The notes under the pieces: generated by a model | Databases searched by the model: none | What the model saw: only the letters and a program-made list of their open reading frames with translations | Told to the model about the DNA's origin: nothing | From: an uncultured Prevotella sp. | GTDB taxonomy: Bacteria > Bacteroidota > Bacteroidia > Bacteroidales > Bacteroidaceae | Assembly: GCA_900315545.1 (NCBI GenBank) | Contig: OMZM01000004.1 | Coordinates: 1-64,000, forward strand | Length of the DNA: 64,000 bases | Direction: 5' to 3' | Made by a program: the position numbers and the translations under genes | Shown: one piece after another, positions 1-64,000 of the stretch | Numbering within the stretch: the first letter of the stretch is position 1 | Layout: the number at the start of each line of letters is the position of its first letter

Positions 1-180
1 CGAGGGAAAAACTAAACTTCCTTACCCCAAATGAGGTCTTTTTCAAACATTATGCCTAAATTTGCAACCAAATTGCACTTGCTGGTTGACTCTATATAAG
101 AGTTCCTATTACAACAAAAGCAAGGAACTACGGCGTTATGCCTCCATCCTTTTCGATGAGATGATTAACGATTAACAATT
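1..180. other. Left edge, no assignable gene
   Basis: A plus-strand frame is open from about 35 to a TAA ending at 175 and could be the 3' end of a gene broken by a frameshift or cut by the window, because another frame that is open from base 1 stops at 34. The peptide is short and I do not recognise it. Its neighbours suggest phage DNA. Confidence 0.2.
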
Positions 181-214
181 AAGTCCCGCCTCCTTAAGCG
201 GGTGGGACTTTTAA
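181..214 (+). terminator. Rho-independent terminator
   Basis: A stem made of AAGTCCC at 181-187 and GGGACTT at 204-210, extended by GC pairs and followed by T-rich sequence. It would end whatever transcript enters from the left edge, before the DUF5053 gene. Confidence 0.55.
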
Positions 215-227
215 AAACTTAAAAGAT

Positions 228-485
228 ATGAATACAACATCAACGCAAATGTTACGCAAGACAATGTATCAGCAAATGGATGATATATTTGATTCTATCA
301 CTTGGGGCGACCTCGCCCGTACATACTTTGACAAGTCGGCTTCTTGGTTTTACAACAAGATGAAGGGTGTTGACGGGAATGGCAAACCTACGGAGTTCAG
401 TTTAGAGGAACGCATGCAGCTGAGGGGTGCGCTCTGCGACCTTGCAGACCGTATTCGCCGCGCTGCAGACTCGATAGATGTATAG
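228..485 (+). CDS. DUF5053 family phage protein
   Basis: This 85-residue protein has the composition of the DUF5053 family, small proteins found in Bacteroidota transposable phages and prophages: a middle segment ITWGDLARTYFDKSASW, then YNKMKGVDGNG, then a C-terminal ALCDLADRIRRAADSI helix. I recall the W-x-x-L-A-x-x-Y-F and DLADRIRRAADSI pieces as the family signature. The first half resembles a helix-turn-helix, so DNA binding is possible but unproven. It lies between two terminators, at 181-214 and 554-583, so it is probably a single-gene transcript. The start ATG at 228 follows an A-rich leader. Its biochemical role is unknown. Confidence 0.7.
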   Translation: MNTTSTQMLRKTMYQQMDDIFDSITWGDLARTYFDKSASWFYNKMKGVDGNGKPTEFSLEERMQLRGALCDLADRIRRAADSIDV

Positions 486-553
486 GCGAGGGTGTAACTC
501 CCCTTTATGACAAAAGTCGCCCGTCCGCCTGCGGGTGCAAAATTTGAGAATGT

Positions 554-583
554 CCCGGTGCATGAAAGTGCATCGGGCTTTTT
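554..583 (+). terminator. Rho-independent terminator after DUF5053 gene
   Basis: CCCGGTGCA at 554-562 pairs with TGCATCGGG at 569-577 (one G-T wobble) around a 6-nt loop, followed by CTTTTT. It ends the DUF5053 transcript. Confidence 0.7.
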
Positions 584-842
584 GTTCTCGTGTCGTGGAT
601 ATACATGACGTGTTGTGTATTTTCACTTTTCTTTATTCGTGTGTATCTTTGCATTGTAGGTTATTGGAGCAGAATGTTTTTCATATATGTAAAGATAATG
701 GCAGTATGGCAGATATAGTTAGTGCACCAGATGATTTGTGTTTTTCTTCGCGGATAGGCGACGTTGTGTTTCGTACTTCTGACGAATACGGTATCGTCGT
801 GTTTGGCTTTCGTGTCGGCGACGTTCATACTACTTTGCTGGA
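584..842. other. Non-coding stretch beside the CRISPR repeats
   Basis: No convincing gene is visible. A TATCTTTG promoter-like element lies at about 634-641. I looked for a tracrRNA anti-repeat, meaning a complement of the first half of the CRISPR repeat, and did not find one. If the array is transcribed on the minus strand this would be its trailer side. Confidence 0.3.
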
Positions 843-966
843 GTTGTTTATGCATATGCAAAGATACTAATTTTAAAGCAAATCACAACGATGTGTGTCT
901 TGATACGTTTCTCAATCCAGTTGTTATTGCAGATGCAAAGATACTAATTTTAAAGCAAATCACAAC
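843..966 (-). CRISPR. Two 47-bp CRISPR repeats around one 30-bp spacer
   Basis: On the minus strand the repeat begins GTTGTGATTTGC and ends GCAATAACAAC, 47 bp, with the length and GTTGTGATTTGC start typical of type II-C repeats of Bacteroidota. Copies lie at 920-966 (canonical here) and 843-889, separated by exactly 30 bp (890-919). The 843-889 copy has three mismatches, all in the 3' half in repeat orientation, as expected for a degenerate terminal repeat. A third perfect copy is at 2647-2693, but 1,680 bp of phage sequence lies between it and this pair. Each repeat contains TATCTTTG, the Bacteroidota -7 element, with GTTG 19 bp upstream of it, so each repeat may promote transcription. No cas genes are in the window. 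Confidence 0.8.
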
Positions 967-1295
967 CCGAAAGTACCTGCAGCCTCGTATGCCTTTGCTC
1001 GGAAGAATCGTTTCATGCGTGGTGTTACGATGATTTCTCCTCCTTCGTTGTGTATTGCTGCGTATGGCAGGTCGGTGTAGAAGGTGACGGAGTTGTCAGT
1101 TGTCTTTGTCCTGATGCTTCTTCTTAGTGTTCCTGTGTCGAGCAGTATGTGGTTGTTTTTTGTGGTGTATTTTTTTCTCTGCCATGCTTGCGAGAAGAAG
1201 GCTTGTCGCTCGAAGTTCTGGTCGAACTCGTCTTTTAGTTCTACGGCAATGTCCCGGAGTGTATTTTTGATGATTTTCTGTATATTTTCTGTCAT
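960..1295 (-). pseudogene. Phage virion morphogenesis protein (Mu gpG-like), truncated
   Basis: This 111-residue protein resembles the phage virion morphogenesis (Mu gpG / tail S) family: an amphipathic N-terminus ending in DIAVELKDEFDQNFERQAF, then AWQRKK, then LLDTGTLRRSIRTK and a PYAAIHNEGG motif followed by VTPRMKRFF. The L-D-T-G-x-L-x-x-S-I and A-x-I-H-N-E-G-G motifs are the family hallmarks. The frame runs into the CRISPR repeat at 966 and takes its stop codon from the repeat's own GTTGTGA, so the native C-terminus is missing. ATG at 1295 is preferred over an upstream TTG at 1346 because the family starts near this point. It follows the minor head gene on the same strand, the usual phage order. 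Confidence 0.7.
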
Positions 1296-1342
1296 TTTTT
1301 TTAAATTTGTTTGGAGGTTGGAAATTATTTTGTATCTTTGCA

Positions 1343-1416
1343 GCAACGATTCCGTAGCTAATGACTACCGATTCGTTGCAGAATGAGGAATGAGCAATCA
1401 TTCCTCAAACTTTTTT
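1343..1416 (+). ncRNA. Candidate small RNA with two hairpins
   Basis: A well-formed Bacteroidota promoter (TTTG at 1310-1313, 19-bp spacer, TATCTTTG at 1333-1340) points into a region without a plus-strand gene. Just downstream, 1343-1357 pairs with 1365-1379 (two mismatches, 7-nt loop). Next, GAGGAATGA at 1385-1393 pairs perfectly with TCATTCCTC at 1398-1406 around GCAA, followed by AAAC and six T residues ending at 1416. The product would be about 65-75 nt. It lies between two minus-strand phage genes and its terminator overlaps the 3' end of the head gene. I do not recognise the RNA. It could be a phage regulatory or antisense RNA. Confidence 0.5.
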
Positions 1417-2622
1417 ATAGAACAATCTAATGCCAGAATCATCATTTATCCAGATTTCATCTATTATCTGTCCCTCTTTTACTCGTTGGTTTATATTACG
1501 CTTCATATATGCATCAGTTAGATTTGGTCTGTCTATTATGATGCGGCTTGATTGCCTTAGACCATGATTTAGCATATTGGAAAATGCACGTTTAGGTTTG
1601 TCAGATACAAACCCTTCATGCTCATACCATACACCGTTGATGCAGAGGTCTGGACATTTCCCTTCGTACTTGGTGCCGACAAGAGAAGCATAGACACACT
1701 CGTACTTGAACTTTGGAGGACGCGACATTTTGGGTGTCAGTATCACCTCTGCCCCTTGTTCCCTTGCGAAGAAAGTTGCAATCTCATTTAGCTTGTTGAA
1801 ATCGCTATCATTGCGATTTATCAGAGTGTGGATGGTAACAGTTCCATTCCCCTCATTTCTTGTTTCTCCTACCTTTGCCAATCCTGAACGTATCATCCGG
1901 CACGCTGCACATAGTTCGTTCTCTGGGACGAATGGGCGTGATAGGGTTGATGGGCTGTCTGAGCCGTTTCCTTTTGCGACATCGCAGTCTCGGCATCGGC
2001 GTATGGTGTACGGGTTATAGTCTGGTACGGTTTTCTTCTCTATGCCAGGATTGAAGTGGAATATTCCTTTGGTGTCTTTTCCCGTTGCCTTCTCTCCGCG
2101 TGTCATTGCCTCGTCGTGATTTGTTTCCTCGTATTTTTCCTTTCGTACCTGTACGACCGTGCATCTGCAGTTCCATCCGTTGGGTGGATAGTATGTTTTC
2201 CAGAATGAGTCGGACATCGGCAGTGTTACCCGGTCGAGTGCTGCGTGTTCCGGTCTGACCTTGTCGTCGTTAGCCGTTCTGTACTGTAGGTTGTAGCGGT
2301 CTTCGTCTTCCTCGAACTGTTCCCACTTCGCCGCCATTGTTGCCGACGCGTGGCAGAAGTTGTATTCGGCTCGCAGGTAGTTGCGATTGTATGTTCTGTC
2401 AATCTTTTGAACGTCATTCAAAAACTGTTCGAATGGCTTTCTATCGCCGTTCTCGTCGATGAGCGACGGGAACGCCTCGTTTAGTTCGTGGAACGTCTTG
2501 ATGCCGGAGAAGATGTAGTTCGACCGCTGCAGTCGCTGTCGCATGGGCGCGTTGGGTACTGCGGTGGGTGTTTCGCTTAATTCGAGGTTGCCCGTCTTGG
2601 GGTTCATCACCCGTCTAAACAA
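1405..2622 (-). CDS. Phage minor head protein with C-terminal nuclease-like tip, 5' truncated
   Basis: Residues about 10-200 match the phage head morphogenesis family (SPP1 gp7 / Mu gpF): FHELNEAFPSLIDENGDRKP, TYNRNYLRAEYNFCHASA and the hallmark YYPPNGWNCRCTVVQV. A small Cys-rich patch (CRDCD, then CAACRM) follows. The last 180 residues (ILTPKMSRPPKFKYECV, then a segment rich in basic residues ending in LFYKKV) look like a BECR-fold or CdiA C-terminal type ribonuclease tip, as seen on many MuF proteins. The frame stays open upstream to 2646, where it meets a CRISPR repeat containing an in-frame stop, so the true N-terminus is lost and the TTG at 2622 is only the first possible start. The repeat's internal promoter could still transcribe the remnant. 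Confidence 0.75.
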   Translation of the reverse strand: MFRRVMNPKTGNLELSETPTAVPNAPMRQRLQRSNYIFSGIKTFHELNEAFPSLIDENGDRKPFEQFLNDVQKIDRTYNRNYLRAEYNFCHASATMAAKWEQFEEDEDRYNLQYRTANDDKVRPEHAALDRVTLPMSDSFWKTYYPPNGWNCRCTVVQVRKEKYEETNHDEAMTRGEKATGKDTKGIFHFNPGIEKKTVPDYNPYTIRRCRDCDVAKGNGSDSPSTLSRPFVPENELCAACRMIRSGLAKVGETRNEGNGTVTIHTLINRNDSDFNKLNEIATFFAREQGAEVILTPKMSRPPKFKYECVYASLVGTKYEGKCPDLCINGVWYEHEGFVSDKPKRAFSNMLNHGLRQSSRIIIDRPNLTDAYMKRNINQRVKEGQIIDEIWINDDSGIRLFYKKV

Positions 2623-2646
2623 AGCGTCGGGGTTGTTCAGGTACTT

Positions 2647-2693
2647 GTTGTTATTGCAGATGCAAAGATACTAATTTTAAAGCAAATCACAAC
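2647..2693 (-). CRISPR. Isolated full-length CRISPR repeat
   Basis: This copy is identical over 47 bp to the repeat at 920-966 and in the same orientation. It is bounded on the left by the cut minor head gene and on the right by another short minus-strand frame (2687-2779, 30 codons) that also ends on the GTTGTGA of the repeat. A normal array would have the next repeat 30 bp away on either side; here the neighbours are 1,680 and 763 bp away. Confidence 0.8.
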
Positions 2694-2781
2694 TTGTCAG
2701 CGCCTGTCGTCGTGAGGGTATAGACTTCTCCCTTCCCCTTCAGGACTTTGCTGACAGGGTTGACGAGTCTGAGATGCATTC

Positions 2782-3189
2782 TTGGCTATCTTCCGTTCAA
2801 TCATCCGGTGCTTCGTCTGCATCTTCAGACGAAAAAAAAAATTGAGCATCGCGGACTACTTGGGTTTCGCGCTGGGTTATGTAGGCATGTCTCTTGATGA
2901 TTTCTGCCGTTTGCGTCAGGAAGAGTTGGAGTCAGTCTTGAAGAGCTACACCTCCCAGCGCGATTTCATTATACATGACGGTTGGGAGCGCATGCGCCAT
3001 CATGCAGCAGTGAGCATCCTGCCCCATGTACGTAAGAAGATCCGTGCGCGTGATTTGTTTCATTTCGGCTGGGACGTGCCAGATGACGCGAAAGGTAGAT
3101 GTCTTGAGGAGTCCGTTCCACTGTCGGCATCTGAGAGCAAGGCTCGTTTTGAGAGTTTGGTTGAAAGGACTAACGCTTGCGTTCATTAG
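2782..3189 (+). CDS. Possible phage tail-assembly chaperone-like protein
   Basis: The core, MSLDDFCRLRQEELESV at residues 36-52 followed by a helix with WERMRHHAAVSIL, then a RARDLFHFGWD segment, resembles small proteins encoded near the tape-measure gene in Bacteroidota Mu-like phages. In those, a P/L-x-x-F-x-x-L-x-x-x-E motif is followed by W-E-R-x-R and a D-L-F-x-F-x-W-D segment. The assignment is by pattern recollection only. The TTG at 2782 gives 135 residues with an unusual basic, Cys-rich start; the ATG at 2887 (100 residues) is a good alternative. Its strand is opposite to that of the adjacent head genes, so this block may be a separate phage fragment. Confidence 0.45.
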   Translation: MAIFRSIIRCFVCIFRRKKKLSIADYLGFALGYVGMSLDDFCRLRQEELESVLKSYTSQRDFIIHDGWERMRHHAAVSILPHVRKKIRARDLFHFGWDVPDDAKGRCLEESVPLSASESKARFESLVERTNACVH

Positions 3190-3190
3190 C

Positions 3191-3415
3191 TTATCTATAG
3201 GGGTTTTCGAATCCTGCTCCAGTGATTAAAGCAGCGACTACCCAGACAAATGCGGAAACAACGGCAGTAACAGCAGCCCAAGCAAATATAGCGACGAATT
3301 TCATAAATCCGCACCAGACCCAAAAAAGGCTGACAAGAACAACAGCAATGGACACTAACAAAATCACATAAGCCAGTGTCATTACCCATAAAAATATGTT
3401 TTTTATTGTTTTCAC
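3191..3415 (-). CDS. Small two-segment membrane protein
   Basis: This very hydrophobic peptide has two likely membrane helices (about residues 7-35 and 38-66), separated by a short Trp/Cys/Met-rich turn, and a short polar C-terminus. No family is recognised. Size and topology would fit a holin-like phage protein, but nothing proves that. A TATCTTTG element on the minus strand at 3420-3427 lies directly upstream. A start at the GTG of 3415 would leave almost no leader, so translation may instead begin at the ATG at 3382, giving 63 residues. Its stop is 2 bp beyond the end of the convergent possible chaperone gene. Confidence 0.4.
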   Translation of the reverse strand: MKTIKNIFLWVMTLAYVILLVSIAVVLVSLFWVWCGFMKFVAIFAWAAVTAVVSAFVWVVAALITGAGFENPYR

Positions 3416-3456
3416 GTTACAAAGATACGAAATATTTTATTAATATCCAAATAAAA

Positions 3457-3480
3457 GTTGTTATTGCAGATGCAAAGATA
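3457..3480 (-). CRISPR. Partial CRISPR repeat (24 of 47 bp)
   Basis: The last 24 bp of the CRISPR repeat, including its TATCTTTG element, are present without mismatch. The first 23 bp are replaced by AT-rich sequence with only weak residual similarity. It has the same orientation as the other repeats, 763 bp beyond the one at 2647-2693. Confidence 0.65.
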
Positions 3481-3670
3481 GGATTTTCCTGTAATTTCCA
3501 AATACTTCTTTCAAAAAAAGAAATAAAGTTGACGGTTTTTGTTATAAGTGATGTCTGTTTGGAATATTAAAAAGTCTTTAAAATTTCAATAATTTAAAGT
3601 TAAACGAGTAATTTTTGAATTGATTTTTAATATTTTTAGTAATTTTCTTTGCTAATAAAATGTTTTTTAG
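3481..3670. other. AT-rich intergenic stretch
   Basis: There is no gene here. The sequence is very AT-rich with T- and A-runs, and sits where a CRISPR leader would be expected if the minus-strand repeats to the left were once an array. It also serves as the 5' region of the gldB-like gene. No other structure is clear. Confidence 0.3.
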
Positions 3671-3679
3671 TACTTTTGC
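3671..3679 (+). promoter_or_regulatory. -7 promoter element of gldB-like gene
   Basis: TACTTTTGC matches the Bacteroidota TAnnTTTG -7 element, 12 bp before the ATG at 3692. Confidence 0.55.
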
Positions 3680-3691
3680 AGCGCAAGTATT

Positions 3692-4501
3692 ATGACGGTG
3701 AATAAGTTTTCGATAGTTTATGTTCTGATGTTGCTGTTGTTTGTTTCTTGCGATTGCAAGCTAAAGACAGGCGATGCCGACGATGATGTCAAGACCATTA
3801 TCGAGGTTCAGCGTTATGACCGTTTGCAGAGCCGTTATCTCACTACCGGCGATTTTTCTGCCCTTCAGCAGATGAGTACGGGCTATCCGATGGAGACGCG
3901 CATACTCATAGAGGATATACTTGAGATAGGGCAGGTTAATGATGCTGATATAAACAGCAAGTTTCTTAATTTCTTTCAGGACACGATTGCTCAGACCATT
4001 ATTACCGAGGCAGAGGCTCAATATGCCGTTATGGACGACATAAACTCTCAGCTGACAGATGCGTTTCATAATCTCAGCAAGATGTTGCCCGATATTAAGA
4101 TACCGATGATCTATGCGCAGATAAGTGCTTTTCAGCAGAGTATTGTTGTCAGCGACGATGCTATCGGCATTTCCATCGACAAATATCTTGGTGAGAACTA
4201 TTCTCTTTATTCCAGATATTTTACAGACGAACAGCGTTCGCAGATGAACCGCGACAATATTTTGCCCGACTGCATCAGTTTTTACCTTATAAGCAAGTAT
4301 CCATTGCGCGACTTTGACACTCGCAGCCAGCACGACCGCGACGTTCATATTGCCAAGATTCATTGGGTTGTCAACAAGTCGTCTGGCAGAAAATACTATA
4401 ATAATAAAACGATAAGTGCCATAGACCGCTACATGAGTTCGCGCCATGACGTGAGTGTAGACGATATGTTGCGCGATACGGTCTATACCATTTTTCCCTG
4501 A
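3692..4501 (+). CDS. GldB-like lipoprotein
   Basis: This 269-residue protein has a type II signal peptide (hydrophobic VYVLMLLLFVSC, lipobox Cys about residue 20) followed by an all-helical domain that resembles the gliding-motility lipoprotein GldB family of Bacteroidota. Features are the stretch ISIDKYLGENYSLYSRYF in the middle and a long helical C-terminus. In gliding species GldB is an essential envelope lipoprotein; homologues occur widely in non-gliding Bacteroidales with unknown function. Length is a little short of typical members (about 310-330). The ATG at 3692 fits the promoter at 3671. The 3' end overlaps the convergent radical SAM gene by 19 bp. Confidence 0.7.
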   Translation: MTVNKFSIVYVLMLLLFVSCDCKLKTGDADDDVKTIIEVQRYDRLQSRYLTTGDFSALQQMSTGYPMETRILIEDILEIGQVNDADINSKFLNFFQDTIAQTIITEAEAQYAVMDDINSQLTDAFHNLSKMLPDIKIPMIYAQISAFQQSIVVSDDAIGISIDKYLGENYSLYSRYFTDEQRSQMNRDNILPDCISFYLISKYPLRDFDTRSQHDRDVHIAKIHWVVNKSSGRKYYNNKTISAIDRYMSSRHDVSVDDMLRDTVYTIFP

Positions 4502-5388
4502 AAGGCGCCTGTTTTCTTCAGGTGATTGTTCAGTTTGTCTGTAAACTCGTGGTTTTTCAGTCCCCAGTCTGGTGCTATCAGCATTTCCTTCGGCGACTGT
4601 GAGACAAAGCGCTCAAGTATAATATTCTTTCTTATGTATTGTATATACCTGGTAATCAGCGAGATGTATTCGTCTACGGTGTAGACGTGGAACGGCTTTT
4701 CGGCATATTCCTGTGCCAGTCTTGTGCCTTTTATAATCTGCAACTGGTGTATTTTCAGAATGTTTATGGGCAGTTCTGAGATTATGGCAGCCTGCCTTAT
4801 GCTTTCGTTTTCGTCTTCTCCCGGCAGTCCGAGTATGACGTGTGCTCCGCAGAGAATGTTTCTTTTAGCCGTTTCGTCGATAGCTTTCTTGCTGCATCCG
4901 AAAGTATGTCCGCGATTTATTCTTTCCAGCGTAAGGTCGTTAGCCGTCTCAATTCCGTATTCCACTATGACGAATGTCTTTTCCGCGAGTTGTGCAATGT
5001 AGTCGAGAATATTGCTGTCCACACAGTCGGGGCGTGTTCCGATTACTAATCCAACGATGTCCTGACATTGCAGTGCTTCGTCGTATAGTCTTTTCAGCTT
5101 GTCCTTGTCGCCGTAGGTATTGGAATATGCCTGAAAATAAGCCAGATATTTCATGTCGGGATACTTCTTTCTGAAGAAGTCCTTGCCCCGTTCTATCTGC
5201 TCCGTAACGCTCAGTTGCCTGTTGCAGTAAGCCGGATTGAAAGTCCTGTTGTCGCAGAACGAGCATCCTCCCGTTGATATCCGTCCGTCTCGGTTAGGAC
5301 AAGAAAATCCTGCGTCTACGGCAATTTTCTGTACTCTGAATGGAAATTGCCGCCTAATCCACGTGCCATAGTCGTTGTAGCAGTTCAT
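4483..5388 (-). CDS. TIGR01212 family radical SAM protein (YhcC-like)
   Basis: The N-terminus carries the iron-sulfur signature of this family, CPNRDGRISTGGCSFC, in which the three Cys ligands are spaced C-x11-C-x2-C, unlike the classic CxxxCxxC. It is followed by TIM-barrel signatures such as VIGTRPDC, VEYGIETAND and HVILGLPGE. At 301 residues it has the usual full length. Members cleave S-adenosylmethionine; the substrate of YhcC is not well established. The gene ends inside the 3' end of the gldB-like gene and lies 40 bp downstream of radA on the same strand, so the two may be co-transcribed. Confidence 0.85.
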   Translation of the reverse strand: MNCYNDYGTWIRRQFPFRVQKIAVDAGFSCPNRDGRISTGGCSFCDNRTFNPAYCNRQLSVTEQIERGKDFFRKKYPDMKYLAYFQAYSNTYGDKDKLKRLYDEALQCQDIVGLVIGTRPDCVDSNILDYIAQLAEKTFVIVEYGIETANDLTLERINRGHTFGCSKKAIDETAKRNILCGAHVILGLPGEDENESIRQAAIISELPINILKIHQLQIIKGTRLAQEYAEKPFHVYTVDEYISLITRYIQYIRKNIILERFVSQSPKEMLIAPDWGLKNHEFTDKLNNHLKKTGAFQGKMV

Positions 5389-5428
5389 TATTCTTTTCTT
5401 GCAGAATTGTTGTTCATGTTTTCGTTTC

Positions 5429-6829
5429 CTATCCGAAGAGCAGCCTCAGAGCCTCTTCCACGCGCTTCACGGTGTGCAGTTTTATGCTGTATGCCTTTGT
5501 GTCGATGTCGCCGATGTAGTCGGGTACTATCATGTCGGTAAATCCCAGTCGTTCAGCCTCTGCTATACGCTGTTGCAGTCGTGCCACCTGTCTTACTTCG
5601 CCGCTCAGTCCTACCTCTCCTGCCATGCACCATCCTTTCTCTATCGGTGTGTCAACATGGCTCGAAAGCACTGCCGCTATCACACCCAAGTCTACGGCAA
5701 GGTCGGTAATTCTCAGTCCTCCGGCAATGTTGACGAATACGTCTTTCTGTATCAGTTTGAACCCAACTCTTTTCTCCAGCACTGCAAGCAGCATGTTCAG
5801 CCTGCGTTGGTCGAATCCCGTTGCCGCCCTCTGCGGTGTTCCGTAAGCCGCTGTCGATACGAGCGCCTGCGTCTCCACCATGAATGGCCTCATGCCTTCC
5901 ATAGCCGAGCATATTGCTATGCCCGACAGACCCTCGTGGTCGTTTCTGAGCAGCAGTTCCGACGGGTTAGCCACAGGTCTCAGTCCGCGTTGCAGCATCT
6001 CGTATATTCCGAGTTCCGACGTACTTCCGAAGCGGTTTTTTATTGCTCTCAGTATTCTGTAGATATGCTGCTGGTCGCCTTCAAACTGTATGACCGCATC
6101 GACGATGTGTTCCAGTATTTTCGGTCCAGCCAGTGAGCCTTCCTTCGTGATGTGTCCTATCAGCACCACCGGCGTTCCGCTTTGCTTGGCATATCTCAGC
6201 AGTGCCGCCGTGCATTCCCTTATCTGCGTTATGCTTCCCGGCGAACTGTCAGCTGTTTCGGTGTATATTGTCTGTATGGAGTCAACTATCACTATGTCTG
6301 GCTCACACTGCCTTATGTTGTCGAAAATGCTCTCGAGCATCGTTTCGCACAGTATGAGCGTGTTTTCTGGCAACTGCCTTCCGCTGTTTCCGTCAGCCTC
6401 GTAGAGTCGCTGCGCCCTCATCTTCAGCTGTTCGGCGCTTTCCTCTCCGCTGACGTAGAGTATTTTCTTTTCCTGCATTTGCAGTACGGTTTGCAGTGTG
6501 AGCGTGCTTTTTCCTATTCCCGGCTCACCTCCAATCAGTATTATCGAGCCAGGCACGAGTCCGCCTCCGAGCACTCTGTTCAGTTCGCTGTCGCCCATGT
6601 CGATGCGTTTCTGCTCCGACGTTTCAATGTCTTTCAGCTTCATGGGCTTCATGCCGGCAGCCTTTCCTGCGCTCAAGGTACTGCTCTTGGCTGCGTTGCC
6701 TGCGGAGCTGCTGCCAAGACGTATCTCCTTGAAAGTGTTCCACAGTCCGCACGACGGACATTTGCCTATCCATTTCGACGATTCCTGTCCACAGTTGTCG
6801 CAAACGTATGCTATTCGTTCCTTTGCCAT
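5429..6829 (-). CDS. DNA repair protein RadA
   Basis: RadA helps process recombination intermediates by acting as a branch-migration helicase. All parts are visible in 466 residues: an N-terminal C4 zinc finger (CDNCG about residues 10-14, CPSCG about 24-28), Walker A GGEPGIGKST near residue 100, Walker B-like DIVIVDSIQT, the RadA-specific KNRFG motif near residue 263, and a Lon-protease-like C-terminal domain (about 300-466). The length is standard. Downstream the yhcC-like gene follows on the same strand. Upstream lies one of the six intergenic repeat elements, which separates it from the divergent transporter-like gene. Confidence 0.95.
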   Translation of the reverse strand: MAKERIAYVCDNCGQESSKWIGKCPSCGLWNTFKEIRLGSSSAGNAAKSSTLSAGKAAGMKPMKLKDIETSEQKRIDMGDSELNRVLGGGLVPGSIILIGGEPGIGKSTLTLQTVLQMQEKKILYVSGEESAEQLKMRAQRLYEADGNSGRQLPENTLILCETMLESIFDNIRQCEPDIVIVDSIQTIYTETADSSPGSITQIRECTAALLRYAKQSGTPVVLIGHITKEGSLAGPKILEHIVDAVIQFEGDQQHIYRILRAIKNRFGSTSELGIYEMLQRGLRPVANPSELLLRNDHEGLSGIAICSAMEGMRPFMVETQALVSTAAYGTPQRAATGFDQRRLNMLLAVLEKRVGFKLIQKDVFVNIAGGLRITDLAVDLGVIAAVLSSHVDTPIEKGWCMAGEVGLSGEVRQVARLQQRIAEAERLGFTDMIVPDYIGDIDTKAYSIKLHTVKRVEEALRLLFG

Positions 6830-6924
6830 TTGTTGTATTTTTTCTTTCCGAGCACAAAGGTACGAATTTATTTTCAGTCAGAAAAGAATACGACGGCATA
6901 ACCATCGGCAAAATATATATATAA

Positions 6925-7374
6925 TCAATTTTCGCCCATTTACTGTCGCGAGAGTGCCCTCGAAACCCGTTTTGAAAATCAGAGTGGCAAAATATGCTCA
7001 AAATTCGCGCTGCAACTGTAATTGCCTGACAGTCAGTTTGTTAGTTGCGAATGTAACGTTTGTGTGCAGGAAAAGTATATGTTAAAATTGTCAAAGAGCA
7101 TGTTTGAGATTGTCAAACAGTGTGTTTGAGGATGCCAAACATAGTGTTTGGGGGTGTAAGGCATTGTGTTTTGCAGGGCAATATAGGCGAAATAGGAGCC
7201 TCAAACATACTCTTTGACATTTTTAACAGTTGTGTTTGGGCTTGAAATTAACAGATTTTTACACATTCAGAGGTTAAATTTATTCTATTTGGAGAGTTTT
7301 TCCCTGTCAAAATTTTTCATCGTTTTTCGGTTCGGAAGAATAATCTGATGAGTTTGGCACAGTTTTTGCTGTAA
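6925..7374 (+). repeat. Dispersed intergenic element, copy A (CAAACA type)
   Basis: This is one of six related elements in the window. In this orientation it starts near ATAATCAATTTTCGCCC, has a conserved TTTACTGTCGCGAGA block, a central ladder and a right flank ending in GAGTTTGGCACAGTTTTTGC. In the ladder, units of the form CAAACA-n-TGTTTG recur every 22 bp (TGtCAAA/TGcCAAA boundaries near 7089, 7111, 7133, 7155), and the outer GTCAAAGAGCATGTTTGAG is mirrored by CTCAAACATACTCTTTGAC at 7200-7218. There is no open reading frame of note. It lies between the divergent radA and substrate-binding protein genes. Confidence 0.8.
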
Positions 7375-7472
7375 GAAAAATAACGTGCATCGAAGAATGC
7401 AGAAAATGATGCTTATATGGACTTATGATAATAAATAATGTAACGAAATGCCCGAAATAGAAAAAATAGCAT

Positions 7473-7481
7473 TAACTTTGC
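7473..7481 (+). promoter_or_regulatory. -7 promoter element deciding a start codon
   Basis: TAACTTTGC matches the TAnnTTTG consensus. It lies downstream of an in-frame ATG at 7448, so that ATG would not be in the transcript and the ATG at 7508 is the likely start of the next gene. Confidence 0.6.
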
Positions 7482-7507
7482 AGTCAATATTCGCTTACGG
7501 AAGGAAA

Positions 7508-8380
7508 ATGAAACATATATACAAACCATTATCAACCATGCTGTTGTCGCTGCTGCTGATAGCCTGCAACGGCAGCGAAACGGCTCCGGAAGCCGTCAGC
7601 CGCAAAAAAACACAGGCAGAAGACCTGAACACGATAAACGTGGCAGTCATGCCCACGCTCGACTGCCTGCCACTGTACGTAGCAGAAGCGTCAGACATGT
7701 TCAGCCGAAATGGACTGAGCGTAAACCTCATGACCTACACATCTCAGATGGACTGCGACACAGCCATACAGCGCGGATGGGCAGGTGTGTCTGTCAGCGA
7801 CAAGATTAGGGCAGACCGCATGGCTACCGCAGGAACCGAGCTGCAATATCTGTTTTTCACAGACACCTACTGGCAGCTCATTGCCAACAGCCGCAGCCGC
7901 ATACACGAGACATCGCAACTGTGCAACAAGATGGTAGCCATTACGCGCCACTCGGCAACCGACACCTATGCCACAATGCTCATAGGCAGGGCAAGGGCTA
8001 AGGCAGACATCTTCAAGGTGCAAGTGAACGACGTGTCAATACGCCTGAAGATGCTGCAAAACAATTCCGTCGATGCAGCAATGCTTACCGAGCCATACGC
8101 CACAATAGCACGCCGGAACGGACACAACGTGCTGGCAGACAGTCGTAACGACGGCTTACGATATGGCGTGTTCGTCGCTGCGGAACAGTTTTCGCGACAG
8201 GCGGCATACAGACAGAAACTCGACAAGATGAAGGAGATATATGACTTGGCATCTGACTCGGTAAGGAAATATGGCTACTTGCACTATAAAGACATACTCA
8301 GGGACAAGTACCGACTGACAGAAGGAAACATAAAAATGCTTGAGAAAGACCTCTGGCATAAGACAAACGACAAGAAATAG
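7508..8380 (+). CDS. ABC-type substrate-binding lipoprotein (NMT1/THI5-like)
   Basis: This 290-residue protein has a lipoprotein signal peptide (TMLLSLLLIAC, lipobox Cys about residue 20) and then a periplasmic-binding-protein fold. TINVAVMPTLDCLPLYVAEA starts the mature domain, in the style of NMT1/THI5 or SsuA proteins, and DAAMLTEPYATIARRNGHNV is the typical second-lobe hinge. Ligands of this class include pyrimidine precursors, aliphatic sulfonates and nitrate; the ligand here cannot be told. No permease or ATPase gene is adjacent, which is unusual. Four bases downstream a TPR protein begins, suggesting an operon whose partner is structural or regulatory rather than a transporter. Confidence 0.7.
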   Translation: MKHIYKPLSTMLLSLLLIACNGSETAPEAVSRKKTQAEDLNTINVAVMPTLDCLPLYVAEASDMFSRNGLSVNLMTYTSQMDCDTAIQRGWAGVSVSDKIRADRMATAGTELQYLFFTDTYWQLIANSRSRIHETSQLCNKMVAITRHSATDTYATMLIGRARAKADIFKVQVNDVSIRLKMLQNNSVDAAMLTEPYATIARRNGHNVLADSRNDGLRYGVFVAAEQFSRQAAYRQKLDKMKEIYDLASDSVRKYGYLHYKDILRDKYRLTEGNIKMLEKDLWHKTNDKK

Positions 8381-8384
8381 AACG

Positions 8385-10589
8385 ATGACTATGGAAGGAT
8401 ATGAGAACGGAAAGTTCCGCACGATATATAAGATGCTGACAAATGGCGAGCTCGGAACAGCCATGGCGGAATATGAAAAGGTGTCGGCAGACATGGTAAA
8501 CCCGCTGCTGCAAGAGCGTTTTCAGCAGATATGCAACGACTATCGGCTGATGCTCGACTTCCTGCTGCGCGGCTTCAGGGACACCGAGCGCGACCGGCTC
8601 TACAGTCAACTCATAGTACGCTTCGACCAGCTCGTTGCCGATACCGACATGAATATGCAGACCGAAAACAGCCAGATGTTTGCCAACATAAAGAAAAACC
8701 TTGCAGCCTTCAGCGCACAGCATGATGAAGTATACGGCAGGCTGGAGGCGTTTGTTACCGACATGGCAATGACGGAACTGGAAGAAGAAGCCATACAGGA
8801 CCTGAAACAAAAGGACCTGTACGAACGACACTATTCCTTCATGTCGAAACTGTTTGAGCATATCTGGCTCTCTTCACAGTGGAGCGACGACGACATGGCG
8901 GCTTACGAGAGGCTGCTGCTGTCGCCGACAATCGAACGCAATGACATTATGCTCATACTGAGTGCCGTTTTCCTTGCCAACTCGCAGTGTTTCGATGCGC
9001 GAAAGACACTGCTGATGGTCAACATTTCGGCAAAGGCAACAGACGAACACATACGCCAGCGTGCGCTGGTGGGATGGGCGCTGACACTCGACGAGCGCAT
9101 GTCGCTCTATCCGCAGCTGACCGACGCCATACGGGAATACTGCGGCAACGACGGCAACACACAGCAGCTGGTGGAACTGCAGAAGCAACTCTATTTCTGC
9201 CTGAATGCAGAACGCGACAACGAGGCTATACAGAAAGACATAATGCCCGACATCATAAAGAACAGCAACCTTAACATTACGCGTTTCGGTATAGAGGAAA
9301 AAGACGAAGACACACTGCAAAACATACTAAACCCTGAGGCTCAGGAAGAAGCCATCGACAAGGTGGAACAGAGTTTCCGCAAGATGGTGGAGATGCAGAA
9401 AGCAGGCTCTGACATTTATTTCGGCGGTTTTTCGCAGATGAAAAGGTTTTCCTTCTTCTTCCAGACGGCAAACTGGTTTGCACCGTTCGACGTAAATCAT
9501 CCTGCAATAAAGCATGTTACGGGCAGCGGAAAGCAGACAGCCTTCATCCAGGCACTGCTGAAAAGCGGACCGTTTTGCGACAGCGACAAATACTCATTCG
9601 TGCTCGCCATGTCGAACGTCTTTGACCGTTTGCCAGACAATATAAAGGAAATGATGAACGGCGAAAGCATGTTTGAGGTCTACAACGCAAGCCAGGATAC
9701 CGAGTCGCCGGTGTATATACGACGTATGTACTTGCAGGACCTGTACCGCTTCTTTAAACTTTATACCAACAAGCAGCTGCTGCACAATCCGTTCAACAGT
9801 CAGCATGGCAAGCGGGGGACGGCTCTCTTCATAGACCACAGTGTGTTCTGCGGAACGATAGCTGACGACCGCTATACGGAGATAGGGCAGTTTCTGCTGA
9901 GAAGGAACAACACGCGGGAAGCCTGGAGCATGATAGAACGTTTACGGGAAATACAGTCTGACAGTCTCTTGGAACTGCGTGCGCAGTGCCTTTACATGCA
10001 GGGAAAGGGCGAGGAAGCAGAAATGCTGTACAGAAAAGTTGTGGAGAAAAATCCCGACGATGCCAAAGCAATATCGGCACTGGCAAAGATAACATTTCAG
10101 ACAGGAAGATACGACGAGGCAGTGGAATACTATAAACACTTGCAGCAGCAGTATCCCGACAAGTTATCATACCAGCTGAACTACTGCGTTGCACTGTCGA
10201 AGACTCCACAAGTGGCTGAGTCGATAGAGACGCTGTACAGACTTTACTATGAAAACCCAGACAACCACAATGTGCTGCGGGTGCTGGCGTGGAACCTGTT
10301 GGTAGCCAAACGTACCGAACAGGCAGGCACAGAATATGAAAAACTGCTGCAAATAGGCGATCAAAAGGCAGAAGACTGGCTGAACGCAGGATATTACTAC
10401 CTGATAGTTCGCAACGTCGAGAAAGCAGTAGCCATGTTCAGACGCTACGTGGAAGAAAGCAAGTCTGCACAGGATGCACGACATCTGATAGGCAAGCAGA
10501 TAGCTGCCGATGCTGACGTTTTGCTTGAAAATGGTATCGACAAGATAGAGATGCAACTCATAGTCGACCTCGTTATGGAGTCGATGTAG
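8385..10589 (+). CDS. Large tetratricopeptide-repeat protein
   Basis: This 734-residue protein without a signal peptide is helical throughout. Clear TPR units occupy the C-terminal third, for example LRAQCLYMQGKGEEAEMLYR, ALAKITFQTGRYDEAVEYYK and the repeats that follow, and the N-terminal half has diverged helical repeats. No enzymatic motif is seen. TPR proteins are scaffolds, so a role in assembling a complex is the only inference possible. The ATG at 8385 is chosen because it is 4 bp after the preceding stop, with a second ATG at 8391; the frame also extends upstream inside the previous gene. It converges with the AddB-like gene 7 bp away. Confidence 0.65.
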   Translation: MTMEGYENGKFRTIYKMLTNGELGTAMAEYEKVSADMVNPLLQERFQQICNDYRLMLDFLLRGFRDTERDRLYSQLIVRFDQLVADTDMNMQTENSQMFANIKKNLAAFSAQHDEVYGRLEAFVTDMAMTELEEEAIQDLKQKDLYERHYSFMSKLFEHIWLSSQWSDDDMAAYERLLLSPTIERNDIMLILSAVFLANSQCFDARKTLLMVNISAKATDEHIRQRALVGWALTLDERMSLYPQLTDAIREYCGNDGNTQQLVELQKQLYFCLNAERDNEAIQKDIMPDIIKNSNLNITRFGIEEKDEDTLQNILNPEAQEEAIDKVEQSFRKMVEMQKAGSDIYFGGFSQMKRFSFFFQTANWFAPFDVNHPAIKHVTGSGKQTAFIQALLKSGPFCDSDKYSFVLAMSNVFDRLPDNIKEMMNGESMFEVYNASQDTESPVYIRRMYLQDLYRFFKLYTNKQLLHNPFNSQHGKRGTALFIDHSVFCGTIADDRYTEIGQFLLRRNNTREAWSMIERLREIQSDSLLELRAQCLYMQGKGEEAEMLYRKVVEKNPDDAKAISALAKITFQTGRYDEAVEYYKHLQQQYPDKLSYQLNYCVALSKTPQVAESIETLYRLYYENPDNHNVLRVLAWNLLVAKRTEQAGTEYEKLLQIGDQKAEDWLNAGYYYLIVRNVEKAVAMFRRYVEESKSAQDARHLIGKQIAADADVLLENGIDKIEMQLIVDLVMESM

Positions 10590-10596
10590 CGCAAGT

Positions 10597-13464
10597 CTAT
10601 ATCTTGCATATATCGAAATAAGGACAGATCATGCACCTTGACGGTTTCGATGTAGGCTTAAACGGCTTGTCCTTGTCGAAGATGTCGGCAATGGTATTAT
10701 CTATGTAAGTCATAAATTCATCCTCATATTCTTTAATATCTTTGATTTCGTCTTTCCCAAACTTCAGTGTCGGGTCGTAATTGCTGCTCGACGAACGCTG
10801 AATGAAGAGTAGGGCAGGGCTTACAGGCAGGTCGTTGGCATTGTATTTCTCAGAGTTTCTGACTATTGACGCATACAGCATGGTTTGCAGGAAATAGTCG
10901 CTGTGCTTCTCAATGTTGTCGTCGACGAACACATCTTCTACGCTGTTTATTCTCTCAGGCACGGAATGACCGGTTTTATAGTCAATAACGCGAATTCTGT
11001 TGCCATCATCCGGCGTGCTGATCATGTCCAGCCGGTCAATCTTACCACATAGACTGAGGTTAATCTTTTCGCCCTTCGCACTGTCAAAACTGTAATCTTT
11101 CTGCACCTCTTTTTCCAGTCCTATGATGCAGAAAGGAGCCAGTTTTAAGTCATTGCGAAGCAGTTGCACCAGATAGTTGGTTATCACTTCCCTGTTGATA
11201 AGTTGCAGTCCGTTGTATTCCGGTATCTGTTTGTCATTCTCGTTAAGTTTGAACAGTTCCCGCTTGAATGCACTGTCGACAGCCATGACAATCCTCTCCT
11301 TATGCTTGATGAGATACTCTATCTGTTGCTTTTCTATCGTCCCGTTTTCACTCTTGATAGAGTTGTATAGGATTTCTGCAGCATAGTGGAATATGTTTCC
11401 AAACATTCGGTTGTCAATGCTGTCCTCATCATACTCGTCAAGTTCCCTTATACGTGCCAGTTTGCTGTAGAAAAAACGCTTCTGACAGCGCAGGTAGCAG
11501 TTGATGTCGGTAGGGTATATGCGCTTCAGGCTATTCAGTTTGCTGACGACAGTATCGTCTTTGGCTATCTCGCGGTTGGTTGACGAAACAGGAGAAAGCT
11601 CTGTCTTGATGTTCTTTCTGGTAATGTCGTGATTCGATTCCACCATCATTTGCAGCATGAATCGGCTCATCTCGTTCATGTGTCCAGACTCGGTAGAGTT
11701 GTTGTAGATAATGGTTATATCCTTCGCCCTTTGTATCAGACGATAGAAATAATAAGCATATATTGCAACTTTGTTGTCGATTGTAGTAAGTTCAAACGAC
11801 TTCTTGACAGAATACGGAATAAAGCTGTTGTCGTGAAGTGATTTCGGCAGTTTGCCCTCGTTGCATGAAAGAATGAGCAGATGCTCAAAGTCGAGGTTGC
11901 GAGTTTCGAGCACTCCCATGATCTGCACACCCTTTATTGGCTCTCCATGAAAAGGAATGGATGTTGAAGATATAATCTGCTGCAACAGTCTCTGGTATGT
12001 GTTGTTGTCTACAACGAGGTCGTTGTCGGCAATAAGAGTATACAGTCTGTTTAGCAGGGTATATGTCCTGAACACCGACTCCTGAAAGAACGCATCGTCG
12101 GGAAGCATCTCTTTGCCGCGAGTGGCTATCTTTTCTACAATCTTTATAAGCCATTCCGTCATCGAGAGATTATAGTTGTCAGTGTCGATGTCGCCGAACA
12201 GAATGCTCAGCGACTCATTCTCGCACAGTTCAGCCTTATTCGGGAAATAGCGTTTCTTAGTGTTTAAGTCATCGTAGAGTTGCTTTGCATCCTCAGAAAC
12301 AAGACTTATGTATGAATGGCGGAGTATGTTGTTGACGTGTTTTAGCCTATACTTGTCAGTGTTTTTCACCTTTCCCACTGTTTGCAATTTTATCAACAGG
12401 CTTATGAAAGATGCTATAGGTGTCTGATTTAGAGGGTATCCTGATGTGATGTTTATTTCTTTTGCTTTATCCGGCAGGCAGTGTGTGATAGTTTGCAGCA
12501 GTCCCTCGTTGCACAAGACAATAGCCGTTTTGCGTCCGGCATCAATGCGTTCATCGGTAAGCCATTGTGCAACATATCTTCCCTGAGCGTTCTCAGTGGG
12601 CGAACTTATGTAGGTTATGTTTTTCGGAGCATTGAAATTACTGTAGATATTGTCGTCGTTTGAGTCCAGTTCGTTAGTAAACGACTGCATGTTTTGGTTG
12701 ATAAATCGTCCTGCCTCATGCTGCGAATTGCAGTAATAATAGTCAAAATCCCAGTAAAACTTGGCACAATCGTCGTGTTGCAGGCGTGAAAAAAGCATCT
12801 TTTCGCTTTTCTGCAATAAGTTGAAACCAACAAAAAGATACAGCTTGTTCTTGAGTTTCATGTCTTTCTTGTTGACAACTTCGCGATAGAGTGCACCCTC
12901 GTATGTCAGGTTTTGCTTGTTAAGACGGTTGTTGAAGTCAACATATACATCGTAAAGACAGTTCCAAAGTCTGAGAAAACGCTCGCGCAACTTGCTGTTG
13001 TGGTCGTCGGTAAACTGGCTGAAAAACTGTTTCAGGGTTTCTTTCTGTTCATCGCTGAGATAGTCGATGCTGTCAAATTCATGCAGGTTGGCGACGTTGT
13101 TGAAAATCATTCTGGCATCTGCCATGTTCTTGTCTATGTCGTCGAAGTCGGACAAAAGCAGTTGACCCCAGCCGTAGAACTCATCAAGCGTTTCGTTGCT
13201 TTTGGTAATTTCTACGTAGCTGTGGTACAGTTCGCATATCAGTTTTATCTCATCGGGTATGACGTAGTCCGACATTGAGTGCAGCAGCTCGTTTATTGTA
13301 ATGTATGACGGACTCCAAATCGGCTTGTCAGATATATCTGCAAAAGCCTGATTTAGGAAGAGAGCAGCCCTCTTGTTAGGGAATACGACAGTTATGTCTG
13401 ATAGGTTTGTGCCATATTTCTCAAGTATATCGTTGGCTACATATTTTATAAATGTATTTTCCAT
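10597..13464 (-). CDS. AddB-like PD-(D/E)XK nuclease subunit
   Basis: The 955-residue protein has an inactivated-helicase-like N-terminal half (DITVVFPNKRAALFLNQAF, DISKPIWSPSYITINELL region) and a C-terminal RecB-family nuclease domain with the motif RVIDYKTG. Cysteines at CYLRCQKRFFY and the terminal CMICPYFDIC give the C plus C-x2-C-x5-C pattern that binds a 4Fe-4S cluster in AddB. Together with the adjacent AddA-like helicase it should form a double-strand-break resection enzyme. It is shorter than Bacillus AddB (about 1,160 residues), as is usual in Bacteroidota. It lies 25 bp downstream of its partner in the same operon. Confidence 0.8.
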   Translation of the reverse strand: MENTFIKYVANDILEKYGTNLSDITVVFPNKRAALFLNQAFADISDKPIWSPSYITINELLHSMSDYVIPDEIKLICELYHSYVEITKSNETLDEFYGWGQLLLSDFDDIDKNMADARMIFNNVANLHEFDSIDYLSDEQKETLKQFFSQFTDDHNSKLRERFLRLWNCLYDVYVDFNNRLNKQNLTYEGALYREVVNKKDMKLKNKLYLFVGFNLLQKSEKMLFSRLQHDDCAKFYWDFDYYYCNSQHEAGRFINQNMQSFTNELDSNDDNIYSNFNAPKNITYISSPTENAQGRYVAQWLTDERIDAGRKTAIVLCNEGLLQTITHCLPDKAKEINITSGYPLNQTPIASFISLLIKLQTVGKVKNTDKYRLKHVNNILRHSYISLVSEDAKQLYDDLNTKKRYFPNKAELCENESLSILFGDIDTDNYNLSMTEWLIKIVEKIATRGKEMLPDDAFFQESVFRTYTLLNRLYTLIADNDLVVDNNTYQRLLQQIISSTSIPFHGEPIKGVQIMGVLETRNLDFEHLLILSCNEGKLPKSLHDNSFIPYSVKKSFELTTIDNKVAIYAYYFYRLIQRAKDITIIYNNSTESGHMNEMSRFMLQMMVESNHDITRKNIKTELSPVSSTNREIAKDDTVVSKLNSLKRIYPTDINCYLRCQKRFFYSKLARIRELDEYDEDSIDNRMFGNIFHYAAEILYNSIKSENGTIEKQQIEYLIKHKERIVMAVDSAFKRELFKLNENDKQIPEYNGLQLINREVITNYLVQLLRNDLKLAPFCIIGLEKEVQKDYSFDSAKGEKINLSLCGKIDRLDMISTPDDGNRIRVIDYKTGHSVPERINSVEDVFVDDNIEKHSDYFLQTMLYASIVRNSEKYNANDLPVSPALLFIQRSSSSNYDPTLKFGKDEIKDIKEYEDEFMTYIDNTIADIFDKDKPFKPTSKPSRCMICPYFDICKI

Positions 13465-13489
13465 GTTATGTTTCTGTTTAGATGTTTCT

Positions 13490-16400
13490 TTACGGTTTCA
13501 CTTCCTCTATGCGTTGCTGATATACGTACCAGATGTATCCCTCGATGTCGGAATGTCCCATTTGCGTCAGCAGCCCCATGTAGTTTCTCACTTGCTCCTG
13601 ATATTTGCTGTTTGGTTTGCCGAACTTATAGTCTACGACGATTATCTTTTCCCCTTTCCTTATCACTCGGTCGGGACGGTATTCTGTCATCTTTCCGTCA
13701 TCGTCCCTTGTTATAATTGTTTGTTCAGCGAATACTTTGCAATCGTCAGTAAACCAACTCTTTATAGTGCTATGGCTGAAACTTTTTCTAAGTATATTCT
13801 CTATCTGTCGAGCAGATATTGTAGTCGCTGAAAGAATACCGTCGTTCTCGTATTTCCTCAGTACGTTCTCTATGTCGCTGATGCTATAGATTTCCGCCAG
13901 CATGTTGTGTAGAATTGTGCCCGTTTCGATGTATTTATTCTTGTCTTCGCTTACAAATCGCCTGCTCGCGTTGCTCTCCTTATACGATGTTCTGTTGCTG
14001 TAGCTTTCCATGTTCAGGCTCTCACTGATGCTGCCTTTTATAAAAACATTCTTGCTGTCGTTCTCCTTTTTATGGTGTTCGATAGCCTTTTCGCCCCAAG
14101 AGAACGTTGTAGTTTCTTCTTCCTCGATGTATGAAGCATCGTCGAACATTCCGTTTATGTTTTGCAACACGCTCTCCAGCAATTTGCTTCTGCCAGTTGT
14201 CTTGCCTTTCTGACCTATCACGTTGAGAGTCTTGCCTGCTCTTGTAAAGGCAACATACAGCAGGTTGAGATTATCGATGATGTTCTGCAAGTGCTCGCTG
14301 TTGTAGCTTTCGGCATATACGCTGCCCTTCATTTGCTTTTCATAGAGCGAAATAGGAATGATAGGCAGTCTTGCGAAAGGTTGCACATCGGTCTTACACC
14401 ACAGTGTTTCGCCTCTTTTTTCTGTCTCCCAGTCGCAGAAAGGCAGTATGACGTGGTTGTACTCCAGTCCCTTGCTGCGGTGTATTGTCAGCAGATGCAC
14501 GCCGTTGGCTTCATCTATCTGTATGGCGTTTTTGTATAGAGATTCGTTCCATGTCTTTATGAAAGAGTCTATGTCGGATATGTTGTCTGCCAGATATTCT
14601 TGCAGTTCGTCGAAGAATGCGCAGATGTAAGCCCCCTGTCCGTCTACCGTATGCATGTCGAATACCTTATATATATACTCTGCCATTTCGTACAGCGGCA
14701 TGTTCCTTATCTCGTCTATATTGTCTGTAAATTCCTTTGGCAGCATTTCGTCGATGTTTTCGCTCCATCCGATGATGTTGCTTTCGTCTATTTTCCGTCC
14801 GAGAATGGTCTTCTGGTATGTCTTTGCGATATTTACTTTCGTCAGGTAGTCGTCTGAATGGCTTATGTAGTGCAGTATGTCGATGATGAGTTTCACTGTT
14901 GGCGACGAGCTTATGTGGAAAGCCTCGTCAGAGACTATTGGCACTTCAGGCATGCATGCCATCATGTATTCGGCTATCTGTGCTATCTGTGCATTGTATC
15001 GTGTCAGTATTGCTATGTCGTCAGGCGATGCACCTGCCTCCAGCAGTTCCGACACGAGGCTGACAATCCTGTCGAGAGTAGTCTGCTGATAGTCTGTCTT
15101 GCTTAGCAGTTCGATGCCTACGTATCCGCTTTTGCTTTCTCGGTTAGCCTTTATTTTCTTCAGTTCTGCCTGCGGGTAAGCCTCTTTTATGAGTTCAGCA
15201 TTATTGTTTCCGTCGTGTTTCAGTTGCTGAAATTCGGTTTCGGCAGCGTGCTCAAAGAACACATTGTTAAACTCTACGACTCTCTTGTCTGAGCGGAAGT
15301 TGACGTCGAGCGGAGTTATCTCCACTTCATCCTTATAGTATGGGAACTCATCCTTTATGTTGTTCAGCAGTTGCCAGTCGCCGTCTCGCCATCGATATAT
15401 GCTCTGTTTCACGTCGCCCACTATGAGGTTTGAAGAGTGGCTGTGGCTCATGCACTCGTTGAGCAGCACCTTGAAGTTTTTCCATTGCACGGAGCTTGTG
15501 TCCTGAAACTCGTCTATCATGATGTGTTCCATGCGTGTGCCGATTTTCTCGAATATAAACGGCGAGTCGCTGTTGTCTATCAGTTTGTTGAGCAAATCCT
15601 GTGTGTCGCTCAGCAGAAAGCGTCCGGCATCATGGTTAGACTCTCTCACTTCGCGCTCGATATATTCCAGCAGTCGCAGTTCAGCGAGATGATTCAGAGT
15701 CATCGTTGCCGACATTGCCAGCCGTGCCAGTTTCTGCCTTTCCTTCTCGGTGTCGGCAAGTAGTGGTTGCAGGGTAGTGTCTACCAGTTTCATTATGGTG
15801 TCATATTGCTTGTTGCTCTTTGCCACCCATTTTTCTGCGTCGTTGATGTGGTTTTCCACTTTGTTGCCCGTGCCGAGCACAGTATCGTCGAATGTTCCCT
15901 CACGCAGCTTGTTGAAGTAGCTCCAGATGCCTCTCTGCTTGCCGCTGAGGCAGTCTTCCTGAAGTCCGTTTTCTTCCAGTATTTTGAAAAACTCGTTGCC
16001 TCTGCGTGTCATTTTCTCCTTTGCCTGAAGCGAGATGTCGTACAGTTGCCTTCTGTATTCGTCGAATTCGTCTTCGTTGTGGAAGGCAAGGCTCAGGCTC
16101 TTGGCGTTGGCTTTGTAGACCTGCTTGAATATGTTTTCGCCGAATTTCTTTATAGAACGTATCACGTTCCAGCTCTTGTCTTCGCTTATTTTCTCGGAAA
16201 TGAACTTTATAATCCATATCAGCAACTTGTCGTTCTGCTTCAGTTCGTCTATCATTGAGTCGACGGCAGCCTGCTCTATCTGCCTGTCGTTCAGCTCAAT
16301 ACGCAGGTTTGCCGACAACTGCAGCTCGTGTGCGAGGTTGCGGAATATGCGTTGGAAAAACGAGTCGATGGTCTCTATGCGGAAATAGTGATAGTTGTGC

Positions 16401-16702
16401 AGCAGCAGGTGCAGCGCCTGTCCGGCTCTTTCCCTTATCTGCACGTCAGACAGGCTCACCTCCTGCCTGATGGTATCGAGGTAGCTTTCAGAGTCGGGCA
16501 GTGCATTGGCTATGCCGTACAGATGGGTCAGAATGCGCTGTTTCATCTCTTCGGTAGCCTTGTTGGTAAACGTAACAGCCAAGATGTTGCGATAGTTTTC
16601 CGGATTTCGTAGCACAATCTTTATGTATTCAACAGCCAGACGGTAGGTCTTTCCGCTGCCGGCACTCGCCTTATACACTGATAGTCTTTTCTTGTCGTTC
16701 AT
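13490..16702 (-). CDS. AddA-like UvrD/Rep helicase with nuclease domain
   Basis: The 1,070-residue protein shows the full superfamily 1A helicase set: Walker A YKASAGSGKTYR at residues 8-19, VTFTNKATEEMKQRI, Walker B IMIDEFQDTSS, VGDVKQSIYRWRDGD, TIHRSKGLEYNHV and LYVAFTRA. The C-terminus adds a RecB-type nuclease motif, VVDYKFGKPNSKYQEQV. With the AddB-like partner it would unwind and resect DNA ends for recombination. The frame is open to 16891, but a minus-strand TATTTTTG element at 16768-16775 implies transcription begins near 16760, so the ATG at 16702 is preferred. One intergenic repeat element lies upstream. Confidence 0.85.
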   Translation of the reverse strand: MNDKKRLSVYKASAGSGKTYRLAVEYIKIVLRNPENYRNILAVTFTNKATEEMKQRILTHLYGIANALPDSESYLDTIRQEVSLSDVQIRERAGQALHLLLHNYHYFRIETIDSFFQRIFRNLAHELQLSANLRIELNDRQIEQAAVDSMIDELKQNDKLLIWIIKFISEKISEDKSWNVIRSIKKFGENIFKQVYKANAKSLSLAFHNEDEFDEYRRQLYDISLQAKEKMTRRGNEFFKILEENGLQEDCLSGKQRGIWSYFNKLREGTFDDTVLGTGNKVENHINDAEKWVAKSNKQYDTIMKLVDTTLQPLLADTEKERQKLARLAMSATMTLNHLAELRLLEYIEREVRESNHDAGRFLLSDTQDLLNKLIDNSDSPFIFEKIGTRMEHIMIDEFQDTSSVQWKNFKVLLNECMSHSHSSNLIVGDVKQSIYRWRDGDWQLLNNIKDEFPYYKDEVEITPLDVNFRSDKRVVEFNNVFFEHAAETEFQQLKHDGNNNAELIKEAYPQAELKKIKANRESKSGYVGIELLSKTDYQQTTLDRIVSLVSELLEAGASPDDIAILTRYNAQIAQIAEYMMACMPEVPIVSDEAFHISSSPTVKLIIDILHYISHSDDYLTKVNIAKTYQKTILGRKIDESNIIGWSENIDEMLPKEFTDNIDEIRNMPLYEMAEYIYKVFDMHTVDGQGAYICAFFDELQEYLADNISDIDSFIKTWNESLYKNAIQIDEANGVHLLTIHRSKGLEYNHVILPFCDWETEKRGETLWCKTDVQPFARLPIIPISLYEKQMKGSVYAESYNSEHLQNIIDNLNLLYVAFTRAGKTLNVIGQKGKTTGRSKLLESVLQNINGMFDDASYIEEEETTTFSWGEKAIEHHKKENDSKNVFIKGSISESLNMESYSNRTSYKESNASRRFVSEDKNKYIETGTILHNMLAEIYSISDIENVLRKYENDGILSATTISARQIENILRKSFSHSTIKSWFTDDCKVFAEQTIITRDDDGKMTEYRPDRVIRKGEKIIVVDYKFGKPNSKYQEQVRNYMGLLTQMGHSDIEGYIWYVYQQRIEEVKP

Positions 16703-16767
16703 CTTTTTTCTCGTGTCAGGTAATGATTTCGGTTTTGCGTAGATACTGTGCGCAATACTTTCCACTG

Positions 16768-16775
16768 CAAAAATA
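16768..16775 (-). promoter_or_regulatory. -7 element of the addAB-like operon
   Basis: TATTTTTG on the minus strand, about 65 bp before the ATG at 16702, rules out the longer upstream reading frame. Confidence 0.5.
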
Positions 16776-16930
16776 AGAAAAAAACTTGTAATACGAAAGA
16801 TAATTTGCATGTCATCTTTATGTCGGCGCAATAATAAATTCAGTTTCGGTTTCAGAATTCGGATTTTCCAACGAATTATTATGCCGTGCACGGTGTTACT
16901 GTCTGCGCGAAAAAGTTAATTCCATGACCT

Positions 16931-17361
16931 TACAGCAAAAAGTGTGCCAAACTCATCTGATTTTTCTTTCGAGCCGAAAAACGATGAAAAATTTTGACAG
17001 GAAAACCCTCTCCAAATAGAATCGGAACAGCCTACGAAAGTGCCAAAATATGCAAAAATCGTCCTCAGATATGCGTGTTAAAAATGTCAAAGAGCATGTT
17101 TGAGGCAGGTAACGGCATGTTTTCGTGCGATTACAGTTAAGCCATCATATCGTTACAGAGTATTTGTAAGGGTGTGACGGAGTATCTGTAATAGGATTAC
17201 AAGATGCTTGTAAAAATCCTGTAATCCATATTTGAGAGTCAAAGCGTTAACAGTCAGCGACTTATACAACAAGCGAAAATACTCGCGTATTTGCCGAAAA
17301 ATATTTCGGAACGACTTTCGCGGGCATTCTTGCGACAGTAAACGAGCCAAAATTGATTATA
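16931..17361 (-). repeat. Dispersed intergenic element, copy B (TTACA type)
   Basis: The flanks match copy A in the opposite orientation (CAGCAAAAAGTGTGCCAAAC at the left, GCGACAGTAAACGAG at the right). The centre differs: TTACAG, TTACAG, TGACGG and TTACAA words begin at 17131, 17153, 17175 and 17197, exactly 22 bp apart, each followed by a TGTAA half. The first CAAAGAGCATGTTTGAG unit is retained at 17088. It lies between the addAB-like operon promoter and the rpoD terminator. Confidence 0.8.
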
Positions 17362-17449
17362 CTTTTCTTTGTCAGCTCAGACTTCCGGAGTTCTAAACAT
17401 TGTGTTTCCATCATCCAAATGCAAATAATGAATACTCGAAAAACCGTGC

Positions 17450-17487
17450 AAAAAAATAAAGTTGCCTGGTTTCACTCAGACAACTTT
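17450..17487 (-). terminator. rpoD terminator
   Basis: AAAGTTG at 17458-17464 pairs with CAACTTT at 17481-17487, with an extended stem. On the minus strand it is followed by TATTTTTTT, 40 bp after the rpoD stop. Confidence 0.7.
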
Positions 17488-17531
17488 ACAAAATATCAAT
17501 GAAAAATTATTTGTATTATTCCCGATGCGGC

Positions 17532-18404
17532 TTATCCCAAATACTTCATGAGTATCTTTGCGTTTCCGCTGTCCCTAAGTTTGGCAATGCTCTTTTCGCG
17601 AATCTGCCTTACTCTTTCGCGTGTCAGACCGAGCTGGTCGCCAATTTCCTCGAGTCCTTTCTCATGGCATCCGATGCCGAAACACTCCCTTATGATAGTA
17701 ATTTCGCGCTCTTTCAGCACTTTGTTGAGCACTGAGTTGAGTTCCAGAGCCATCGACTCATGGTCTACGTAGCGGTCGGTGCGGCTGTCTTCGCCGCTCG
17801 GCATGACGTCGAGCATGCAGTTGTCTTCGCCGTCCTGGAACGGTGCATCTATCGAAACATGGTGTCCGTCAGCCATAAGGCTCTGTCCGATTTTCTCCTC
17901 GTCGATGTTTGTAGCCTCCGACAGCTCCGAAACAGACGGATGTCTCTGGTTCTCCTGCTCGAAACGGTTGATTTCGTGATTTATCTTGTTCAGCGAACCA
18001 ACCTGGTTCAGCGGCAGTCTGACAATGCGGCTCTGTTCTGCAATGGCTTGCAGAATGCTCTGGCGAATCCACCATACAGCGTATGAGATGAACTTGAATC
18101 CGCGCGTCTCGTCAAACTTCTGTGCTGCTTTTATCAGTCCGATGTTGCCTTCATCAATGAGATCGGTAAGCGTCAGTCCTTGATGTTGGTACTGTTTTGC
18201 AACGGAAACCACAAAGCGGAGATTGGCTTCTACAAGCTTGTTCTTCGCCTTTTCGCCTTCAGGGCCTCCTTTTTTGATTTTTTGTGCCAACTCAATTTCT
18301 TCATCAATCGTTATCAGGGGAGCACGACCAATCTCCACAAGGTATTTGTCTAATGCTTCACTCGAACGATTGGTAATGCTTTTTACAATTTTTAGTTGTC
18401 TCAT
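17532..18404 (-). CDS. rpoD: Primary RNA polymerase sigma factor RpoD/SigA
   Basis: The 290-residue protein matches the compact primary sigma factor of Bacteroidota. Region 1.2 is at the start (SSEALDKYLVEIGRAPLIT), region 2 has NLRFVVSVAKQY, DLIDEGNIGLIKAAQKFDE and FKFISYAVWWIRQSI, region 3 has RLPLNQVGSLNKI, and region 4 ends in LEEIGDQLGLTRERVRQI. Region 1.1 and the non-conserved insert of proteobacterial sigma-70 are absent. It directs transcription from the TTTG / TAnnTTTG promoters seen through this window. A minus-strand TATTTTTG at 18476-18483 is the probable promoter. It is a single-gene unit with its own terminator. Confidence 0.95.
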   Translation of the reverse strand: MRQLKIVKSITNRSSEALDKYLVEIGRAPLITIDEEIELAQKIKKGGPEGEKAKNKLVEANLRFVVSVAKQYQHQGLTLTDLIDEGNIGLIKAAQKFDETRGFKFISYAVWWIRQSILQAIAEQSRIVRLPLNQVGSLNKINHEINRFEQENQRHPSVSELSEATNIDEEKIGQSLMADGHHVSIDAPFQDGEDNCMLDVMPSGEDSRTDRYVDHESMALELNSVLNKVLKEREITIIRECFGIGCHEKGLEEIGDQLGLTRERVRQIREKSIAKLRDSGNAKILMKYLG

Positions 18405-18619
18405 TATGAAAGTCCTTTTTAAAGTAAGTTTTTGATTTTCAACACAATAAGTGAAAAATTGGCGAAAATCGTTTGCAAAAATATAAATAAATATCGAAAT
18501 AACAGCATTTTTATTGTAAAACTTTTATTTAAAAATTATTAAAGTCCTGCATTTATGTTATATACATCTCATCATGCTTAATAAAAACAAAATAATTTCG
18601 TTGTTTCGATAATAATGTC

Positions 18620-18627
18620 TATCTTTG
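18620..18627 (+). promoter_or_regulatory. -7 element of the DHH phosphoesterase operon
   Basis: TATCTTTG followed by CACG, 40 bp upstream of the ATG at 18667. Confidence 0.55.
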
Positions 18628-18666
18628 CACGAAATTTCAAATCGAAGGGTCGAATAATTGACATAT

Positions 18667-19701
18667 ATGGACATTAAAGAATTAAGCGACATAGAACTTG
18701 CCCGGTTCCGACAGCTCGTGGCAGAGTCGGAGAACATAGTCATCTGCTGCCACAAAAGCCCCGACGGAGATGCGCTTGGCTCGTCTCTGGCTATGGCGGA
18801 ATACCTTAGGCACAAGGGCAAGAAGCCTGTTGTCATAGTCCCAGATGCATATCCCGATTTCCTGCAATGGCTGCCCAACACGGAAAAAGTTGTCCGCTAC
18901 GACAAGCATACGGAAGAGTCTCGCAGGCTGTTGAACGATGCCGAACTGATATTCTGCCTTGACTTCAACGACAGCGTCAGGCTTAATTTAATGCAGGCAG
19001 ACTTCGATGCAGCCACCGCAAAGCGTATAATGATAGACCACCACATAAATCCGACAATGGAATGCGAGATGCAGATATCGCGACCGGAGTTGAGTTCCAC
19101 GAGCGAGATAGTGTTCCGCATAGTCTGGCAGATGGGCGACTACGACGATATGACTAAGCATTTTGCCATACCGATATATGTGGGAATGATGACAGACACA
19201 GGTGGATTTACCTACAATTCCTCATATCCGGAAATATTTTTCGTTATCAGTCAGTTGCTGACAAAACGATTTGACAAGGACAAAATCTACCGTAAGGTCT
19301 ACAACAACTACAGTTCCTGGTGCATCAGGATGCGGGGATACATGATGTATCAGAAGCTGAATGTCTTTGAAGACGAGCATGCCAGCTACTTTGCAATTAC
19401 CCGCGAAGACATGAGTCGTTTCCATTTCATCAAGGGAGACGCTGAGGGACTTGTCAACGAGCCGCTGCGAATACGCGGTATGCGACTCTCGATATCACTG
19501 AGAGAAGATACTGAGCGTGAAAACAAGATATGGGTAAGCCTGAGAAGCATAGACCATTATTACTGCAATACCATCGCTGAGCAGTTCTTCAACGGCGGCG
19601 GACATCCCAATGCGGCTGGTGGAAATCTCGACTGCTCAATGGATGAAGCAATAGCGATAGTGCGCAAGGCAATAAAACATTTCGCCGAATTATATAAATG
19701 A
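18667..19701 (+). CDS. DHH/DHHA1 phosphoesterase (NrnA-like)
   Basis: This 344-residue protein has the DHH motifs CCHKSPDGDALGSSLA (motif I), CLDFND (motif II), MIDHHINP (DHH) and MTDTGGF (motif IV), and the C-terminal DHHA1 motif FFNGGGHPNAAGG. Homologues such as NrnA degrade short oligoribonucleotides (nanoRNA) and 3'-phosphoadenosine 5'-phosphate, using Mn2+ in the cytoplasm. The ATG at 18667 is chosen over an upstream TTG at 18658. The DUF4827 lipoprotein follows by 22 bp, a pairing I recall as common in Bacteroidales. Confidence 0.9.
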   Translation: MDIKELSDIELARFRQLVAESENIVICCHKSPDGDALGSSLAMAEYLRHKGKKPVVIVPDAYPDFLQWLPNTEKVVRYDKHTEESRRLLNDAELIFCLDFNDSVRLNLMQADFDAATAKRIMIDHHINPTMECEMQISRPELSSTSEIVFRIVWQMGDYDDMTKHFAIPIYVGMMTDTGGFTYNSSYPEIFFVISQLLTKRFDKDKIYRKVYNNYSSWCIRMRGYMMYQKLNVFEDEHASYFAITREDMSRFHFIKGDAEGLVNEPLRIRGMRLSISLREDTERENKIWVSLRSIDHYYCNTIAEQFFNGGGHPNAAGGNLDCSMDEAIAIVRKAIKHFAELYK

Positions 19702-19723
19702 AATATATTAAAACATACAGAAT

Positions 19724-20359
19724 ATGAAAAAGCTGACAAATATACTGTTTACAGTGGTTGTGGCAATGACATTCTTCGCTTGCCACGATAACGAAACATA
19801 TGCAGACCAGAAGAAAAAGGAAAGTGCGGCAATAAGCCAGTTCATACAGAAAAAGGGTATTAAGAAAATCAGCGAGAAACAGTTTATAGAGCAAGGATAC
19901 ACCACAGATGTCTCGAAAAACGAGTTTGTGGAGTTCAGCAGCACAGGCATATATATGCAGATAGTGCGCAAGGGAACGGGAAAACCTATTGGCGATGGCG
20001 AGAAACCTACAATGGTACTGTGCCGGTTCGACGAATATAACCTGCTGACAGACTCGTTGCAGTTGTCGAACAATGTCCTAATATATGCCGGCGACTACGA
20101 TAAGTTTTCTGTTAAGAATACGAGTGGAACCTACAGTGCATCGTTTGTCTACGGCGTAATGATGACATGGTATAAAAGTTCTTCAGTACCAGCTGGCTGG
20201 CTTGCACCATTACCTTATATTAATATAGGCAGACAAGACAGCGAAGACAGCGAGGTGGCAAAGGTAAACATAATTGTGCCGCACACTCAGGGGCACAAGA
20301 GCGCATCGGCAGGAGTATATCCGTGCTATTATGAAATAACATATCAACGTGGTAATTAA
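19724..20359 (+). CDS. DUF4827 family lipoprotein
   Basis: The 211-residue protein carries a lipoprotein signal (VVAMTFFAC, Cys at about residue 20) and then a mature region resembling DUF4827, a Bacteroidales envelope family related in layout to FKBP-type peptidyl-prolyl isomerases. Signatures are AISQFIQKKGIKKISEKQF near the N-terminus, GIYMQIVRKGTGKPIGDG, and VYGVMMTWYKSSSVPAGW before the C-terminus. The isomerase active-site pattern is not evident, so function is unknown. It sits between the DHH gene and glmM with short gaps, so co-transcription is likely. Confidence 0.75.
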   Translation: MKKLTNILFTVVVAMTFFACHDNETYADQKKKESAAISQFIQKKGIKKISEKQFIEQGYTTDVSKNEFVEFSSTGIYMQIVRKGTGKPIGDGEKPTMVLCRFDEYNLLTDSLQLSNNVLIYAGDYDKFSVKNTSGTYSASFVYGVMMTWYKSSSVPAGWLAPLPYINIGRQDSEDSEVAKVNIIVPHTQGHKSASAGVYPCYYEITYQRGN

Positions 20360-20386
20360 GTAAATACAAACAAATAACATATAAAT

Positions 20387-21769
20387 ATGACACTGATAAA
20401 ATCAATTTCCGGTATTCGTGGAACTATTGGTGGACGCGCAGGAGATACATTAAATCCATTAGACATAGTTAAGTTTACATCAGCATATGCCACATTCATT
20501 GGCAAAAACAAGAAGTCTAACGTAATAGTTGTAGGCCGCGACGCAAGAATTTCAGGCGAAATGGTGAAGAACGTGGTATGCGGTACGCTCATGGGAATGG
20601 GATACGACGTGCTCAACATAGGTCTGGCAACGACTCCTACGACAGAAATGGCAGTAACAATGTCGGGTGCTGCTGGCGGAATTATCATCACTGCAAGCCA
20701 TAACCCACGACAGTGGAATGCATTGAAACTGCTGAACAGCGAGGGCGAATTTCTTACTGCTGCCGATGGAGCAGAAGTGCTGTCGATTGCAGAACGTGAA
20801 GATTTTGAATATGCAGACGTTGATAATCTTGGACACTACTATGAAGACAATACCTTCAACGACAAGCATATAGACGAGGTAGTCAAGCTGAAACTGGTTG
20901 ACGTTGAGGCTATACGCAAGGCAAAATACCGTGTATGCGTTGACGCAATCAATAGTGTTGGCGGTATCATTTTGCCACAGTTGTTTGAGAGATTAGGCGT
21001 GGAATACACGATACTTAACGGCAAGGCGGACGGCGATTTCGCTCATAATCCTGAGCCGTTGGAGAAGAATCTGTCCGGCATAATGGATGAAATGCGTACA
21101 GGAAAGTATGATCTGGGTATAGTTGTAGACCCAGACGTCGACCGATTGGCTTTCATCTGCGAAGACGGAAACATGTTTGGCGAAGAATATACACTCGTCA
21201 GTGTTGCAGATTACGTGCTGGGTAAGACTAAAGGTAACACGGTTTCCAACCTGTCGTCAACACGAGCTTTGCGCGATATTACAAGGAAACATGGAGGCGA
21301 ATACTATGCTGCTGCAGTTGGGGAAGTTAATGTTACGACCAAAATGAAGCAGTGTAACGCTGTCATTGGTGGTGAAGGCAACGGTGGAGTAATATATCCG
21401 GAAATACACTACGGACGTGATGCCCTTGTCGGCATTGCACTTTTCCTGTCTTTGTTGGCAGAAAAGGGGTGCAAGGTAAGCGAAATAAGACAATCATTGC
21501 CTGACTATTATATTGCGAAAAACCGTATAGACCTGACTCCGCAGACAGATGTCGATGCCATATTGGTTAGGATAAAGGATAAATACGCTAATGAACAGGT
21601 CAATGACATAGACGGTGTGAAGATTGACTTTGAAGACAAATGGGTACATCTTAGAAAGTCGAACACGGAACCAATCATACGTGTCTATAGCGAGGCTGCA
21701 ACTGTGGAAGAGGCAGATGCCTTAGGAAAAGAACTGATGCAGATAGTCTACGACATGACAAAACAGTAA
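20387..21769 (+). CDS. glmM: Phosphoglucosamine mutase
   Basis: This enzyme converts glucosamine-6-phosphate to glucosamine-1-phosphate on the way to UDP-GlcNAc. The 460-residue sequence has the alpha-D-phosphohexomutase layout: the N-terminal SISGIRGT signature, the phosphoserine loop TASHNP (Ser about residue 104), the Mg2+-binding loop DPDVDRLA near 245, a GEGNGG sugar-binding loop, and the terminal phosphate-binding motif RKSNTEPIIRVYSEA. Bacteroidota members are closer to phosphomannomutase-like enzymes, so mannose specificity cannot be excluded. The following GH20 hexosaminidase supports an amino-sugar context. Confidence 0.85.
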   Translation: MTLIKSISGIRGTIGGRAGDTLNPLDIVKFTSAYATFIGKNKKSNVIVVGRDARISGEMVKNVVCGTLMGMGYDVLNIGLATTPTTEMAVTMSGAAGGIIITASHNPRQWNALKLLNSEGEFLTAADGAEVLSIAEREDFEYADVDNLGHYYEDNTFNDKHIDEVVKLKLVDVEAIRKAKYRVCVDAINSVGGIILPQLFERLGVEYTILNGKADGDFAHNPEPLEKNLSGIMDEMRTGKYDLGIVVDPDVDRLAFICEDGNMFGEEYTLVSVADYVLGKTKGNTVSNLSSTRALRDITRKHGGEYYAAAVGEVNVTTKMKQCNAVIGGEGNGGVIYPEIHYGRDALVGIALFLSLLAEKGCKVSEIRQSLPDYYIAKNRIDLTPQTDVDAILVRIKDKYANEQVNDIDGVKIDFEDKWVHLRKSNTEPIIRVYSEAATVEEADALGKELMQIVYDMTKQ

Positions 21770-21788
21770 AAATATAAACATATTTATT

Positions 21789-23423
21789 ATGCGACGTTTT
21801 TTTAATATTTTATGCTTGACAGCTTTAATGTTCATCTTGTCAGGACGGATGCATGCACAGGTTGTTGCCGATTTTAATGTCGTGCCAATGCCAGACAAGA
21901 TTGAGATAAACAAGCAGAAGGCTGGCTTCTCTATCGCACGTAACGTTGTCATACAGTGTATGCAACCAACGGAGGAGATGATGCGCAATGCCATGTTCCT
22001 ATCTGAATACCTCGAAGATAACATTGGCAGAAAAATTATCATAGACAATAAACCAAATAAGAAAGTAGCACGTATATGTCTTGCTCTAAACAGCAAGATT
22101 GCAGGGCAGGAAGACTATCGCATAACGGTTTCTGCCGATAGGATTCTTATCGAAGGTGCAAGCGCTCAGGGCGTTTTCTACGGCATCCAGACATTGCGAA
22201 AGGCACTGCCGCTCGATCATGGCGACAACATCGTAGTGCCTGTGGCAAAGGTTGAGGCATCGCCACGATTTAAATATAGAGGTTTCCACCTTGATGTTGG
22301 CAGACATTTCTTCGACATAAAGACAGTGAAGGAATATATTGACATGCTGGCTTTGCATGGTGTTAACACATTCCATTGGCATCTTACGGAAGATCAGGGA
22401 TGGAGAATAGAGATTAAGAAGTATCCTTTGCTTACAAATGTTGGCGGTTATCGTAACGGTACGGTTATCGGTCGCAACTCCGGACTCTATGACAATGTTC
22501 GCTATGGAGGTTTCTATACGCAGGATGAATGTCGTGAGATAGTGGAATATGCACGCCAGAGATATATCACAGTCATACCAGAAATAGATATGCCAGGACA
22601 TATGCTGGCTGCAATGACGGCATACCCTGAGCTTGGATGTACTGGTGGTCCGTACGAGGTTGAGCGCATGTGGGGTGTTTTTGATGATATTCTGTGTGCA
22701 GGAAAAGAGAGAACATTCCAGTTCGTGTTTGATGTTCTCGATGAGGTAATGGACATATTTCCGTCGAAGATAATACATATCGGTGGCGACGAGGCTCCAC
22801 GCAAGAGATGGCAGGAGTGTCCGTTGTGTCAGAAACGTATTGCTGACGAAGGTATTAAGGCTGACGAGAAGCACTCGGCTGAGGACAAGTTGCAGAGTTA
22901 TTTCACAAAGCGTGTTGAGGAATATCTTAATAAACACGGACGCAGCATTATTGGTTGGGACGAAATACTCGACGGTGATGTAAATCCGTCGGCAACGGTC
23001 ATGAGTTGGAGAGGTGTAGAAGGCGGACTCATTGCTGCCGAGAAAGGACACGATGTAATCATGTCGCCCAACTCGCCGCTATATTTCGACCATTATCAGA
23101 CGCCGCAGACTGATTGGATAAACCCAACACTCATTGGTGGATACAGCCCGTTGGATAAGGTTTATGCCTTTGAGCCTGCTCCCGCAAGTCTTTCTGAAAA
23201 TGCAAGAAAGCACATAATCGGTGTACAGGCAAATCTATGGACAGAATATATTGCCCACAGGGAACTTTTGTTCTATCAGGCACTGCCACGCCTGGCTGCT
23301 CTTGCAGAAATACAATGGCTACAGCCGGAACGCAAGAACTATTCAGAGTTTGTCGAGAGAGCAAAGCGCATTTTGCCATTCTACGACTGTTATGGTTGGA
23401 AGTATTGCGACATTAAGGATTAG
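21789..23423 (+). CDS. Beta-N-acetylhexosaminidase (GH20), first copy
   Basis: The 544-residue secreted enzyme begins with a signal peptide (ILCLTALMFILSGRMHAQ). A GH20b-type N-terminal domain follows (VVPMPDKIEINKQKAGF and VAKVEASPRFKYRGFHLDVG), then the catalytic barrel with HWHLTEDQGWRIEIK, PEIDMPGHMLAA and the Asp-Glu catalytic pair in HIGGDEAPRKRW. It removes terminal GlcNAc or GalNAc from glycans or peptidoglycan fragments. There is no extra C-terminal module, unlike the copy at 54.4 kb. It follows glmM by 19 bp and precedes a HAD hydrolase by 20 bp, consistent with one operon. Confidence 0.92.
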   Translation: MRRFFNILCLTALMFILSGRMHAQVVADFNVVPMPDKIEINKQKAGFSIARNVVIQCMQPTEEMMRNAMFLSEYLEDNIGRKIIIDNKPNKKVARICLALNSKIAGQEDYRITVSADRILIEGASAQGVFYGIQTLRKALPLDHGDNIVVPVAKVEASPRFKYRGFHLDVGRHFFDIKTVKEYIDMLALHGVNTFHWHLTEDQGWRIEIKKYPLLTNVGGYRNGTVIGRNSGLYDNVRYGGFYTQDECREIVEYARQRYITVIPEIDMPGHMLAAMTAYPELGCTGGPYEVERMWGVFDDILCAGKERTFQFVFDVLDEVMDIFPSKIIHIGGDEAPRKRWQECPLCQKRIADEGIKADEKHSAEDKLQSYFTKRVEEYLNKHGRSIIGWDEILDGDVNPSATVMSWRGVEGGLIAAEKGHDVIMSPNSPLYFDHYQTPQTDWINPTLIGGYSPLDKVYAFEPAPASLSENARKHIIGVQANLWTEYIAHRELLFYQALPRLAALAEIQWLQPERKNYSEFVERAKRILPFYDCYGWKYCDIKD

Positions 23424-23443
23424 CAAACAGTGAAAACACATTC

Positions 23444-24076
23444 ATGCCATTAACCTCTATGAAAGCCGCATTGTTTGACCTTGACGGTGTCGTGTTCGAT
23501 ACCGAACGGCAATATACTGTCTTTTGGTCGTCAGAAGGGCACAGGTATCATCCTGAGATGCCCGACCTTGCCTTTCGCATAAAAGGAATGGCACTGAACG
23601 AGATACTCAATAAATACTTTGGCGACGTAGATGAAGAACACAAGCATATAGTGGAACGGCTTGACACGTTCGAGACGCAGATGAAATTCGTATTTGTTGA
23701 CGGATTTTGCGAATATCTACAGCAACTGAAAAGCAACGGTGTAAAGACCGCCATCGTTACAAGTTCCACGAGCAAGAAAATGGAACAGGTGTTCAAACAG
23801 CATCCTTTTTTGCACACAGAAATAGATTGTATAATAACCGCAGATGACATCATGAACAGCAAACCTTCTCCCGAATGCTATCAGACAGCAGCCCGCCAAC
23901 TTTGCGTAAAGCCTGGCGAATGTATCGTCTTTGAGGATAGTTTCAACGGAATGAAGTCGGGGAGAAGTGCAGGAATGAGAGTCGTAGGACTGACCACATC
24001 CAATCCGGAAGAAGAAATCAGGCACTACGCAGATGTCATCATAAAAGATTTTAAAGAATTATGTCAGGATATTTAG
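23444..24076 (+). CDS. HAD family hydrolase (beta-phosphoglucomutase-like)
   Basis: The 210-residue protein has the HAD motifs FDLDGVVFDTE (nucleophile Asp and acid-base Asp), VTSST (motif II), the Lys in KPSPECY (motif III) and FEDSFNGMKSGRSAGM (motif IV), with a helical cap between motifs I and II. Members act on sugar phosphates, either as phosphatases or as phosphoglucomutases; the exact substrate is not readable. Either the ATG at 23444 or the one at 23459, directly before the motif, could be the start. Its last 16 bp overlap the start of panB, so translation is probably coupled. Confidence 0.8.
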   Translation: MPLTSMKAALFDLDGVVFDTERQYTVFWSSEGHRYHPEMPDLAFRIKGMALNEILNKYFGDVDEEHKHIVERLDTFETQMKFVFVDGFCEYLQQLKSNGVKTAIVTSSTSKKMEQVFKQHPFLHTEIDCIITADDIMNSKPSPECYQTAARQLCVKPGECIVFEDSFNGMKSGRSAGMRVVGLTTSNPEEEIRHYADVIIKDFKELCQDI

Positions 24077-24882
24077 TCAGCGACACACGCAAGGTTACAA
24101 CACACCGATTTATGGAGATGAAGCAGAAAGGCGAGAAAATCTCCATGCTTACATCCTACGACTTTACCACAGCAGGCATAGTCGACCAGGCTGGTATTGA
24201 CGGAATACTCGTAGGCGACTCTGCCTCAAACGTCATGGCTGGAAACGCAACAACACTGCCCATGACCGTAGAACAAATGACATACCATGCGCGCTCGGTC
24301 ATGCGTGCCGTTAAGCGTGCACTTGTAGTATGCGACATGCCATTTGGAAGTTATCAGATTGACAGGCATGAAGGACTGAAAAGCGCTATACATATCATGA
24401 AAGAAAGCGGATGCGACGCGCTGAAACTGGAAGGTGGAGTGGAGATTATCGACACCATTAAGGGAATACTTGATGCAGGAATCCCCGTCATGGGACATCT
24501 TGGACTCACGCCTCAGAGCATCAACAAGTTTGGCACATACGCCGTGCGTGCGACAGAGTCAGCCGAAGCTGACAAGCTTATCAGCGACGCGCGACTGCTC
24601 TCAAAGATAGGATGCTTTGCCATCGTACTCGAAAAGGTTCCGGCTGCACTTGCACTGCAAGTAACGCAAGCCGTGAAATGTCCGACGATAGGAATAGGGG
24701 CTGGTCCGGGCACCGACGGGCAGATTCTTGTTGTTGACGACATGCTCGGTAAGACACAGGGATTCTCGCCGAAGTTCCTGCGCAGATATGCCGACCTCAA
24801 CGCAATTATGACCGACGCCATCGGAAAGTACGTCAGCGACGTTAAAGAAAATACGTTTCCATCAGCTGAGGAATCATATTAG
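24061..24882 (+). CDS. panB: 3-methyl-2-oxobutanoate hydroxymethyltransferase
   Basis: PanB transfers a hydroxymethyl group from methylene-tetrahydrofolate to 2-oxoisovalerate, the first committed step of pantothenate and coenzyme A synthesis. The 273-residue sequence has the expected VTTHRFMEMK start, MLTSYDFTTAGIVDQAGID with the metal-binding region VGDSASNVMAG, CDMPFGSY, LKLEGG, PVMGHLGLTPQS, and IGIGAGPGTDGQILV near the C-terminus. The usual DSLGMV motif is altered to DSASNV, as in other Bacteroidota. No panC or panD gene is adjacent. It overlaps the upstream HAD gene. Confidence 0.93.
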   Translation: MSGYLVSDTRKVTTHRFMEMKQKGEKISMLTSYDFTTAGIVDQAGIDGILVGDSASNVMAGNATTLPMTVEQMTYHARSVMRAVKRALVVCDMPFGSYQIDRHEGLKSAIHIMKESGCDALKLEGGVEIIDTIKGILDAGIPVMGHLGLTPQSINKFGTYAVRATESAEADKLISDARLLSKIGCFAIVLEKVPAALALQVTQAVKCPTIGIGAGPGTDGQILVVDDMLGKTQGFSPKFLRRYADLNAIMTDAIGKYVSDVKENTFPSAEESY

Positions 24883-24947
24883 AATAGCCGTGCCAGCCTG
24901 TCAGAACAAATAGTTAATGCATGCAAGACAAAAATAGATGATAAACG

Positions 24948-25847
24948 ATGTGCAGCAGTAAGTCATTTTACAACCGAGACCTGGTGGTATTGCTCATATC
25001 ACACGCACTCCTGACATTAGGAGCATATACCTTTCTTGCTCTCATAATCCTTATGTCAGGGCAACGTGGAGCGTTGAGCCTGTTCACATACGCAGCAGGA
25101 CTCCCTCTCATAGGCGCATGCACATCATTCTTCGTGGAGCGACGAAGACGCAACAGCAGTTGCATCATTTCAATAACACTTATCGCCATAGTACAGACTT
25201 TGTGGCAACATACGTTCAAGGCAGATACTGCATACGCCTCGTACACATTGCCGCTGTGGACACTCGCTATTGGCATGCTCTTCGGACTCTCAAACCTCAT
25301 TCTGCAAGGAACACTCATTACTGACGTAACTCCATCTGCAAGCCGTCAGCGAGCACACAGAAGCACGCTGACCATAGTATTGCTTGCCATGTTACTGTCG
25401 CCTTTTCTTGCCCATGTTGGCTACAACACAATAGGATGTTCCGCACCGCTCGCAGCTGCGGCACTCACTACGTTGTCGGCACTGTTCGTCGGTTTCGTGA
25501 GATTTCCTTTCCGAAGTCCGGAAGACAAGGTAACACTTCTCTCACTCGACCGTTTCCTCTATCTCAGAAAACCACTCCTTGCCGCAGGCATATTCCTGAC
25601 GTCTGCGCTCTATGCATATATGGCAACTGTCGACCTCTCAATGCTGTCAAGCATGCACATCACGTGGAAAAATGCCATCAGACTTGCCATAGCAACAGCC
25701 ATATACCTGCCGCTTCTGCATGCGCTATACCGCATCTATCTCAAAGGGCTTCAGCACTGCATGCGCTCGACTATTCACAACACATTCTGGCTTGTCATGC
25801 AGACAGGCTGCCTCTTGGGAATTGCAGTTGCATGCTCGATGCAATGA
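24948..25847 (+). CDS. Multi-pass membrane protein, possibly MFS-related
   Basis: The 299-residue protein has about eight predicted hydrophobic segments, for example LVVLLISHALLTLGAYTFLA, TLPLWTLAIGMLFGLSNLIL and LTIVLLAMLLSPFLA, with basic loops such as VERRRRNSS after the third. The layout recalls part of a major facilitator (MFS) transporter, but it is too short for 12 segments and I see no classical MFS motif. It could be a divergent transporter or a membrane protein of unknown role. It follows panB by 65 bp and ends 70 bp before an intergenic repeat element. Confidence 0.45.
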   Translation: MCSSKSFYNRDLVVLLISHALLTLGAYTFLALIILMSGQRGALSLFTYAAGLPLIGACTSFFVERRRRNSSCIISITLIAIVQTLWQHTFKADTAYASYTLPLWTLAIGMLFGLSNLILQGTLITDVTPSASRQRAHRSTLTIVLLAMLLSPFLAHVGYNTIGCSAPLAAAALTTLSALFVGFVRFPFRSPEDKVTLLSLDRFLYLRKPLLAAGIFLTSALYAYMATVDLSMLSSMHITWKNAIRLAIATAIYLPLLHALYRIYLKGLQHCMRSTIHNTFWLVMQTGCLLGIAVACSMQ

Positions 25848-25917
25848 CCTTACGTAGTGCAACATATAATTTATTTTTCTGCGTTGTTTTGCATGAAAAA
25901 TAAGTTGATTTTTTCAT

Positions 25918-26368
25918 ACAGCAAAAACCGTGCCAAACTCATCGGAATTTTCTTTTGAGCCGAAAAATGATGAAATTTTTTGACAGGGAAAAACTCTCAA
26001 AATAGAATTGGAACAGCCTCTGAAAGTGCAAAGTTATGTTAATTTCAGAGTCGTCGGTAAGTGTTAAAATTGTCAAAGAGTACCTTTGAGGCGCCTATTT
26101 CGTCTATTTTGCCATGCAAAACGCTATGCCCGACACCCCCAAACACCATGTCTGACCTCCTCAAACACACTGTTTGACAATGTCAAACATGCTCTTTGAC
26201 AATATTAACACTTGCATTTCGCCTATAAATCGCTTGTATATGACGCTATCGCCATGACTGTCAGACAATTACAGAAACATGCAAAATACTCGCGTATTTT
26301 GCCCCTCAGATTTCCGAAACGACTTTCGAGGGCATTCTCGCGACAGTAAACGAGCAAAAAATGATTAT
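25918..26368 (-). repeat. Dispersed intergenic element, copy C (CAAACA type)
   Basis: Same orientation as copy B, same central words as copy A. TCAAAC/CCAAAC word starts lie at 26139, 26161 and 26183 (22 bp apart), with a further unit 22-23 bp before. GTCAAAGAGTACCTTTGAG at 26071 mirrors TCAAACATGCTCTTTGAC at 26183. It fills the gap between the convergent membrane protein gene and valS. Confidence 0.8.
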
Positions 26369-26383
26369 ATATTTATGAGCAAA

Positions 26384-26426
26384 AAAGCGGAGAACATATC
26401 CGTTTATCATGGATGTCCTCCGCTTT
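26384..26426 (-). terminator. valS terminator
   Basis: AAAGCGGAG at 26384-26392 pairs with CTCCGCTTT at 26418-26426, with further pairing of ACAT with ATGT inside. On the minus strand the stem is followed by six T residues. It is 18 bp after the valS stop. Confidence 0.8.
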
Positions 26427-26443
26427 ATTCGTTTTATTGTTTA

Positions 26444-29074
26444 TTATTTCGCTTGGAGTTTTCCAATAGTAGCCTTAATGGCTGCTATCTTCTCGATAGT
26501 GTCTGATTCCTTCTTACGTTCGAGATTGACAACGTTTTCCGGCGCATTGGCAACAAATCTCTCGTTTTGCAACTTCTTTCTTACGCTGTTGAGGAAGCCC
26601 TCAAGGTGTTCGAGTTGTGCTTCGAGCTTAGCCATCTCGGCTTGTGTGTCAATGAGATGTCCGAGCGGTATAGCATATTCGTTTGTTCCAACCATGAACG
26701 ATGCAGCATCGGCAGGCTTCTGCTGACTGTTGTCTATGCCAGACAAGTGTGCCATTTTTATGATGAGCGTATCGTATTCGTGGTGTGTATGCGCATCTGT
26801 AGCGATGAGTTGCAGAGGCTCTTTGGGCGATATGTTTCTCTGGTTGCGTATAGTTCTTACTCCCGAAACAATCTGCTTCACTGCTTCTATCTCCTGTTCC
26901 ATCTTCGTATCACTGTCGTCTGGCGAGCCTACAGTCAGGCTTTGACGCATTATAGAGTCTCCATCCTTTCGCTCGCAGAGAGCCTGCCATAGTTCCTCGC
27001 TGATGAACGGCATGAATGGATGAAGCATCTTGAGAAGCGTGTCGAAGAAGCGCAATGTTGCATCGAATGTAGCCTTGTCGATAGGCTGCTGGTAGGCAGG
27101 CTTTATCATCTCGAGATACCAGTTGGAGAATTCGTCCCAGAACAACTGATATGTTGTCATAAGCGCTTCTGATATGCGATATTTGGCAAACAGGTCGTTA
27201 AGTTCTTGGTTGACGATTTTCAGTTTTGCATCAAACCATTTTACTGCTATTCTGTTTTCTTCAGGCTGTGGTGTGTCTGCCACTTCCCATCCTTTGACAA
27301 GACGGAAAGCATTCCAAATCTTGTTGCAGAAGTTGCGTCCTTGCTCGCAAAGAGCCTCGTCAAACAAAATGTCGTTGCCTGCCGGTGCAGCAAGCATCAT
27401 TCCCATGCGGACGCCATCGGCACCGTATTTGTCTATAAGCTCCAGCGGGTCGGGTGAGTTTCCGAGACTTTTCGACATCTTTCGTCCAAGTTTGTCGCGC
27501 ACGATGCCTGTAAAGTAGACATGCTTGAACGGCATAGTCTTGCGATATTCGTAGCCTGCCATAATCATGCGAGCTACCCAGAAGAATATGATGTCAGGAC
27601 CTGTTACGAGGTCGCTCGTAGGATAATAATATTTAATTTCTTCGTTGTCAGGGTTGTTTACGCCGTCGAAGACAGAAATAGGCCACAGCCATGACGAGAA
27701 CCATGTGTCAAGACAGTCGCTGTCTTGCTGCAAGTCGTCCATCGTCAGTGCATTGTTGCCCGACTGCTGACGTGCTTTTTCGAGGGCTTTCTCGGCTGTT
27801 TCAGCGACAGCCACACCACCGTCATAGTAGTAGGCGGGTATGCGGTGTCCCCACCACAGTTGTCGTGAGATGCACCAGTCCTTAATGTTCTCAAGCCAGT
27901 GGCGGTAAGTGTTCTTGTATTTTGCAGGGTAGAATTTTATTTCGTCGTTCATAACGGGTGGCAGAGCGAGGTCGGCAAAATGTTTCATCTTCAGGAACCA
28001 TTGTGTCGACAGCTTAGGCTCGATGGGCACATTTGTACGTTCTGAGTAGCCAACCTTGTTGTCATAGTCTTCTACTCTCTCAATGAGATTGGCTTCACGG
28101 AGGTCTTTCTCAATCTGTTTTCTAACGTCCATGCGGTCCATACCGACATACATTCCGGCAGCTTCCGATAGTGTGCCGTTGTCGTTGAATATGTCTATTG
28201 TTTCCAGATTGTGCTTTATTCCGAGAGCATGGTCGTTGATGTCGTGGGCAGGAGTAACTTTCAGACATCCCGTACCAAACTCCACGTCAACATAGTCGTC
28301 TTCGATGACAGGAATTTCCCTGCCTACCAGAGGCACGATGACATGCTTGCCATGCAGCCATTTGTTCTTTTCGTCGTTCGGATTGATGCACATCGCCGTG
28401 TCGCCCATGATAGTTTCTGGTCGTGTTGTCGCAACTACGGCATAGCGCTCTGGCTCTTCAACGACATGATAGCGCAGATAATACAGCTTGGAATGTTCTT
28501 CCTTGTATATAACTTCCTCGTCAGACAATGCAGTAAGAGCCTTCGGATCCCAGTTCACCATGCGCGCACCGCGATAGATAAGCCCTTTGTCGTACAAATC
28601 GCAGAACACCTTTATAACACCTTCCGAACGTTTTTCGTCCATAGTGAATGCCGTTCTGTCCCAGTCGCAGCTTGCTCCTAACTTGCGCAACTGCTGCAAG
28701 ATTATGCCTCCATGCTCATGTGTCCAGTCCCAAGCATGCTTTAGGAACTCGTCGCGTGAAAGGTCTGTTTTCTTTATACCTTGCTGTGCGAGTTTGTTTA
28801 CCACCTTTGCCTCCGTAGCAATGGAAGCGTGGTCGGTGCCCGGCACCCAGCAGGCATTCTTTCCTTCCATGCGTGCCCTGCGCACGAGAATATCTTGAAT
28901 AGTATTGTTAAGCATGTGTCCCATGTGAAGAACACCTGTAACGTTTGGAGGAGGAATGACAACTGTATAAGGTTCGCGACTATCCGGACGTGAACTGAAA
29001 AGGTTGTTGTCCATCCAATATTTGTACCATTTAGACTCCACTAACTGAGAATCATACTTGCTTGCTAATTCCAT
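26444..29074 (-). CDS. valS: Valyl-tRNA synthetase
   Basis: ValS charges tRNA-Val with valine in the cytoplasm. The 876-residue class I synthetase shows the N-terminal [16 protein letters not shown], the HIGH-type motif in [14 protein letters not shown], the editing domain [13 protein letters not shown], the zinc or structural region, and [16 protein letters not shown] near residue 530. The anticodon-binding domain follows, and the C-terminal coiled coil typical of ValS ends the protein. The length is full. A minus-strand TATTTTTG at 29172-29179 is the likely promoter, only 30 bp from the divergent mazG promoter. Confidence 0.96.
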
Positions 29075-29171
29075 TGTCGTACTACTGAAATTATATCTGT
29101 TATTAATAATATTTATAATGTATAGTGGTAGTTTACTGCCTTTATTTCACAGTCAAACCAAAAAATCGTTG

Positions 29172-29209
29172 CAAAAATAAGAAAAATAGATGGAAAAATA
29201 CTACTTTTG
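29172..29209. promoter_or_regulatory. Divergent promoters of valS and mazG
   Basis: TATTTTTG on the minus strand (29172-29179) and TACTTTTG on the plus strand (29202-29209) lie back to back. The plus-strand element is downstream of an in-frame ATG at 29190, so mazG should start at the ATG at 29229. Confidence 0.55.
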
Positions 29210-29228
29210 TGGCAGAAAAACAATAAAT

Positions 29229-30041
29229 ATGCATACAAGAGAAGAAAAATTAGAGGCTTTTGGACGTTTACTCGATGTTTTAGATACGCTCAGAGTAAAG
29301 TGTCCTTGGGACAAAAAGCAGACTAACGAAAGCCTGAGGGCTAATACGATAGAGGAAGTTTTTGAGCTATGCGATGCCATTGTCAACGATGACAAGAAAA
29401 ATATCTGCAAGGAATTAGGCGACGTAATAATGCACGTTTGCTTCTATGCACTTATGGGAAGCGAAACGGGAGATTTCGATATTGCCGACGTTTGCAATGC
29501 AGAGGCTGACAAGCTGATATTCAGGCATCCACACGTCTATCCTCCAAAAGAAACACTGGAAACGTCAAAGTTTGCAGAAGCCGACACAAGTGAACAGGTA
29601 TTGCAAAATTGGGAACAGATAAAACTGAAAGAAAAAGATGGCAACAAGCGTGTGCTTTCTGGAGTTCCAACTGCATTGCCATCGTTGATAAAGGCTTACC
29701 GCATACAGGACAAGGCAAGAAACGTCGGCTTCGACTGGGAGAAACGTGAGGACGTCTGGAACAAGGTACGAGAGGAACTTGGCGAACTTGAGGCGGAAAT
29801 GAATAAGGACGACAAGGAAAACTCAGAGAAGGAGTTTGGCGATTTCCTGTTCAGTCTGATAAATGCAGCAAGAATATACGGCATCAATCCAGACAATGCA
29901 CTTGAAAATACAAATAGAAAGTTTATCAATCGCTTCAACTATATAGAAGACCATTCTATCAAGATAGGCAAGCCATTGACAGAGATGACCCTCAATGAGA
30001 TGGACAAACTTTGGGACGAGGCGAAGAAAAAAGAACAATAA
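29229..30041 (+). CDS. mazG: Nucleoside triphosphate pyrophosphohydrolase MazG
   Basis: MazG hydrolyses NTPs and dNTPs to monophosphates and pyrophosphate, for housecleaning and possibly (p)ppGpp control. The 270-residue protein starts with LEAFGRLLDVLDTLR and CPWDKKQTNESLR, and has two MazG domains with acidic metal-binding motifs: EEVFELCDAI with KELGDVIMHVCFYA, and REELGELEAEM with EFGDFLFSLINAAR. Full length, both domains intact. A lipocalin-like gene follows by 12 bp. The start is fixed by the promoter at 29202. Confidence 0.92.
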   Translation: MHTREEKLEAFGRLLDVLDTLRVKCPWDKKQTNESLRANTIEEVFELCDAIVNDDKKNICKELGDVIMHVCFYALMGSETGDFDIADVCNAEADKLIFRHPHVYPPKETLETSKFAEADTSEQVLQNWEQIKLKEKDGNKRVLSGVPTALPSLIKAYRIQDKARNVGFDWEKREDVWNKVREELGELEAEMNKDDKENSEKEFGDFLFSLINAARIYGINPDNALENTNRKFINRFNYIEDHSIKIGKPLTEMTLNEMDKLWDEAKKKEQ

Positions 30042-30053
30042 AACTAAATAGAT

Positions 30054-30611
30054 ATGAGAAAGCCAATAGCATTTATTTTTATCTTTGCCATGATTTTCAT
30101 AGTATCATGCAATGAAAACGCTAATAAGCCTGTTGCCGGACTTAGCGACAGCGACTCTCTAAACGAGAACTCCGTGCCTGATACAACAATCTACGGCAAG
30201 TGTATTGATGCTGCAATGAGCAGTATTATAATAGAAAACGAGTTGGGAGATACGCTCAGTTTTATGCTCGAGACAAGCGATCGTTCTGCTGATGTCTTTG
30301 GAGGAATACTCGTAGGCGACAAGATGGCGATTATAAAGGAGACTGTCGATGGAGAGAATTTCGCAAAAATAGTTATCAACACAACATCACTTCTTGGTAA
30401 ATGGACAAATATTGCAAAGAATTTCGACATAGAAGACGGAGGCGTTGTGCATTCCAATGTACAGGCAGAAAGCAAGCCATACACGTCGTGGAAGATATAT
30501 AACGGATGCCTGTTGCTTAATAGCGATACTTTCCAAATTCGTCTTTTAGGACCAGATTCGCTATATCTTGAGAACAAGGAAGGACTGTACGAATATAAAC
30601 GTCAGCAGTAA
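30054..30611 (+). CDS. Lipocalin-like lipoprotein
   Basis: The 185-residue lipoprotein has a signal ending IFIVSC (Cys about residue 19), a Ser/Asp-rich linker, and a mature domain whose second half, LLGKWTNIAKNFDIEDGG to YTSWKIYNGCLLLNSDTF and LLGPDSLYLENKEGLYEYKR, resembles lipocalin-like beta-barrels of Bacteroidales (G-x-W motif, alternating strands). The ligand is unknown. It is located between mazG and rnz with gaps of 12 and 5 bp, so it is probably translated from the same mRNA. Confidence 0.55.
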   Translation: MRKPIAFIFIFAMIFIVSCNENANKPVAGLSDSDSLNENSVPDTTIYGKCIDAAMSSIIIENELGDTLSFMLETSDRSADVFGGILVGDKMAIIKETVDGENFAKIVINTTSLLGKWTNIAKNFDIEDGGVVHSNVQAESKPYTSWKIYNGCLLLNSDTFQIRLLGPDSLYLENKEGLYEYKRQQ

Positions 30612-30616
30612 CAGCG

Positions 30617-31534
30617 ATGCAGGCATTCAACGTTCATGTTCTCGGATGTGGCAGTGCCAAGCCTACGACACTACATTACCCGTCATCTCAGGTTGTTGAG
30701 ATAAGGGGAAAGTTGTTCATGGTGGATTGCGGAGAGGGTACACAGACACAACTCAGTCGCATGCGCATCAGTTTTTCTAACCTGAACCACGTCTTCATAT
30801 CTCATCTTCACGGCGACCATTGCTTTGGTTTGATAGGCATGATATCGTCATTCGGCATTCTCGGACGCGTACATCCTTTACATATTTATGCCGACCGTCT
30901 GTTGGAGCCGGTATTGAAGGCGCAGCTGGAACTATTCTGCACAAATCTGGAGTATGACGTTGTATTTCATGCCGTAGATACTTCTAAGTGCCAGGTCATA
31001 TATCAAGACCGCAGTCTGACAGTTACTTCAATACCGTTGGAGCACCGCGTGCCATGTTGTGGCTTTTTGTTCAGGGAAAAACCGACGCTGCCTCACATTC
31101 GACGCGACATGATCGACTTCTATAAAATACCGTTCAGCCAGATAAATAACATAAAAATGGGACAGTCGTGGATAACGGATGATGGGGTGGAAGTGCCTGC
31201 TTCAAGACTGACTCTGCCTGCCGATGCACCGCGTTCATACGCATATTGTTCCGATACGAGATATTTCCCGCAACTTGCCGAATATGTCCGCGATGTCAAT
31301 CTTCTGTATCACGAGTCCACTTATGCAGAAGATAAGGTTGAAGGCGCAGCCAAATACTATCACAGTACGGCAATGCAGGCAGCAACAATAGCCAGAAATG
31401 CAAACGTCGGACAGCTCATGCTTGGGCATTACAGTGCGCGTTACAACAACGAAGAACTACTGCTTGAAGAAGCAAGGACAATCTTCAAAAACACCATACT
31501 CGCCAACGAAAAACTGGTTGTAAGTGTTAAATAA
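30617..31534 (+). CDS. rnz: Ribonuclease Z
   Basis: RNase Z matures the 3' ends of tRNAs. The 305-residue metallo-beta-lactamase-fold enzyme has the zinc motif HLHGDHCFGL near residue 60, MVDCGEGTQTQL before it, the PLEHRVPCCGF segment with a conserved His, YCSDTR, and a LLYHESTY segment containing the late His, followed by HSTAMQAA and LGHYSARY. The flexible arm of the long eukaryotic form is absent. It ends the mazG transcript; a weak AT stem (31531-31568) follows. Confidence 0.93.
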   Translation: MQAFNVHVLGCGSAKPTTLHYPSSQVVEIRGKLFMVDCGEGTQTQLSRMRISFSNLNHVFISHLHGDHCFGLIGMISSFGILGRVHPLHIYADRLLEPVLKAQLELFCTNLEYDVVFHAVDTSKCQVIYQDRSLTVTSIPLEHRVPCCGFLFREKPTLPHIRRDMIDFYKIPFSQINNIKMGQSWITDDGVEVPASRLTLPADAPRSYAYCSDTRYFPQLAEYVRDVNLLYHESTYAEDKVEGAAKYYHSTAMQAATIARNANVGQLMLGHYSARYNNEELLLEEARTIFKNTILANEKLVVSVK

Positions 31535-31589
31535 TTATAAACATTACACATTCGGCACAATAATTATTTGTAGTATAAGGCGAAATAAG

Positions 31590-31597
31590 TATATTTG
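31590..31597 (+). promoter_or_regulatory. -7 element before the T9SS-tail mini-protein
   Basis: TATATTTG followed by C. It lies about 25 bp upstream of the ATG at 31622 and over the earlier candidate start at 31595. Confidence 0.5.
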
Positions 31598-31621
31598 CAA
31601 AGCAAAAAAGGATTGATAAAG

Positions 31622-31930
31622 ATGAGAAAACGAATACTTACCATATTTATTTCAGCATTATTAATGATAGGCGTGCCTGTTGTCAGCTATAGTTTCAGCG
31701 CTATAGAGATTGTTGAGAACGACTTTCAGACAATAGCAGTGTCTATAAATGAGTCAACACTCCATGTTACTGGAGCCAACGGACAGACATTATACATTTA
31801 TAATGTTGCCGGTGTTAGAGTCATGAGCATTAAGGTTGAGGGTGCCGATAAGTATTATGAACTAAATCTTCCTAAGGGTTGTTACATCGTAAAGGTAGGA
31901 AAGGTTGTGAGAAAAATATCTATAAAATAA
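31622..31930 (+). CDS. Mini-protein: signal peptide plus T9SS-like tail domain
   Basis: The 102-residue protein is almost nothing but a signal peptide (IFISALLMIGVPVVSYSFS) and a C-terminal domain of the type IX secretion sorting (Por_Secre_tail) style: VSINESTLHVTGANGQTLYI, YNVAGVRVMS, LPKGCYIVKVG and KISIK. In normal cargo this tail is preceded by a large functional domain. Here none exists, so the protein may be a remnant, or a small envelope protein using only the fold. The ATG at 31622 fits the promoter at 31590. Its last 52 bp overlap the start region of the L,D-transpeptidase gene in another frame. Confidence 0.6.
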   Translation: MRKRILTIFISALLMIGVPVVSYSFSAIEIVENDFQTIAVSINESTLHVTGANGQTLYIYNVAGVRVMSIKVEGADKYYELNLPKGCYIVKVGKVVRKISIK

Positions 31931-33486
31931 CAGTAAGTAGTAGTCTCTGGCTGTTTTTCTCTCTTATTTTTCTCATTCTGTCGTTGACGTCGTGCAGCAT
32001 AAACAATGACAGGGAAAACAATACTTTGTCTTTATCATCATTCCAGTCTTTATTTACAGAAGAATACGCCATTGATGCCGATGAATTTAAATCCTTTCTT
32101 GCACATCTTGTTGACGTAGACAAATCAAGTTCATCCCCCGATAAATTCCTGAAAAAATACTATTCCGGAGACAATCCGTATATATGGGTTTCGCATTCTG
32201 GACTGACAAGCAATGCCGACAGCCTGCTGAGTTTCCTTGCCATATTAGACACGCTCGGACTTTCGCAGGACGCGTTCAGACTCAGTCAGATCAGAGAAGA
32301 CGTTGACAGGTTTCGCAATCTTGATTTCAACGAAGACAAGTCGACGATAGAAAAGGTTGTTGCCCGTTTGGAATATAACCTGTCGAAGGCGCTTCTACGC
32401 TATGCCAAAGGACAGCGATATGGTTTCACTGCGCCTGCGCATTACCTTAACAGGCTCGACAAGATAGTTGTCGACTCCGTGAATTTCAGTTACCGTAGGC
32501 TTTTCGACATAGACAACAGCAGTCCCAAAGACAGTTTCTTCATACAAGTTCTCAATACCGTCAATACCGACAGTATGATTGTTTGCTTGCGCAATATGTC
32601 GCCAAACAGCGATATATACTGCAGGCTTTATGATGAGATGAAGCGTGCCACGAGTCATTCCTACCGCCGTTTGCTCGCTGTAAATATGGAGAAATGCCGT
32701 TGGTTTCGCGGCAGAACGACGGATGAAGTCAATAAACATATTGTCGTAAACATACCTTCCCTCACTCTCTATGCCTACGCCGACGATTCCACTTTGACCA
32801 TGCGTGTGGCATGTGGCAGCATGCTCACAAAGTCGCCCATACTGCAAAGCAGAATATACCGTATGGACGTAAATCCTCAGTGGGTCATTCCGCAGAGTAT
32901 AGTTAAGAAAGACATAGCGCGACATGCAGGCAATACGTCATATTTTGCCCGCCACCGCTATAATATTTGCGAACGTCCGTCGTTCAGGAAGGTAAATATT
33001 TCCAGTGTCAGCTACCAGATGCTGATGAGTGGAAAGTATGCCGTCGTGCAGGAAGGCGGCGAGGGCAACTCGCTGGGACGTATAATATTCCGTTTCATGA
33101 ATAACTGTTCGGTATATCTTCACGACACATCGTCGCGTGGAGTGTTTAGCAGGGAGGACAGGCGAGTGTCTCATGGATGTATCCGCGTGCAGCATCCCTA
33201 CGAACTGGCGCGCTTTCTTCTTGGCAGCGAAGATATCGACCTGCTCGACAAGATAGAATATTCCATGACTGCAAACATGCGTCCGGTAATGGTCGACAGT
33301 GTCATGGTGTCGCCCGATATTGACAAGTCGCGGCTTGTGCACAGTGCAAAGGTCAATCCGAAGATTCCGATAGCAATAACCTACTACACGGTCTATCCCG
33401 ACAAAGTCGGCAATCTGATAGTGTACGACGACGTTTACGGCTACGACAGCATTATTGAGGAGCATCTCAGTGGCTATCTGCAATAG
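31879..33486 (+). CDS. L,D-transpeptidase (YcbB-like) lipoprotein
   Basis: L,D-transpeptidases form 3-3 crosslinks in peptidoglycan or attach proteins to it. The 535-residue protein has a lipoprotein-like signal (FFSLIFLILSLTSC), an N-terminal scaffold similar to YcbB with a peptidoglycan-binding-like segment, and a C-terminal YkuD domain containing YLHDTSSRGVF and the catalytic signature RRVSHGCIRV (His, Gly, Cys). No ATG exists upstream of the signal peptide in this frame. The TTG at 31879 inside the preceding gene is the best visible start, and gives a basic N-region. Translational coupling with the mini-protein is likely. Confidence 0.82.
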   Translation: MLHRKGRKGCEKNIYKITVSSSLWLFFSLIFLILSLTSCSINNDRENNTLSLSSFQSLFTEEYAIDADEFKSFLAHLVDVDKSSSSPDKFLKKYYSGDNPYIWVSHSGLTSNADSLLSFLAILDTLGLSQDAFRLSQIREDVDRFRNLDFNEDKSTIEKVVARLEYNLSKALLRYAKGQRYGFTAPAHYLNRLDKIVVDSVNFSYRRLFDIDNSSPKDSFFIQVLNTVNTDSMIVCLRNMSPNSDIYCRLYDEMKRATSHSYRRLLAVNMEKCRWFRGRTTDEVNKHIVVNIPSLTLYAYADDSTLTMRVACGSMLTKSPILQSRIYRMDVNPQWVIPQSIVKKDIARHAGNTSYFARHRYNICERPSFRKVNISSVSYQMLMSGKYAVVQEGGEGNSLGRIIFRFMNNCSVYLHDTSSRGVFSREDRRVSHGCIRVQHPYELARFLLGSEDIDLLDKIEYSMTANMRPVMVDSVMVSPDIDKSRLVHSAKVNPKIPIAITYYTVYPDKVGNLIVYDDVYGYDSIIEEHLSGYLQ

Positions 33487-33508
33487 CGCCAACCGTTAAT
33501 ATTTTTCG

Positions 33509-35176
33509 TCAGTCAGACAGTCTTTTCATAAACCATCCCAGCCTGTGGCTTACACCTTTCTTGTTAACTGAGCGCACCATATATGTTCCTTCTTTCAGTT
33601 GCGATATGTCTATTGACATGTCGTTGCCTATGCGTCTTGTGGCTATAATCTGATTGTTTAAGTTTGTTATGATAATATATTGAATATCAATTTGTTTAAT
33701 ATTTTCATTGAGATATAGTTTTCCGTTGTCTCCGACACTGAACATTGTGAGTTTAAACGATGCATTCGTGGTGTCCGTCAGTCTGTCGTCATAGCTGTAA
33801 ATAGGTTTGCTCTCGTTGCCGAAACGGTCTACTGACGTTACGGCAAAAAATGTTTCGCTCTGCTGCGTGTTTCCTTTTGCAACGGAAATCGACCTGTTGC
33901 GCATGTTGGTTGCTATCAGGTTGCGAGCATCGCTTATGTCTACGGGTTTCTGCATGCTTGCATATACGTTGTACAGCAAGCCTTCCCTTCCTTTCCAAGT
34001 TAAGTCTGTGCGAGTCTCCGACACAGTTGTTTCCAGTCCGTAGGGCATGTCCGGCGTGTCGCTGCATTCCCATTTCATTGGCGGAACGAGCGCAGGGTAG
34101 GGGCAGAATTGGTCTTTCACAAAGTCGTAGATGCCCTTCGTGTCGTCGGTGAAGAACTTGCTTCTGAACATGACAAATCCCATGTCCTGTGCCCGTGCGA
34201 ACTCCATTTCGCGCGTGATGTCGCTCAGTTGCCAGTTTTTCTCGCTTGGCGACAAGAAGTAGATGCCGAGTCCGGGCACTACGGTGCGTCCGTTGCTGTT
34301 CTCCTTCCAGTCGAGTGCAAACGGATAGAAGTTGTTGTTGCGGAAATACATCATGGGGAATATCATGTCTACTATGCCTTCCTGCATCCACAACTGTGCA
34401 TCCTGACAGCATATAGAGTAAGCGTTCCAACCGTTGGAATTGTATCTTGTAACATCATCGTATTTTCCTATGGGAGAGCAACTTATCTTAATCCATTTCT
34501 TAATGCATTTAACTCTTTCGTGGACTGTTCTTACTATTCGTGTGATGTTGTTTCGCGCAGCATTTCGGTTGCCTATTTTCTTCCATGTTTCCGGGTATCT
34601 TATGTAGTCGAGGTGCACTCCGTCGATGTCGTAGCGGCTTGCCACTTCAGCACATAGGTCGGCAATATAATCGGCTGTAGCTTGCTTTTCTGGATTCATA
34701 AATCCCTCGTCGCCTATTTTCTTTACCATCTCCGGATGTTTTTTTCTCAGTTGTCGGCAGCCGTATCCGTTCCAGCGTCCTATCGGTATAGCCACCATCC
34801 AGCAGTGCAGCTCCATGCCTCGCTTGTGGCATTCCTCTATTGCGAATGCCAGTGGGTCGTAGGTTGCCTGCCGTCCAGGTGTCCCTGTGATGCATCCGTC
34901 GTATGGCTCGTAGTCAGAAGGGTAGATGGTGGTAGCCCTGACCCTTGTCTGCAAGAGTACGGTATTGATGTTTGCTGCCTTCAGCTTGTCGAGAATGTCG
35001 CACAGTTCCTGCCTTTGTCGCTCGGCATTGTATGTGTGTGGCCAGTCGAGTCCGCCTATTGTCGTGAGCCACACCGCCCGCACCTCGTGTTTTTTCTGTG
35101 GGTCAACCACCGAGCCGACTGTGCCTAACGTGCATAGCAGAAGCAAAATTGTCAGCAAATATCTGGTTTTCTTCAT
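33509..35176 (-). CDS. GHL10 family glycoside hydrolase-like secreted protein
   Basis: The 555-residue protein has a signal peptide (YLLTILLLLCTLGTVGS) and a GHL10 (glycosyl hydrolase-like 10, DUF187 type) barrel starting EVRAVWLTTIGGLDWP, with ANINTVLLQTRVRATTIYPS, CWMVAIPIGRW, DGVHLDYIRYPE and DMIFPMMYF. A fibronectin-like segment follows (about 400-480), and the C-terminal 75 residues look like a T9SS tail (ITNLNNQIIATR, LKEGTYMVR). Likely located on the surface and acting on glycan, but the substrate is unknown. The ATG at 35176 is chosen because a minus-strand TATTTTTG at 35201-35208 lies within the longer frame. Confidence 0.8.
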   Translation of the reverse strand: MKKTRYLLTILLLLCTLGTVGSVVDPQKKHEVRAVWLTTIGGLDWPHTYNAERQRQELCDILDKLKAANINTVLLQTRVRATTIYPSDYEPYDGCITGTPGRQATYDPLAFAIEECHKRGMELHCWMVAIPIGRWNGYGCRQLRKKHPEMVKKIGDEGFMNPEKQATADYIADLCAEVASRYDIDGVHLDYIRYPETWKKIGNRNAARNNITRIVRTVHERVKCIKKWIKISCSPIGKYDDVTRYNSNGWNAYSICCQDAQLWMQEGIVDMIFPMMYFRNNNFYPFALDWKENSNGRTVVPGLGIYFLSPSEKNWQLSDITREMEFARAQDMGFVMFRSKFFTDDTKGIYDFVKDQFCPYPALVPPMKWECSDTPDMPYGLETTVSETRTDLTWKGREGLLYNVYASMQKPVDISDARNLIATNMRNRSISVAKGNTQQSETFFAVTSVDRFGNESKPIYSYDDRLTDTTNASFKLTMFSVGDNGKLYLNENIKQIDIQYIIITNLNNQIIATRRIGNDMSIDISQLKEGTYMVRSVNKKGVSHRLGWFMKRLSD

Positions 35177-35200
35177 TTCGGAAATAATTGTTTTCAGTTG

Positions 35201-35208
35201 CAAAAATA
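35201..35208 (-). promoter_or_regulatory. -7 element of the GHL10 gene
   Basis: TATTTTTG on the minus strand, 25 bp before the ATG at 35176. Confidence 0.5.
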
Positions 35209-35337
35209 CTACTTTTGTTTCATATATTCGTATTTTTGTCGTATTAAGATTATTTTTCCGACATATAATCATGTATCGCAGCCAATGTCAAAGTCAGCTC
35301 GTGGCTCATTCTCAGTGCCTCGATGACGCTGAAATGT

Positions 35338-35789
35338 ATAATCAAATTTTGCCCGTTTACTGTCGCGAGAATGCCCTCGAAAGCCGTTTCGGAAATCTGA
35401 GGGACAAAATACGCCCAAAATTTGCATACGTCTGCAACTCTTTGATAGTCAGTTTGTTAGTCGTAAATATGGCTATTGTGTGCAGGAAAAGTATATGTTA
35501 AAATTGTCAAAGAGCATGTTTGAGATTGTCAAACAGTGTGTTTGAGGAGGTAAAACACTATGTTTGGTGGTGTCGGGCATAGCGTTTTGCATGGAGAAAA
35601 AGACGAAATAGCCGCCTCAAAGGTACTCTTTGACATTTTTAACATTTATCGCCGACTCTGAAATTAACATAACTTTGCACTTTCAGAGGCTGTTCCGATT
35701 CTATTTGAACTATTTTTCCCTGTCAAAATTTTTCATCATTTTTCGGCTCAAAAGAAAATTCTGATGAGTTTGGCACACTTTTTGCTGTG
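35338..35789 (+). repeat. Dispersed intergenic element, copy D (CAAACA type)
   Basis: Same orientation as copy A and close to it in the flanks. The central ladder starts with GTCAAAGAGCATGTTTGAG and AACAGTGTGTTTGAG and closes with CTCAAAGGTACTCTTTGAC. Located between the divergent GHL10 gene and cstA. Confidence 0.8.
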
Positions 35790-35908
35790 ATAAAATTCCT
35801 GTGTCCGAAAATCATATATTTTGCGCATATAATTCCACATATTGATAATTTACTGATAGAAAATCGTTCAAATTTCCGAATAAATTTTGCAGTTTGCATA
35901 GTTAATCG

Positions 35909-35916
35909 TATCTTTG
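35909..35916 (+). promoter_or_regulatory. -7 element of cstA
   Basis: TATCTTTG directly followed by CATG. The ATG at 35918 therefore overlaps the transcription start, so the in-frame ATG at 35951 is more likely used. Confidence 0.55.
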
Positions 35917-35950
35917 CATGGATAAATTTAAACGAAACAACGGTAATAAT

Positions 35951-37423
35951 ATGATTAGCTTTTCTATTAGTCTCGTAGCGCTTGTTTTAGGCTACATGAT
36001 ATATGGTAAATTCATAGAAAAAGTTTTTTCTCCCGACGACCGTCCCACGCCAGCCATTTCAAAGGCAGATGGGGTAGATTTCATGGTATTGCCGAGCTGG
36101 AAAATTTTTATGATTCAGTTTCTCAACATAGCCGGTACAGGTCCTATTTTCGGCGCCATCATGGGCGCGAAGTTTGGTCCTGTCAGCTATTTGTGGATAG
36201 TCTTTGGCTGTATTTTTGCAGGTGCTGTCCACGACTACCTCAGTGGCATGCTTTCCATGAGGCACGGCGGAGCCAACCTGCCCGACATGATAGGAACATA
36301 TCTGGGCAACAAGACCAAGACCGTGATGCTGCTTTTCTCAATCATACTGCTGATGGTGGTCGGCGCAGTGTTTGTTTACAGTCCGGCAGAAATACTTACC
36401 GGAATATGGGAACCGCAGTTCGTAAAGGAACATATCGGAAGCAATGTCTTCTGGATAATCATCATATTCTTATACTATATTATAGCCACGATGCTGCCAA
36501 TCGACAAGATTATAGGCAGAATCTATCCGCTCTTCGCCTTCTCGCTGCTGTTCATGGCAGTGGCACTGATGGTGATGCTCTATGTCAAGATGCCTCATCT
36601 GCCTGAAATCTGGACAGACTTCGGCAACATGGGCATGTCGCGCCTCGGACTGCCAGACACCATTTTCCCATGTCTTTTCATAACGATAGCCTGCGGAGCC
36701 ATAAGCGGTTTCCACGCAACGCAGAGCCCGCTGATGGCAAGATGCATTAAGTCGGAGCGCATGGGACGCCCAATCTTTTACGGCTCGATGATAACCGAAG
36801 GTCTCGTGGCACTCATCTGGGCTACCGTGTCGATGTATTTCTTCTACGACAGCCCTGAACCCGGATATGAAAGCATAGCCGCAGCAACGGAAGGCTCGCA
36901 CAGCTCGGCACCGGCAATAGTAAACATCATCTGCAACGAATGGCTAGGTATCTTCGGCGGAATATTAGCCATGCTCGGCGTAGTGGCTGCACCTATAACC
37001 AGCGGCGACACTGCCCTGCGCAGTGCACGACTGATAATAGCAGACTTCCTGAAGATGGAGCAGCACTCCATCAAGCGACGCCTGATGATATGCATACCGA
37101 TGTTTGCACTTGTGATAGCCATACTTGTGTGGCAGATGAGCGATGCCGACGGTTTCCAGAAGATATGGAGCTGGTTCGGATGGTCAAACCAGACACTGTC
37201 GGTATTCACGCTGTGGACAATAACAGTGTACCTCGTACGCAAGAAGAAACTGTATATCGTTACACTCATACCGGCACTGTTTATGACAACAGTATGCTGC
37301 ACTTTCATATTCATCAGCAAGCAGGCACTGGCTCTGCCCGAAACACTGGCATACATTCTCGGCGGCGGAATATGCGCCCTGAGCCTCGTGTTGTTTGTAA
37401 TTTGGAAAAGAAATCAAAAATAA
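35951..37423 (+). CDS. cstA: Carbon starvation protein CstA (short form)
   Basis: The 490-residue inner-membrane protein has about 13 hydrophobic segments and CstA signatures: the SWKIFMIQFLNIAGTGPIFG segment, VHDYLSGMLSMRHGG, PMIYGKF-like N-terminus and ISGFHATQSPLMARC. CstA proteins are peptide or pyruvate transporters induced on starvation. It is the shorter form (E. coli CstA is about 700 residues) common in anaerobes. Transcription starts near 35922. An outer-membrane beta-barrel gene follows by 11 bp, so both may be induced together. Confidence 0.9.
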   Translation: MISFSISLVALVLGYMIYGKFIEKVFSPDDRPTPAISKADGVDFMVLPSWKIFMIQFLNIAGTGPIFGAIMGAKFGPVSYLWIVFGCIFAGAVHDYLSGMLSMRHGGANLPDMIGTYLGNKTKTVMLLFSIILLMVVGAVFVYSPAEILTGIWEPQFVKEHIGSNVFWIIIIFLYYIIATMLPIDKIIGRIYPLFAFSLLFMAVALMVMLYVKMPHLPEIWTDFGNMGMSRLGLPDTIFPCLFITIACGAISGFHATQSPLMARCIKSERMGRPIFYGSMITEGLVALIWATVSMYFFYDSPEPGYESIAAATEGSHSSAPAIVNIICNEWLGIFGGILAMLGVVAAPITSGDTALRSARLIIADFLKMEQHSIKRRLMICIPMFALVIAILVWQMSDADGFQKIWSWFGWSNQTLSVFTLWTITVYLVRKKKLYIVTLIPALFMTTVCCTFIFISKQALALPETLAYILGGGICALSLVLFVIWKRNQK

Positions 37424-37434
37424 GAAATAATATT

Positions 37435-37929
37435 ATGTACAAGAAAAGAATTATCAATCTATTATTGGTGTTAGTATTCGCACTGTCGGCTAACGCACAG
37501 TTTGAAAAAGGAAAGTGTTATCTGGGAGCCTCGCTGACAGGTCTGAACCTCAGCTACAGTGGTGTCGACAATCTCAATTTGGGCGTTTCGGCTCAGGGTG
37601 GATACCTCTTTTACGACAACCTCATGGTGCTTGCCAACGCATCGTTCAAGCACTCAAACAACAAGGTGGTGCCAAACGAATACACGGCAGGACTCGGTGG
37701 CAGATACTACATCATACAGAACGGCATCTATCTCGGGCTCAATGCAAAGTGGATACACGCACAGCACAGCTACAACGACGTGATGCCCGGAATGGAAATA
37801 GGCTATGCTTTCTTCATCAACGGGTCGGTAACGATAGAGCCTGCACTGTATTACGACCAGTCATTCAGAAACCATAGCGACTATTCTACATTCGGATTTA
37901 AAGTTGGAATAGGAGTATATCTGAAATAA
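37435..37929 (+). CDS. Outer-membrane beta-barrel protein
   Basis: The 164-residue protein has a signal peptide ending FALSANAQ, followed by alternating amphipathic strands and a C-terminal strand ending in GFKVGIGVYLK. It is the layout of an eight-stranded OmpA/OmpW-like barrel (outer membrane protein beta-barrel family). No peptidoglycan-binding domain is attached. Function is unknown. The ATG at 37435 follows cstA by 11 bp and the stop is 3 bp before recR, so the gene is in the middle of a compact operon. Confidence 0.7.
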   Translation: MYKKRIINLLLVLVFALSANAQFEKGKCYLGASLTGLNLSYSGVDNLNLGVSAQGGYLFYDNLMVLANASFKHSNNKVVPNEYTAGLGGRYYIIQNGIYLGLNAKWIHAQHSYNDVMPGMEIGYAFFINGSVTIEPALYYDQSFRNHSDYSTFGFKVGIGVYLK

Positions 37930-37932
37930 AAC

Positions 37933-38544
37933 ATGACCCAACAGTTGCCTTCACTGCTATTGCAGAACGCCGTAGACGAGTTTGCCAAACTCCCAGGCAT
38001 AGGTCAGAAGACGGCATTGCGTCTTGTGCTGAACCAACTGCGGCGCACCGACGAGGAAGTGGCTGCATTCACCGAGGCGCTGAACAGGCTGAAGGCTGAA
38101 GTGTGCTACTGCAAGGTGTGTCATAACATCAGCGATACCGAAGTATGCGGGATATGCTCAGACACAAAGCGCGACAAGGCTACGGTATGCGTAGTGGAGA
38201 ACATTCAGGACGTGATGTCGATAGAAAATACGCAGCAGTACAACGGGCTCTATCATGTGCTCGGCGGCGTCATCTCTCCGATAGACGGCATCGGACCGGC
38301 TGACTTGCAGATAGATTCACTCGTGGAACGCGTGGCAGAAGGAAACATCAGCGAGGTTATCATGGCACTGAGCAGCACTATGGAAGGCGACACGACAGTG
38401 TTCTACATACAGCGAAGGCTCGAACACTATAATGTCAAGATAACGGCAATAGCCAAAGGAATATCCGTAGGCGACGAACTGGAATATACCGACGAGATAA
38501 CGCTTGGCAGGGCAATATTAAACAGAATAGAACTGAACAAATAG
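37933..38544 (+). CDS. recR: Recombination mediator RecR
   Basis: RecR with RecO loads RecA on gapped DNA. The 203-residue protein has the N-terminal helix-hairpin-helix ([16 protein letters not shown]), the C4 zinc finger CKVCHN with CGIC, and the Toprim domain ([30 protein letters not shown]). The end has [17 protein letters not shown]. Full length. It begins 3 bp after the outer-membrane protein gene and ends 2 bp before a small membrane protein gene, suggesting translational coupling. Confidence 0.95.
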
Positions 38545-38546
38545 AT

Positions 38547-38966
38547 ATGAAGCAGGTAAGGACAAAGCTCATGATGATTTTCATGACGGCAATAGTGTCG
38601 TCTCTTGTCGTAGTATTGCTGTTTGAACTTAATATACTTCAGTCAGGAATATTGACAGGGGACAAGACGCTTGAATTTGTTATCGTTTCCGTCATGGAAC
38701 TGGCTACACTCATACTGATTCCGCTGGCACTCTATCTTTTCAAGATAAAGCGTGTAAGGAAAGAACTCGTGGAAAAGAAAGAAGAAGCACTTGGCAAATG
38801 GGGAGCAATTCGCATAATGATGCTTGCCGACACGATGTTTGTCAACACATTCCTGTACTATATGTTCATGAATGTTACCTTTGCCTATATGGCAATAATA
38901 CTGCTGCTGTCGCTGGCTTTCATATTCCCTACAAATGAAAGATGCGAACAGGACGTGGCGGAATAG
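38547..38966 (+). CDS. Small four-helix membrane protein, unknown
   Basis: The 139-residue protein has four predicted membrane segments (about 10-28, 43-64, 90-108, 112-130) and a basic, Lys-rich loop KIKRVRKELVEKKEEALG between the second and third. I do not recognise the family with certainty; proteins of this size and layout are found next to recR in Bacteroidales. It starts 2 bp after the recR stop and is followed after 19 bp by a glycosyltransferase. Confidence 0.5.
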   Translation: MKQVRTKLMMIFMTAIVSSLVVVLLFELNILQSGILTGDKTLEFVIVSVMELATLILIPLALYLFKIKRVRKELVEKKEEALGKWGAIRIMMLADTMFVNTFLYYMFMNVTFAYMAIILLLSLAFIFPTNERCEQDVAE

Positions 38967-38985
38967 CAACTGACGGTTATAATAT

Positions 38986-40188
38986 ATGTATATGCAGCTC
39001 TCAATAGTTATAGTAAACTACAACGTAAAGCACTATCTGCGCCAATGTCTCGACAGCGTCAGAAAGGCAATAGAAGGCATGGATGCAGAAGTGTTCGTAG
39101 TCGACAATCATTCGCGCGACGGCAGTGTGGAATACCTGAAGCAACGCTATCAAGACGTGAAATTTATTGAGAGCAACCACAATCTCGGCTTTGCACGGGC
39201 AAACAACCTGGCTATCAGGCAGAGCAGGGGCAAGTATGTGCTGCTGCTTAACCCAGATACGATAGTGGCAGAAGACACTATAAGAAACGTCATAAATTTC
39301 ATGGATGCCCACGAGGAAGCCGGCGGAGTGGGAGTGAGGATGCTGAAATGCAACGGAGAAAGCGCACTGGAATCGCGAAGAGGCATGCCTACACCAATGA
39401 CGGCATTCTATAAAATGTGCGGACTGTGCCGTCGTTTCCCAAAATCAAGGAGGTTTGGCAAATACTATATGGGCTATCTGCCATGGGACAAGCCATGCCA
39501 GATAGACATTATTAGTGGAGCATTCTGCATGCTCAGACATACTGCGTTAGACAAGGTTGGACTGATAGACGAAGATTTCTTCATGTATGGCGAAGACATC
39601 GACCTGTCGTACAGGCTGCTGAAAGGCGGATTCCAGAACTGGTATCTGCCGGAAATAATACTGCACTATAAAGGAGAAAGCACGCAGAAGTCATCGTTCA
39701 GGTATGTACATGTATTCTACGAAGCAATGCTAATCTTCTTTAAGAAACACTACGGCAACGTGAGTGCATTCATATCACTGCCAATCAAGATTGCAATTTA
39801 TGTCAAGGCAGCCATGACACTTGCCACGATGCAGTTCTACAGAATGCAGAAAGCACTCGGTTTTTTCTCAACCAAGAGGACGAAAGAAGCCGAATATATA
39901 TTCATAGGAAGTGAAGAAACAATCAGCGAATGCAGGCAACTGGCAGAGCGAAAAGGACTGACGGCACGATATGAGACAGGCGACGATACCACAAAGCCTA
40001 ATGGACATTTGGACATTATAGACACTGTGGAGACTGACAGAAAGACTTTCATGGTTTACGACGTTAGCGCATACACATATAAACACATATTACAACTGTT
40101 CGCAAAGAAACCAATGGATAATGTCAGAATAGCCACATACGACAAAAACACCCACACTCTTATAACAGAAGATGATATAATAATGTAA
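38986..40188 (+). CDS. Glycosyltransferase family 2
   Basis: The 400-residue protein begins with a GT-A domain: SIVIVNYNVKHYLRQCLDSV, FVVDNHSRDGSVEYL, NHNLGFARANNLAI, LLLNPDTIV (the metal-binding acidic motif is NPDT here), and DEDFFMYGEDIDLSYRL. It resembles rhamnosyl- or dTDP-sugar transferases of the WbbL type. The C-terminal 130 residues are a Bacteroidota-specific extension with a hydrophobic segment (about residues 255-285) that may anchor it to the membrane, and an ending region rich in Thr/Asp. It would build a cell-surface glycan. An acetyltransferase gene follows by 14 bp. Confidence 0.85.
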   Translation: MYMQLSIVIVNYNVKHYLRQCLDSVRKAIEGMDAEVFVVDNHSRDGSVEYLKQRYQDVKFIESNHNLGFARANNLAIRQSRGKYVLLLNPDTIVAEDTIRNVINFMDAHEEAGGVGVRMLKCNGESALESRRGMPTPMTAFYKMCGLCRRFPKSRRFGKYYMGYLPWDKPCQIDIISGAFCMLRHTALDKVGLIDEDFFMYGEDIDLSYRLLKGGFQNWYLPEIILHYKGESTQKSSFRYVHVFYEAMLIFFKKHYGNVSAFISLPIKIAIYVKAAMTLATMQFYRMQKALGFFSTKRTKEAEYIFIGSEETISECRQLAERKGLTARYETGDDTTKPNGHLDIIDTVETDRKTFMVYDVSAYTYKHILQLFAKKPMDNVRIATYDKNTHTLITEDDIIM

Positions 40189-40202
40189 AAGGAAATACAG
40201 TC

Positions 40203-40718
40203 GTGGAACGTGTCAGCAACATAAATATAAGAGCGATAGAGCCGGAAGATCTCGACTGGCTATACGGTATAGAGAACGATGCCGAACTGTGGGACATTGG
40301 ACAGACAAATGTACCATACTCCCGATACTGCCTGCATCGGTACCTGTCGGAAACATCTTCCGACATATATGCAGACAAACAGCTGAGACTTATCATAGAG
40401 ACGAAAAAAGAAAAGAAAGCAGTAGGCATAATCGACCTTATGAATTTCGAGCCGCGACACCAGCGTGCAGAAATAGGAGTCGTAATAGCCAAGCCTTACA
40501 GACACAATGGGTATGCAAGAGAAGCACTAAGACAGACAATAGAATATAGCCGTAGCATAATACACTTAAACCAGATTTATGCCTTTGTCGGAGAACAGAA
40601 TCAAGCATCAAGACAACTCTTTGAGTCAATGAATTTCCAACAGACAACGTGCTTGAAACAGTGGTTGCGCACAGAAGAAGGATATGAAGATGTAGTGGTA
40701 TATCAACTTTTTTTATAA
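40203..40718 (+). CDS. GNAT family N-acetyltransferase
   Basis: The 171-residue protein is of the RimJ/RimL or SpeG-like GNAT type: IRAIEPEDLDWLYGIEND at the start, GIIDLMNFEPRHQRAEIGVVI, the acetyl-CoA loop PYRHNGYAREAL, and AFVGEQNQASRQLFESMNFQ near the end. It would transfer acetyl from acetyl-CoA to an amine; SpeG-like members use spermidine and others ribosomal proteins. The substrate cannot be decided. The start is a GTG at 40203, 14 bp after the glycosyltransferase stop. Confidence 0.85.
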   Translation: MERVSNINIRAIEPEDLDWLYGIENDAELWDIGQTNVPYSRYCLHRYLSETSSDIYADKQLRLIIETKKEKKAVGIIDLMNFEPRHQRAEIGVVIAKPYRHNGYAREALRQTIEYSRSIIHLNQIYAFVGEQNQASRQLFESMNFQQTTCLKQWLRTEEGYEDVVVYQLFL

Positions 40719-40758
40719 AAAATACCTAATAATTTTTGGTAGTATCAAAGTAAATACT

Positions 40759-40766
40759 TACCTTTG
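40759..40766 (+). promoter_or_regulatory. -7 element of tRNA-Asp genes
   Basis: TACCTTTG, 28 bp before the first tRNA. An upstream TTTGG lies about 20 bp before it at about 40735. Confidence 0.6.
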
Positions 40767-40794
40767 CAACCGCAAAAAGGCAAAGACCGATAAT

Positions 40795-40868
40795 GGTGCG
40801 TTAGTTCAGTAGGTTAGAATGCCTGCCTGTCACGCAGGAGGTCACGAGTTCGAATCTCGTACGCACCG
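40795..40868 (+). tRNA. tRNA-Asp (GTC), first copy
   Basis: A 74-nt cloverleaf with acceptor stem GGTGCGT/ACGCACC, D-arm TTAGTTCAGTAGGTTAGAA, anticodon loop CTGTCAC with anticodon GTC, variable loop AGGTC and T-arm GAGTTCGAATCTC. CA follows the discriminator G. Confidence 0.96.
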
Positions 40869-40886
40869 CAATCTTAAAGCCTTTTT

Positions 40887-40960
40887 GGTGCGTTAGTTCA
40901 GTAGGTTAGAATGCCTGCCTGTCACGCAGGAGGTCACGAGTTCGAATCTCGTACGCACCG
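40887..40960 (+). tRNA. tRNA-Asp (GTC), second copy
   Basis: Identical in all 74 bases to the first copy, 18 bp downstream, and in the same transcript. The exact identity implies recent duplication or gene conversion. Confidence 0.96.
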
Positions 40961-40980
40961 CAGAAACAACACTAAATATA

Positions 40981-41025
40981 ATAAAGCATCACACAAATAT
41001 ACGGGTGATGCTTTATTTTGTTTTC
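40981..41025 (+). terminator. Terminator of tRNA-Asp operon
   Basis: AAAGCATCAC at 40983-40992 pairs with GTGATGCTTT at 41005-41014 and is followed by ATTTTGTTTT. Confidence 0.8.
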
Positions 41026-41064
41026 TAACCGTTAATAATTCAATTAAAAAAAGAGGCAATATCT

Positions 41065-42852
41065 TTGGCTTACAAGGCTCGCAAGAGCGGTGTGAAGTCT
41101 GGGGAGCGTGTGAGTCCTTTTGCGCGTCAGCAGAATTTGTTTGCCTTTGATGATGGTGCTACGGTGTCTGACTACACGAATGCTACGATAATGATGCTTG
41201 CAGACATTGTCAACGGTGCTAAGGTAACGGAGTTGAAGAAGACGATTTCAATCTACAATGACCGTGCCCGTGATGCAGCCTCTGGTCAGTCTGACATATT
41301 CAGTGCGGAATTAAAAACAAAAGAGGACATATTAAAAGAAGTAAACGAATTATTGAACTATGGAACAGAAGAAGCTAAAGAATCAGCCCTCAGCCGTGCA
41401 GACGCGAGCCGTCGGGCAAGTTCCGAGTCTGTCGGAGCAGAGAGCGTTGAACAAGATGGCACTGCTGGCGTCAGCCGTGAAGGAAGCGCGGACGTAGAAG
41501 ATTCAGTGCAAGCAGCATTGGCAGCAGCCGAGCAGGAAACCAATACCGAGCCTACCGAAGCACAGAAAGAGGCTGGCAATTACAAAAAAGGACACGTTAA
41601 GATTGACGGTTATAATATAACAATCGAGAATCCTAAGGGCAGTGAACGTAGCGGACAAGACAAAGACGGCAAGAAGTGGAGTATAACCATGAATAATACT
41701 TATGGTTATATCTTAGGAACGGAAGGCGTAGACGGAGACCATATAGATGTATTCTTGTCGGACAATCCTTCCGAAGGCAATGTATATGTAGTAGACCAAG
41801 TTAACGCAGATGGCAGCTTTGACGAACATAAGGTTATGTATGGTTTCCCTGATATTGAGAGCGCACGCAAGGCTTATCTATCCAACTATGAAGAAGGCTG
41901 GCAGGGCTTAGGCAATATTACTGGTGTCAGCAAGGAAGAATTTAAGAAATGGGTAGACAGTAGCCATAGGAAGACAAAGCCGTTTGCGGAATACAGCAGC
42001 GTGAAGCCATTGGGTGACATGCAAGTCAAAGAGAGTCGTGAGACTGCTTTGCGTGATGGTTTGATTGACAAGCTACGCAGCGCAGGCATAGAGGTGATAA
42101 CCGACGAGGAAGAGGCGCAGCGTGTACTGGATGCAGCGAATGGAGAGGTGACGCTTCAAAAACGTCTTTCAGACCTTCAGAAGGCAGAGAGGTTTATCGT
42201 TGAAGGTTTGAAAAGCAACAGACGAAACGGTCACTTCTTAATTGAGTTGCCGTCAAAAGTGAAAAGGATGGTTCGTAATGCTATGGGGCGTGACTTTGAT
42301 AGCCATGTAATTACGATAGGTGGCATCCGTCATGGATTAAAAAATCATGGTGTTAGTGGAGATAAACTAAGTTTAAGAAGCATACCTATACGAGAGGAAG
42401 ATGCAGCACTCATTCCTTACATCATGACAGCACCTGACTATGTGAGGAAGGGCTCTACATTAAACAATCGTGACTCTGTCAGGTTCTATAAAACTCTGGA
42501 GAATGGTTATGTTGTGGTGGTAGAGAAAGAATGGGCAAACAGTGCCACAGACCTTGAAACAATAAACATTTGGGGAGAACTCTCCGATGCGGTCAATGTC
42601 CGTAAGGACCCTGAGCAGAACGTCCGAAACGCCACCATCGGCAGGAGTGACGCTGCAAAGATACGAAAAGATGCAGAAACGGCAATAAAAAATGATGAAA
42701 AAATTTCATTGCACAAAGTATTTCATGGCAGCGGTAATGATTTTGAGCGTTTCGACCACTCGCACATGGGCGAGGGCGAAGGTGCGCAAGCTTATGGTTG
42801 GGGAACGAGCGGTTTACCAATTTCTTTACAAACAAAAACCCGACTGCTGTAG
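41065..42852 (+). pseudogene. Phage giant polyvalent protein, N-terminal part (frameshifted)
   Basis: This 595-codon part starts with TTG after AAAGAGGCAATATC. After a short helical lead (residues 1-105) and an acidic linker, residues about 175-312 are the inorganic-pyrophosphatase-like (InPase) domain of phage polyvalent proteins: KIDGYNITIENPKG, NTYGYILGTEGVDGDHIDVF, HKVMYGFPDIESARKAYL. A linker module (325-362) follows, then a nuclease-like region about 364-540 (VITIGGIRHGLKNHG, FYKTLENGYVVVVEKEW), and then the start of an ADP-ribosyltransferase domain, VFHGSGNDFERFDHSHMGEG. That domain is cut after about 30 residues, and the frame ends at 42852 while the neighbouring frame continues. Confidence 0.75.
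42040..42149 (+). repeat. Direct repeat, linker module copy 1
   Basis: 110 bp encoding the segment ETALRDGLIDKLRSAGIEV onward through DEEEAQR and LDAANG. It is about 95% identical to 43899-44008. Different nuclease-like modules follow each copy. Confidence 0.8.
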
Positions 42853-45800
42853 AAAATGACACGTCAAACACTGACAAACAGCACGTGTCCCGGCAATCGG
42901 TTTCGGGTGCAAAGTTACAAAAAGTTTCTGATTTTGCAAATTATTCTCCTGTATATTACTCTAATGCGGAGAAAGCAGTGGAAGGTATCAGCCAGAACAA
43001 AGCAACGGCAGAACAGTGGCTTGCAATGATACAGAAACAAGGTGGGCTGAAAGCAGGCGAGGACAAATGGCTTGGACTGCGGGACTGGCTGACAGCGCGG
43101 AAGGGACAGAGTTTGACTAAAGAAGAACTGCTTGACTATATCCGTGAGAATCAGGTGCATGTGGACGAAGTGTCGTACACTGCTAATCCGCAAGGTTTTG
43201 AAGATTTGAAACGTGAGTATGACGGTGAGGATTTGACGCTGCCTAAAAAAGAGGCAGACAAGGCTTTGCAGAAACTTTTGGCTAATGGGCATAAGGTCGC
43301 GTTTTACGGTGATGAGTACAAGCCGAAGTATGATGAGCATGGCAACCTTATAGAGCAGAACACAGACCCTCAGCCGAAAGGCAAGGGTATGTTTGGTAAT
43401 ATCTACGACCAGTTTAAAGGTAAGGCGAAAGAAGCCATTGCATTCTTACTGCAAAAGAAAGAGGGCGAGGCAACTGGCGCATTGCACCACAAAGACATAG
43501 GCGACATAGATTTAGTTTGGGGCGAGGAAGGAACTGGTAAGAGCGACGGCTTTGGTCTTGCTAAATTAGTAAAGTATCATCCCGAAGTATTGGATAATCT
43601 TCAGAATATACTTGACGATATGCACGTCGTGCAACGTTCGGATAACCGTGTTAGATTAGAGAGTGTTTCTCATCAAGCTGCAGTCCGTTTGACTTGGGAT
43701 AACCAAAAGAAGAATTGGTTACTTACTGCTTTTGAAAAGAAAAACAGTGCCCCCGACAATACGACGGACACTGCCGAGACCTTAAAAGAAGGCGAGCGGA
43801 ATGACACAGTTACTCCGCAAAACACTGTTTCCATCGGCAAAGATACGGACAAATCTTCATCCGTGCAAGAAAACGGTGGAAAAAATGCTGAAACTCGCGA
43901 GACTGCTTTGCGTGATGGCTTGATAGACAAGCTACGCAGCGCAGGCATAGAGGTGATAACCGACGAGGAAGAGGCGCAGCGTATGCTGGATGCAGCGAAT
44001 GGAGATGTGGCTTTGAGCAGGGGACAAAAAAGAGCAGTAGAGACCGTCTCCGTATCTTCTAATGAAGAACATCAACAAACCGTCATCTCAACTGCTGATA
44101 ATGCAAAGGTACTAAATAATCTTGACAATCTTGCAAAAAAATTAGATAATTTAACACAAACACCAGTAAAAACATTCCTGGGAGAAGTTGCAAAAGCACT
44201 TGGTGCAGAACAATATGGAAGTGGAAGCCAGTATGCCACTTTTGAAACGAAGAATGGGCAGATTGTTACTATTCGTTTGGCAGATCATAATGCACATACC
44301 AGTGGTTTTGATTACAGCGGAAAGGATAATGGTATCAGTATCGTTATATCAGCAAAGAAGAATAGTGGTATAAATAATGATGGCAATGCCCACATTGTAG
44401 AATACTACTATGATGCTATCAAACTTCGCCGTGCAAACGGCAAGCCTTTGGCAGACATCGTGCGTGCTATTCAGCAATCACTGTATAGTGGCGAGTTCAA
44501 AGACCCTACTGGACTTGCAGAGCGTGAGGAGGTGAATGTAAGCAGCACAGCCAATGAAGTTAAATTCTTGCGTACGGACAGCGGTGAGATTTATGGTTTC
44601 ACGAAAGACGGTAAGATATATATAGACCCACGCAAGGCAAATCCTAAGGCATGGGAGCAGCTAAAGAGTGAGTTGGAGAAAGAGAAGGACTTGTTTGACT
44701 ATGTCAAGAGCCTTTATCCCGAACTGAGTGGCGACGACTTGATGGACGAGGTGTTTGCTCACTTCTCTGGCAGGCGAGGTGCAGAGCGTTTGCGCAGTGA
44801 ACAGGAGAAGATGATGCAGAAGGCTAATGGAATATTCGACAAGGCTAAGATAACAACCATGTTTGACAGGCTAAGGAATATTCTGCATGACTTCTGGGCT
44901 CAGGCACGCGACCTGTTTGCAGGCAAGACCGAAGGCATTGGGAAGTTATCGGCAGAGGATTTTGCAGACATGGCTTTAGCAGACTTGATAAAAGGCGAGA
45001 AGCCTTTGGCTGAAGGAGGCAAAGAAGTAAGGTATAATAAGATAGACAATGCCTTAGAGGATGAGAATATTTCTGAATACTCATTCCGTACATTGCGCAG
45101 CGACCGTTTTTATAATGGTATATCCAACAGTGATGCCTTTGCTGAGCTGCTTGATGAAAATACTTCATGGGTTGATGGCTCTTTGAACTTGCTTCGTGCT
45201 TTGAAGAAACGTTTTGGCGGTGAGGTTGTTTCTGCTTCCAGCGGTGCTAAGTATGCTTTGGAACATGGTCTTGTTCCTGTTCCGGACGGCAAGTATTCCG
45301 GCAAGGATGGCGAATACCACCATATAGAGTTTGAGTCAGACAATGGCGAGCGTTTTGTGGAGTCTGTTCCTTTTGTCGACGCTGAGAGTGTTGGGGACGA
45401 CTATGGTATCAGATACCGCATTCGTAAGGACGATCCTCCCAAAAAGACAGGTATCGGCTATAAGGTGTTTGTGTTGAAAGACGGCAAACTATATCCTCCT
45501 ATGGTAGCCAATCCTAACGGCGAGGCTACTCCTGTGGGTGTATGGCTTGATGCAGATGCCGCCCCTGTTGCAGGTGTTACAAAGACAGGTCGCCAGCAGG
45601 TTAAGGCAGGTGGCAAGGGAACACAGGGAGGTAGCGGCAAGTTGGCATACCGTCCCGGCTGGCACTTGGGCGAGATACCTTATGCACTCCAGTTCAACCG
45701 CATGGACCCCGAAACAGGACAGCGCGAGTTGTTCCCTGCAAACTTTGTGTGGGCAGAGGTGGAGTATGCGAACGATGTGGACTACCAAGAGGAAGCCATG

Positions 45801-47522
45801 AGTTACGGCATGAATGCAAGCGGAAAGTTCCAACACTCGCTTGCAGGTCTGCCACGACTGCCCGAAAACGGCTCATACAAGTATCGCACCAATCCCAACC
45901 CGAACACAGACCCTTGGGTTATCACTGGTGCCATGAAAGTAAACCGCATTCTTAAACCGAGTGAGGTTGATGCAATGGTAGAAGCAGCAGGTCGTGAGCC
46001 TCAAAGGCGACAGGCTGGTGCCATCACTGACGAACAGGTGGAAGAACTTAACGTAAATGCAAGGCATACCATGCAGGGAGACCGCGACTTGATGCGCAGT
46101 GTTGTTCAGCAGATGAGTGAGAAACTGCACACGGACATCAATATCATTGATAACGTGAATGAAATTACACACCTTAATGCAGCTGTGCAAGAGCGTATGC
46201 GCAAGTCCAAAGGCTGGTATGACACAGCCACAGGGCAGGTGAATATCGTTCTTGACAACAATAGAGACGTAGACGATGTGAAAGCCAGTGTCGGACATGA
46301 GACCATTGCTCATAAGGGTTTGCGCGAACTTGTCGGCGAAGATAACTATGGTGAGTTCCTTGATGAGACATATCTGCATTTGCGCGACGACTTGAAAAAA
46401 GGCGTTGACGATGCAGCAGGTCGTGCCTTTGTCAATGATACAAGCAAGAACGGAAAGCGTGCCAAGAGTTATGAGCATCACAGACGCATTGCTGTTGATG
46501 AGTTGTTCGGCAGGCTTGCAGAGAAACCGTTTGATGATTTCAGCGAGAGCGAACGTACTTTGTGGCAGGATTTGAAAACAGCTGTCCGCAGATTGCTTGA
46601 CAAGTTCCTTGGCTCATTGAAGTTGCCAAAGTGGTTTGAACTTGGCGACAATGAGCTACGCTATATATTGTGGCGCAGCAAGGAGCGTTTGGAGCGTGGC
46701 AAGGAACACCCAATAGACCTTGCGCGTGACATCGTGAAGCGTGAGGAACTTGGGCTGACAGACGAGGCACGTTACAACATGGGCGATGCTCCCGAAACTT
46801 TCAAGGCACGTCAGAGACGAGCCGCAGAGAATAAGGGAACGGTTATGCCTGGTCTTAATGATGCACAGGTGAAAGTGGTTGATGTGCCACGTCACCAGTA
46901 TAAAGGTCGCAACATTCTTGACCAAGCACGTGATGCAGCAATAGAACGTTACAACAAACAAGTTGGAACAAATGAAGACGGAACACCAAAGTGGGAAGCA
47001 ATACCGCAATACTACAATAACTATGGCATTTCTTTCTTCTACGAAATTACTCCAAAGGCTTTGAAAAGTTTAGTGCAGCATCATACAAAGAGCGACAATG
47101 TTGGTGTTCATGCTGCTGTATTGGACAAATTACATGAAGTTATTAACGGAAGTATCGAGTATGAAGAAGACCCAGATGTTCCAAAAATAAACGGAGTGCG
47201 TGACATAACCAAAGGTGTAAACGACAATGTCCTGATACACCGTTTCATCGGTGCAGTTCGTATCGATGGAAAAAATTATCGTGTAATTTCGAAGATTAAG
47301 GAGTATCGTGAGACACATCTTAGTGCACGTCCATCAACATACCAAGTAACAGAAATCGAGGTGTTTGACGAAGAAACGCCAAACACCCCGAATGGTAGCA
47401 AACGCGCCAATGGCTACGTTCACGTTGCAAAGTTACTAAAAGATTTTGAAAAAAAGCATGATGGTGGCAAAAAAAACTTGATGAGAGCAAAGATATTGAC
47501 GAAAAAACTATTTATATCGTGA
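42798..47522 (+). pseudogene. Phage giant polyvalent protein, central part
   Basis: This 1,574-codon frame carries, in order: a YSNAEKAVEGISQNKATAEQW module common in phage polyvalent proteins (about residues 50-125); a BECR-type nuclease-like domain about 195-315 (EGEATGALHHKDIGDIDLVW, GFGLAKLVKYHPE); the repeated linker (367-404); an unrecognised domain (454-577); a remnant zincin segment (594-700) without a visible HExxH; a large module with YRPGWHLGEIPYALQFNR; and a second region with VGHETIAHKGLREL (about 1160-1180). The C-terminal module holds KIKEYRETHLSARPSTYQV. The frame is lost after an A8 run at 47470, so it is not the native end. Confidence 0.75.
43899..44008 (+). repeat. Direct repeat, linker module copy 2
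   Basis: Partner of 42040-42149, same frame within its own reading frame, with five or six substitutions. It is followed by LSRGQKRAVETVS and an unrecognised domain rather than the nuclease-like module that follows copy 1. Confidence 0.8.
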
Positions 47523-48060
47523 GCAGGACGAGTCGGAAGACGTTTATGATGCTGGCAGGCGTAGTCTTGAGGAGACGTTGACGCAGGGTTTGATAGACTT
47601 GTCAGCGAAGAACAGGTCGGACGTTGGCTTGCGCATAAGTGCAATGAAAGCAATAAGCAGCAATCTTTCTGAGCTTCGTAGTGCGATGTCCAGACAAAGA
47701 GATTATGACAAGTCGACCGTGAACAGGATTGTTCGTTGGGCTCGCATGCTCATGGAAAGTGGCATCGGCGGCAACCTTACCCGTTATGAGGTTAAGCGTC
47801 TGACGGGCATGATAGCTCAGGCAGCAGGCAAGGAAGACATTACGAGGCAGGCAGGTCAGGTAATGGACTTGCTAATAAACAATCAGTTGCGTGCGTCGAA
47901 GGATTTGCTTCAGAAGCAGATGCGCATAAAGGGCTCCAAGATAGATTCTCGCGGTGTTGAGGTGCAGGGTGCGCTTGACATCAGGGGACAGCGTATGATA
48001 GGTGCTTTCAAGGAGGGTATCTCTCTTGGCGAGGATGCATTCTACGGGCTGCCAGTGTGC
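47523..48060 (+). pseudogene. Phage giant polyvalent protein, C-terminal fragment
   Basis: After the frame break near 47470-47520, the protein resumes as LYREQDESEDVYDAGRRSLE and then TLTQGLIDLSAKNRSDVGLR, TVNRIVRWARMLME and GSKIDSRGVEVQGALD. This helical segment in other phages sits in the middle of far longer polyvalent proteins. Homology appears to stop near 48060, just after GEDAFYGLPV, so the rest of the protein has been deleted. The frame continues to 48462, but there it overlaps the end of a minus-strand secreted protein gene and is not real. Tracing the native frame needs two shifts, one in the A8 run and one within 47500-47520. Confidence 0.65.
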
Positions 48061-48071
48061 CGCAACATAAA

Positions 48072-48129
48072 ACGGCTATTCGGGAACTTTCGCTTCGCCA
48101 CAATCGCGAAGTCTATCCCGAACAGCCGT
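48072..48129 (-). terminator. Imperfect hairpin, likely terminator of the T9SS-tailed protein gene
   Basis: ACGGCTATTCGGGA at 48072-48085 pairs with TCCCGAACAGCCGT at 48116-48129 (one wobble), and ACTTTCGC at 48086-48093 pairs with GCGAAGT at 48106-48112 with a bulge. On the minus strand TTTT follows. It lies 43 bp after the stop at 48172 and marks the right edge of the phage remnant. Confidence 0.55.
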
Positions 48130-48171
48130 ATGACACAGCAAAAGTACTACAAAATTTTGAGAACCTATGTT

Positions 48172-49983
48172 TTACATCAGGATTTTCGTTTCGTAATTGT
48201 TGCCTTTTCTGTCTGTTGCTTTTATCATGTAGATGCCTTTTGGCAAGTCTATCACAGCAGCTCCGCTGACGGTATGTTGCTTAATGATTGCTCCGGCAAC
48301 GTCGTAAACGTTGATGATTGTCTCCGACGAGCAGTTGACCATGCATTTCCCGTTTATGTTTCTTGCGCTGAAATGCTCTTTGTCTGCCACATCTTCTATT
48401 TCATTTGTTTCATATTCCAGTGCTGTGATAGGGAATACAGTTGGCTCATCGCTGTAGAATGATTTGCCAACGATACCGAATATTATTACTCTGTCGCTGT
48501 TTGGCAGTGTGCTTTGCTGGAAGTTGTCGGCATAAATGTTCTGCATTGTCATTTGGTTGCCGTTATTGTCTTCTATCAGTATATTGGCATTTGGTCGGCA
48601 GTCTATAAATCCTCCGTCTGCATGCATCTTGATATTTATGAGCGACAATGGGTATCCTACATAATAGTCGAAATTGTCTTTTACTACCGATAGATCTTCG
48701 CACATCATGTTTTGGAAACGGTACTGCTCTGTTTTCAGTGTGTCAGTTTCTGGTTTTCTGTCGAGTCGGAATATCAGATTGTTGTTAATTTCCAGCAGTT
48801 GTCCGCGAATGCTCTTTACTGTTACCATATTTTCAGGCATCGATCCTACAGGGTCGAGGTATCGCGGGTCGTCCACCAGTATTCCTGCTTTTCCGTCGAA
48901 AAGCCATTTCTGCGCACGTGTCATGCTTGCCCAGTTAATGTATATCGGTGTGTTTTCATTCTCCGGCAACAGTTCAAAGAAGTCGCCCACATTGGCATTT
49001 CTCAGTTCTGCTATTCCTTTCACCTGCGTTATAGGTCTTACATAGAAGTCGATGTCGGTCTGAATGGCGTTTTCCCATACTTCGAGTTCGGGTCTTTTCA
49101 CAAACTTTATGTTCATGTGGTGTTTGCCTTGCTCAAGGTTGTCAGCCGTGAATATAATGTCCAGTGGCATGGATTTGTAGACTATCGGCTCCCTGTCATC
49201 GATAGTCATTTCTATCTGTGTATTCACCCAAGAAAATTCATCTGGTCCAAAGTAGAAAGTGCTACCGCTTAGTGCCGGTGCGAATGATATGCTGTTTTCT
49301 GCCGTTTCAAATCCGTTTGTAATGTTTCCAGGCTGAACGTACCATGGATTGGTATACTCGTTACCTTCCATCGTCATTATGTTGTCTACGAGTACGCACC
49401 AGTCTTTGCCCTGATTGTTGTTCTTGTCCTTGAAAACAATTCTGAAAAGATATTCGCAGTCATCTTTCACTGGTATGTCGAACGATTGTAAAGATGGCTC
49501 GCACTGTGTATCGAACGTAAGATCTTGCTCTGCCCATGTAATTCCACCATCGAAACTTGCCTGTATCTGCCATGCCGAGTTGCTGCGATTTATGATGCGG
49601 TCGATGCCTGAGTGTACTATTGAGAATGACAGCGTTCTTCCTTTCACCGGGTCGAGCAGTTCTATAGATGCAGGTTTGTTGTCAACAAATCCCGCCTTTA
49701 TTTGTGCTGCATAGTTGCCGTGCGGTATGCCCAATATCTTGTCGCTGACAACTCGTGCATTGCGGAAAAGCCATCGTTTGCCGTCGATGGTAACTATCTC
49801 TTCGTCAACAAATTCGGGTATGTCAACTCCTTCAAAGCTGCAACTGAAATCCACCTTTGGCGCAACGTCGCTGTTTTCGTCCTGTGCTTCAGCATAGCAT
49901 GGTGTCAACATAAGTCCTAAAAGCAAAAGTTTTTTGAATGCTGAGAAATGTTTCTCATTTTTTTTTGTAGTAAAATTTTTCAT
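48172..49983 (-). CDS. Secreted protein with T9SS-like C-terminal tail
   Basis: The 603-residue protein has a signal peptide (KKLLLLGLMLTPCYAEA) and a mature region with jelly-roll or concanavalin-like features (SCSFEGVDIPEF, WQIQASFDGGITWAEQDLTF, DWCVLVDNIMTMEG) like the Cleaved Adhesin family, then beta-rich domains. The last 75 residues are a Por-secretion-type tail (IINVYDVAGAIIKQH, LPKGIYMIKATDRKG). The likely fate is type IX export and surface anchoring. No enzymatic motif is recognised. It is the first gene beyond the phage remnant and is apparently intact. Confidence 0.65.
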   Translation of the reverse strand: MKNFTTKKNEKHFSAFKKLLLLGLMLTPCYAEAQDENSDVAPKVDFSCSFEGVDIPEFVDEEIVTIDGKRWLFRNARVVSDKILGIPHGNYAAQIKAGFVDNKPASIELLDPVKGRTLSFSIVHSGIDRIINRSNSAWQIQASFDGGITWAEQDLTFDTQCEPSLQSFDIPVKDDCEYLFRIVFKDKNNNQGKDWCVLVDNIMTMEGNEYTNPWYVQPGNITNGFETAENSISFAPALSGSTFYFGPDEFSWVNTQIEMTIDDREPIVYKSMPLDIIFTADNLEQGKHHMNIKFVKRPELEVWENAIQTDIDFYVRPITQVKGIAELRNANVGDFFELLPENENTPIYINWASMTRAQKWLFDGKAGILVDDPRYLDPVGSMPENMVTVKSIRGQLLEINNNLIFRLDRKPETDTLKTEQYRFQNMMCEDLSVVKDNFDYYVGYPLSLINIKMHADGGFIDCRPNANILIEDNNGNQMTMQNIYADNFQQSTLPNSDRVIIFGIVGKSFYSDEPTVFPITALEYETNEIEDVADKEHFSARNINGKCMVNCSSETIINVYDVAGAIIKQHTVSGAAVIDLPKGIYMIKATDRKGNNYETKILM

Positions 49984-50026
49984 AAATAAAGTGTAAATAA
50001 AAATGTTGTTAAATAGGTTATAATTA

Positions 50027-50689
50027 TTAATATAAGGTATATCTTCCTCCGTCGCTGTTGCAATATTTTGTCAAGAGTTCCTGTATATATTCCGCGTTGG
50101 CTCTCACTTGCTGTTCGTTGCCGTCGTATCCGTTTATCAGCACGAGCATTCGTCGCGTTGACAGTTCTATTTTTGTTCTTTCGTTGTCGCTTGTAGGCGT
50201 TCCCACACCTCCTTTTTCGTCGCGGTAGACGGGCAGTCCTTCTATGTTAATCATTCCTCTTCCTATTCCCTCATACGGCTCTCCTGCGCGTCCGATGCCC
50301 AGAGTGAGCGTATCGCCTACGAACTTGTCAGCATCGAATCCTCCTATGCTGTAGCCGAACTTTATGCTCGCGAGGTTTATCAGGTCTACGAGCGTGTCAA
50401 TCTGGTAAAGTTCCTTTCCCTGCAGCATGCGCCTTATCAGTGCTTCCGACGCCGGTCGGTATCGCGACGGGTCCTTGCCGCAAGCCCTGTAAATGCGTCT
50501 TGTTGCCTCGATGCTCGATATCTGTTTCAGTGTTTCTGTAGTGAGTGTAGCCCTGAAATGGTCTTCCAGTGAGTGTATCTCGTCCCACAATCCTTGAGAA
50601 AAAGGAGAGTTTGCGACGTCTGCTTCTACGCATGCTCCTATGAACGACGGGCAAACTTTCCTTATGTCTTCGCTAACAATAACTTTCAT
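50027..50689 (-). CDS. B3/B4 domain protein (PheT editing-domain-like)
   Basis: The 220-residue protein corresponds to a free-standing B3/B4 domain as found in the beta subunit of phenylalanyl-tRNA synthetase, where it edits mis-charged tRNA. The conserved run RYRPASEALIRRMLQGKELY, then TLVDLINLASIKFGYSIGGF, DTLTLGIGRAGEPYEGIG, and the later motif KIELSTRRMLVLINGY are visible. The role of the stand-alone form is not settled; trans-editing is possible. The ATG at 50689 is chosen because it is directly after the SDR gene (23 bp), and the longer frame would overlap that gene. Confidence 0.85.
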   Translation of the reverse strand: MKVIVSEDIRKVCPSFIGACVEADVANSPFSQGLWDEIHSLEDHFRATLTTETLKQISSIEATRRIYRACGKDPSRYRPASEALIRRMLQGKELYQIDTLVDLINLASIKFGYSIGGFDADKFVGDTLTLGIGRAGEPYEGIGRGMINIEGLPVYRDEKGGVGTPTSDNERTKIELSTRRMLVLINGYDGNEQQVRANAEYIQELLTKYCNSDGGRYTLY

Positions 50690-50712
50690 TTTGTTTTTCC
50701 ATGTATCAGAGA

Positions 50713-51489
50713 TTATACGCATGTGTAGCCACCGTCTACTGGCAGTGCCACACCGTTGACATAGCTGCTTGCCTTCGATGCGAGGAAAATCGTAGCCGTG
50801 TCGAGTTCGCCTTCCTTGCCGTATCGCTGTGCCGGTATGGCGCCTTTGGCATAGTTGGCAAACCACTCGGTGTCGAGCGTGTCTTTCGTCAGCGGTGTCC
50901 AGAAGTATCCTGGACAAATTGCGTTGACGGTAATTCCATATTTTCCCCATTCGGCAGCCAGTCCGCGTGTCATGTTCACTACGCCTCCCTTAGCAGCGTG
51001 GTAAGGTGTGCATGGTGCGATGCTGTTGCCCACGAGTCCGTACATCGATGCAATGTTGATGATGCGTCCGTATTTCTGTGGTATCATTGCCTGCTTTGCA
51101 ACAGCCCTTGCCATGCGGAACGAGCCAAAGAGGTCGATGTTGAGTTCGTTTTCAAACTGTTTGTCGGTCATGTCCTCAGCCGGTCCCACTGCGCCGGTGC
51201 CTGCATTGTTTATCAGTATGTCAATTCTTCCGAAGTGTTCCATTGCCTGTTTCACGCAGTTGTCTACCATTTCCGTATCGGTAATGTCGCAGCGTATGGG
51301 CAGGGCATCCACCCCGAACTGTTTTTTCAGCATGTCGGTAACTTCTTTCAGCATATCTTCCCTTCGTGCGATGGCAACGATGTTGCAGCCCTGACTTGCC
51401 AGTGCGCAAGCCATCTGTACGCCTAAACCTGTAGAACAGCCTGTAATGAGCGCTACTTGTCCGTTGAAATCAAAATAATTTTTCTTCAT
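50713..51489 (-). CDS. SDR family oxidoreductase (gluconate 5-dehydrogenase-like)
   Basis: This 258-residue short-chain dehydrogenase has the cofactor motif TGCSTGLGVQ, NNAG (about residue 90), catalytic Ser in IASMYG and YHAAK, and the PGYFWTPLT segment, ending in NGVALPVDGGYT. It most resembles gluconate 5-dehydrogenase / 2-deoxy-D-gluconate 3-dehydrogenase types, which interconvert keto- and hydroxy-sugars with NAD(P). The exact substrate is uncertain. It is upstream of the B3/B4 gene in the same orientation, probably co-transcribed; upstream is an intergenic repeat element. Confidence 0.85.
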   Translation of the reverse strand: MKKNYFDFNGQVALITGCSTGLGVQMACALASQGCNIVAIARREDMLKEVTDMLKKQFGVDALPIRCDITDTEMVDNCVKQAMEHFGRIDILINNAGTGAVGPAEDMTDKQFENELNIDLFGSFRMARAVAKQAMIPQKYGRIINIASMYGLVGNSIAPCTPYHAAKGGVVNMTRGLAAEWGKYGITVNAICPGYFWTPLTKDTLDTEWFANYAKGAIPAQRYGKEGELDTATIFLASKASSYVNGVALPVDGGYTCV

Positions 51490-51628
51490 AATTTTAAAAT
51501 AAATGATTTGCCGACAAATATAGTCAAACTTTTATAAATACCCAATTATGGCACGGATTATTTCGCGATGTATGCATTTTTTTTTGAAAAAGTTCAAATT
51601 TGCATGTTTCAAAGTCAGGTTTTGAGAC

Positions 51629-52082
51629 TTACAGCAAAAAGTGTGCCAAACTCGACGAGTATTTCTTTCAGCATCAGTTTTGTGATTTTTTTTTGACAGA
51701 CTAAAACTTGCGAAAGAGATGTTAACAAGTCTTTCGTTTGGTGAATTTCAGTAAAAATCAAAGCCGGCGATAATTGTTAAAATTGTCAAAGAGTATCTTT
51801 GAGGTGTCTATTTCGCGTTTTTTGCCCTGCCATACACAGTGTCAGACACACCCAAACACTATGTCTGACATCCTCAAACAGTGTGTTTGACATTGTCAAA
51901 CATGCTCTTTGACAATTTTAACACTACTGTTTCTTGCACAAAATGCTTATATTTCTCGATAACATTCTGATGGTCAGATAATTAAGATTGTATGTAAATT
52001 TTGGGCATATTTTGCAGCTTTTATGCTCGCAACGACTTTCGCGGGCATTCTCGCGACAGTAAACAGGCGAAAATTGATTATA
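51629..52082 (-). repeat. Dispersed intergenic element, copy E (CAAACA type)
   Basis: Same orientation as copies B, C and F. The core has CAAACAGTGTGTTTG and GTCAAACATGCTCTTTGAC, with outer GTCAAAGAGTATCTTTGAG at 51786. The left flank is the most diverged of the six (TCAGCATCAGTTTTGTG instead of the usual GAGCCGAAAAACGATG). It lies between the divergent SDR and DNA ligase genes, with about 200 bp of AT-rich sequence before the ligase. Confidence 0.75.
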
Positions 52083-52289
52083 CCTTTTATTTCTGTCAGA
52101 CACATATCACGGCATGAAAACCATGCAATTTACACTGCGAAAATAAAGCGCAACATGCGAAAAAATGAAAATTATACTGCGATAATCTTTCGTGATTTCG
52201 GAAAAATAACTAACTTTACAACCAATTTACGGCATTGTCATGATATTCAGGTGTCATGACACAGAAAACCATGTAATCTGATAACAGTA

Positions 52290-54329
52290 ATGGAAGACAA
52301 GAAAACGCAGATATACAGGCTTGTAGAAGAACTGAACAGAGCCTCTGCAGCCTACTACAACGGGCAGTCGGAGCAGATGACCGACTACGAATGGGATGCA
52401 AAGTTCGACGAACTGAAGCGCCTTGAAGGCGAAACGGGACTCACATTGCCCGACTCGCCAACGCAGAAAGTTTCTGAAGACAACATTGCCGGACAGAAGG
52501 AGGAACACGAGTTTCCTGCGCTGTCGCTCGCAAAGACCAAGAGCATCGACGAGGTAGTGAAATGGGCTGACGGCAAACCGATATGGATTTCGTGGAAACT
52601 TGACGGCTTGACACTCGTGGCAACCTATGACGACGGCAGGCTGCAACGTCTCGTTACACGCGGAAACGGACACATCGGCACCAACATAACACATCTGTCG
52701 GCAGCCATAAACGGCATTCCACAGAGAATCAGCTACAAGGGGCATCTCGTAGTTCGCGGCGAGGCGGTCATATCATATCAAGACTTCGACAACTTCCTCA
52801 TTGAGAGTGGCGAAGACTATGCCAACCCGCGCAACCTCGCGTCGGGCACCATGACACTGAAGGACATAGCCGAAGTGCGACGCAGAAACGTAACGTGGAT
52901 ACCGTTCACGCTCGTACATGTAGACGAAAATGCACTTGCCGACACAGGCAACGGCAGTGCCGCAGTATTGCAGTCGTGGGGCAGTCGCATGTCGTGGCTC
53001 GAGACTGTCGGTTTCAAATGCGTGGAGCGTGAGGTTGTGGAAACACCTGTATATAATAATGTGGAAGCCGTCATCAACCGATTTACAGACAAAGTAACGT
53101 CGAAAGCCAACCCGTATCCTGTAGACGGACTTGTCGTTACCTACGACGATACAGCCTTTGCATCGTCGGGCAGCATCACCGGACATCATGCCACGCGTGC
53201 CGGACTGGCTTTCAAGTGGCAGGACGAGGCAGCCGAAACAACCTTAGAGCACATAGAATGGTCGTGCGCGGCAAACACGATATCGCCCGTTGCCGTCTTC
53301 CTGCCTGTCGAACTCGAAGGCACGACAGTGAAGCGCGCATCGCTCTGCAACATAAGCGAGTGTGAACGACTTGGCATCGGCGGCGAAGGCACGCGCATGC
53401 TCGTCATAAAGGCAAACAAGATTATACCTAAGGTTATAAGCATCGAGGAGAAAAAAGGCAGCCTGACAATACCAGAAACGTGTCCTGTATGCGGACATCC
53501 GACAACCATAAATGTCAGCGAGGGCAGCGGAACGAAGACACTGCACTGTCAGAATCCGCAGTGCGCAGCTAAGGAACTGAAGAAGTTTGCGCGCTTTGTG
53601 TCGAAGGAAGGCATGAACATTGACGGACTTTCGGAGCAGACCCTGTCGCGAATAATAAACGAAGGCTGGGTCAGGGAATATTCCGATATATACCATCTCA
53701 ACGACTATGCATGGCAAATGTCGGCACTCGAAGGTTTTGGCGAGCGCTCGGTAGGCAAGCTGCTGGAAGCAATCAGGTCGTCGCGCAACGTAGAGGCACA
53801 CCGACTTCTCTATGCACTCAACATCCCGCTCTGTGGCATAGATGTTTGCAAAAGGCTGCTTTCTGCATATAAATATGACGAACTGACGGAAACAGCCCAT
53901 AGTGCCGACGATGCCGAACATTTCTCGCATATCGACGGAATAGGGGCGGAAAAGTCGTCGTCGTTTATAAACTGGATGAAAGACGATACCAATTACGACA
54001 AGCTGCAGCGCCTCGTGGCAGAACTGAACATAACGCAGGAACAGCCTGTTGCAAAGGGCGGAAAGTGCGAAGGACTGACATTTGTCATAACGGGCGACGT
54101 GCATCACTATAAAAACCGCAACGAACTGAAAGCCTACATAGAGAGTCAGGGAGGCAAGGTAACTGGCAGCGTCAGCAAAAGCACAAGCTTCCTTATCAAC
54201 AACGACGTAACATCGGAGTCGGGAAAGAACAAGAAGGCAAAGGAACTCGGCATACCGATTATTTCAGAAGACGAGTTTGTCAGCCGCTATGCAGACAGCC
54301 AACCGGTGCAGACCGACCTCTTCGGCTGA
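52290..54329 (+). CDS. Divergent NAD-dependent DNA ligase (LigA-like)
   Basis: The 679-residue protein has every LigA domain: N-terminal NMN-binding Ia (AYYNGQSEQMTDYEWD), adenylation domain with KLDG (Lys about 103), OB fold, a Cys4 zinc finger (CPVCG and CQNPQCAAK), helix-hairpin-helix repeats and a C-terminal BRCT (LTFVITGDVHHYKNRNELKA). Several core motifs differ from canonical LigA: TRGNG for TRGDG, CAANTISPVAVF where QVGRTG-type is usual, and NPRNLASGTM. It may be a second ligase beside a canonical LigA elsewhere, with a special repair or competence role. The ATG at 52290 opens a single-gene transcript. Confidence 0.8.
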   Translation: MEDKKTQIYRLVEELNRASAAYYNGQSEQMTDYEWDAKFDELKRLEGETGLTLPDSPTQKVSEDNIAGQKEEHEFPALSLAKTKSIDEVVKWADGKPIWISWKLDGLTLVATYDDGRLQRLVTRGNGHIGTNITHLSAAINGIPQRISYKGHLVVRGEAVISYQDFDNFLIESGEDYANPRNLASGTMTLKDIAEVRRRNVTWIPFTLVHVDENALADTGNGSAAVLQSWGSRMSWLETVGFKCVEREVVETPVYNNVEAVINRFTDKVTSKANPYPVDGLVVTYDDTAFASSGSITGHHATRAGLAFKWQDEAAETTLEHIEWSCAANTISPVAVFLPVELEGTTVKRASLCNISECERLGIGGEGTRMLVIKANKIIPKVISIEEKKGSLTIPETCPVCGHPTTINVSEGSGTKTLHCQNPQCAAKELKKFARFVSKEGMNIDGLSEQTLSRIINEGWVREYSDIYHLNDYAWQMSALEGFGERSVGKLLEAIRSSRNVEAHRLLYALNIPLCGIDVCKRLLSAYKYDELTETAHSADDAEHFSHIDGIGAEKSSSFINWMKDDTNYDKLQRLVAELNITQEQPVAKGGKCEGLTFVITGDVHHYKNRNELKAYIESQGGKVTGSVSKSTSFLINNDVTSESGKNKKAKELGIPIISEDEFVSRYADSQPVQTDLFG

Positions 54330-54387
54330 GAGAAACAATGAGGGCGAGAATATTTTTTCAACGAATAATAATAACACATAAACAAAT

Positions 54388-56637
54388 ATGAAGAAAATAA
54401 TTGCAGCAATTTTATTGCTTGGCGTTGCAACTGCAATGTTTGCATCGCGCGACATCATCCCCATACCGCAGAGCGTCGTGTATGGAGACAGTCCGTTTAC
54501 ACTGAAAAAGAATGCCACCATCGCTTATTCGTCGGCAGACCTCAAGCCGGCAGCAGACTATCTGCAGCAGGCTGTAGAGCGACTGACGGGTCTGCGTCTG
54601 GCTACAAAGTTGGCAGCGAAAGGCGACATCGTGCTTGCCATACAGCCTACAGACGACTACTACACGCTGAATGTCAGCAAGCGTGGAATAAAGACTGTTG
54701 CACCGACATACGAGGGCATCGTGTGCGCGATAGGCACCATCAGGCAACTCATCGACGGCAACCGTGTGCAGGCAGTGAGCATTGTCGACAACCCACAGTT
54801 CAGTTGGCGAGGTTTCCATCTTGACTGCTCGCGCCACTTTTTCACAAAGCAGGAGGTGAAAGAGGTTATCGACCTCATGGCTATGTATAAGCTAAACCGT
54901 TTTCACTGGCATCTTACCGACGATCAGGGCTGGAGAGTTGAGATAAAGAAATATCCAAAACTGACCGACGAAGGAGCATGGCGCACGCTGAACAATCAGG
55001 ACTCTGTCTGCCTGCGCATGGCTGAAACGGAAAACAATCCGGACATGCTGCTGCCGAAAGACCGCATGAGGGAAATGACCGATGCTGATGGAAAAACGGT
55101 AGAAAAATATGGAGGCTACTACACACAGCAGGACTTGCGCGAGGTGGTGGCTTATGCCAAGCAGCGCGGAATAGAGGTCGTGCCAGAGATAGACATGCCC
55201 GGACACATGCTGGCTGCCATCGACTGCTACGACGGAATATCATGTTTCAAGCAGACAGGGTGGGGCAAGGTGTTCACATCGCCGCTGTGTCCGGGTAAGG
55301 AGAAAACCCTGCAGTTCTGCAAGAATATATGGGACGAGGTTTGCGAACTGTTCCCTTACGAGTATGTTCACATCGGTGGAGACGAAGTAGAGAAAGATAA
55401 TTGGAAAGCATGTGCCGACTGTCAGAAGCGCATAAAGGACAATAACCTGAAAAACGAGGAGGAATTGCAGTCGTGGTTCATACACGAAATGGAGCGATAT
55501 CTCAATGGTAAGGGCAAGAAAATGATAGGCTGGGACGAGATTACAGAGGGCGGACTGTCGGAAACGTCTACCATAATGTGGTGGCGAACATGGGCTCCGA
55601 CAGCCATCAGCGACGCTACGGCTCACGGAAACGATGTCATATATACTCCCGTTTCGCCGCTTTATCTTTCAGCAAAGGCAGAACCGAACAGCATAGAACA
55701 GATATACAACTATGAGTTGCTGCCGTCTACACTGACTAAAGAGCAGCAGAGCCATGTGCTCGGAGTGCAGGCTAACCTGTGGGGAGAATGGATACCGTCG
55801 CGCAACCGAATGATGTATATGTATTTCCCTCGCATACTGGCACTTGCAGAACTTGCCTGGAGCAAACCTGAAAACCGAAACTTCAAGGATTTCTACAACC
55901 GACTGACCTCTCATTTCGCTATGCTGCATCGTCTTGGAGTGCCTTACCGCACACCGAGCCTCGAAGGTTTCTACAACGTCAATGCCTTTTCACAGAGTGG
56001 AACACTTCGTGTAACGACAAAAGACCCGTATGTCGAAATAAGATATACCACTGACGGAACATTCCCAAACATTAATTCCCCACTGTACACAGAGCCTATA
56101 ACGGTTGACGAAACGACACATTTCATCCTTCGTCCGTTCAGTCCTGACGGCAGGGCAGACGAGATGGTGCAGGCTGACTTCATAAAGCAGGGGCTGCTGG
56201 AACCAATCGCTCTTCCGAAAGATATTGTGCCTGGCTTGAACGTAAGTTGGTACGACTACAAGGGTGCAACGTGTCGCGAGATAACTTCGGCTACACTCAA
56301 CGGAACGTATGTAGTCAACGATGTTGTCATACCAAAGGAAGCACGTGGAAATATTGGACTTGTCATCAGCGGTTACATTAACGTTCCGGAAGACGGAATA
56401 TACACCTTTGCACTTATGAGTGATGATGGCAGTTGGCTGAAGATAGACGGCAACATGGTTGTTGACAACGATCGTGAACAGTCGCCGCATGAAATGATTT
56501 GCCAACAGGCACTACGCAAGGGTATGCACAAGATGGAAGTAAGATACTTCGACCACAACGGCGGAATGTTGCGCATGCATGTTTATGCTCCCGACGGAAC
56601 GCAATTGGCACCTGCCGACATATACTTCTGCAAGTGA
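54388..56637 (+). CDS. Beta-N-acetylhexosaminidase (GH20), second copy, with PA14-like tail
   Basis: This 749-residue secreted GH20 has a signal peptide (AAILLLGVATAMFA), an N-terminal GH20b domain (IPIPQSVVYGDSPFTL), and a catalytic barrel with HWHLTDDQGWRVEIK, PEIDMPGHMLAA and catalytic HIGGDEVEKDNW. A chitobiase C-terminal-like strand domain follows (YVEIRYTTDGTFPN to TTHFILRPF), then a PA14-like module from about 610 to 749 (GYINVPEDGIYTFALMSDDG, GMHKMEVRYFDHNGG). The added domains should bind carbohydrate. It is a paralogue of the enzyme at 21.8 kb and ends at a long hairpin. Confidence 0.92.
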   Translation: MKKIIAAILLLGVATAMFASRDIIPIPQSVVYGDSPFTLKKNATIAYSSADLKPAADYLQQAVERLTGLRLATKLAAKGDIVLAIQPTDDYYTLNVSKRGIKTVAPTYEGIVCAIGTIRQLIDGNRVQAVSIVDNPQFSWRGFHLDCSRHFFTKQEVKEVIDLMAMYKLNRFHWHLTDDQGWRVEIKKYPKLTDEGAWRTLNNQDSVCLRMAETENNPDMLLPKDRMREMTDADGKTVEKYGGYYTQQDLREVVAYAKQRGIEVVPEIDMPGHMLAAIDCYDGISCFKQTGWGKVFTSPLCPGKEKTLQFCKNIWDEVCELFPYEYVHIGGDEVEKDNWKACADCQKRIKDNNLKNEEELQSWFIHEMERYLNGKGKKMIGWDEITEGGLSETSTIMWWRTWAPTAISDATAHGNDVIYTPVSPLYLSAKAEPNSIEQIYNYELLPSTLTKEQQSHVLGVQANLWGEWIPSRNRMMYMYFPRILALAELAWSKPENRNFKDFYNRLTSHFAMLHRLGVPYRTPSLEGFYNVNAFSQSGTLRVTTKDPYVEIRYTTDGTFPNINSPLYTEPITVDETTHFILRPFSPDGRADEMVQADFIKQGLLEPIALPKDIVPGLNVSWYDYKGATCREITSATLNGTYVVNDVVIPKEARGNIGLVISGYINVPEDGIYTFALMSDDGSWLKIDGNMVVDNDREQSPHEMICQQALRKGMHKMEVRYFDHNGGMLRMHVYAPDGTQLAPADIYFCK

Positions 56638-56650
56638 AGATATATAACAG

Positions 56651-56724
56651 GGATGTGTCGAGATGAAGTGAACCCCGAAAGTTAGACAAAAAACTTTCGG
56701 GGTTCACTTCATCTCGACACATCC
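56651..56724. terminator. 33-bp perfect inverted repeat, bidirectional terminator
   Basis: 56651-56683 is perfectly complementary to 56692-56724, with an 8-nt loop (AGACAAAA). T-rich sequence follows on the plus side. It lies between convergent genes (GH20 and a small lipoprotein). The length is far beyond a usual terminator stem. The central TGAACCCCGAAAGTTAGACA recalls IS3-family terminal repeats. Confidence 0.75.
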
Positions 56725-56747
56725 TATTTCTTTTGTTTTGTCTGTTT

Positions 56748-57131
56748 TTACTGATTCTTGAATGCAATGATTCCTTTGCGACTCTTGTCAAAGTAAAACG
56801 TCTGTATGGTTTTCTTCTTGACGCTGCTGTCGCTTTTCTTCTGATAAGACAATCGAACATAATATAACTTTTCCTGATTGTCGTATGAAGCATATTCAAT
56901 ATTCTCGTTGAAGTCAGAATCATGACTCATTATGTCGTGTAACTGTTCAATTTGTTGTTTGCCGATATGGCTTGTGGAGTCAAACTTCTGTACCTTCACC
57001 GACGAATAATCGCACTTCATATTCTTATCGAGAAAATCAGTAGCCAGCGTTTTGGCTTTATGTTCATCACTGCATGATGTTGTAGCCAACAGTATGCAGA
57101 AACTAAATATGCTTATCAGTTTTTTCTTCAT
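56748..57131 (-). CDS. Small lipoprotein, unknown
   Basis: This 127-residue protein has a lipoprotein signal (IFSFCILLATTSC, Cys about residue 20) and then a short mature alpha/beta domain rich in Lys, Ser and Asp, with an ending FYFDKSRKGIIAFKNQ. It resembles small Bacteroidales lipoproteins of unknown function. No domain is recognised. It is 9 bp downstream of pepD on the same strand, and is ended by the long hairpin at 56651-56724. Confidence 0.6.
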   Translation of the reverse strand: MKKKLISIFSFCILLATTSCSDEHKAKTLATDFLDKNMKCDYSSVKVQKFDSTSHIGKQQIEQLHDIMSHDSDFNENIEYASYDNQEKLYYVRLSYQKKSDSSVKKKTIQTFYFDKSRKGIIAFKNQ

Positions 57132-57140
57132 ATTTGAATA

Positions 57141-58598
57141 TTATTTTGCAGGAATATTGTCAAGAATGTCAAGCAGATGATCCCATACCATTTGTACAGT
57201 AGGTATGTGCAGACGTTCGTCTGGTGAGTGTACGCCGCGCAGCGTCGGTCCGAACGATACCATGTCGAGGTTAGGATAACGTTCAGAGAAGAGTCCACAC
57301 TCCAGTCCTGCGTGAATACCAAGAACTTTCGGGTCTTTGCCAAACAGTTTCTTGTATGACTCGACAACCGTCTTTGTCAACTGACTGTTGGGATTCATCT
57401 TCCATGCAGGATAACCGTCGCCTTGTTCAACTTCGCAACCTGCCAGTTCAAACAATGCCTTGATAGTGTTTGCCTGATTGTCGAGGTTGCTCATCACGTT
57501 AGAACGCTGACTTGCCACCATCTTTACGCATTCGTCAAGAGTCTCAACGCTTGCTATGTTGCTTGATGTTTCTACGAGCCATGCCAAATCTTCGTCCTGA
57601 CACATAGCGAAAACACCATTGTCTATAGCCTGCAATGCACGTACCAGACGGTTGGAAGCATCTTCGTTCATAACCTTTACGGCATCTGCGCTTTCCATAG
57701 TGAAGTCCATTGTTTTCTCTGTAACATGGAATTCGTCTTTTACTTCAGCAGCAAAGACATTCCAGTCTGCTCGCACTGTTTCCTTCATGTCTGCAGGAAC
57801 GGCAAATGTTACGATGCCATCGCGTGGTATGGCATTATGCAGTTTGCCTGCGTTGAACTGGGCAATGCGTACTGGCATCTTCTGCATTTCCTTGTAAATG
57901 AAGCGTGTTAGTATCTTTATGGAGTTGGCACGTTTCTTGTTTATGTCGTCGCCGGAGTGTCCGCCTACAAGTCCTTTCAGGGCTATCTTCATGAAGAAAT
58001 AGCCTGCAGGAGCTTCTTCACGCGTGTATTTCAAGTATGCGGCAGTTGTTCTTCCGCCTGCGCAGCTTACGAATATCTGTCCTTCGTCTTCTGAGTCGAG
58101 GTTGATAAGCATGTCGCCAGTCATGAAGTCGCCCTTCATTCCTTCTGCACCGGTAAGTCCAGTCTCCTCGTCGCGTGTGAACACGCATTCTATCGGACCG
58201 TGTTTCAGGTCGTTGCTGTCGAGTATTGCCATTTCGATAGCGCATCCGATTCCGTCGTCAGCACCGAGTGTGGTACCCTTAGCGCAGAGCCATTCTCCGT
58301 CGATGTAAGTCTGGATTGGGTCGTTGTCGAAGTCGAATTCTATGTCGACGAGTTTCTCACATACCATGTCCATGTGGCTTTGCAGTATTACCGTCTGTCG
58401 ATTTTCATATCCCGGTGTTGCCGGTTTCTTGATAAGTACGTTACCTGTTTCGTCAACCTTTGTTTCGAGTCCGCGACTTTCTCCAAAGTTTTTCAGAAAC
58501 TCAATCATCTTTTCCTCACGCTTCGATGGACGAGGAATTTGGTTAATGGCAGCGAATTGTTCAAACACGCAAGCCGGTTTCAATTCTGTGTTATTCAT
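57141..58598 (-). CDS. pepD: Aminoacyl-histidine dipeptidase (PepD, M20 family)
   Basis: PepD cleaves Xaa-His and other dipeptides in the cytosol using two metal ions. The 485-residue sequence matches the M20C family: HMDMVCEK (metal His and Asp), TLGADDGIGCAIEMA (bridging Asp), TRDEETGLTGAEGMKG (catalytic Glu-Glu), LVGGHSGDDINKKRANS at the dimerisation lid, GIHAGLECGLFS, and the ending HSPDERLHIPTVQMVWDHL. Full length. A small lipoprotein follows. Upstream is a 250-bp spacer with direct repeats. Confidence 0.95.
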   Translation of the reverse strand: MNNTELKPACVFEQFAAINQIPRPSKREEKMIEFLKNFGESRGLETKVDETGNVLIKKPATPGYENRQTVILQSHMDMVCEKLVDIEFDFDNDPIQTYIDGEWLCAKGTTLGADDGIGCAIEMAILDSNDLKHGPIECVFTRDEETGLTGAEGMKGDFMTGDMLINLDSEDEGQIFVSCAGGRTTAAYLKYTREEAPAGYFFMKIALKGLVGGHSGDDINKKRANSIKILTRFIYKEMQKMPVRIAQFNAGKLHNAIPRDGIVTFAVPADMKETVRADWNVFAAEVKDEFHVTEKTMDFTMESADAVKVMNEDASNRLVRALQAIDNGVFAMCQDEDLAWLVETSSNIASVETLDECVKMVASQRSNVMSNLDNQANTIKALFELAGCEVEQGDGYPAWKMNPNSQLTKTVVESYKKLFGKDPKVLGIHAGLECGLFSERYPNLDMVSFGPTLRGVHSPDERLHIPTVQMVWDHLLDILDNIPAK

Positions 58599-58724
58599 AC
58601 TTTTTATATAATTATTTAGTGTAAAATCACAATAAAAACTACAACTTTCTTTATGTAACTATAATGTAATACAAAAAAAATATTTAAATTTGCAGCGACA
58701 AAGTTACGATTAAGTGAGCAAAGT

Positions 58725-58842
58725 ACCAAATTTATTTGCGACTTTCAAGTGTGAGTAACTTATATAAAGTTACGATACACCGCTTGTAAAACCAAATTTA
58801 TTTGCGACTTTCAAGCGTGAGTAACTTATATAAAGTAGCGAT
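58725..58842 (+). repeat. Pair of 52-bp direct repeats in intergenic region
   Basis: 58725-58776 and 58791-58842 match in all but a few positions (CAAGTGTG against CAAGCGTG, AAAGTTACGAT against AAAGTAGCGAT), with a period of 66 bp. A partial third unit, AAGTTACGATTAAG, lies at about 58701. It is upstream of a small membrane protein gene and may hold binding sites or duplicated promoters. Confidence 0.7.
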
Positions 58843-58874
58843 TAAGAGTAAAAAAAGGAAAAAATACATATATA

Positions 58875-59069
58875 ATGATAGCAACCCTTGTGGCAAGTCT
58901 GGTAATAGTAGCATTGGCTGTACTCATGTTGTCAGTCAAGGTTATAGTCAAGAAGAACGGTAAGTTCTCGTCGCAGCATGTACATGACAACAAAGCTTTT
59001 AGAGAACAGGGCATTGACTGCGTAGTGGAGCAAGACCGACAGGCTCGCCGAAACAACAAGGCAATGTAA
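58875..59069 (+). CDS. Small single-pass membrane protein
   Basis: The 64-residue protein has an N-terminal membrane helix (LVASLVIVALAVLMLSV) followed by basic KVIVKKNGKFSSQHVHDNKA and a polar tail with one Cys (GIDCVVEQD). It matches in outline a small Bacteroidales membrane protein with a GKF-x-x-x-H-V and G-I-x-C pattern and unknown role. The next gene, an OmpH-like lipoprotein, follows by about 37 bp. Two direct repeats lie in its leader. Confidence 0.6.
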   Translation: MIATLVASLVIVALAVLMLSVKVIVKKNGKFSSQHVHDNKAFREQGIDCVVEQDRQARRNNKAM

Positions 59070-59106
59070 GAATAATAAGAAATAATAACATAAAAAGTAA
59101 ATGACA

Positions 59107-59718
59107 ATGAACAAGAAGAATTTATTTTGCACGGTAGCTGTGGCTACAATGTCTGCTTTTATCATGTCGTCTTGCAACAAACAAGATGCAAAAATGGACG
59201 AAAAGAGTCCTAAAACAGAAACCAAGTCAGAAATGAAGATTGCATATATTGAGATTGACTCAATTATGACTCAGTATAATTTCTGCAAGGATTATTCTAA
59301 AATATTGGAGCAGAAGGGACAGAATATTCAGAAGACTATAGCCCAGAAAGGACAGGCATTGCAAAACGCAGCAGTCAAGTTCCAGCAGGATATTCAGGCA
59401 AACAAATATACGCGTGAGCAGGCTGAGGCAGTGCAGGGCAACCTTCAGAAGCAAGACAACGACTTGCAGATGCTGCAGCAGCGTCTGGGCAACGAGTTCC
59501 AGACAGAGACAGACAAGTACAACAAGGCTCTGCGCGATTCGATACAGAACTTCCTTACTAAATATAATAAGGATAAGAAGTACACTTTTATATTGAGCAA
59601 GGTTGGCGACAACATGCTTTATGCAGACAAGAGTTGCGACATAACAGAGGAAGTTATTGCAGGTCTGAACAAGGCATATAAGGGAACTGCCAAGAAAACA
59701 GAAGAAAAGAAGAAGTAA
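59107..59718 (+). CDS. OmpH/Skp-like lipoprotein
   Basis: The 203-residue protein has a lipoprotein signal (MSAFIMSSC, Cys about residue 23) and an OmpH-family domain: MKIAYIEIDSIMTQYNF at the start of the mature core, a long coiled-coil rich in Gln (ILEQKGQNIQKTIAQKGQAL, MLQQRLGNEFQ) and a closing YTFILSKVGDNMLYAD strand. Skp/OmpH proteins are periplasmic chaperones for outer-membrane proteins; here it is lipid-anchored. A Lys-rich end follows. nth begins 5 bp later. Confidence 0.85.
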   Translation: MNKKNLFCTVAVATMSAFIMSSCNKQDAKMDEKSPKTETKSEMKIAYIEIDSIMTQYNFCKDYSKILEQKGQNIQKTIAQKGQALQNAAVKFQQDIQANKYTREQAEAVQGNLQKQDNDLQMLQQRLGNEFQTETDKYNKALRDSIQNFLTKYNKDKKYTFILSKVGDNMLYADKSCDITEEVIAGLNKAYKGTAKKTEEKKK

Positions 59719-59723
59719 AACGT

Positions 59724-60359
59724 ATGAAACGCACTGAACGTTATCAATACGTATTGAATTATTATAGAGAACAAATGCCGAAAGTCACTACTGAACTGCA
59801 GTTTGGTAGTGTCTTTCAGCTTTTGGTGGCTACGCTGCTCAGTGCGCAATGTACCGATAAGCGCATAAACCAAGTTACACCGGCACTGTTTCGGCAGTAT
59901 CCAGATGCAGCCTCAATGGCTAAGGCTGACGAGACGGAGCTGTTTGAATACATAAAAAGCGTGTCTTATCCTAATGCCAAAGCGCGCCATCTTGCTCAGA
60001 TGGCGAGAATGTTGGTAGATGAATATGATGGCGAAGTACCGACAGACTTCAACGACCTGGTACGTCTGCCGGGTGTTGGTCGCAAGACCGCAAATGTTGT
60101 AGAGGCAGTTGCCTACGGTCAAGCCTCGATGCCGGTAGATACCCATGTCTTCAGGGTCAGCCATAGGCTTGGACTTGTCTCAAAGTCGGCAACGACACCA
60201 TATCATGTTGAGCAGGAACTCGTTAGAAACATTCCGCAGGACGATGTGGCAAAAGCACACCACTGGCTGTTGCTGCACGGCAGGTATATCTGCACGAGTA
60301 GGAAACCTCATTGCGAGAAATGTCCTTTCGACAGTTTCTGCCCCAAAAACATAAAGTAA
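59724..60359 (+). CDS. nth: Endonuclease III
   Basis: Nth removes oxidised pyrimidines and cuts the abasic site. The 211-residue sequence shows LLSAQCTDKRINQVTPALF, the helix-hairpin-helix LPGVGRKTANVV with the catalytic Lys, the catalytic Asp in VDTHVFRVSHRLGL, and the 4Fe-4S ligands C-x6-C-x2-C-x5-C in CTSRKPHCEKCPFDSFC. Full length. It is placed between the OmpH-like gene and the DUF2461 gene with gaps of 5 and 7 bp. Confidence 0.96.
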   Translation: MKRTERYQYVLNYYREQMPKVTTELQFGSVFQLLVATLLSAQCTDKRINQVTPALFRQYPDAASMAKADETELFEYIKSVSYPNAKARHLAQMARMLVDEYDGEVPTDFNDLVRLPGVGRKTANVVEAVAYGQASMPVDTHVFRVSHRLGLVSKSATTPYHVEQELVRNIPQDDVAKAHHWLLLHGRYICTSRKPHCEKCPFDSFCPKNIK

Positions 60360-60366
60360 AAAGATT

Positions 60367-61065
60367 ATGCAGTCTAAAAGAATAATATCGTTTCTGCGCG
60401 AGCTTTCCAAGAACAACAACCGTGAATGGTTTTATGAAAACAAGCCTGAATATCTGGCATGCAGGAAAAGTTTTGAAGATGATATCGCTAAGGCAATAGT
60501 TCATATTTCGGAGTTCGACAGCTCCATTTCCCATATAACAGTCAAGGATTCTACATATCGTTTCAACCGCGACACAAGGTTTTCGCAGGATAAGTCACCA
60601 TATAAGAATCATCTCGGTGCATATATTGCTGCTCATGGAAAGAAAGCCATGCATGGCGGTTACTATATACATGTAGAGCCTGGCTACTGCATGCTTTCGT
60701 GCGGAAACTATTGGCTGCCGACAAATGTGCTGACAGCATGCCGCAATGAAATTATGGCTAATATCGACGAGTGGCGCGAGTGTGTAGAGAACAAGCATTT
60801 CAAAAAACTCTTTGGCGAGCCTGGCAAGAGTACATGGGGCGACAAAAAGGGTTTTGGATTGGAACATCTGAAAAGTTGTCCTACGGGATTTCCGCGAGAT
60901 TATGAGTTTATAGAATATCTCAGGATGAAGAATTACTGCTGCTGGACTACTGTGGATGAGGATTTCTTCGAGGGCGACAGATGGTTCGACAAGATGAAAG
61001 AGATCTTCAAGGTTGGCAAGCCAATGATGGATTTCATAAACAATGTTATCGACGACTACGAGTAG
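60367..61065 (+). CDS. DUF2461 family protein
   Basis: The 232-residue protein has the DUF2461 (TIGR02453) layout: FLRELSKNNNREWFYENKPE at the start, YRFNRDTRFSQDKSPYKNHL, GGYYIHVEPGYCMLSCGNYW, and LEHLKSCPTGFPRDYEFIEY. Function is unknown. Members are common in Bacteroidota, plants and actinobacteria. It is the last gene of the plus-strand run from 58.9 kb and is followed by convergent transcription. Confidence 0.9.
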   Translation: MQSKRIISFLRELSKNNNREWFYENKPEYLACRKSFEDDIAKAIVHISEFDSSISHITVKDSTYRFNRDTRFSQDKSPYKNHLGAYIAAHGKKAMHGGYYIHVEPGYCMLSCGNYWLPTNVLTACRNEIMANIDEWRECVENKHFKKLFGEPGKSTWGDKKGFGLEHLKSCPTGFPRDYEFIEYLRMKNYCCWTTVDEDFFEGDRWFDKMKEIFKVGKPMMDFINNVIDDYE

Positions 61066-61144
61066 ACATGCTCGTAATCGTTATTGTCGTAGTATTTAAT
61101 ATAGAAGGGTAGGCGACGGCTTGTCTGTCTATGAAAAAAGAAAA

Positions 61145-61169
61145 ACCGCTAAACTTAGAGTTTAGCGGT
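61145..61169 (-). terminator. Terminator of small lipoprotein gene
   Basis: ACCGCTAAAC at 61145-61154 pairs with GTTTAGCGGT at 61160-61169 around a 5-nt loop. On the minus strand it is followed by TTTTTCTTTTTTC. It can also stop transcripts from the DUF2461 gene. Confidence 0.8.
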
Positions 61170-61215
61170 CGTCGTTTACTGTTTTAATAAGCAGTAGACT
61201 TTTTTGCAACTTAGC

Positions 61216-61404
61216 TTATTTAGCCTGTGCAGTTGTGTCAACAGCAGTTGTATCAACGTTAGTTGTGTCAAGAGAATCAGTAGCCATTGAGTCAACAACT
61301 TCGAGAGAGTCGCCTTCTACTACAGGAGCTTCTGTTTTGTTCTCGTTACATGCAACAAATGACATAGCTACGAAAGCTACAGCTGCGAATAAAATCTTTT
61401 TCAT
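61216..61404 (-). CDS. Small acidic lipoprotein rich in Asp and Thr
   Basis: This 62-residue peptide has a lipoprotein signal (MKKILFAAVAFVAMSFVAC) and a mature part of about 43 residues dominated by Asp, Thr, Val and Ser, with a repeating VDTTAVDTT pattern. It has no folded domain. Such tiny lipoproteins with a strong promoter are often highly expressed in Prevotella and Bacteroides. The ATG at 61404 fits a minus-strand TACCTTTG at 61457-61464. The GAACAAAACAGA region just after the Cys gives a short polar linker. Function is unknown. Confidence 0.7.
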   Translation of the reverse strand: MKKILFAAVAFVAMSFVACNENKTEAPVVEGDSLEVVDSMATDSLDTTNVDTTAVDTTAQAK

Positions 61405-61456
61405 TTCTTTTTGCTTTTTAAATCTGTAAAACAATCATTAGTTTATTAAAACGTTG

Positions 61457-61464
61457 CAAAGGTA
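61457..61464 (-). promoter_or_regulatory. -7 element of small acidic lipoprotein
   Basis: TACCTTTG on the minus strand, 53 bp before the ATG at 61404. The 150 bp beyond it are very AT-rich with no gene. Confidence 0.5.
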
Positions 61465-61639
61465 AATATTTTTTTAATACCGCGTGCTATTTTTAGCAAT
61501 TATTTTTCACTGAAATTTCAATATCCTTGTAAATGGCTGATAATCAGTAATTTGCTAATAGTGAAATAATGTTAATAAAACGACGGGGTTTCTCTTTACA
61601 GGTGTTTACATATTAAAATATTTACTATCTCAAACATTT

Positions 61640-62419
61640 TCAGTCGTCGTAATCGTCTTCCACTTCTGCAGATTCGAGGCTCAGATCTTCCGGTTCGGTC
61701 TCAAATGTAGTGCGATAGCTTTCTTCCAGCATCTGTTCCTCGTCGTATTCGTCGTCAAAGCCGTCGTCGTCCAGCAGGTCGTTGTCGAGTTCGTCGTCAT
61801 CTTCGTTACGCTTGTGTTCGTTTACGTCTATTATCATTTTTTCCGTTTCCGGCTTCAGCTTGGCGAAAATGGCTTCCACCCATCCTCCTTTTTCTATTTC
61901 GAGGACTTCAAAACCGTCTTCCACTTTCTTTTCGTACATGCCTCCTGGCTTTTTCAGTCTTTCCTTTGGCAGTGTAGTGGTGCTTATGTCGAATCCGCTT
62001 TCAATGATGTCTTTGATGCTTTGCGATATGCTTTCCCATCCGCCGCCAAAGTTTCGGTCTATGACTTCGAGCAGTTTGCTTGCCGTGATGTGTCTGATGT
62101 TTTCGTATGTCAGGTCGGTTATTCTGGTTATAGGTCGTTTCTTTATAGCCCATTTTTTCTTTTCGTCATTTACGTTGACGGCAGCAACCTTGAAGTTCAG
62201 CCCTTCATATTTCTTTATAACCTCCTTTTTGTCTATCTGCACTTCTTCTATTAAGAATGCAGTTTTGAAGATATCGACATAGTGGTTGAAGTTTTCCTTA
62301 AACTCAGCGTTCTTGCTTGCTGTTGTCAGCATTCGGAAAACGTCATTTTCCTGTATGTCCCAAACATTGCTCTTATTGAGGTTTTTCAGTGTCAGTGTTT
62401 TGTTGTCAGATGATTTCAT
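61640..62419 (-). CDS. Cytoplasmic protein with acidic tail, unknown
   Basis: The 259-residue protein has no signal peptide. Residues 1-190 form a mixed alpha/beta region (SNVWDIQENDVFRMLTTASK, ITDLTYENIRHITASKLLEV, FGGGWESISQSIKDIIESGF), and the last 55 are extremely acidic with runs of Asp and Glu. Acidic tails often mimic nucleic acid or bind basic partners, but that is only inference. I know similar hypothetical proteins in Bacteroidales, with no assigned role. It lies 23 bp downstream of the nitrilase-family gene on the same strand. Confidence 0.55.
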   Translation of the reverse strand: MKSSDNKTLTLKNLNKSNVWDIQENDVFRMLTTASKNAEFKENFNHYVDIFKTAFLIEEVQIDKKEVIKKYEGLNFKVAAVNVNDEKKKWAIKKRPITRITDLTYENIRHITASKLLEVIDRNFGGGWESISQSIKDIIESGFDISTTTLPKERLKKPGGMYEKKVEDGFEVLEIEKGGWVEAIFAKLKPETEKMIIDVNEHKRNEDDDELDNDLLDDDGFDDEYDEEQMLEESYRTTFETEPEDLSLESAEVEDDYDD

Positions 62420-62442
62420 ATTTTGTTTTTATATATTCTATA

Positions 62443-63201
62443 TTACATTATTATATTAAAGTTGTCCTTGTCGTTGAGAACCTGAAACTTGTTTCTGAAG
62501 TTGTCGAGCGATTCTCTTGATATTACGGCAGTGATAATTTCTTCGCCGTCGGTAGTATTTGCGGCTATATTCTTTCCCTTAGCATCTATTATGAAGCTGC
62601 CCCCGATGTAGTTGCATTGTGGGTCTTTGCCAGTTCTGTTGGCTGCAATGACGTAGCATTGGTTTTCCATAGCCCTTGCCGTCAGCAGTGTTTCCCAAAC
62701 CCTTTGCCTTGAGTCAGGCCAGTTGGCTGCTATTATTATTGCGTCATAGTCGTTGTTGTTTCTGCTCCATACGGGGAAGCGCAGGTCATAGCATGTCAGC
62801 AGCAAAATCCTGTATCCTTTCCATTCCACTACGACGCGCCTGTCGCCAGCCGTATAGTTCTTGTCTTCGCCTCCATAGCTGAACAGGTGTCTTTTGTCGT
62901 AGTATTGGTATGTCCTGTCAGGATATACAAAATAGTGTCGGTTGCGGTAGTCCTTGGCGTATATCGATACCGTTCCGCTTATGGCAGCATCGAGTCTTTC
63001 TGCCATGTCCTGCATCCACAGCAGCGACTGGTTTTCTGTTTCTGCAATGCCTTCAGGCGATGTGGCAAATCCTGTGCTCCACATTTCCGGAAGCACATAA
63101 ATATCGCTTTTCTCAGCTTTCTCCATGAGTTTGGCTGCATGTCTTGCGTTTTCCTCAGGATTAGCCCAGATAATATCTGTCTGAAGTATGCTTATTTTCA
63201 T
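62443..63201 (-). CDS. Nitrilase-family amidase (omega-amidase YafV-like)
   Basis: The 252-residue carbon-nitrogen hydrolase has the catalytic triad in its usual places: Glu in LPEMWSTGF, Lys in YYDKRHLFSYG and Cys in LLLTCYDLRFPVW. It most resembles YafV/Nit2-type omega-amidase, which hydrolyses alpha-ketoglutaramate. Full length. The ATG at 63201 is chosen because MKISILQTDI is the standard family start. The start lies 94 bp from an intergenic repeat element. It is probably co-transcribed with the acidic-tail protein. Confidence 0.85.
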   Translation of the reverse strand: MKISILQTDIIWANPEENARHAAKLMEKAEKSDIYVLPEMWSTGFATSPEGIAETENQSLLWMQDMAERLDAAISGTVSIYAKDYRNRHYFVYPDRTYQYYDKRHLFSYGGEDKNYTAGDRRVVVEWKGYRILLLTCYDLRFPVWSRNNNDYDAIIIAANWPDSRQRVWETLLTARAMENQCYVIAANRTGKDPQCNYIGGSFIIDAKGKNIAANTTDGEEIITAVISRESLDNFRNKFQVLNDKDNFNIIM

Positions 63202-63294
63202 AAATAGTGCAGTTGAATGCTGCAAAAATAAGGACTTTATCTGTTTTGTACAAGTTTTTCAATATATTTTTTCCAAATATGTTAATAATGTGCC

Positions 63295-63723
63295 CAGCAA
63301 AAAGTGTGCCAAACTCGTCAGGTTTTTCTGTTGAGCCGAAAAACGATGAAAATTTTTGACAGGGAAAACCTCTCCAAATAGATGCGGAACAGCCTCCGGA
63401 AGTGATAAAATATGCAAAATTCACCCTCAAATATGCGTATTAAAAATGTCAAAGAGCATGTTTGAGGCAGGAAACTGCACATTTTCGTGCAGTTACAGCT
63501 AAGCCGTCATATCGTTACAGAGTGTTTGTAATGGTGTGACGGAGTATCTGTAAGAGGATTACAAGATACTTGTAAAAATCCTGTAATCCATATTTTAGAG
63601 TCAAAGCGCTAAAAGTCAGCAACTTAGCCAACAAGCGAAAATACTCGCGTATATGCCGAAAAATATTTCGGAACGACTTTCGCGGGTATTCTCGCGACAG
63701 TAAAAACGAGAAAAATGATTAAA
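63295..63723 (-). repeat. Dispersed intergenic element, copy F (TTACA type)
   Basis: Most similar to copy B: the central words TTACAG, TTACAG, TGACGG and TTACAA begin at 63493, 63515, 63537 and 63559, exactly 22 bp apart, each paired with TGTAA. It lies between the divergent amidase and rarA genes and ends 41 bp before the rarA -7 element. Confidence 0.8.
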
Positions 63724-63763
63724 CATTTTACATGTAATGTTTCTGCATGTTTGCAAAATGTTG

Positions 63764-63771
63764 TAACTTTG
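63764..63771 (+). promoter_or_regulatory. -7 element of rarA
   Basis: TAACTTTG, 7 bp before the ATG at 63779, implying a very short leader. Confidence 0.5.
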
Positions 63772-63778
63772 CACTGAA

Positions 63779-64000
63779 ATGACACAACCATTAGCAGAAA
63801 GAATGAGACCCCGCTCTCTGGACGACTACATCGGACAGAAGCATCTGGTGGGCAAGGGCGCCGTTTTGCGAAACATGATTGACGCAAAGCGCGTGTCTTC
63901 CTTCATTCTCTGGGGACCTCCCGGAGTGGGCAAGACGACGCTTGCGCAGATAATAGCCAATCAGCTCGAGACACCTTTCTACACGCTCAGCGCCGTAACA
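63779..64000 (+). CDS. rarA: Replication-associated recombination protein RarA (partial)
   Basis: The first 74 codons are present, and the gene runs off the window. The N-terminus shows PLAERMRPRSLDDYIGQ, HLVGKGAVLRNMI and the Walker A motif WGPPGVGKTTLAQII, all typical of RarA/MgsA, a clamp-loader-like AAA+ ATPase acting at stalled forks. Related DnaX or RuvB proteins differ in this start. The ATG directly follows the promoter, so the mRNA is nearly leaderless. Confidence 0.9.
   Translation, partial: MTQPLAERMRPRSLDDYIGQKHLVGKGAVLRNMIDAKRVSSFILWGPPGVGKTTLAQIIANQLETPFYTLSAVT

Follow-up and report, generated by a model that had tools for sequence, protein, structure and literature searches.

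The window, a stretch of 64,000 nucleotides from the contig OMZM01000004.1 of an uncultured Prevotella sp., contains six copies of an element, at the positions reported in a preliminary description of the sequence. Copies A and D lie on the plus strand, and copies B, C, E and F on the minus strand. All six are strictly intergenic, as first described; for the wider set of copies in the genome, an ORF-based check showed some overlapping ORF calls (see below). Each copy carries a central ladder of short palindromes and a sigma-54 promoter at its right end, as follows.

6917..7379, plus strand: copy A, TCAAA type (profile match, columns 5-460 at 6919-7375)
7091..7217, plus strand: ladder of copy A, six 17-bp slots starting at 7091, 7113, 7135, 7157, 7179 and 7201, slot 5 being non-palindromic
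7353..7369, plus strand: sigma-54 promoter of copy A, TTTGGCACAGTTTTTGC, directed outward from the right end
16925..17368, minus strand: copy B, TTACA subtype, 22 bp shorter (profile match)
17087..17213, minus strand: ladder of copy B on the same 22-bp lattice, slots 1-4 of TTACA type and slot 6 of TCAAA type
16935..16951, minus strand: sigma-54 promoter of copy B
25911..26376, minus strand: copy C, TCAAA type (profile match), with its promoter aimed at a convergent gene end
26073..26199, minus strand: ladder of copy C
25921..25937, minus strand: sigma-54 promoter of copy C
35332..35795, plus strand: copy D, TCAAA type (profile match)
35507..35633, plus strand: ladder of copy D
35769..35785, plus strand: sigma-54 promoter of copy D
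51624..52087, minus strand: copy E, TCAAA type (profile match)
51786..51912, minus strand: ladder of copy E
51634..51650, minus strand: sigma-54 promoter of copy E
63290..63730, minus strand: copy F, TTACA subtype, 22 bp shorter (profile match)
63449..63575, minus strand: ladder of copy F
63297..63313, minus strand: sigma-54 promoter of copy F

The reported recurrence of palindromes every 22 bp proved to be exact, with six 17-bp slots in steps of precisely 22 bp in all six copies. In copies A, C, D and E, TCAAA-N7-TTTGA fills slots 1, 2 and 6, whereas slots 3 and 4 hold degenerate forms and slot 5 no palindrome; the lattice is thus maintained even where one slot is no longer a palindrome. In copies B and F a different palindrome, similar to TTACA-N7-TGTAA, occupies slots 1-4 of an unchanged lattice, with TCAAA-N7-TTTGA in slot 6. 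In the alignment of copies, dyad centres fall at columns 184, 206, 228 and 294. Distances are equally rigid where the patterns were found: slot 1 to slot 6 measures 109-110 bp in 101 of 103 copies, slot 6 to TGGCAC 153-155 bp in 105 of 107, and left block to slot 1 144 bp in 82 of 84, the last distance being 122 bp (144 minus 22) in 8/8 copies of the TTACA subtype. Pairs of such dyads at the 22-bp step gave 181 + 167 strand matches in this genome, against matches in 0 of 398 other genomes of the family. The earlier suggestion that sites are displayed on one face of the helix finds good support in this exact lattice, the fixed distances to the outer blocks and the subtype shorter by 22 bp.

A genome-wide family of spaced copies

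The genome-wide search and count proposed at the outset located 143 sites in this Prevotellaceae genome of 2.29 Mb, 17 of them truncated by contig ends. Two of these sites were added to an initial 141; the list is incomplete, some sites at contig ends may each represent half of a single copy, and the real copy number is probably 140-190. Left-block searches of the genome returned 131 and 135 matches. Four copies were found late, two in ~95 kb of long gaps and two among the ten on contig C29, once the whole of that contig had been scanned. The family had been overlooked in the preliminary description, as had the right-end promoter, the subtype with TTACA palindromes and the regularity with which copies are spaced.

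Median identity between copies is ~74%, and length is rigid at 463 bp, or 441-442 bp in a nine-copy subtype. No indel is present in 55 of 96 aligned copies, as against a median of 79 substitutions over 463 columns; these 96 form the main cluster among 113 copies with enough flank, themselves drawn from 121 primary matches. Profile matches comprise 104 of full length and 46 partial, the latter made up of 16 cut by contig ends, 19 split TTACA copies and 11 odd cases. A coding element was rejected: the longest stop-free frame in the 96 aligned copies has a median of 65 codons and a maximum of 97, in agreement with the initial report of no open reading frames. ORF calls, mostly of ~100 codons, overlap some of the 121 matches, and three long ones were inspected and judged spurious. 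A test for gene conversion found identical tracts of up to 98 bp and linkage that drops with distance, for which conserved blocks account in part.

The copies are regularly spaced. In the genome-wide site list, one of 94 gaps is shorter than 6 kb where 35.5 would be expected (C7:618 was excluded for lack of a profile match). Since missed copies could conceal short gaps, the test was repeated on 330 kb covered by a complete profile scan, consisting of the window, all of contig C29 and contig C18 from 64.5 kb onwards (27 copies, 24 gaps). None of these 24 gaps is below 6 kb, against 9.5 expected, and fewer than three such gaps never occurred in 20,000 simulations. The four late-found copies each lie at least 9 kb from their neighbours. 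A model of a fixed offset plus an exponential is consistent with the gaps above 6 kb (KS p 0.18); the corresponding value is 0.011 with an offset of 5 kb and 7e-10 without one. An artefact of gene density was rejected, as six random intergenic sites reach the minimum gap of the window with P 0.00055. Transposition immunity of Tn7/Mu-type elements would yield a distance between copies, and the local exclusion found here is a feature expected of such elements.

Orientation to genes is near random. Among 131 sites, 72 lie on the plus and 59 on the minus strand, and neighbouring copies share a strand in 45 cases and differ in 47; this check of strand bias speaks against the directional form of the segregation role first envisaged, and a directional segregation signal was rejected. 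Gene context was obtained for 93 of the 96 main-cluster copies, with right-side genes counted for 90. A co-directional gene follows the right end in 54 of the 90, a mild excess, and lies within 350 bp in 49 of the 54, whilst in the other 36 the promoter faces a gene end. Tandem contexts split 28:28 in one count and 26:20 in another.

The right-end promoter

The right end of the element carries TGGCAC-N5-TTG[C/T] in 116 of 125 profile matches, which include one fragment and one copy matched twice (TTGT being allowed). The available part of a study of Bacteroidota gives the sigma-54 consensus there as TGGCAC-N5-7-TTGCT and describes grpE as sigma-54-dependent (PMC12316311). Of 93 exact promoter strings in the genome, 91 are element ends; of the remaining two, one precedes a grpE-like gene by 33 bp. 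The promoter is retained in 52/54 gene-facing and 35/36 convergent copies. The 398 other family genomes each contain 0-3 such strings.

Eighteen loci outside the genome, six from one search and 12 of 43 from the search of the 398 genomes, were inspected further. In 16 of the 18 an ATG opens a same-strand frame of at least 70 codons within 300 bp of the string, a count that carries no chance control, and two of these 16 frames, both in congeners, are htpG-like. Upstream of the string, 2 of the 18 have paired dyads at a distance of 21 bp, and none has TCAAA-N7-TTTGA or TTACA-N7-TGTAA within 330 bp. The grpE-like and htpG-like promoters likewise have no ladder.

The genome encodes one strong RpoN match, a second appearing only at the cut-off, and one strong enhancer-binding protein, the remaining PF00158 matches among those listed being weak. 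In this protein the GAFTGA loop reads GAFTSA, whereas the glycine is kept in 10 of 12 congeners. Its helix-turn-helix (HTH) helix is much like that of the 12 congeners, yet the 18 loci have neither dyad; thus it may not be the protein that binds the ladder.

Possible roles of the element

The best reading, about as likely to prove right as wrong, is that the element is a non-coding, dispersed DNA cassette, an array of dimer sites joined to a sigma-54 promoter and acting at the level of DNA. The cassette would consist of the conserved left block, the dyads on their strict 22-bp (two-turn) lattice and the outward promoter at a fixed distance. Judging from the sites, a dimeric regulator could occupy the ladder side by side along one face of the helix and, by looping, touch sigma-54 RNA polymerase at the right end in the manner of bacterial enhancers, so that the promoter would fire. 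The sequence itself shows the sites and their lattice, the constant distances, the retention of the promoter, the number and spacing of the copies and their near-random orientation. As the copies aim at gene starts as well as gene ends and keep ~6 kb clear of one another, the adjacent gene is presumably not the main client of the cassette, which suggests either a chromosome-scale role or a mobile element that met local exclusion as it spread. A speculative and rather unlikely extension is that the copies, well over a hundred, form chromosome-wide, enhancer-like nucleoprotein units made of sigma-54 promoter components, one per ~6-20 kb, which would organise or insulate the nucleoid instead of switching the neighbouring gene; the lattice would be kept while the palindrome (TCAAA to TTACA), and perhaps its binder, could be exchanged. 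If the spacing is functional, it would be a new means of demarcating ~10-kb stretches of chromosome.

A family of non-autonomous transposons is somewhat unlikely, although several features would suit it. The 22-bp sites would be transposase sites, as in the ends of Tn7, which likewise have 22-bp sites in the available part of the source (22-bp inverted repeats, with three and four TnsB sites; PMC8649781); the spacing would reflect target immunity and the rigid anatomy the needs of the transposase. Dispersed, intergenic copies of near-random orientation fit this account, as do the exponential gaps beyond the offset, which local exclusion would produce. An inner core (columns 165-313) forms a TGT...ACA inverted repeat with arms at 165-172/306-313 and 174-186/292-304, and a congener carries a half-copy beside an ORF read, without a family search, as an IS3-type transposase. 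However, the 22-bp sites are internal and self-palindromic, and no terminal inverted repeat is clear by eye in end profiles of 98 copies or left ends of 120 rows, as the preliminary description had noted; the ends show a GCAAAAA/TTTTTGC likeness that is weakly kept on the left. No clear target-site duplication emerged from 98 copies (k=3-10, all offsets), the best of ~9,800 tests giving 7/98 copies against 1.65 expected, and around the inner core 0/96 copies have matching 4-bp flanks. The early view that the element fits neither a MITE nor a REP element well is supported. No larger copy was seen, and the profile matches at 137 own loci, including the window, revealed no autonomous parent with the same ends, the finding named beforehand as one that would reduce the element to a simple derivative. 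The copies are old yet mostly intact, as the full-length matches attest; the exact left-block string had no match in viral contigs, nor copy C a blastn match in plasmids or phages. The half-copy adjoins hcp, a gene beside which none of the 137 own loci lies, and its contig ends beyond the IS, where the missing left half was sought. The left arm of the ladder was not found in 398 further congeners, by a search that is blind to right-half remnants such as this one. A scan that scored the best two candidates per genome gave, besides its own matches, one of 28 bases in one genome and one of 24 in another, and a 43-base match in another family coincided with no profile match.

A structured RNA, which had also been proposed, is distinctly unlikely; its left-to-right strand would fold into a row of 7-bp hairpins inside a long stem. 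In its favour, RNAalifold on 40 of the 96 copies scored -33.8 on the plus and -32.2 on the minus strand, whereas 20 shuffles of the plus-strand columns gave -2.4 (sd 2.0), a contrast that DNA palindromes would also produce. Across the five palindromic slots G.T outnumbers A.C by 390:39 (406:84 with slot 5 included), outside the ladder A-to-G (0.083) and T-to-C (0.075) are similar, and the TTACA subtype swaps both palindrome arms together. The imbalance, located in slots 3, 4 and 6, is a hint of single-strand folding. It is missing from the other stems in a strand-symmetric scan, however, and represents an estimated ~7 independent columns. Slots 1, 2 and 6 are nearly invariant and have no compensatory pair changes, the long stem is absent from the TTACA subtype while lattice and promoter remain, and at gathering thresholds Rfam matched two tRNAs in the window and none of the copies. 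Gene orientation, near random, and the promoter, directed away, also argue against this reading. A much enlarged regulon of ordinary sigma-54 promoters, in which every copy would drive the gene to its right, is very improbable. The consensus string and the proximity of the co-directional genes would agree with it, but a simple promoter role is unlikely given the near-random orientation, and plain gene promoters were rejected on the tandem counts and on the copies that face gene ends and keep the promoter there too. Moreover, the grpE-like and htpG-like promoters manage without a ladder, and exclusion between copies would be left unexplained.

Comparison with known systems

REP/BIME elements are intergenic palindromes of high copy number; the present element differs from them in its 463 bp, its rigidity, its two unique outer blocks and its frequent location in divergent promoter regions. 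Tn7/Mu-like ends carry terminal transposase sites and produce a 5-bp target duplication, whereas here neither terminal repeats nor a target duplication could be made out clearly, and no parent was found. Sigma-54 promoters with enhancer sites, served by RpoN and bacterial enhancer-binding proteins, share the TGGCAC-N5-TTGC and the upstream dyads; unlike usual promoters of this kind, the element has six slots, well over a hundred dispersed near-copies and near-random gene orientation. A literature search, mostly outside subscription journals, returned no account of this element or of spaced sigma-54 cassettes.

Nearest in kind are PINSR and BrickBuilt. In the available part of its description, PINSR is an intergenic Prevotella repeat, present in 177 copies in one strain and 184 in another, judged to be non-coding and to lack terminal inverted repeats, lineage-specific and thought older than the strains (PMC4755523). 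It resembles the element in genus, intergenic location, high copy number, lack of coding capacity and lack of terminal inverted repeats. Its consensus is 188 bp as against 463 bp, the comparison being one of descriptions, not sequences, and that part of the description mentions no palindrome ladder, promoter or spacing (PMC4755523). The function of lineage-specific intergenic repeats such as PINSR appears open in the literature available, and the present family offers three handles on them: a sigma-54 promoter, a fixed dimer-site lattice that accepts either of two palindromes, and an exclusion distance measured between copies. With these, the question of parasite or chromosome part becomes directly testable. 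BrickBuilt of Porphyromonas gingivalis is likewise intergenic and dispersed, a leader and tail flanking a 23-nt tandem repeat, with outward promoter activity in E. coli; the available part of its description gives 19 copies, terminal inverted repeats and a repeat number of 1 to 22.8, and mentions no sigma-54 string or exclusion (PMC4596501). Unlike BrickBuilt, the element keeps a fixed 22-bp lattice and a ladder whose length is constant but for two outliers among 103.

Architecture and copy number of the element

The preliminary description had placed six copies of a dispersed, non-coding element between genes in the window, and these positions held:

Copy A, 6925-7374, forward strand
Copy B, 16931-17361, reverse strand, short type
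Copy C, 25918-26368, reverse strand
Copy D, 35338-35789, forward strand
Copy E, 51629-52082, reverse strand
Copy F, 63295-63723, reverse strand, short type

All six are built alike: a left block starting TAATCA and TTTACTGTCGC is followed by a ladder in the centre and then by a right block. The window also holds a second repeat family (GTTGTTATTGCAGATGCAAAGATACTAATTTTAAAGCAAATCACAAC; 842-3487, three to four copies), a 33-bp perfect inverted repeat with an 8-nt loop (56651-56724), a 52-bp tandem repeat with 66-bp spacing and 94% identity (58725-58842), and two identical tRNA-Asp genes in tandem (40795-40961).

In the whole assembly (G000; 2,288,422 bases, 56 contigs), a 21-base query from the left block gave 131 matches and a 22-base query from the right end 69, each at up to three mismatches and with 0 for the reversed control; a degenerate left pattern gave 135. 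In total, 141 sites were located and two were added later; contig ends cut 17 of these 143, so that a small number may represent two halves of the same copy. Complete profile scanning of 330 kb found 27 copies, which suggests 140-190 copies genome-wide, roughly 3% of the genome. Separately, a copy is found no more than 600 bp from 25 of 94 contig ends, and it seems that the assembly breaks at the repeat. Short repeats of the GGAACGATAACCTTAACG / GTTAACGTTAAC kind were seen by eye to flank several copies (L016, L059, L100, L127, L128, L250).

Among 113 copies with enough flank for alignment, the median pairwise identity is 74%. The main cluster (96 copies) carries a median of 79 substitutions per copy against the 463-column consensus; 55 of its members have no indels, and in 37 others the indels amount to one or two bases. 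A second, short type (nine copies, 441-442 bp) lacks 22 bp in the spacer to the left of the ladder. Where the landmark patterns were found, the first dyad lies 144 bp from the left block in 82/84 main-type copies and 122 bp from it in 8/8 short-type copies, first and last dyads are 109-110 bp apart in 101/103, and TGGCAC lies 153-155 bp from the last dyad in 105/107.

The ladder and the predicted sigma-54 promoter

In all six window copies the ladder comprises six 17-bp slots at exact 22-bp steps. Across 96 copies, dyad symmetry peaks at columns 184, 206, 228 and 294, on one 22-bp lattice, with intermediate centres at 195 and 217. TCAAA-N7-TTTGA is nearly invariant in slots 1, 2 and 6; slots 3 and 4 are degenerate, and slot 5 has kept its length and lost its symmetry. 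The short type carries TTACA-N7-TGTAA-like palindromes in slots 1-4, with slot 6 still TCAAA-N7-TTTGA. Exchange of the palindrome with retention of the lattice is how phased protein sites would be expected to behave.

The right end reads TTTGGCAC-N2-TTTTTGC and is predicted to be a sigma-54 promoter, the consensus being TGGCAC-N5-7-TTGCT (PMC12316311, in excerpt). TGGCAC-N5-TTG(C/T) is kept in 116 of 125 profile matches with a readable right flank, and sequence conservation drops off within some seven bases beyond the -12 box. The exact string TTGGCACRNTTTTTGC occurs 93 times in the assembly, 91 of them element ends on the expected strand. Another is right-end-like (C7:1057), where the profile search found no element; the last (L257, C45:17155) lies, without a ladder, 33 bp ahead of a gene for a GrpE-like protein, putatively grpE, a gene reported to be sigma-54-dependent in Bacteroidota (excerpts of PMC12316311).

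Each of 398 other family genomes contains the string 0-3 times. At 16 of 18 loci examined outside the home genome (all 6 of one set, 12 of 43 of another), a same-strand ATG opens at least 70 codons within 300 bp past the string, a count made without a chance control. Two of the downstream genes, in two congeners, are putatively htpG, with the string upstream and no ladder; others are presumably rsfS, secA and clpC. Two of the 18 loci (L270, L274) have dyad pairs 21 bp apart, with centres at roughly -83 and -62 relative to the string, a small version of the element's design.

Placement and distribution

Among 108 copies with both neighbours called (of 121 profile matches), 32 are divergent, 28+28 tandem and 20 convergent; a stricter ORF set (93 copies) gives 27, 26+20 and 15, with co-directional right-hand genes slightly over-represented (54 of 90). 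The promoter is retained in 52/54 copies facing a gene start and 35/36 facing a gene end, with similar substitutions in its box (p 1.0). A plain gene promoter was thus rejected, given the mixed orientation and the retention toward gene ends.

Copies keep away from each other. Only one of 94 gaps between located same-contig neighbours is below 6 kb (3,845 bp), whereas uniform placement gives 35.5 on average and none of 10,000 simulations fell below 21. The gaps have a coefficient of variation of 0.52, compared with 0.95. Because the site list was incomplete, the 330 kb were scanned completely: none of 24 gaps is below 6 kb (shortest 6,587 bp; 9.5 expected, never fewer than 3 in 20,000 simulations), with a coefficient of variation of 0.41. 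An exponential with a 6-kb offset fits 92 gaps (KS p 0.18); a 5-kb offset is poorer (p 0.011) and no offset fails (p 7e-10). Two long gaps are low-GC stretches, with polysaccharide-type families in 5/8 proteins looked at, and two others contained copies absent from the earlier site list. Deletion between direct repeats is disfavoured as the cause of spacing, since neighbours on the same (45) and opposite (47) strands are equally frequent, with similar shortest gaps, bar the 3,845-bp one.

By its ValS the host is a Prevotellaceae bacterium, the nearest relatives in that search being about 80% identical (very near records possibly left out). The ladder's left arm (up to three mismatches) gave 138+134 strand matches at home but was found in 0/398 congeners, a sample of a larger group; the double dyad was found in 0/398 family genomes. 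One congener (G005) holds the right half (columns 283-459), near a putative IS3-type transposase ORF and facing the end of a putative hcp gene. Other matches are short: 43 bases in another family, 28 and 24 in two family genomes. The exact left-block string was absent from viral contigs, and blastn of copy C against plasmids and phages gave 0 matches.

Candidate mechanisms and known systems

We favour a DNA-level array that would be coupled to sigma-54 polymerase, a reading with about an even chance of being right. The genome encodes one strong RpoN match, with a second at cut-off only, and one strong enhancer-binding protein (L242), whose GAFTGA loop reads GAFTSA (the glycine is kept in 10/12 congeners). 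This protein is a doubtful ladder partner, because its HTH helix resembles that of 12 congeners, yet searches of congeners did not turn up the ladder. Both the spread of copies and their mutual exclusion would follow from a transposon bearing Tn7-like 22-bp sites and subject to target immunity, a less likely reading; clear terminal repeats and clear target duplications are missing, and profile matches at the 137 own-genome loci included no parent element. Action at the RNA level is less probable still; in its favour, G.T exceeds A.C by 390:39 in the palindromic slots (406:84 including slot 5) and shows no excess outside the ladder, but the excess is also absent in other stems.

The literature searched yielded no published description of the element. 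Nearest in kind is PINSR of Prevotella intermedia, which is intergenic, present in 177 and 184 copies, without terminal repeats, lineage-specific and of unknown function (excerpts of PMC4755523). BrickBuilt shares with the element a leader-repeat-tail plan and outward promoters (excerpts of PMC4596501). The element's function is testable, and its fixed 22-bp dyad lattice, sigma-54 end and mutual exclusion are described for neither PINSR nor BrickBuilt in those excerpts (PMC4755523, PMC4596501).
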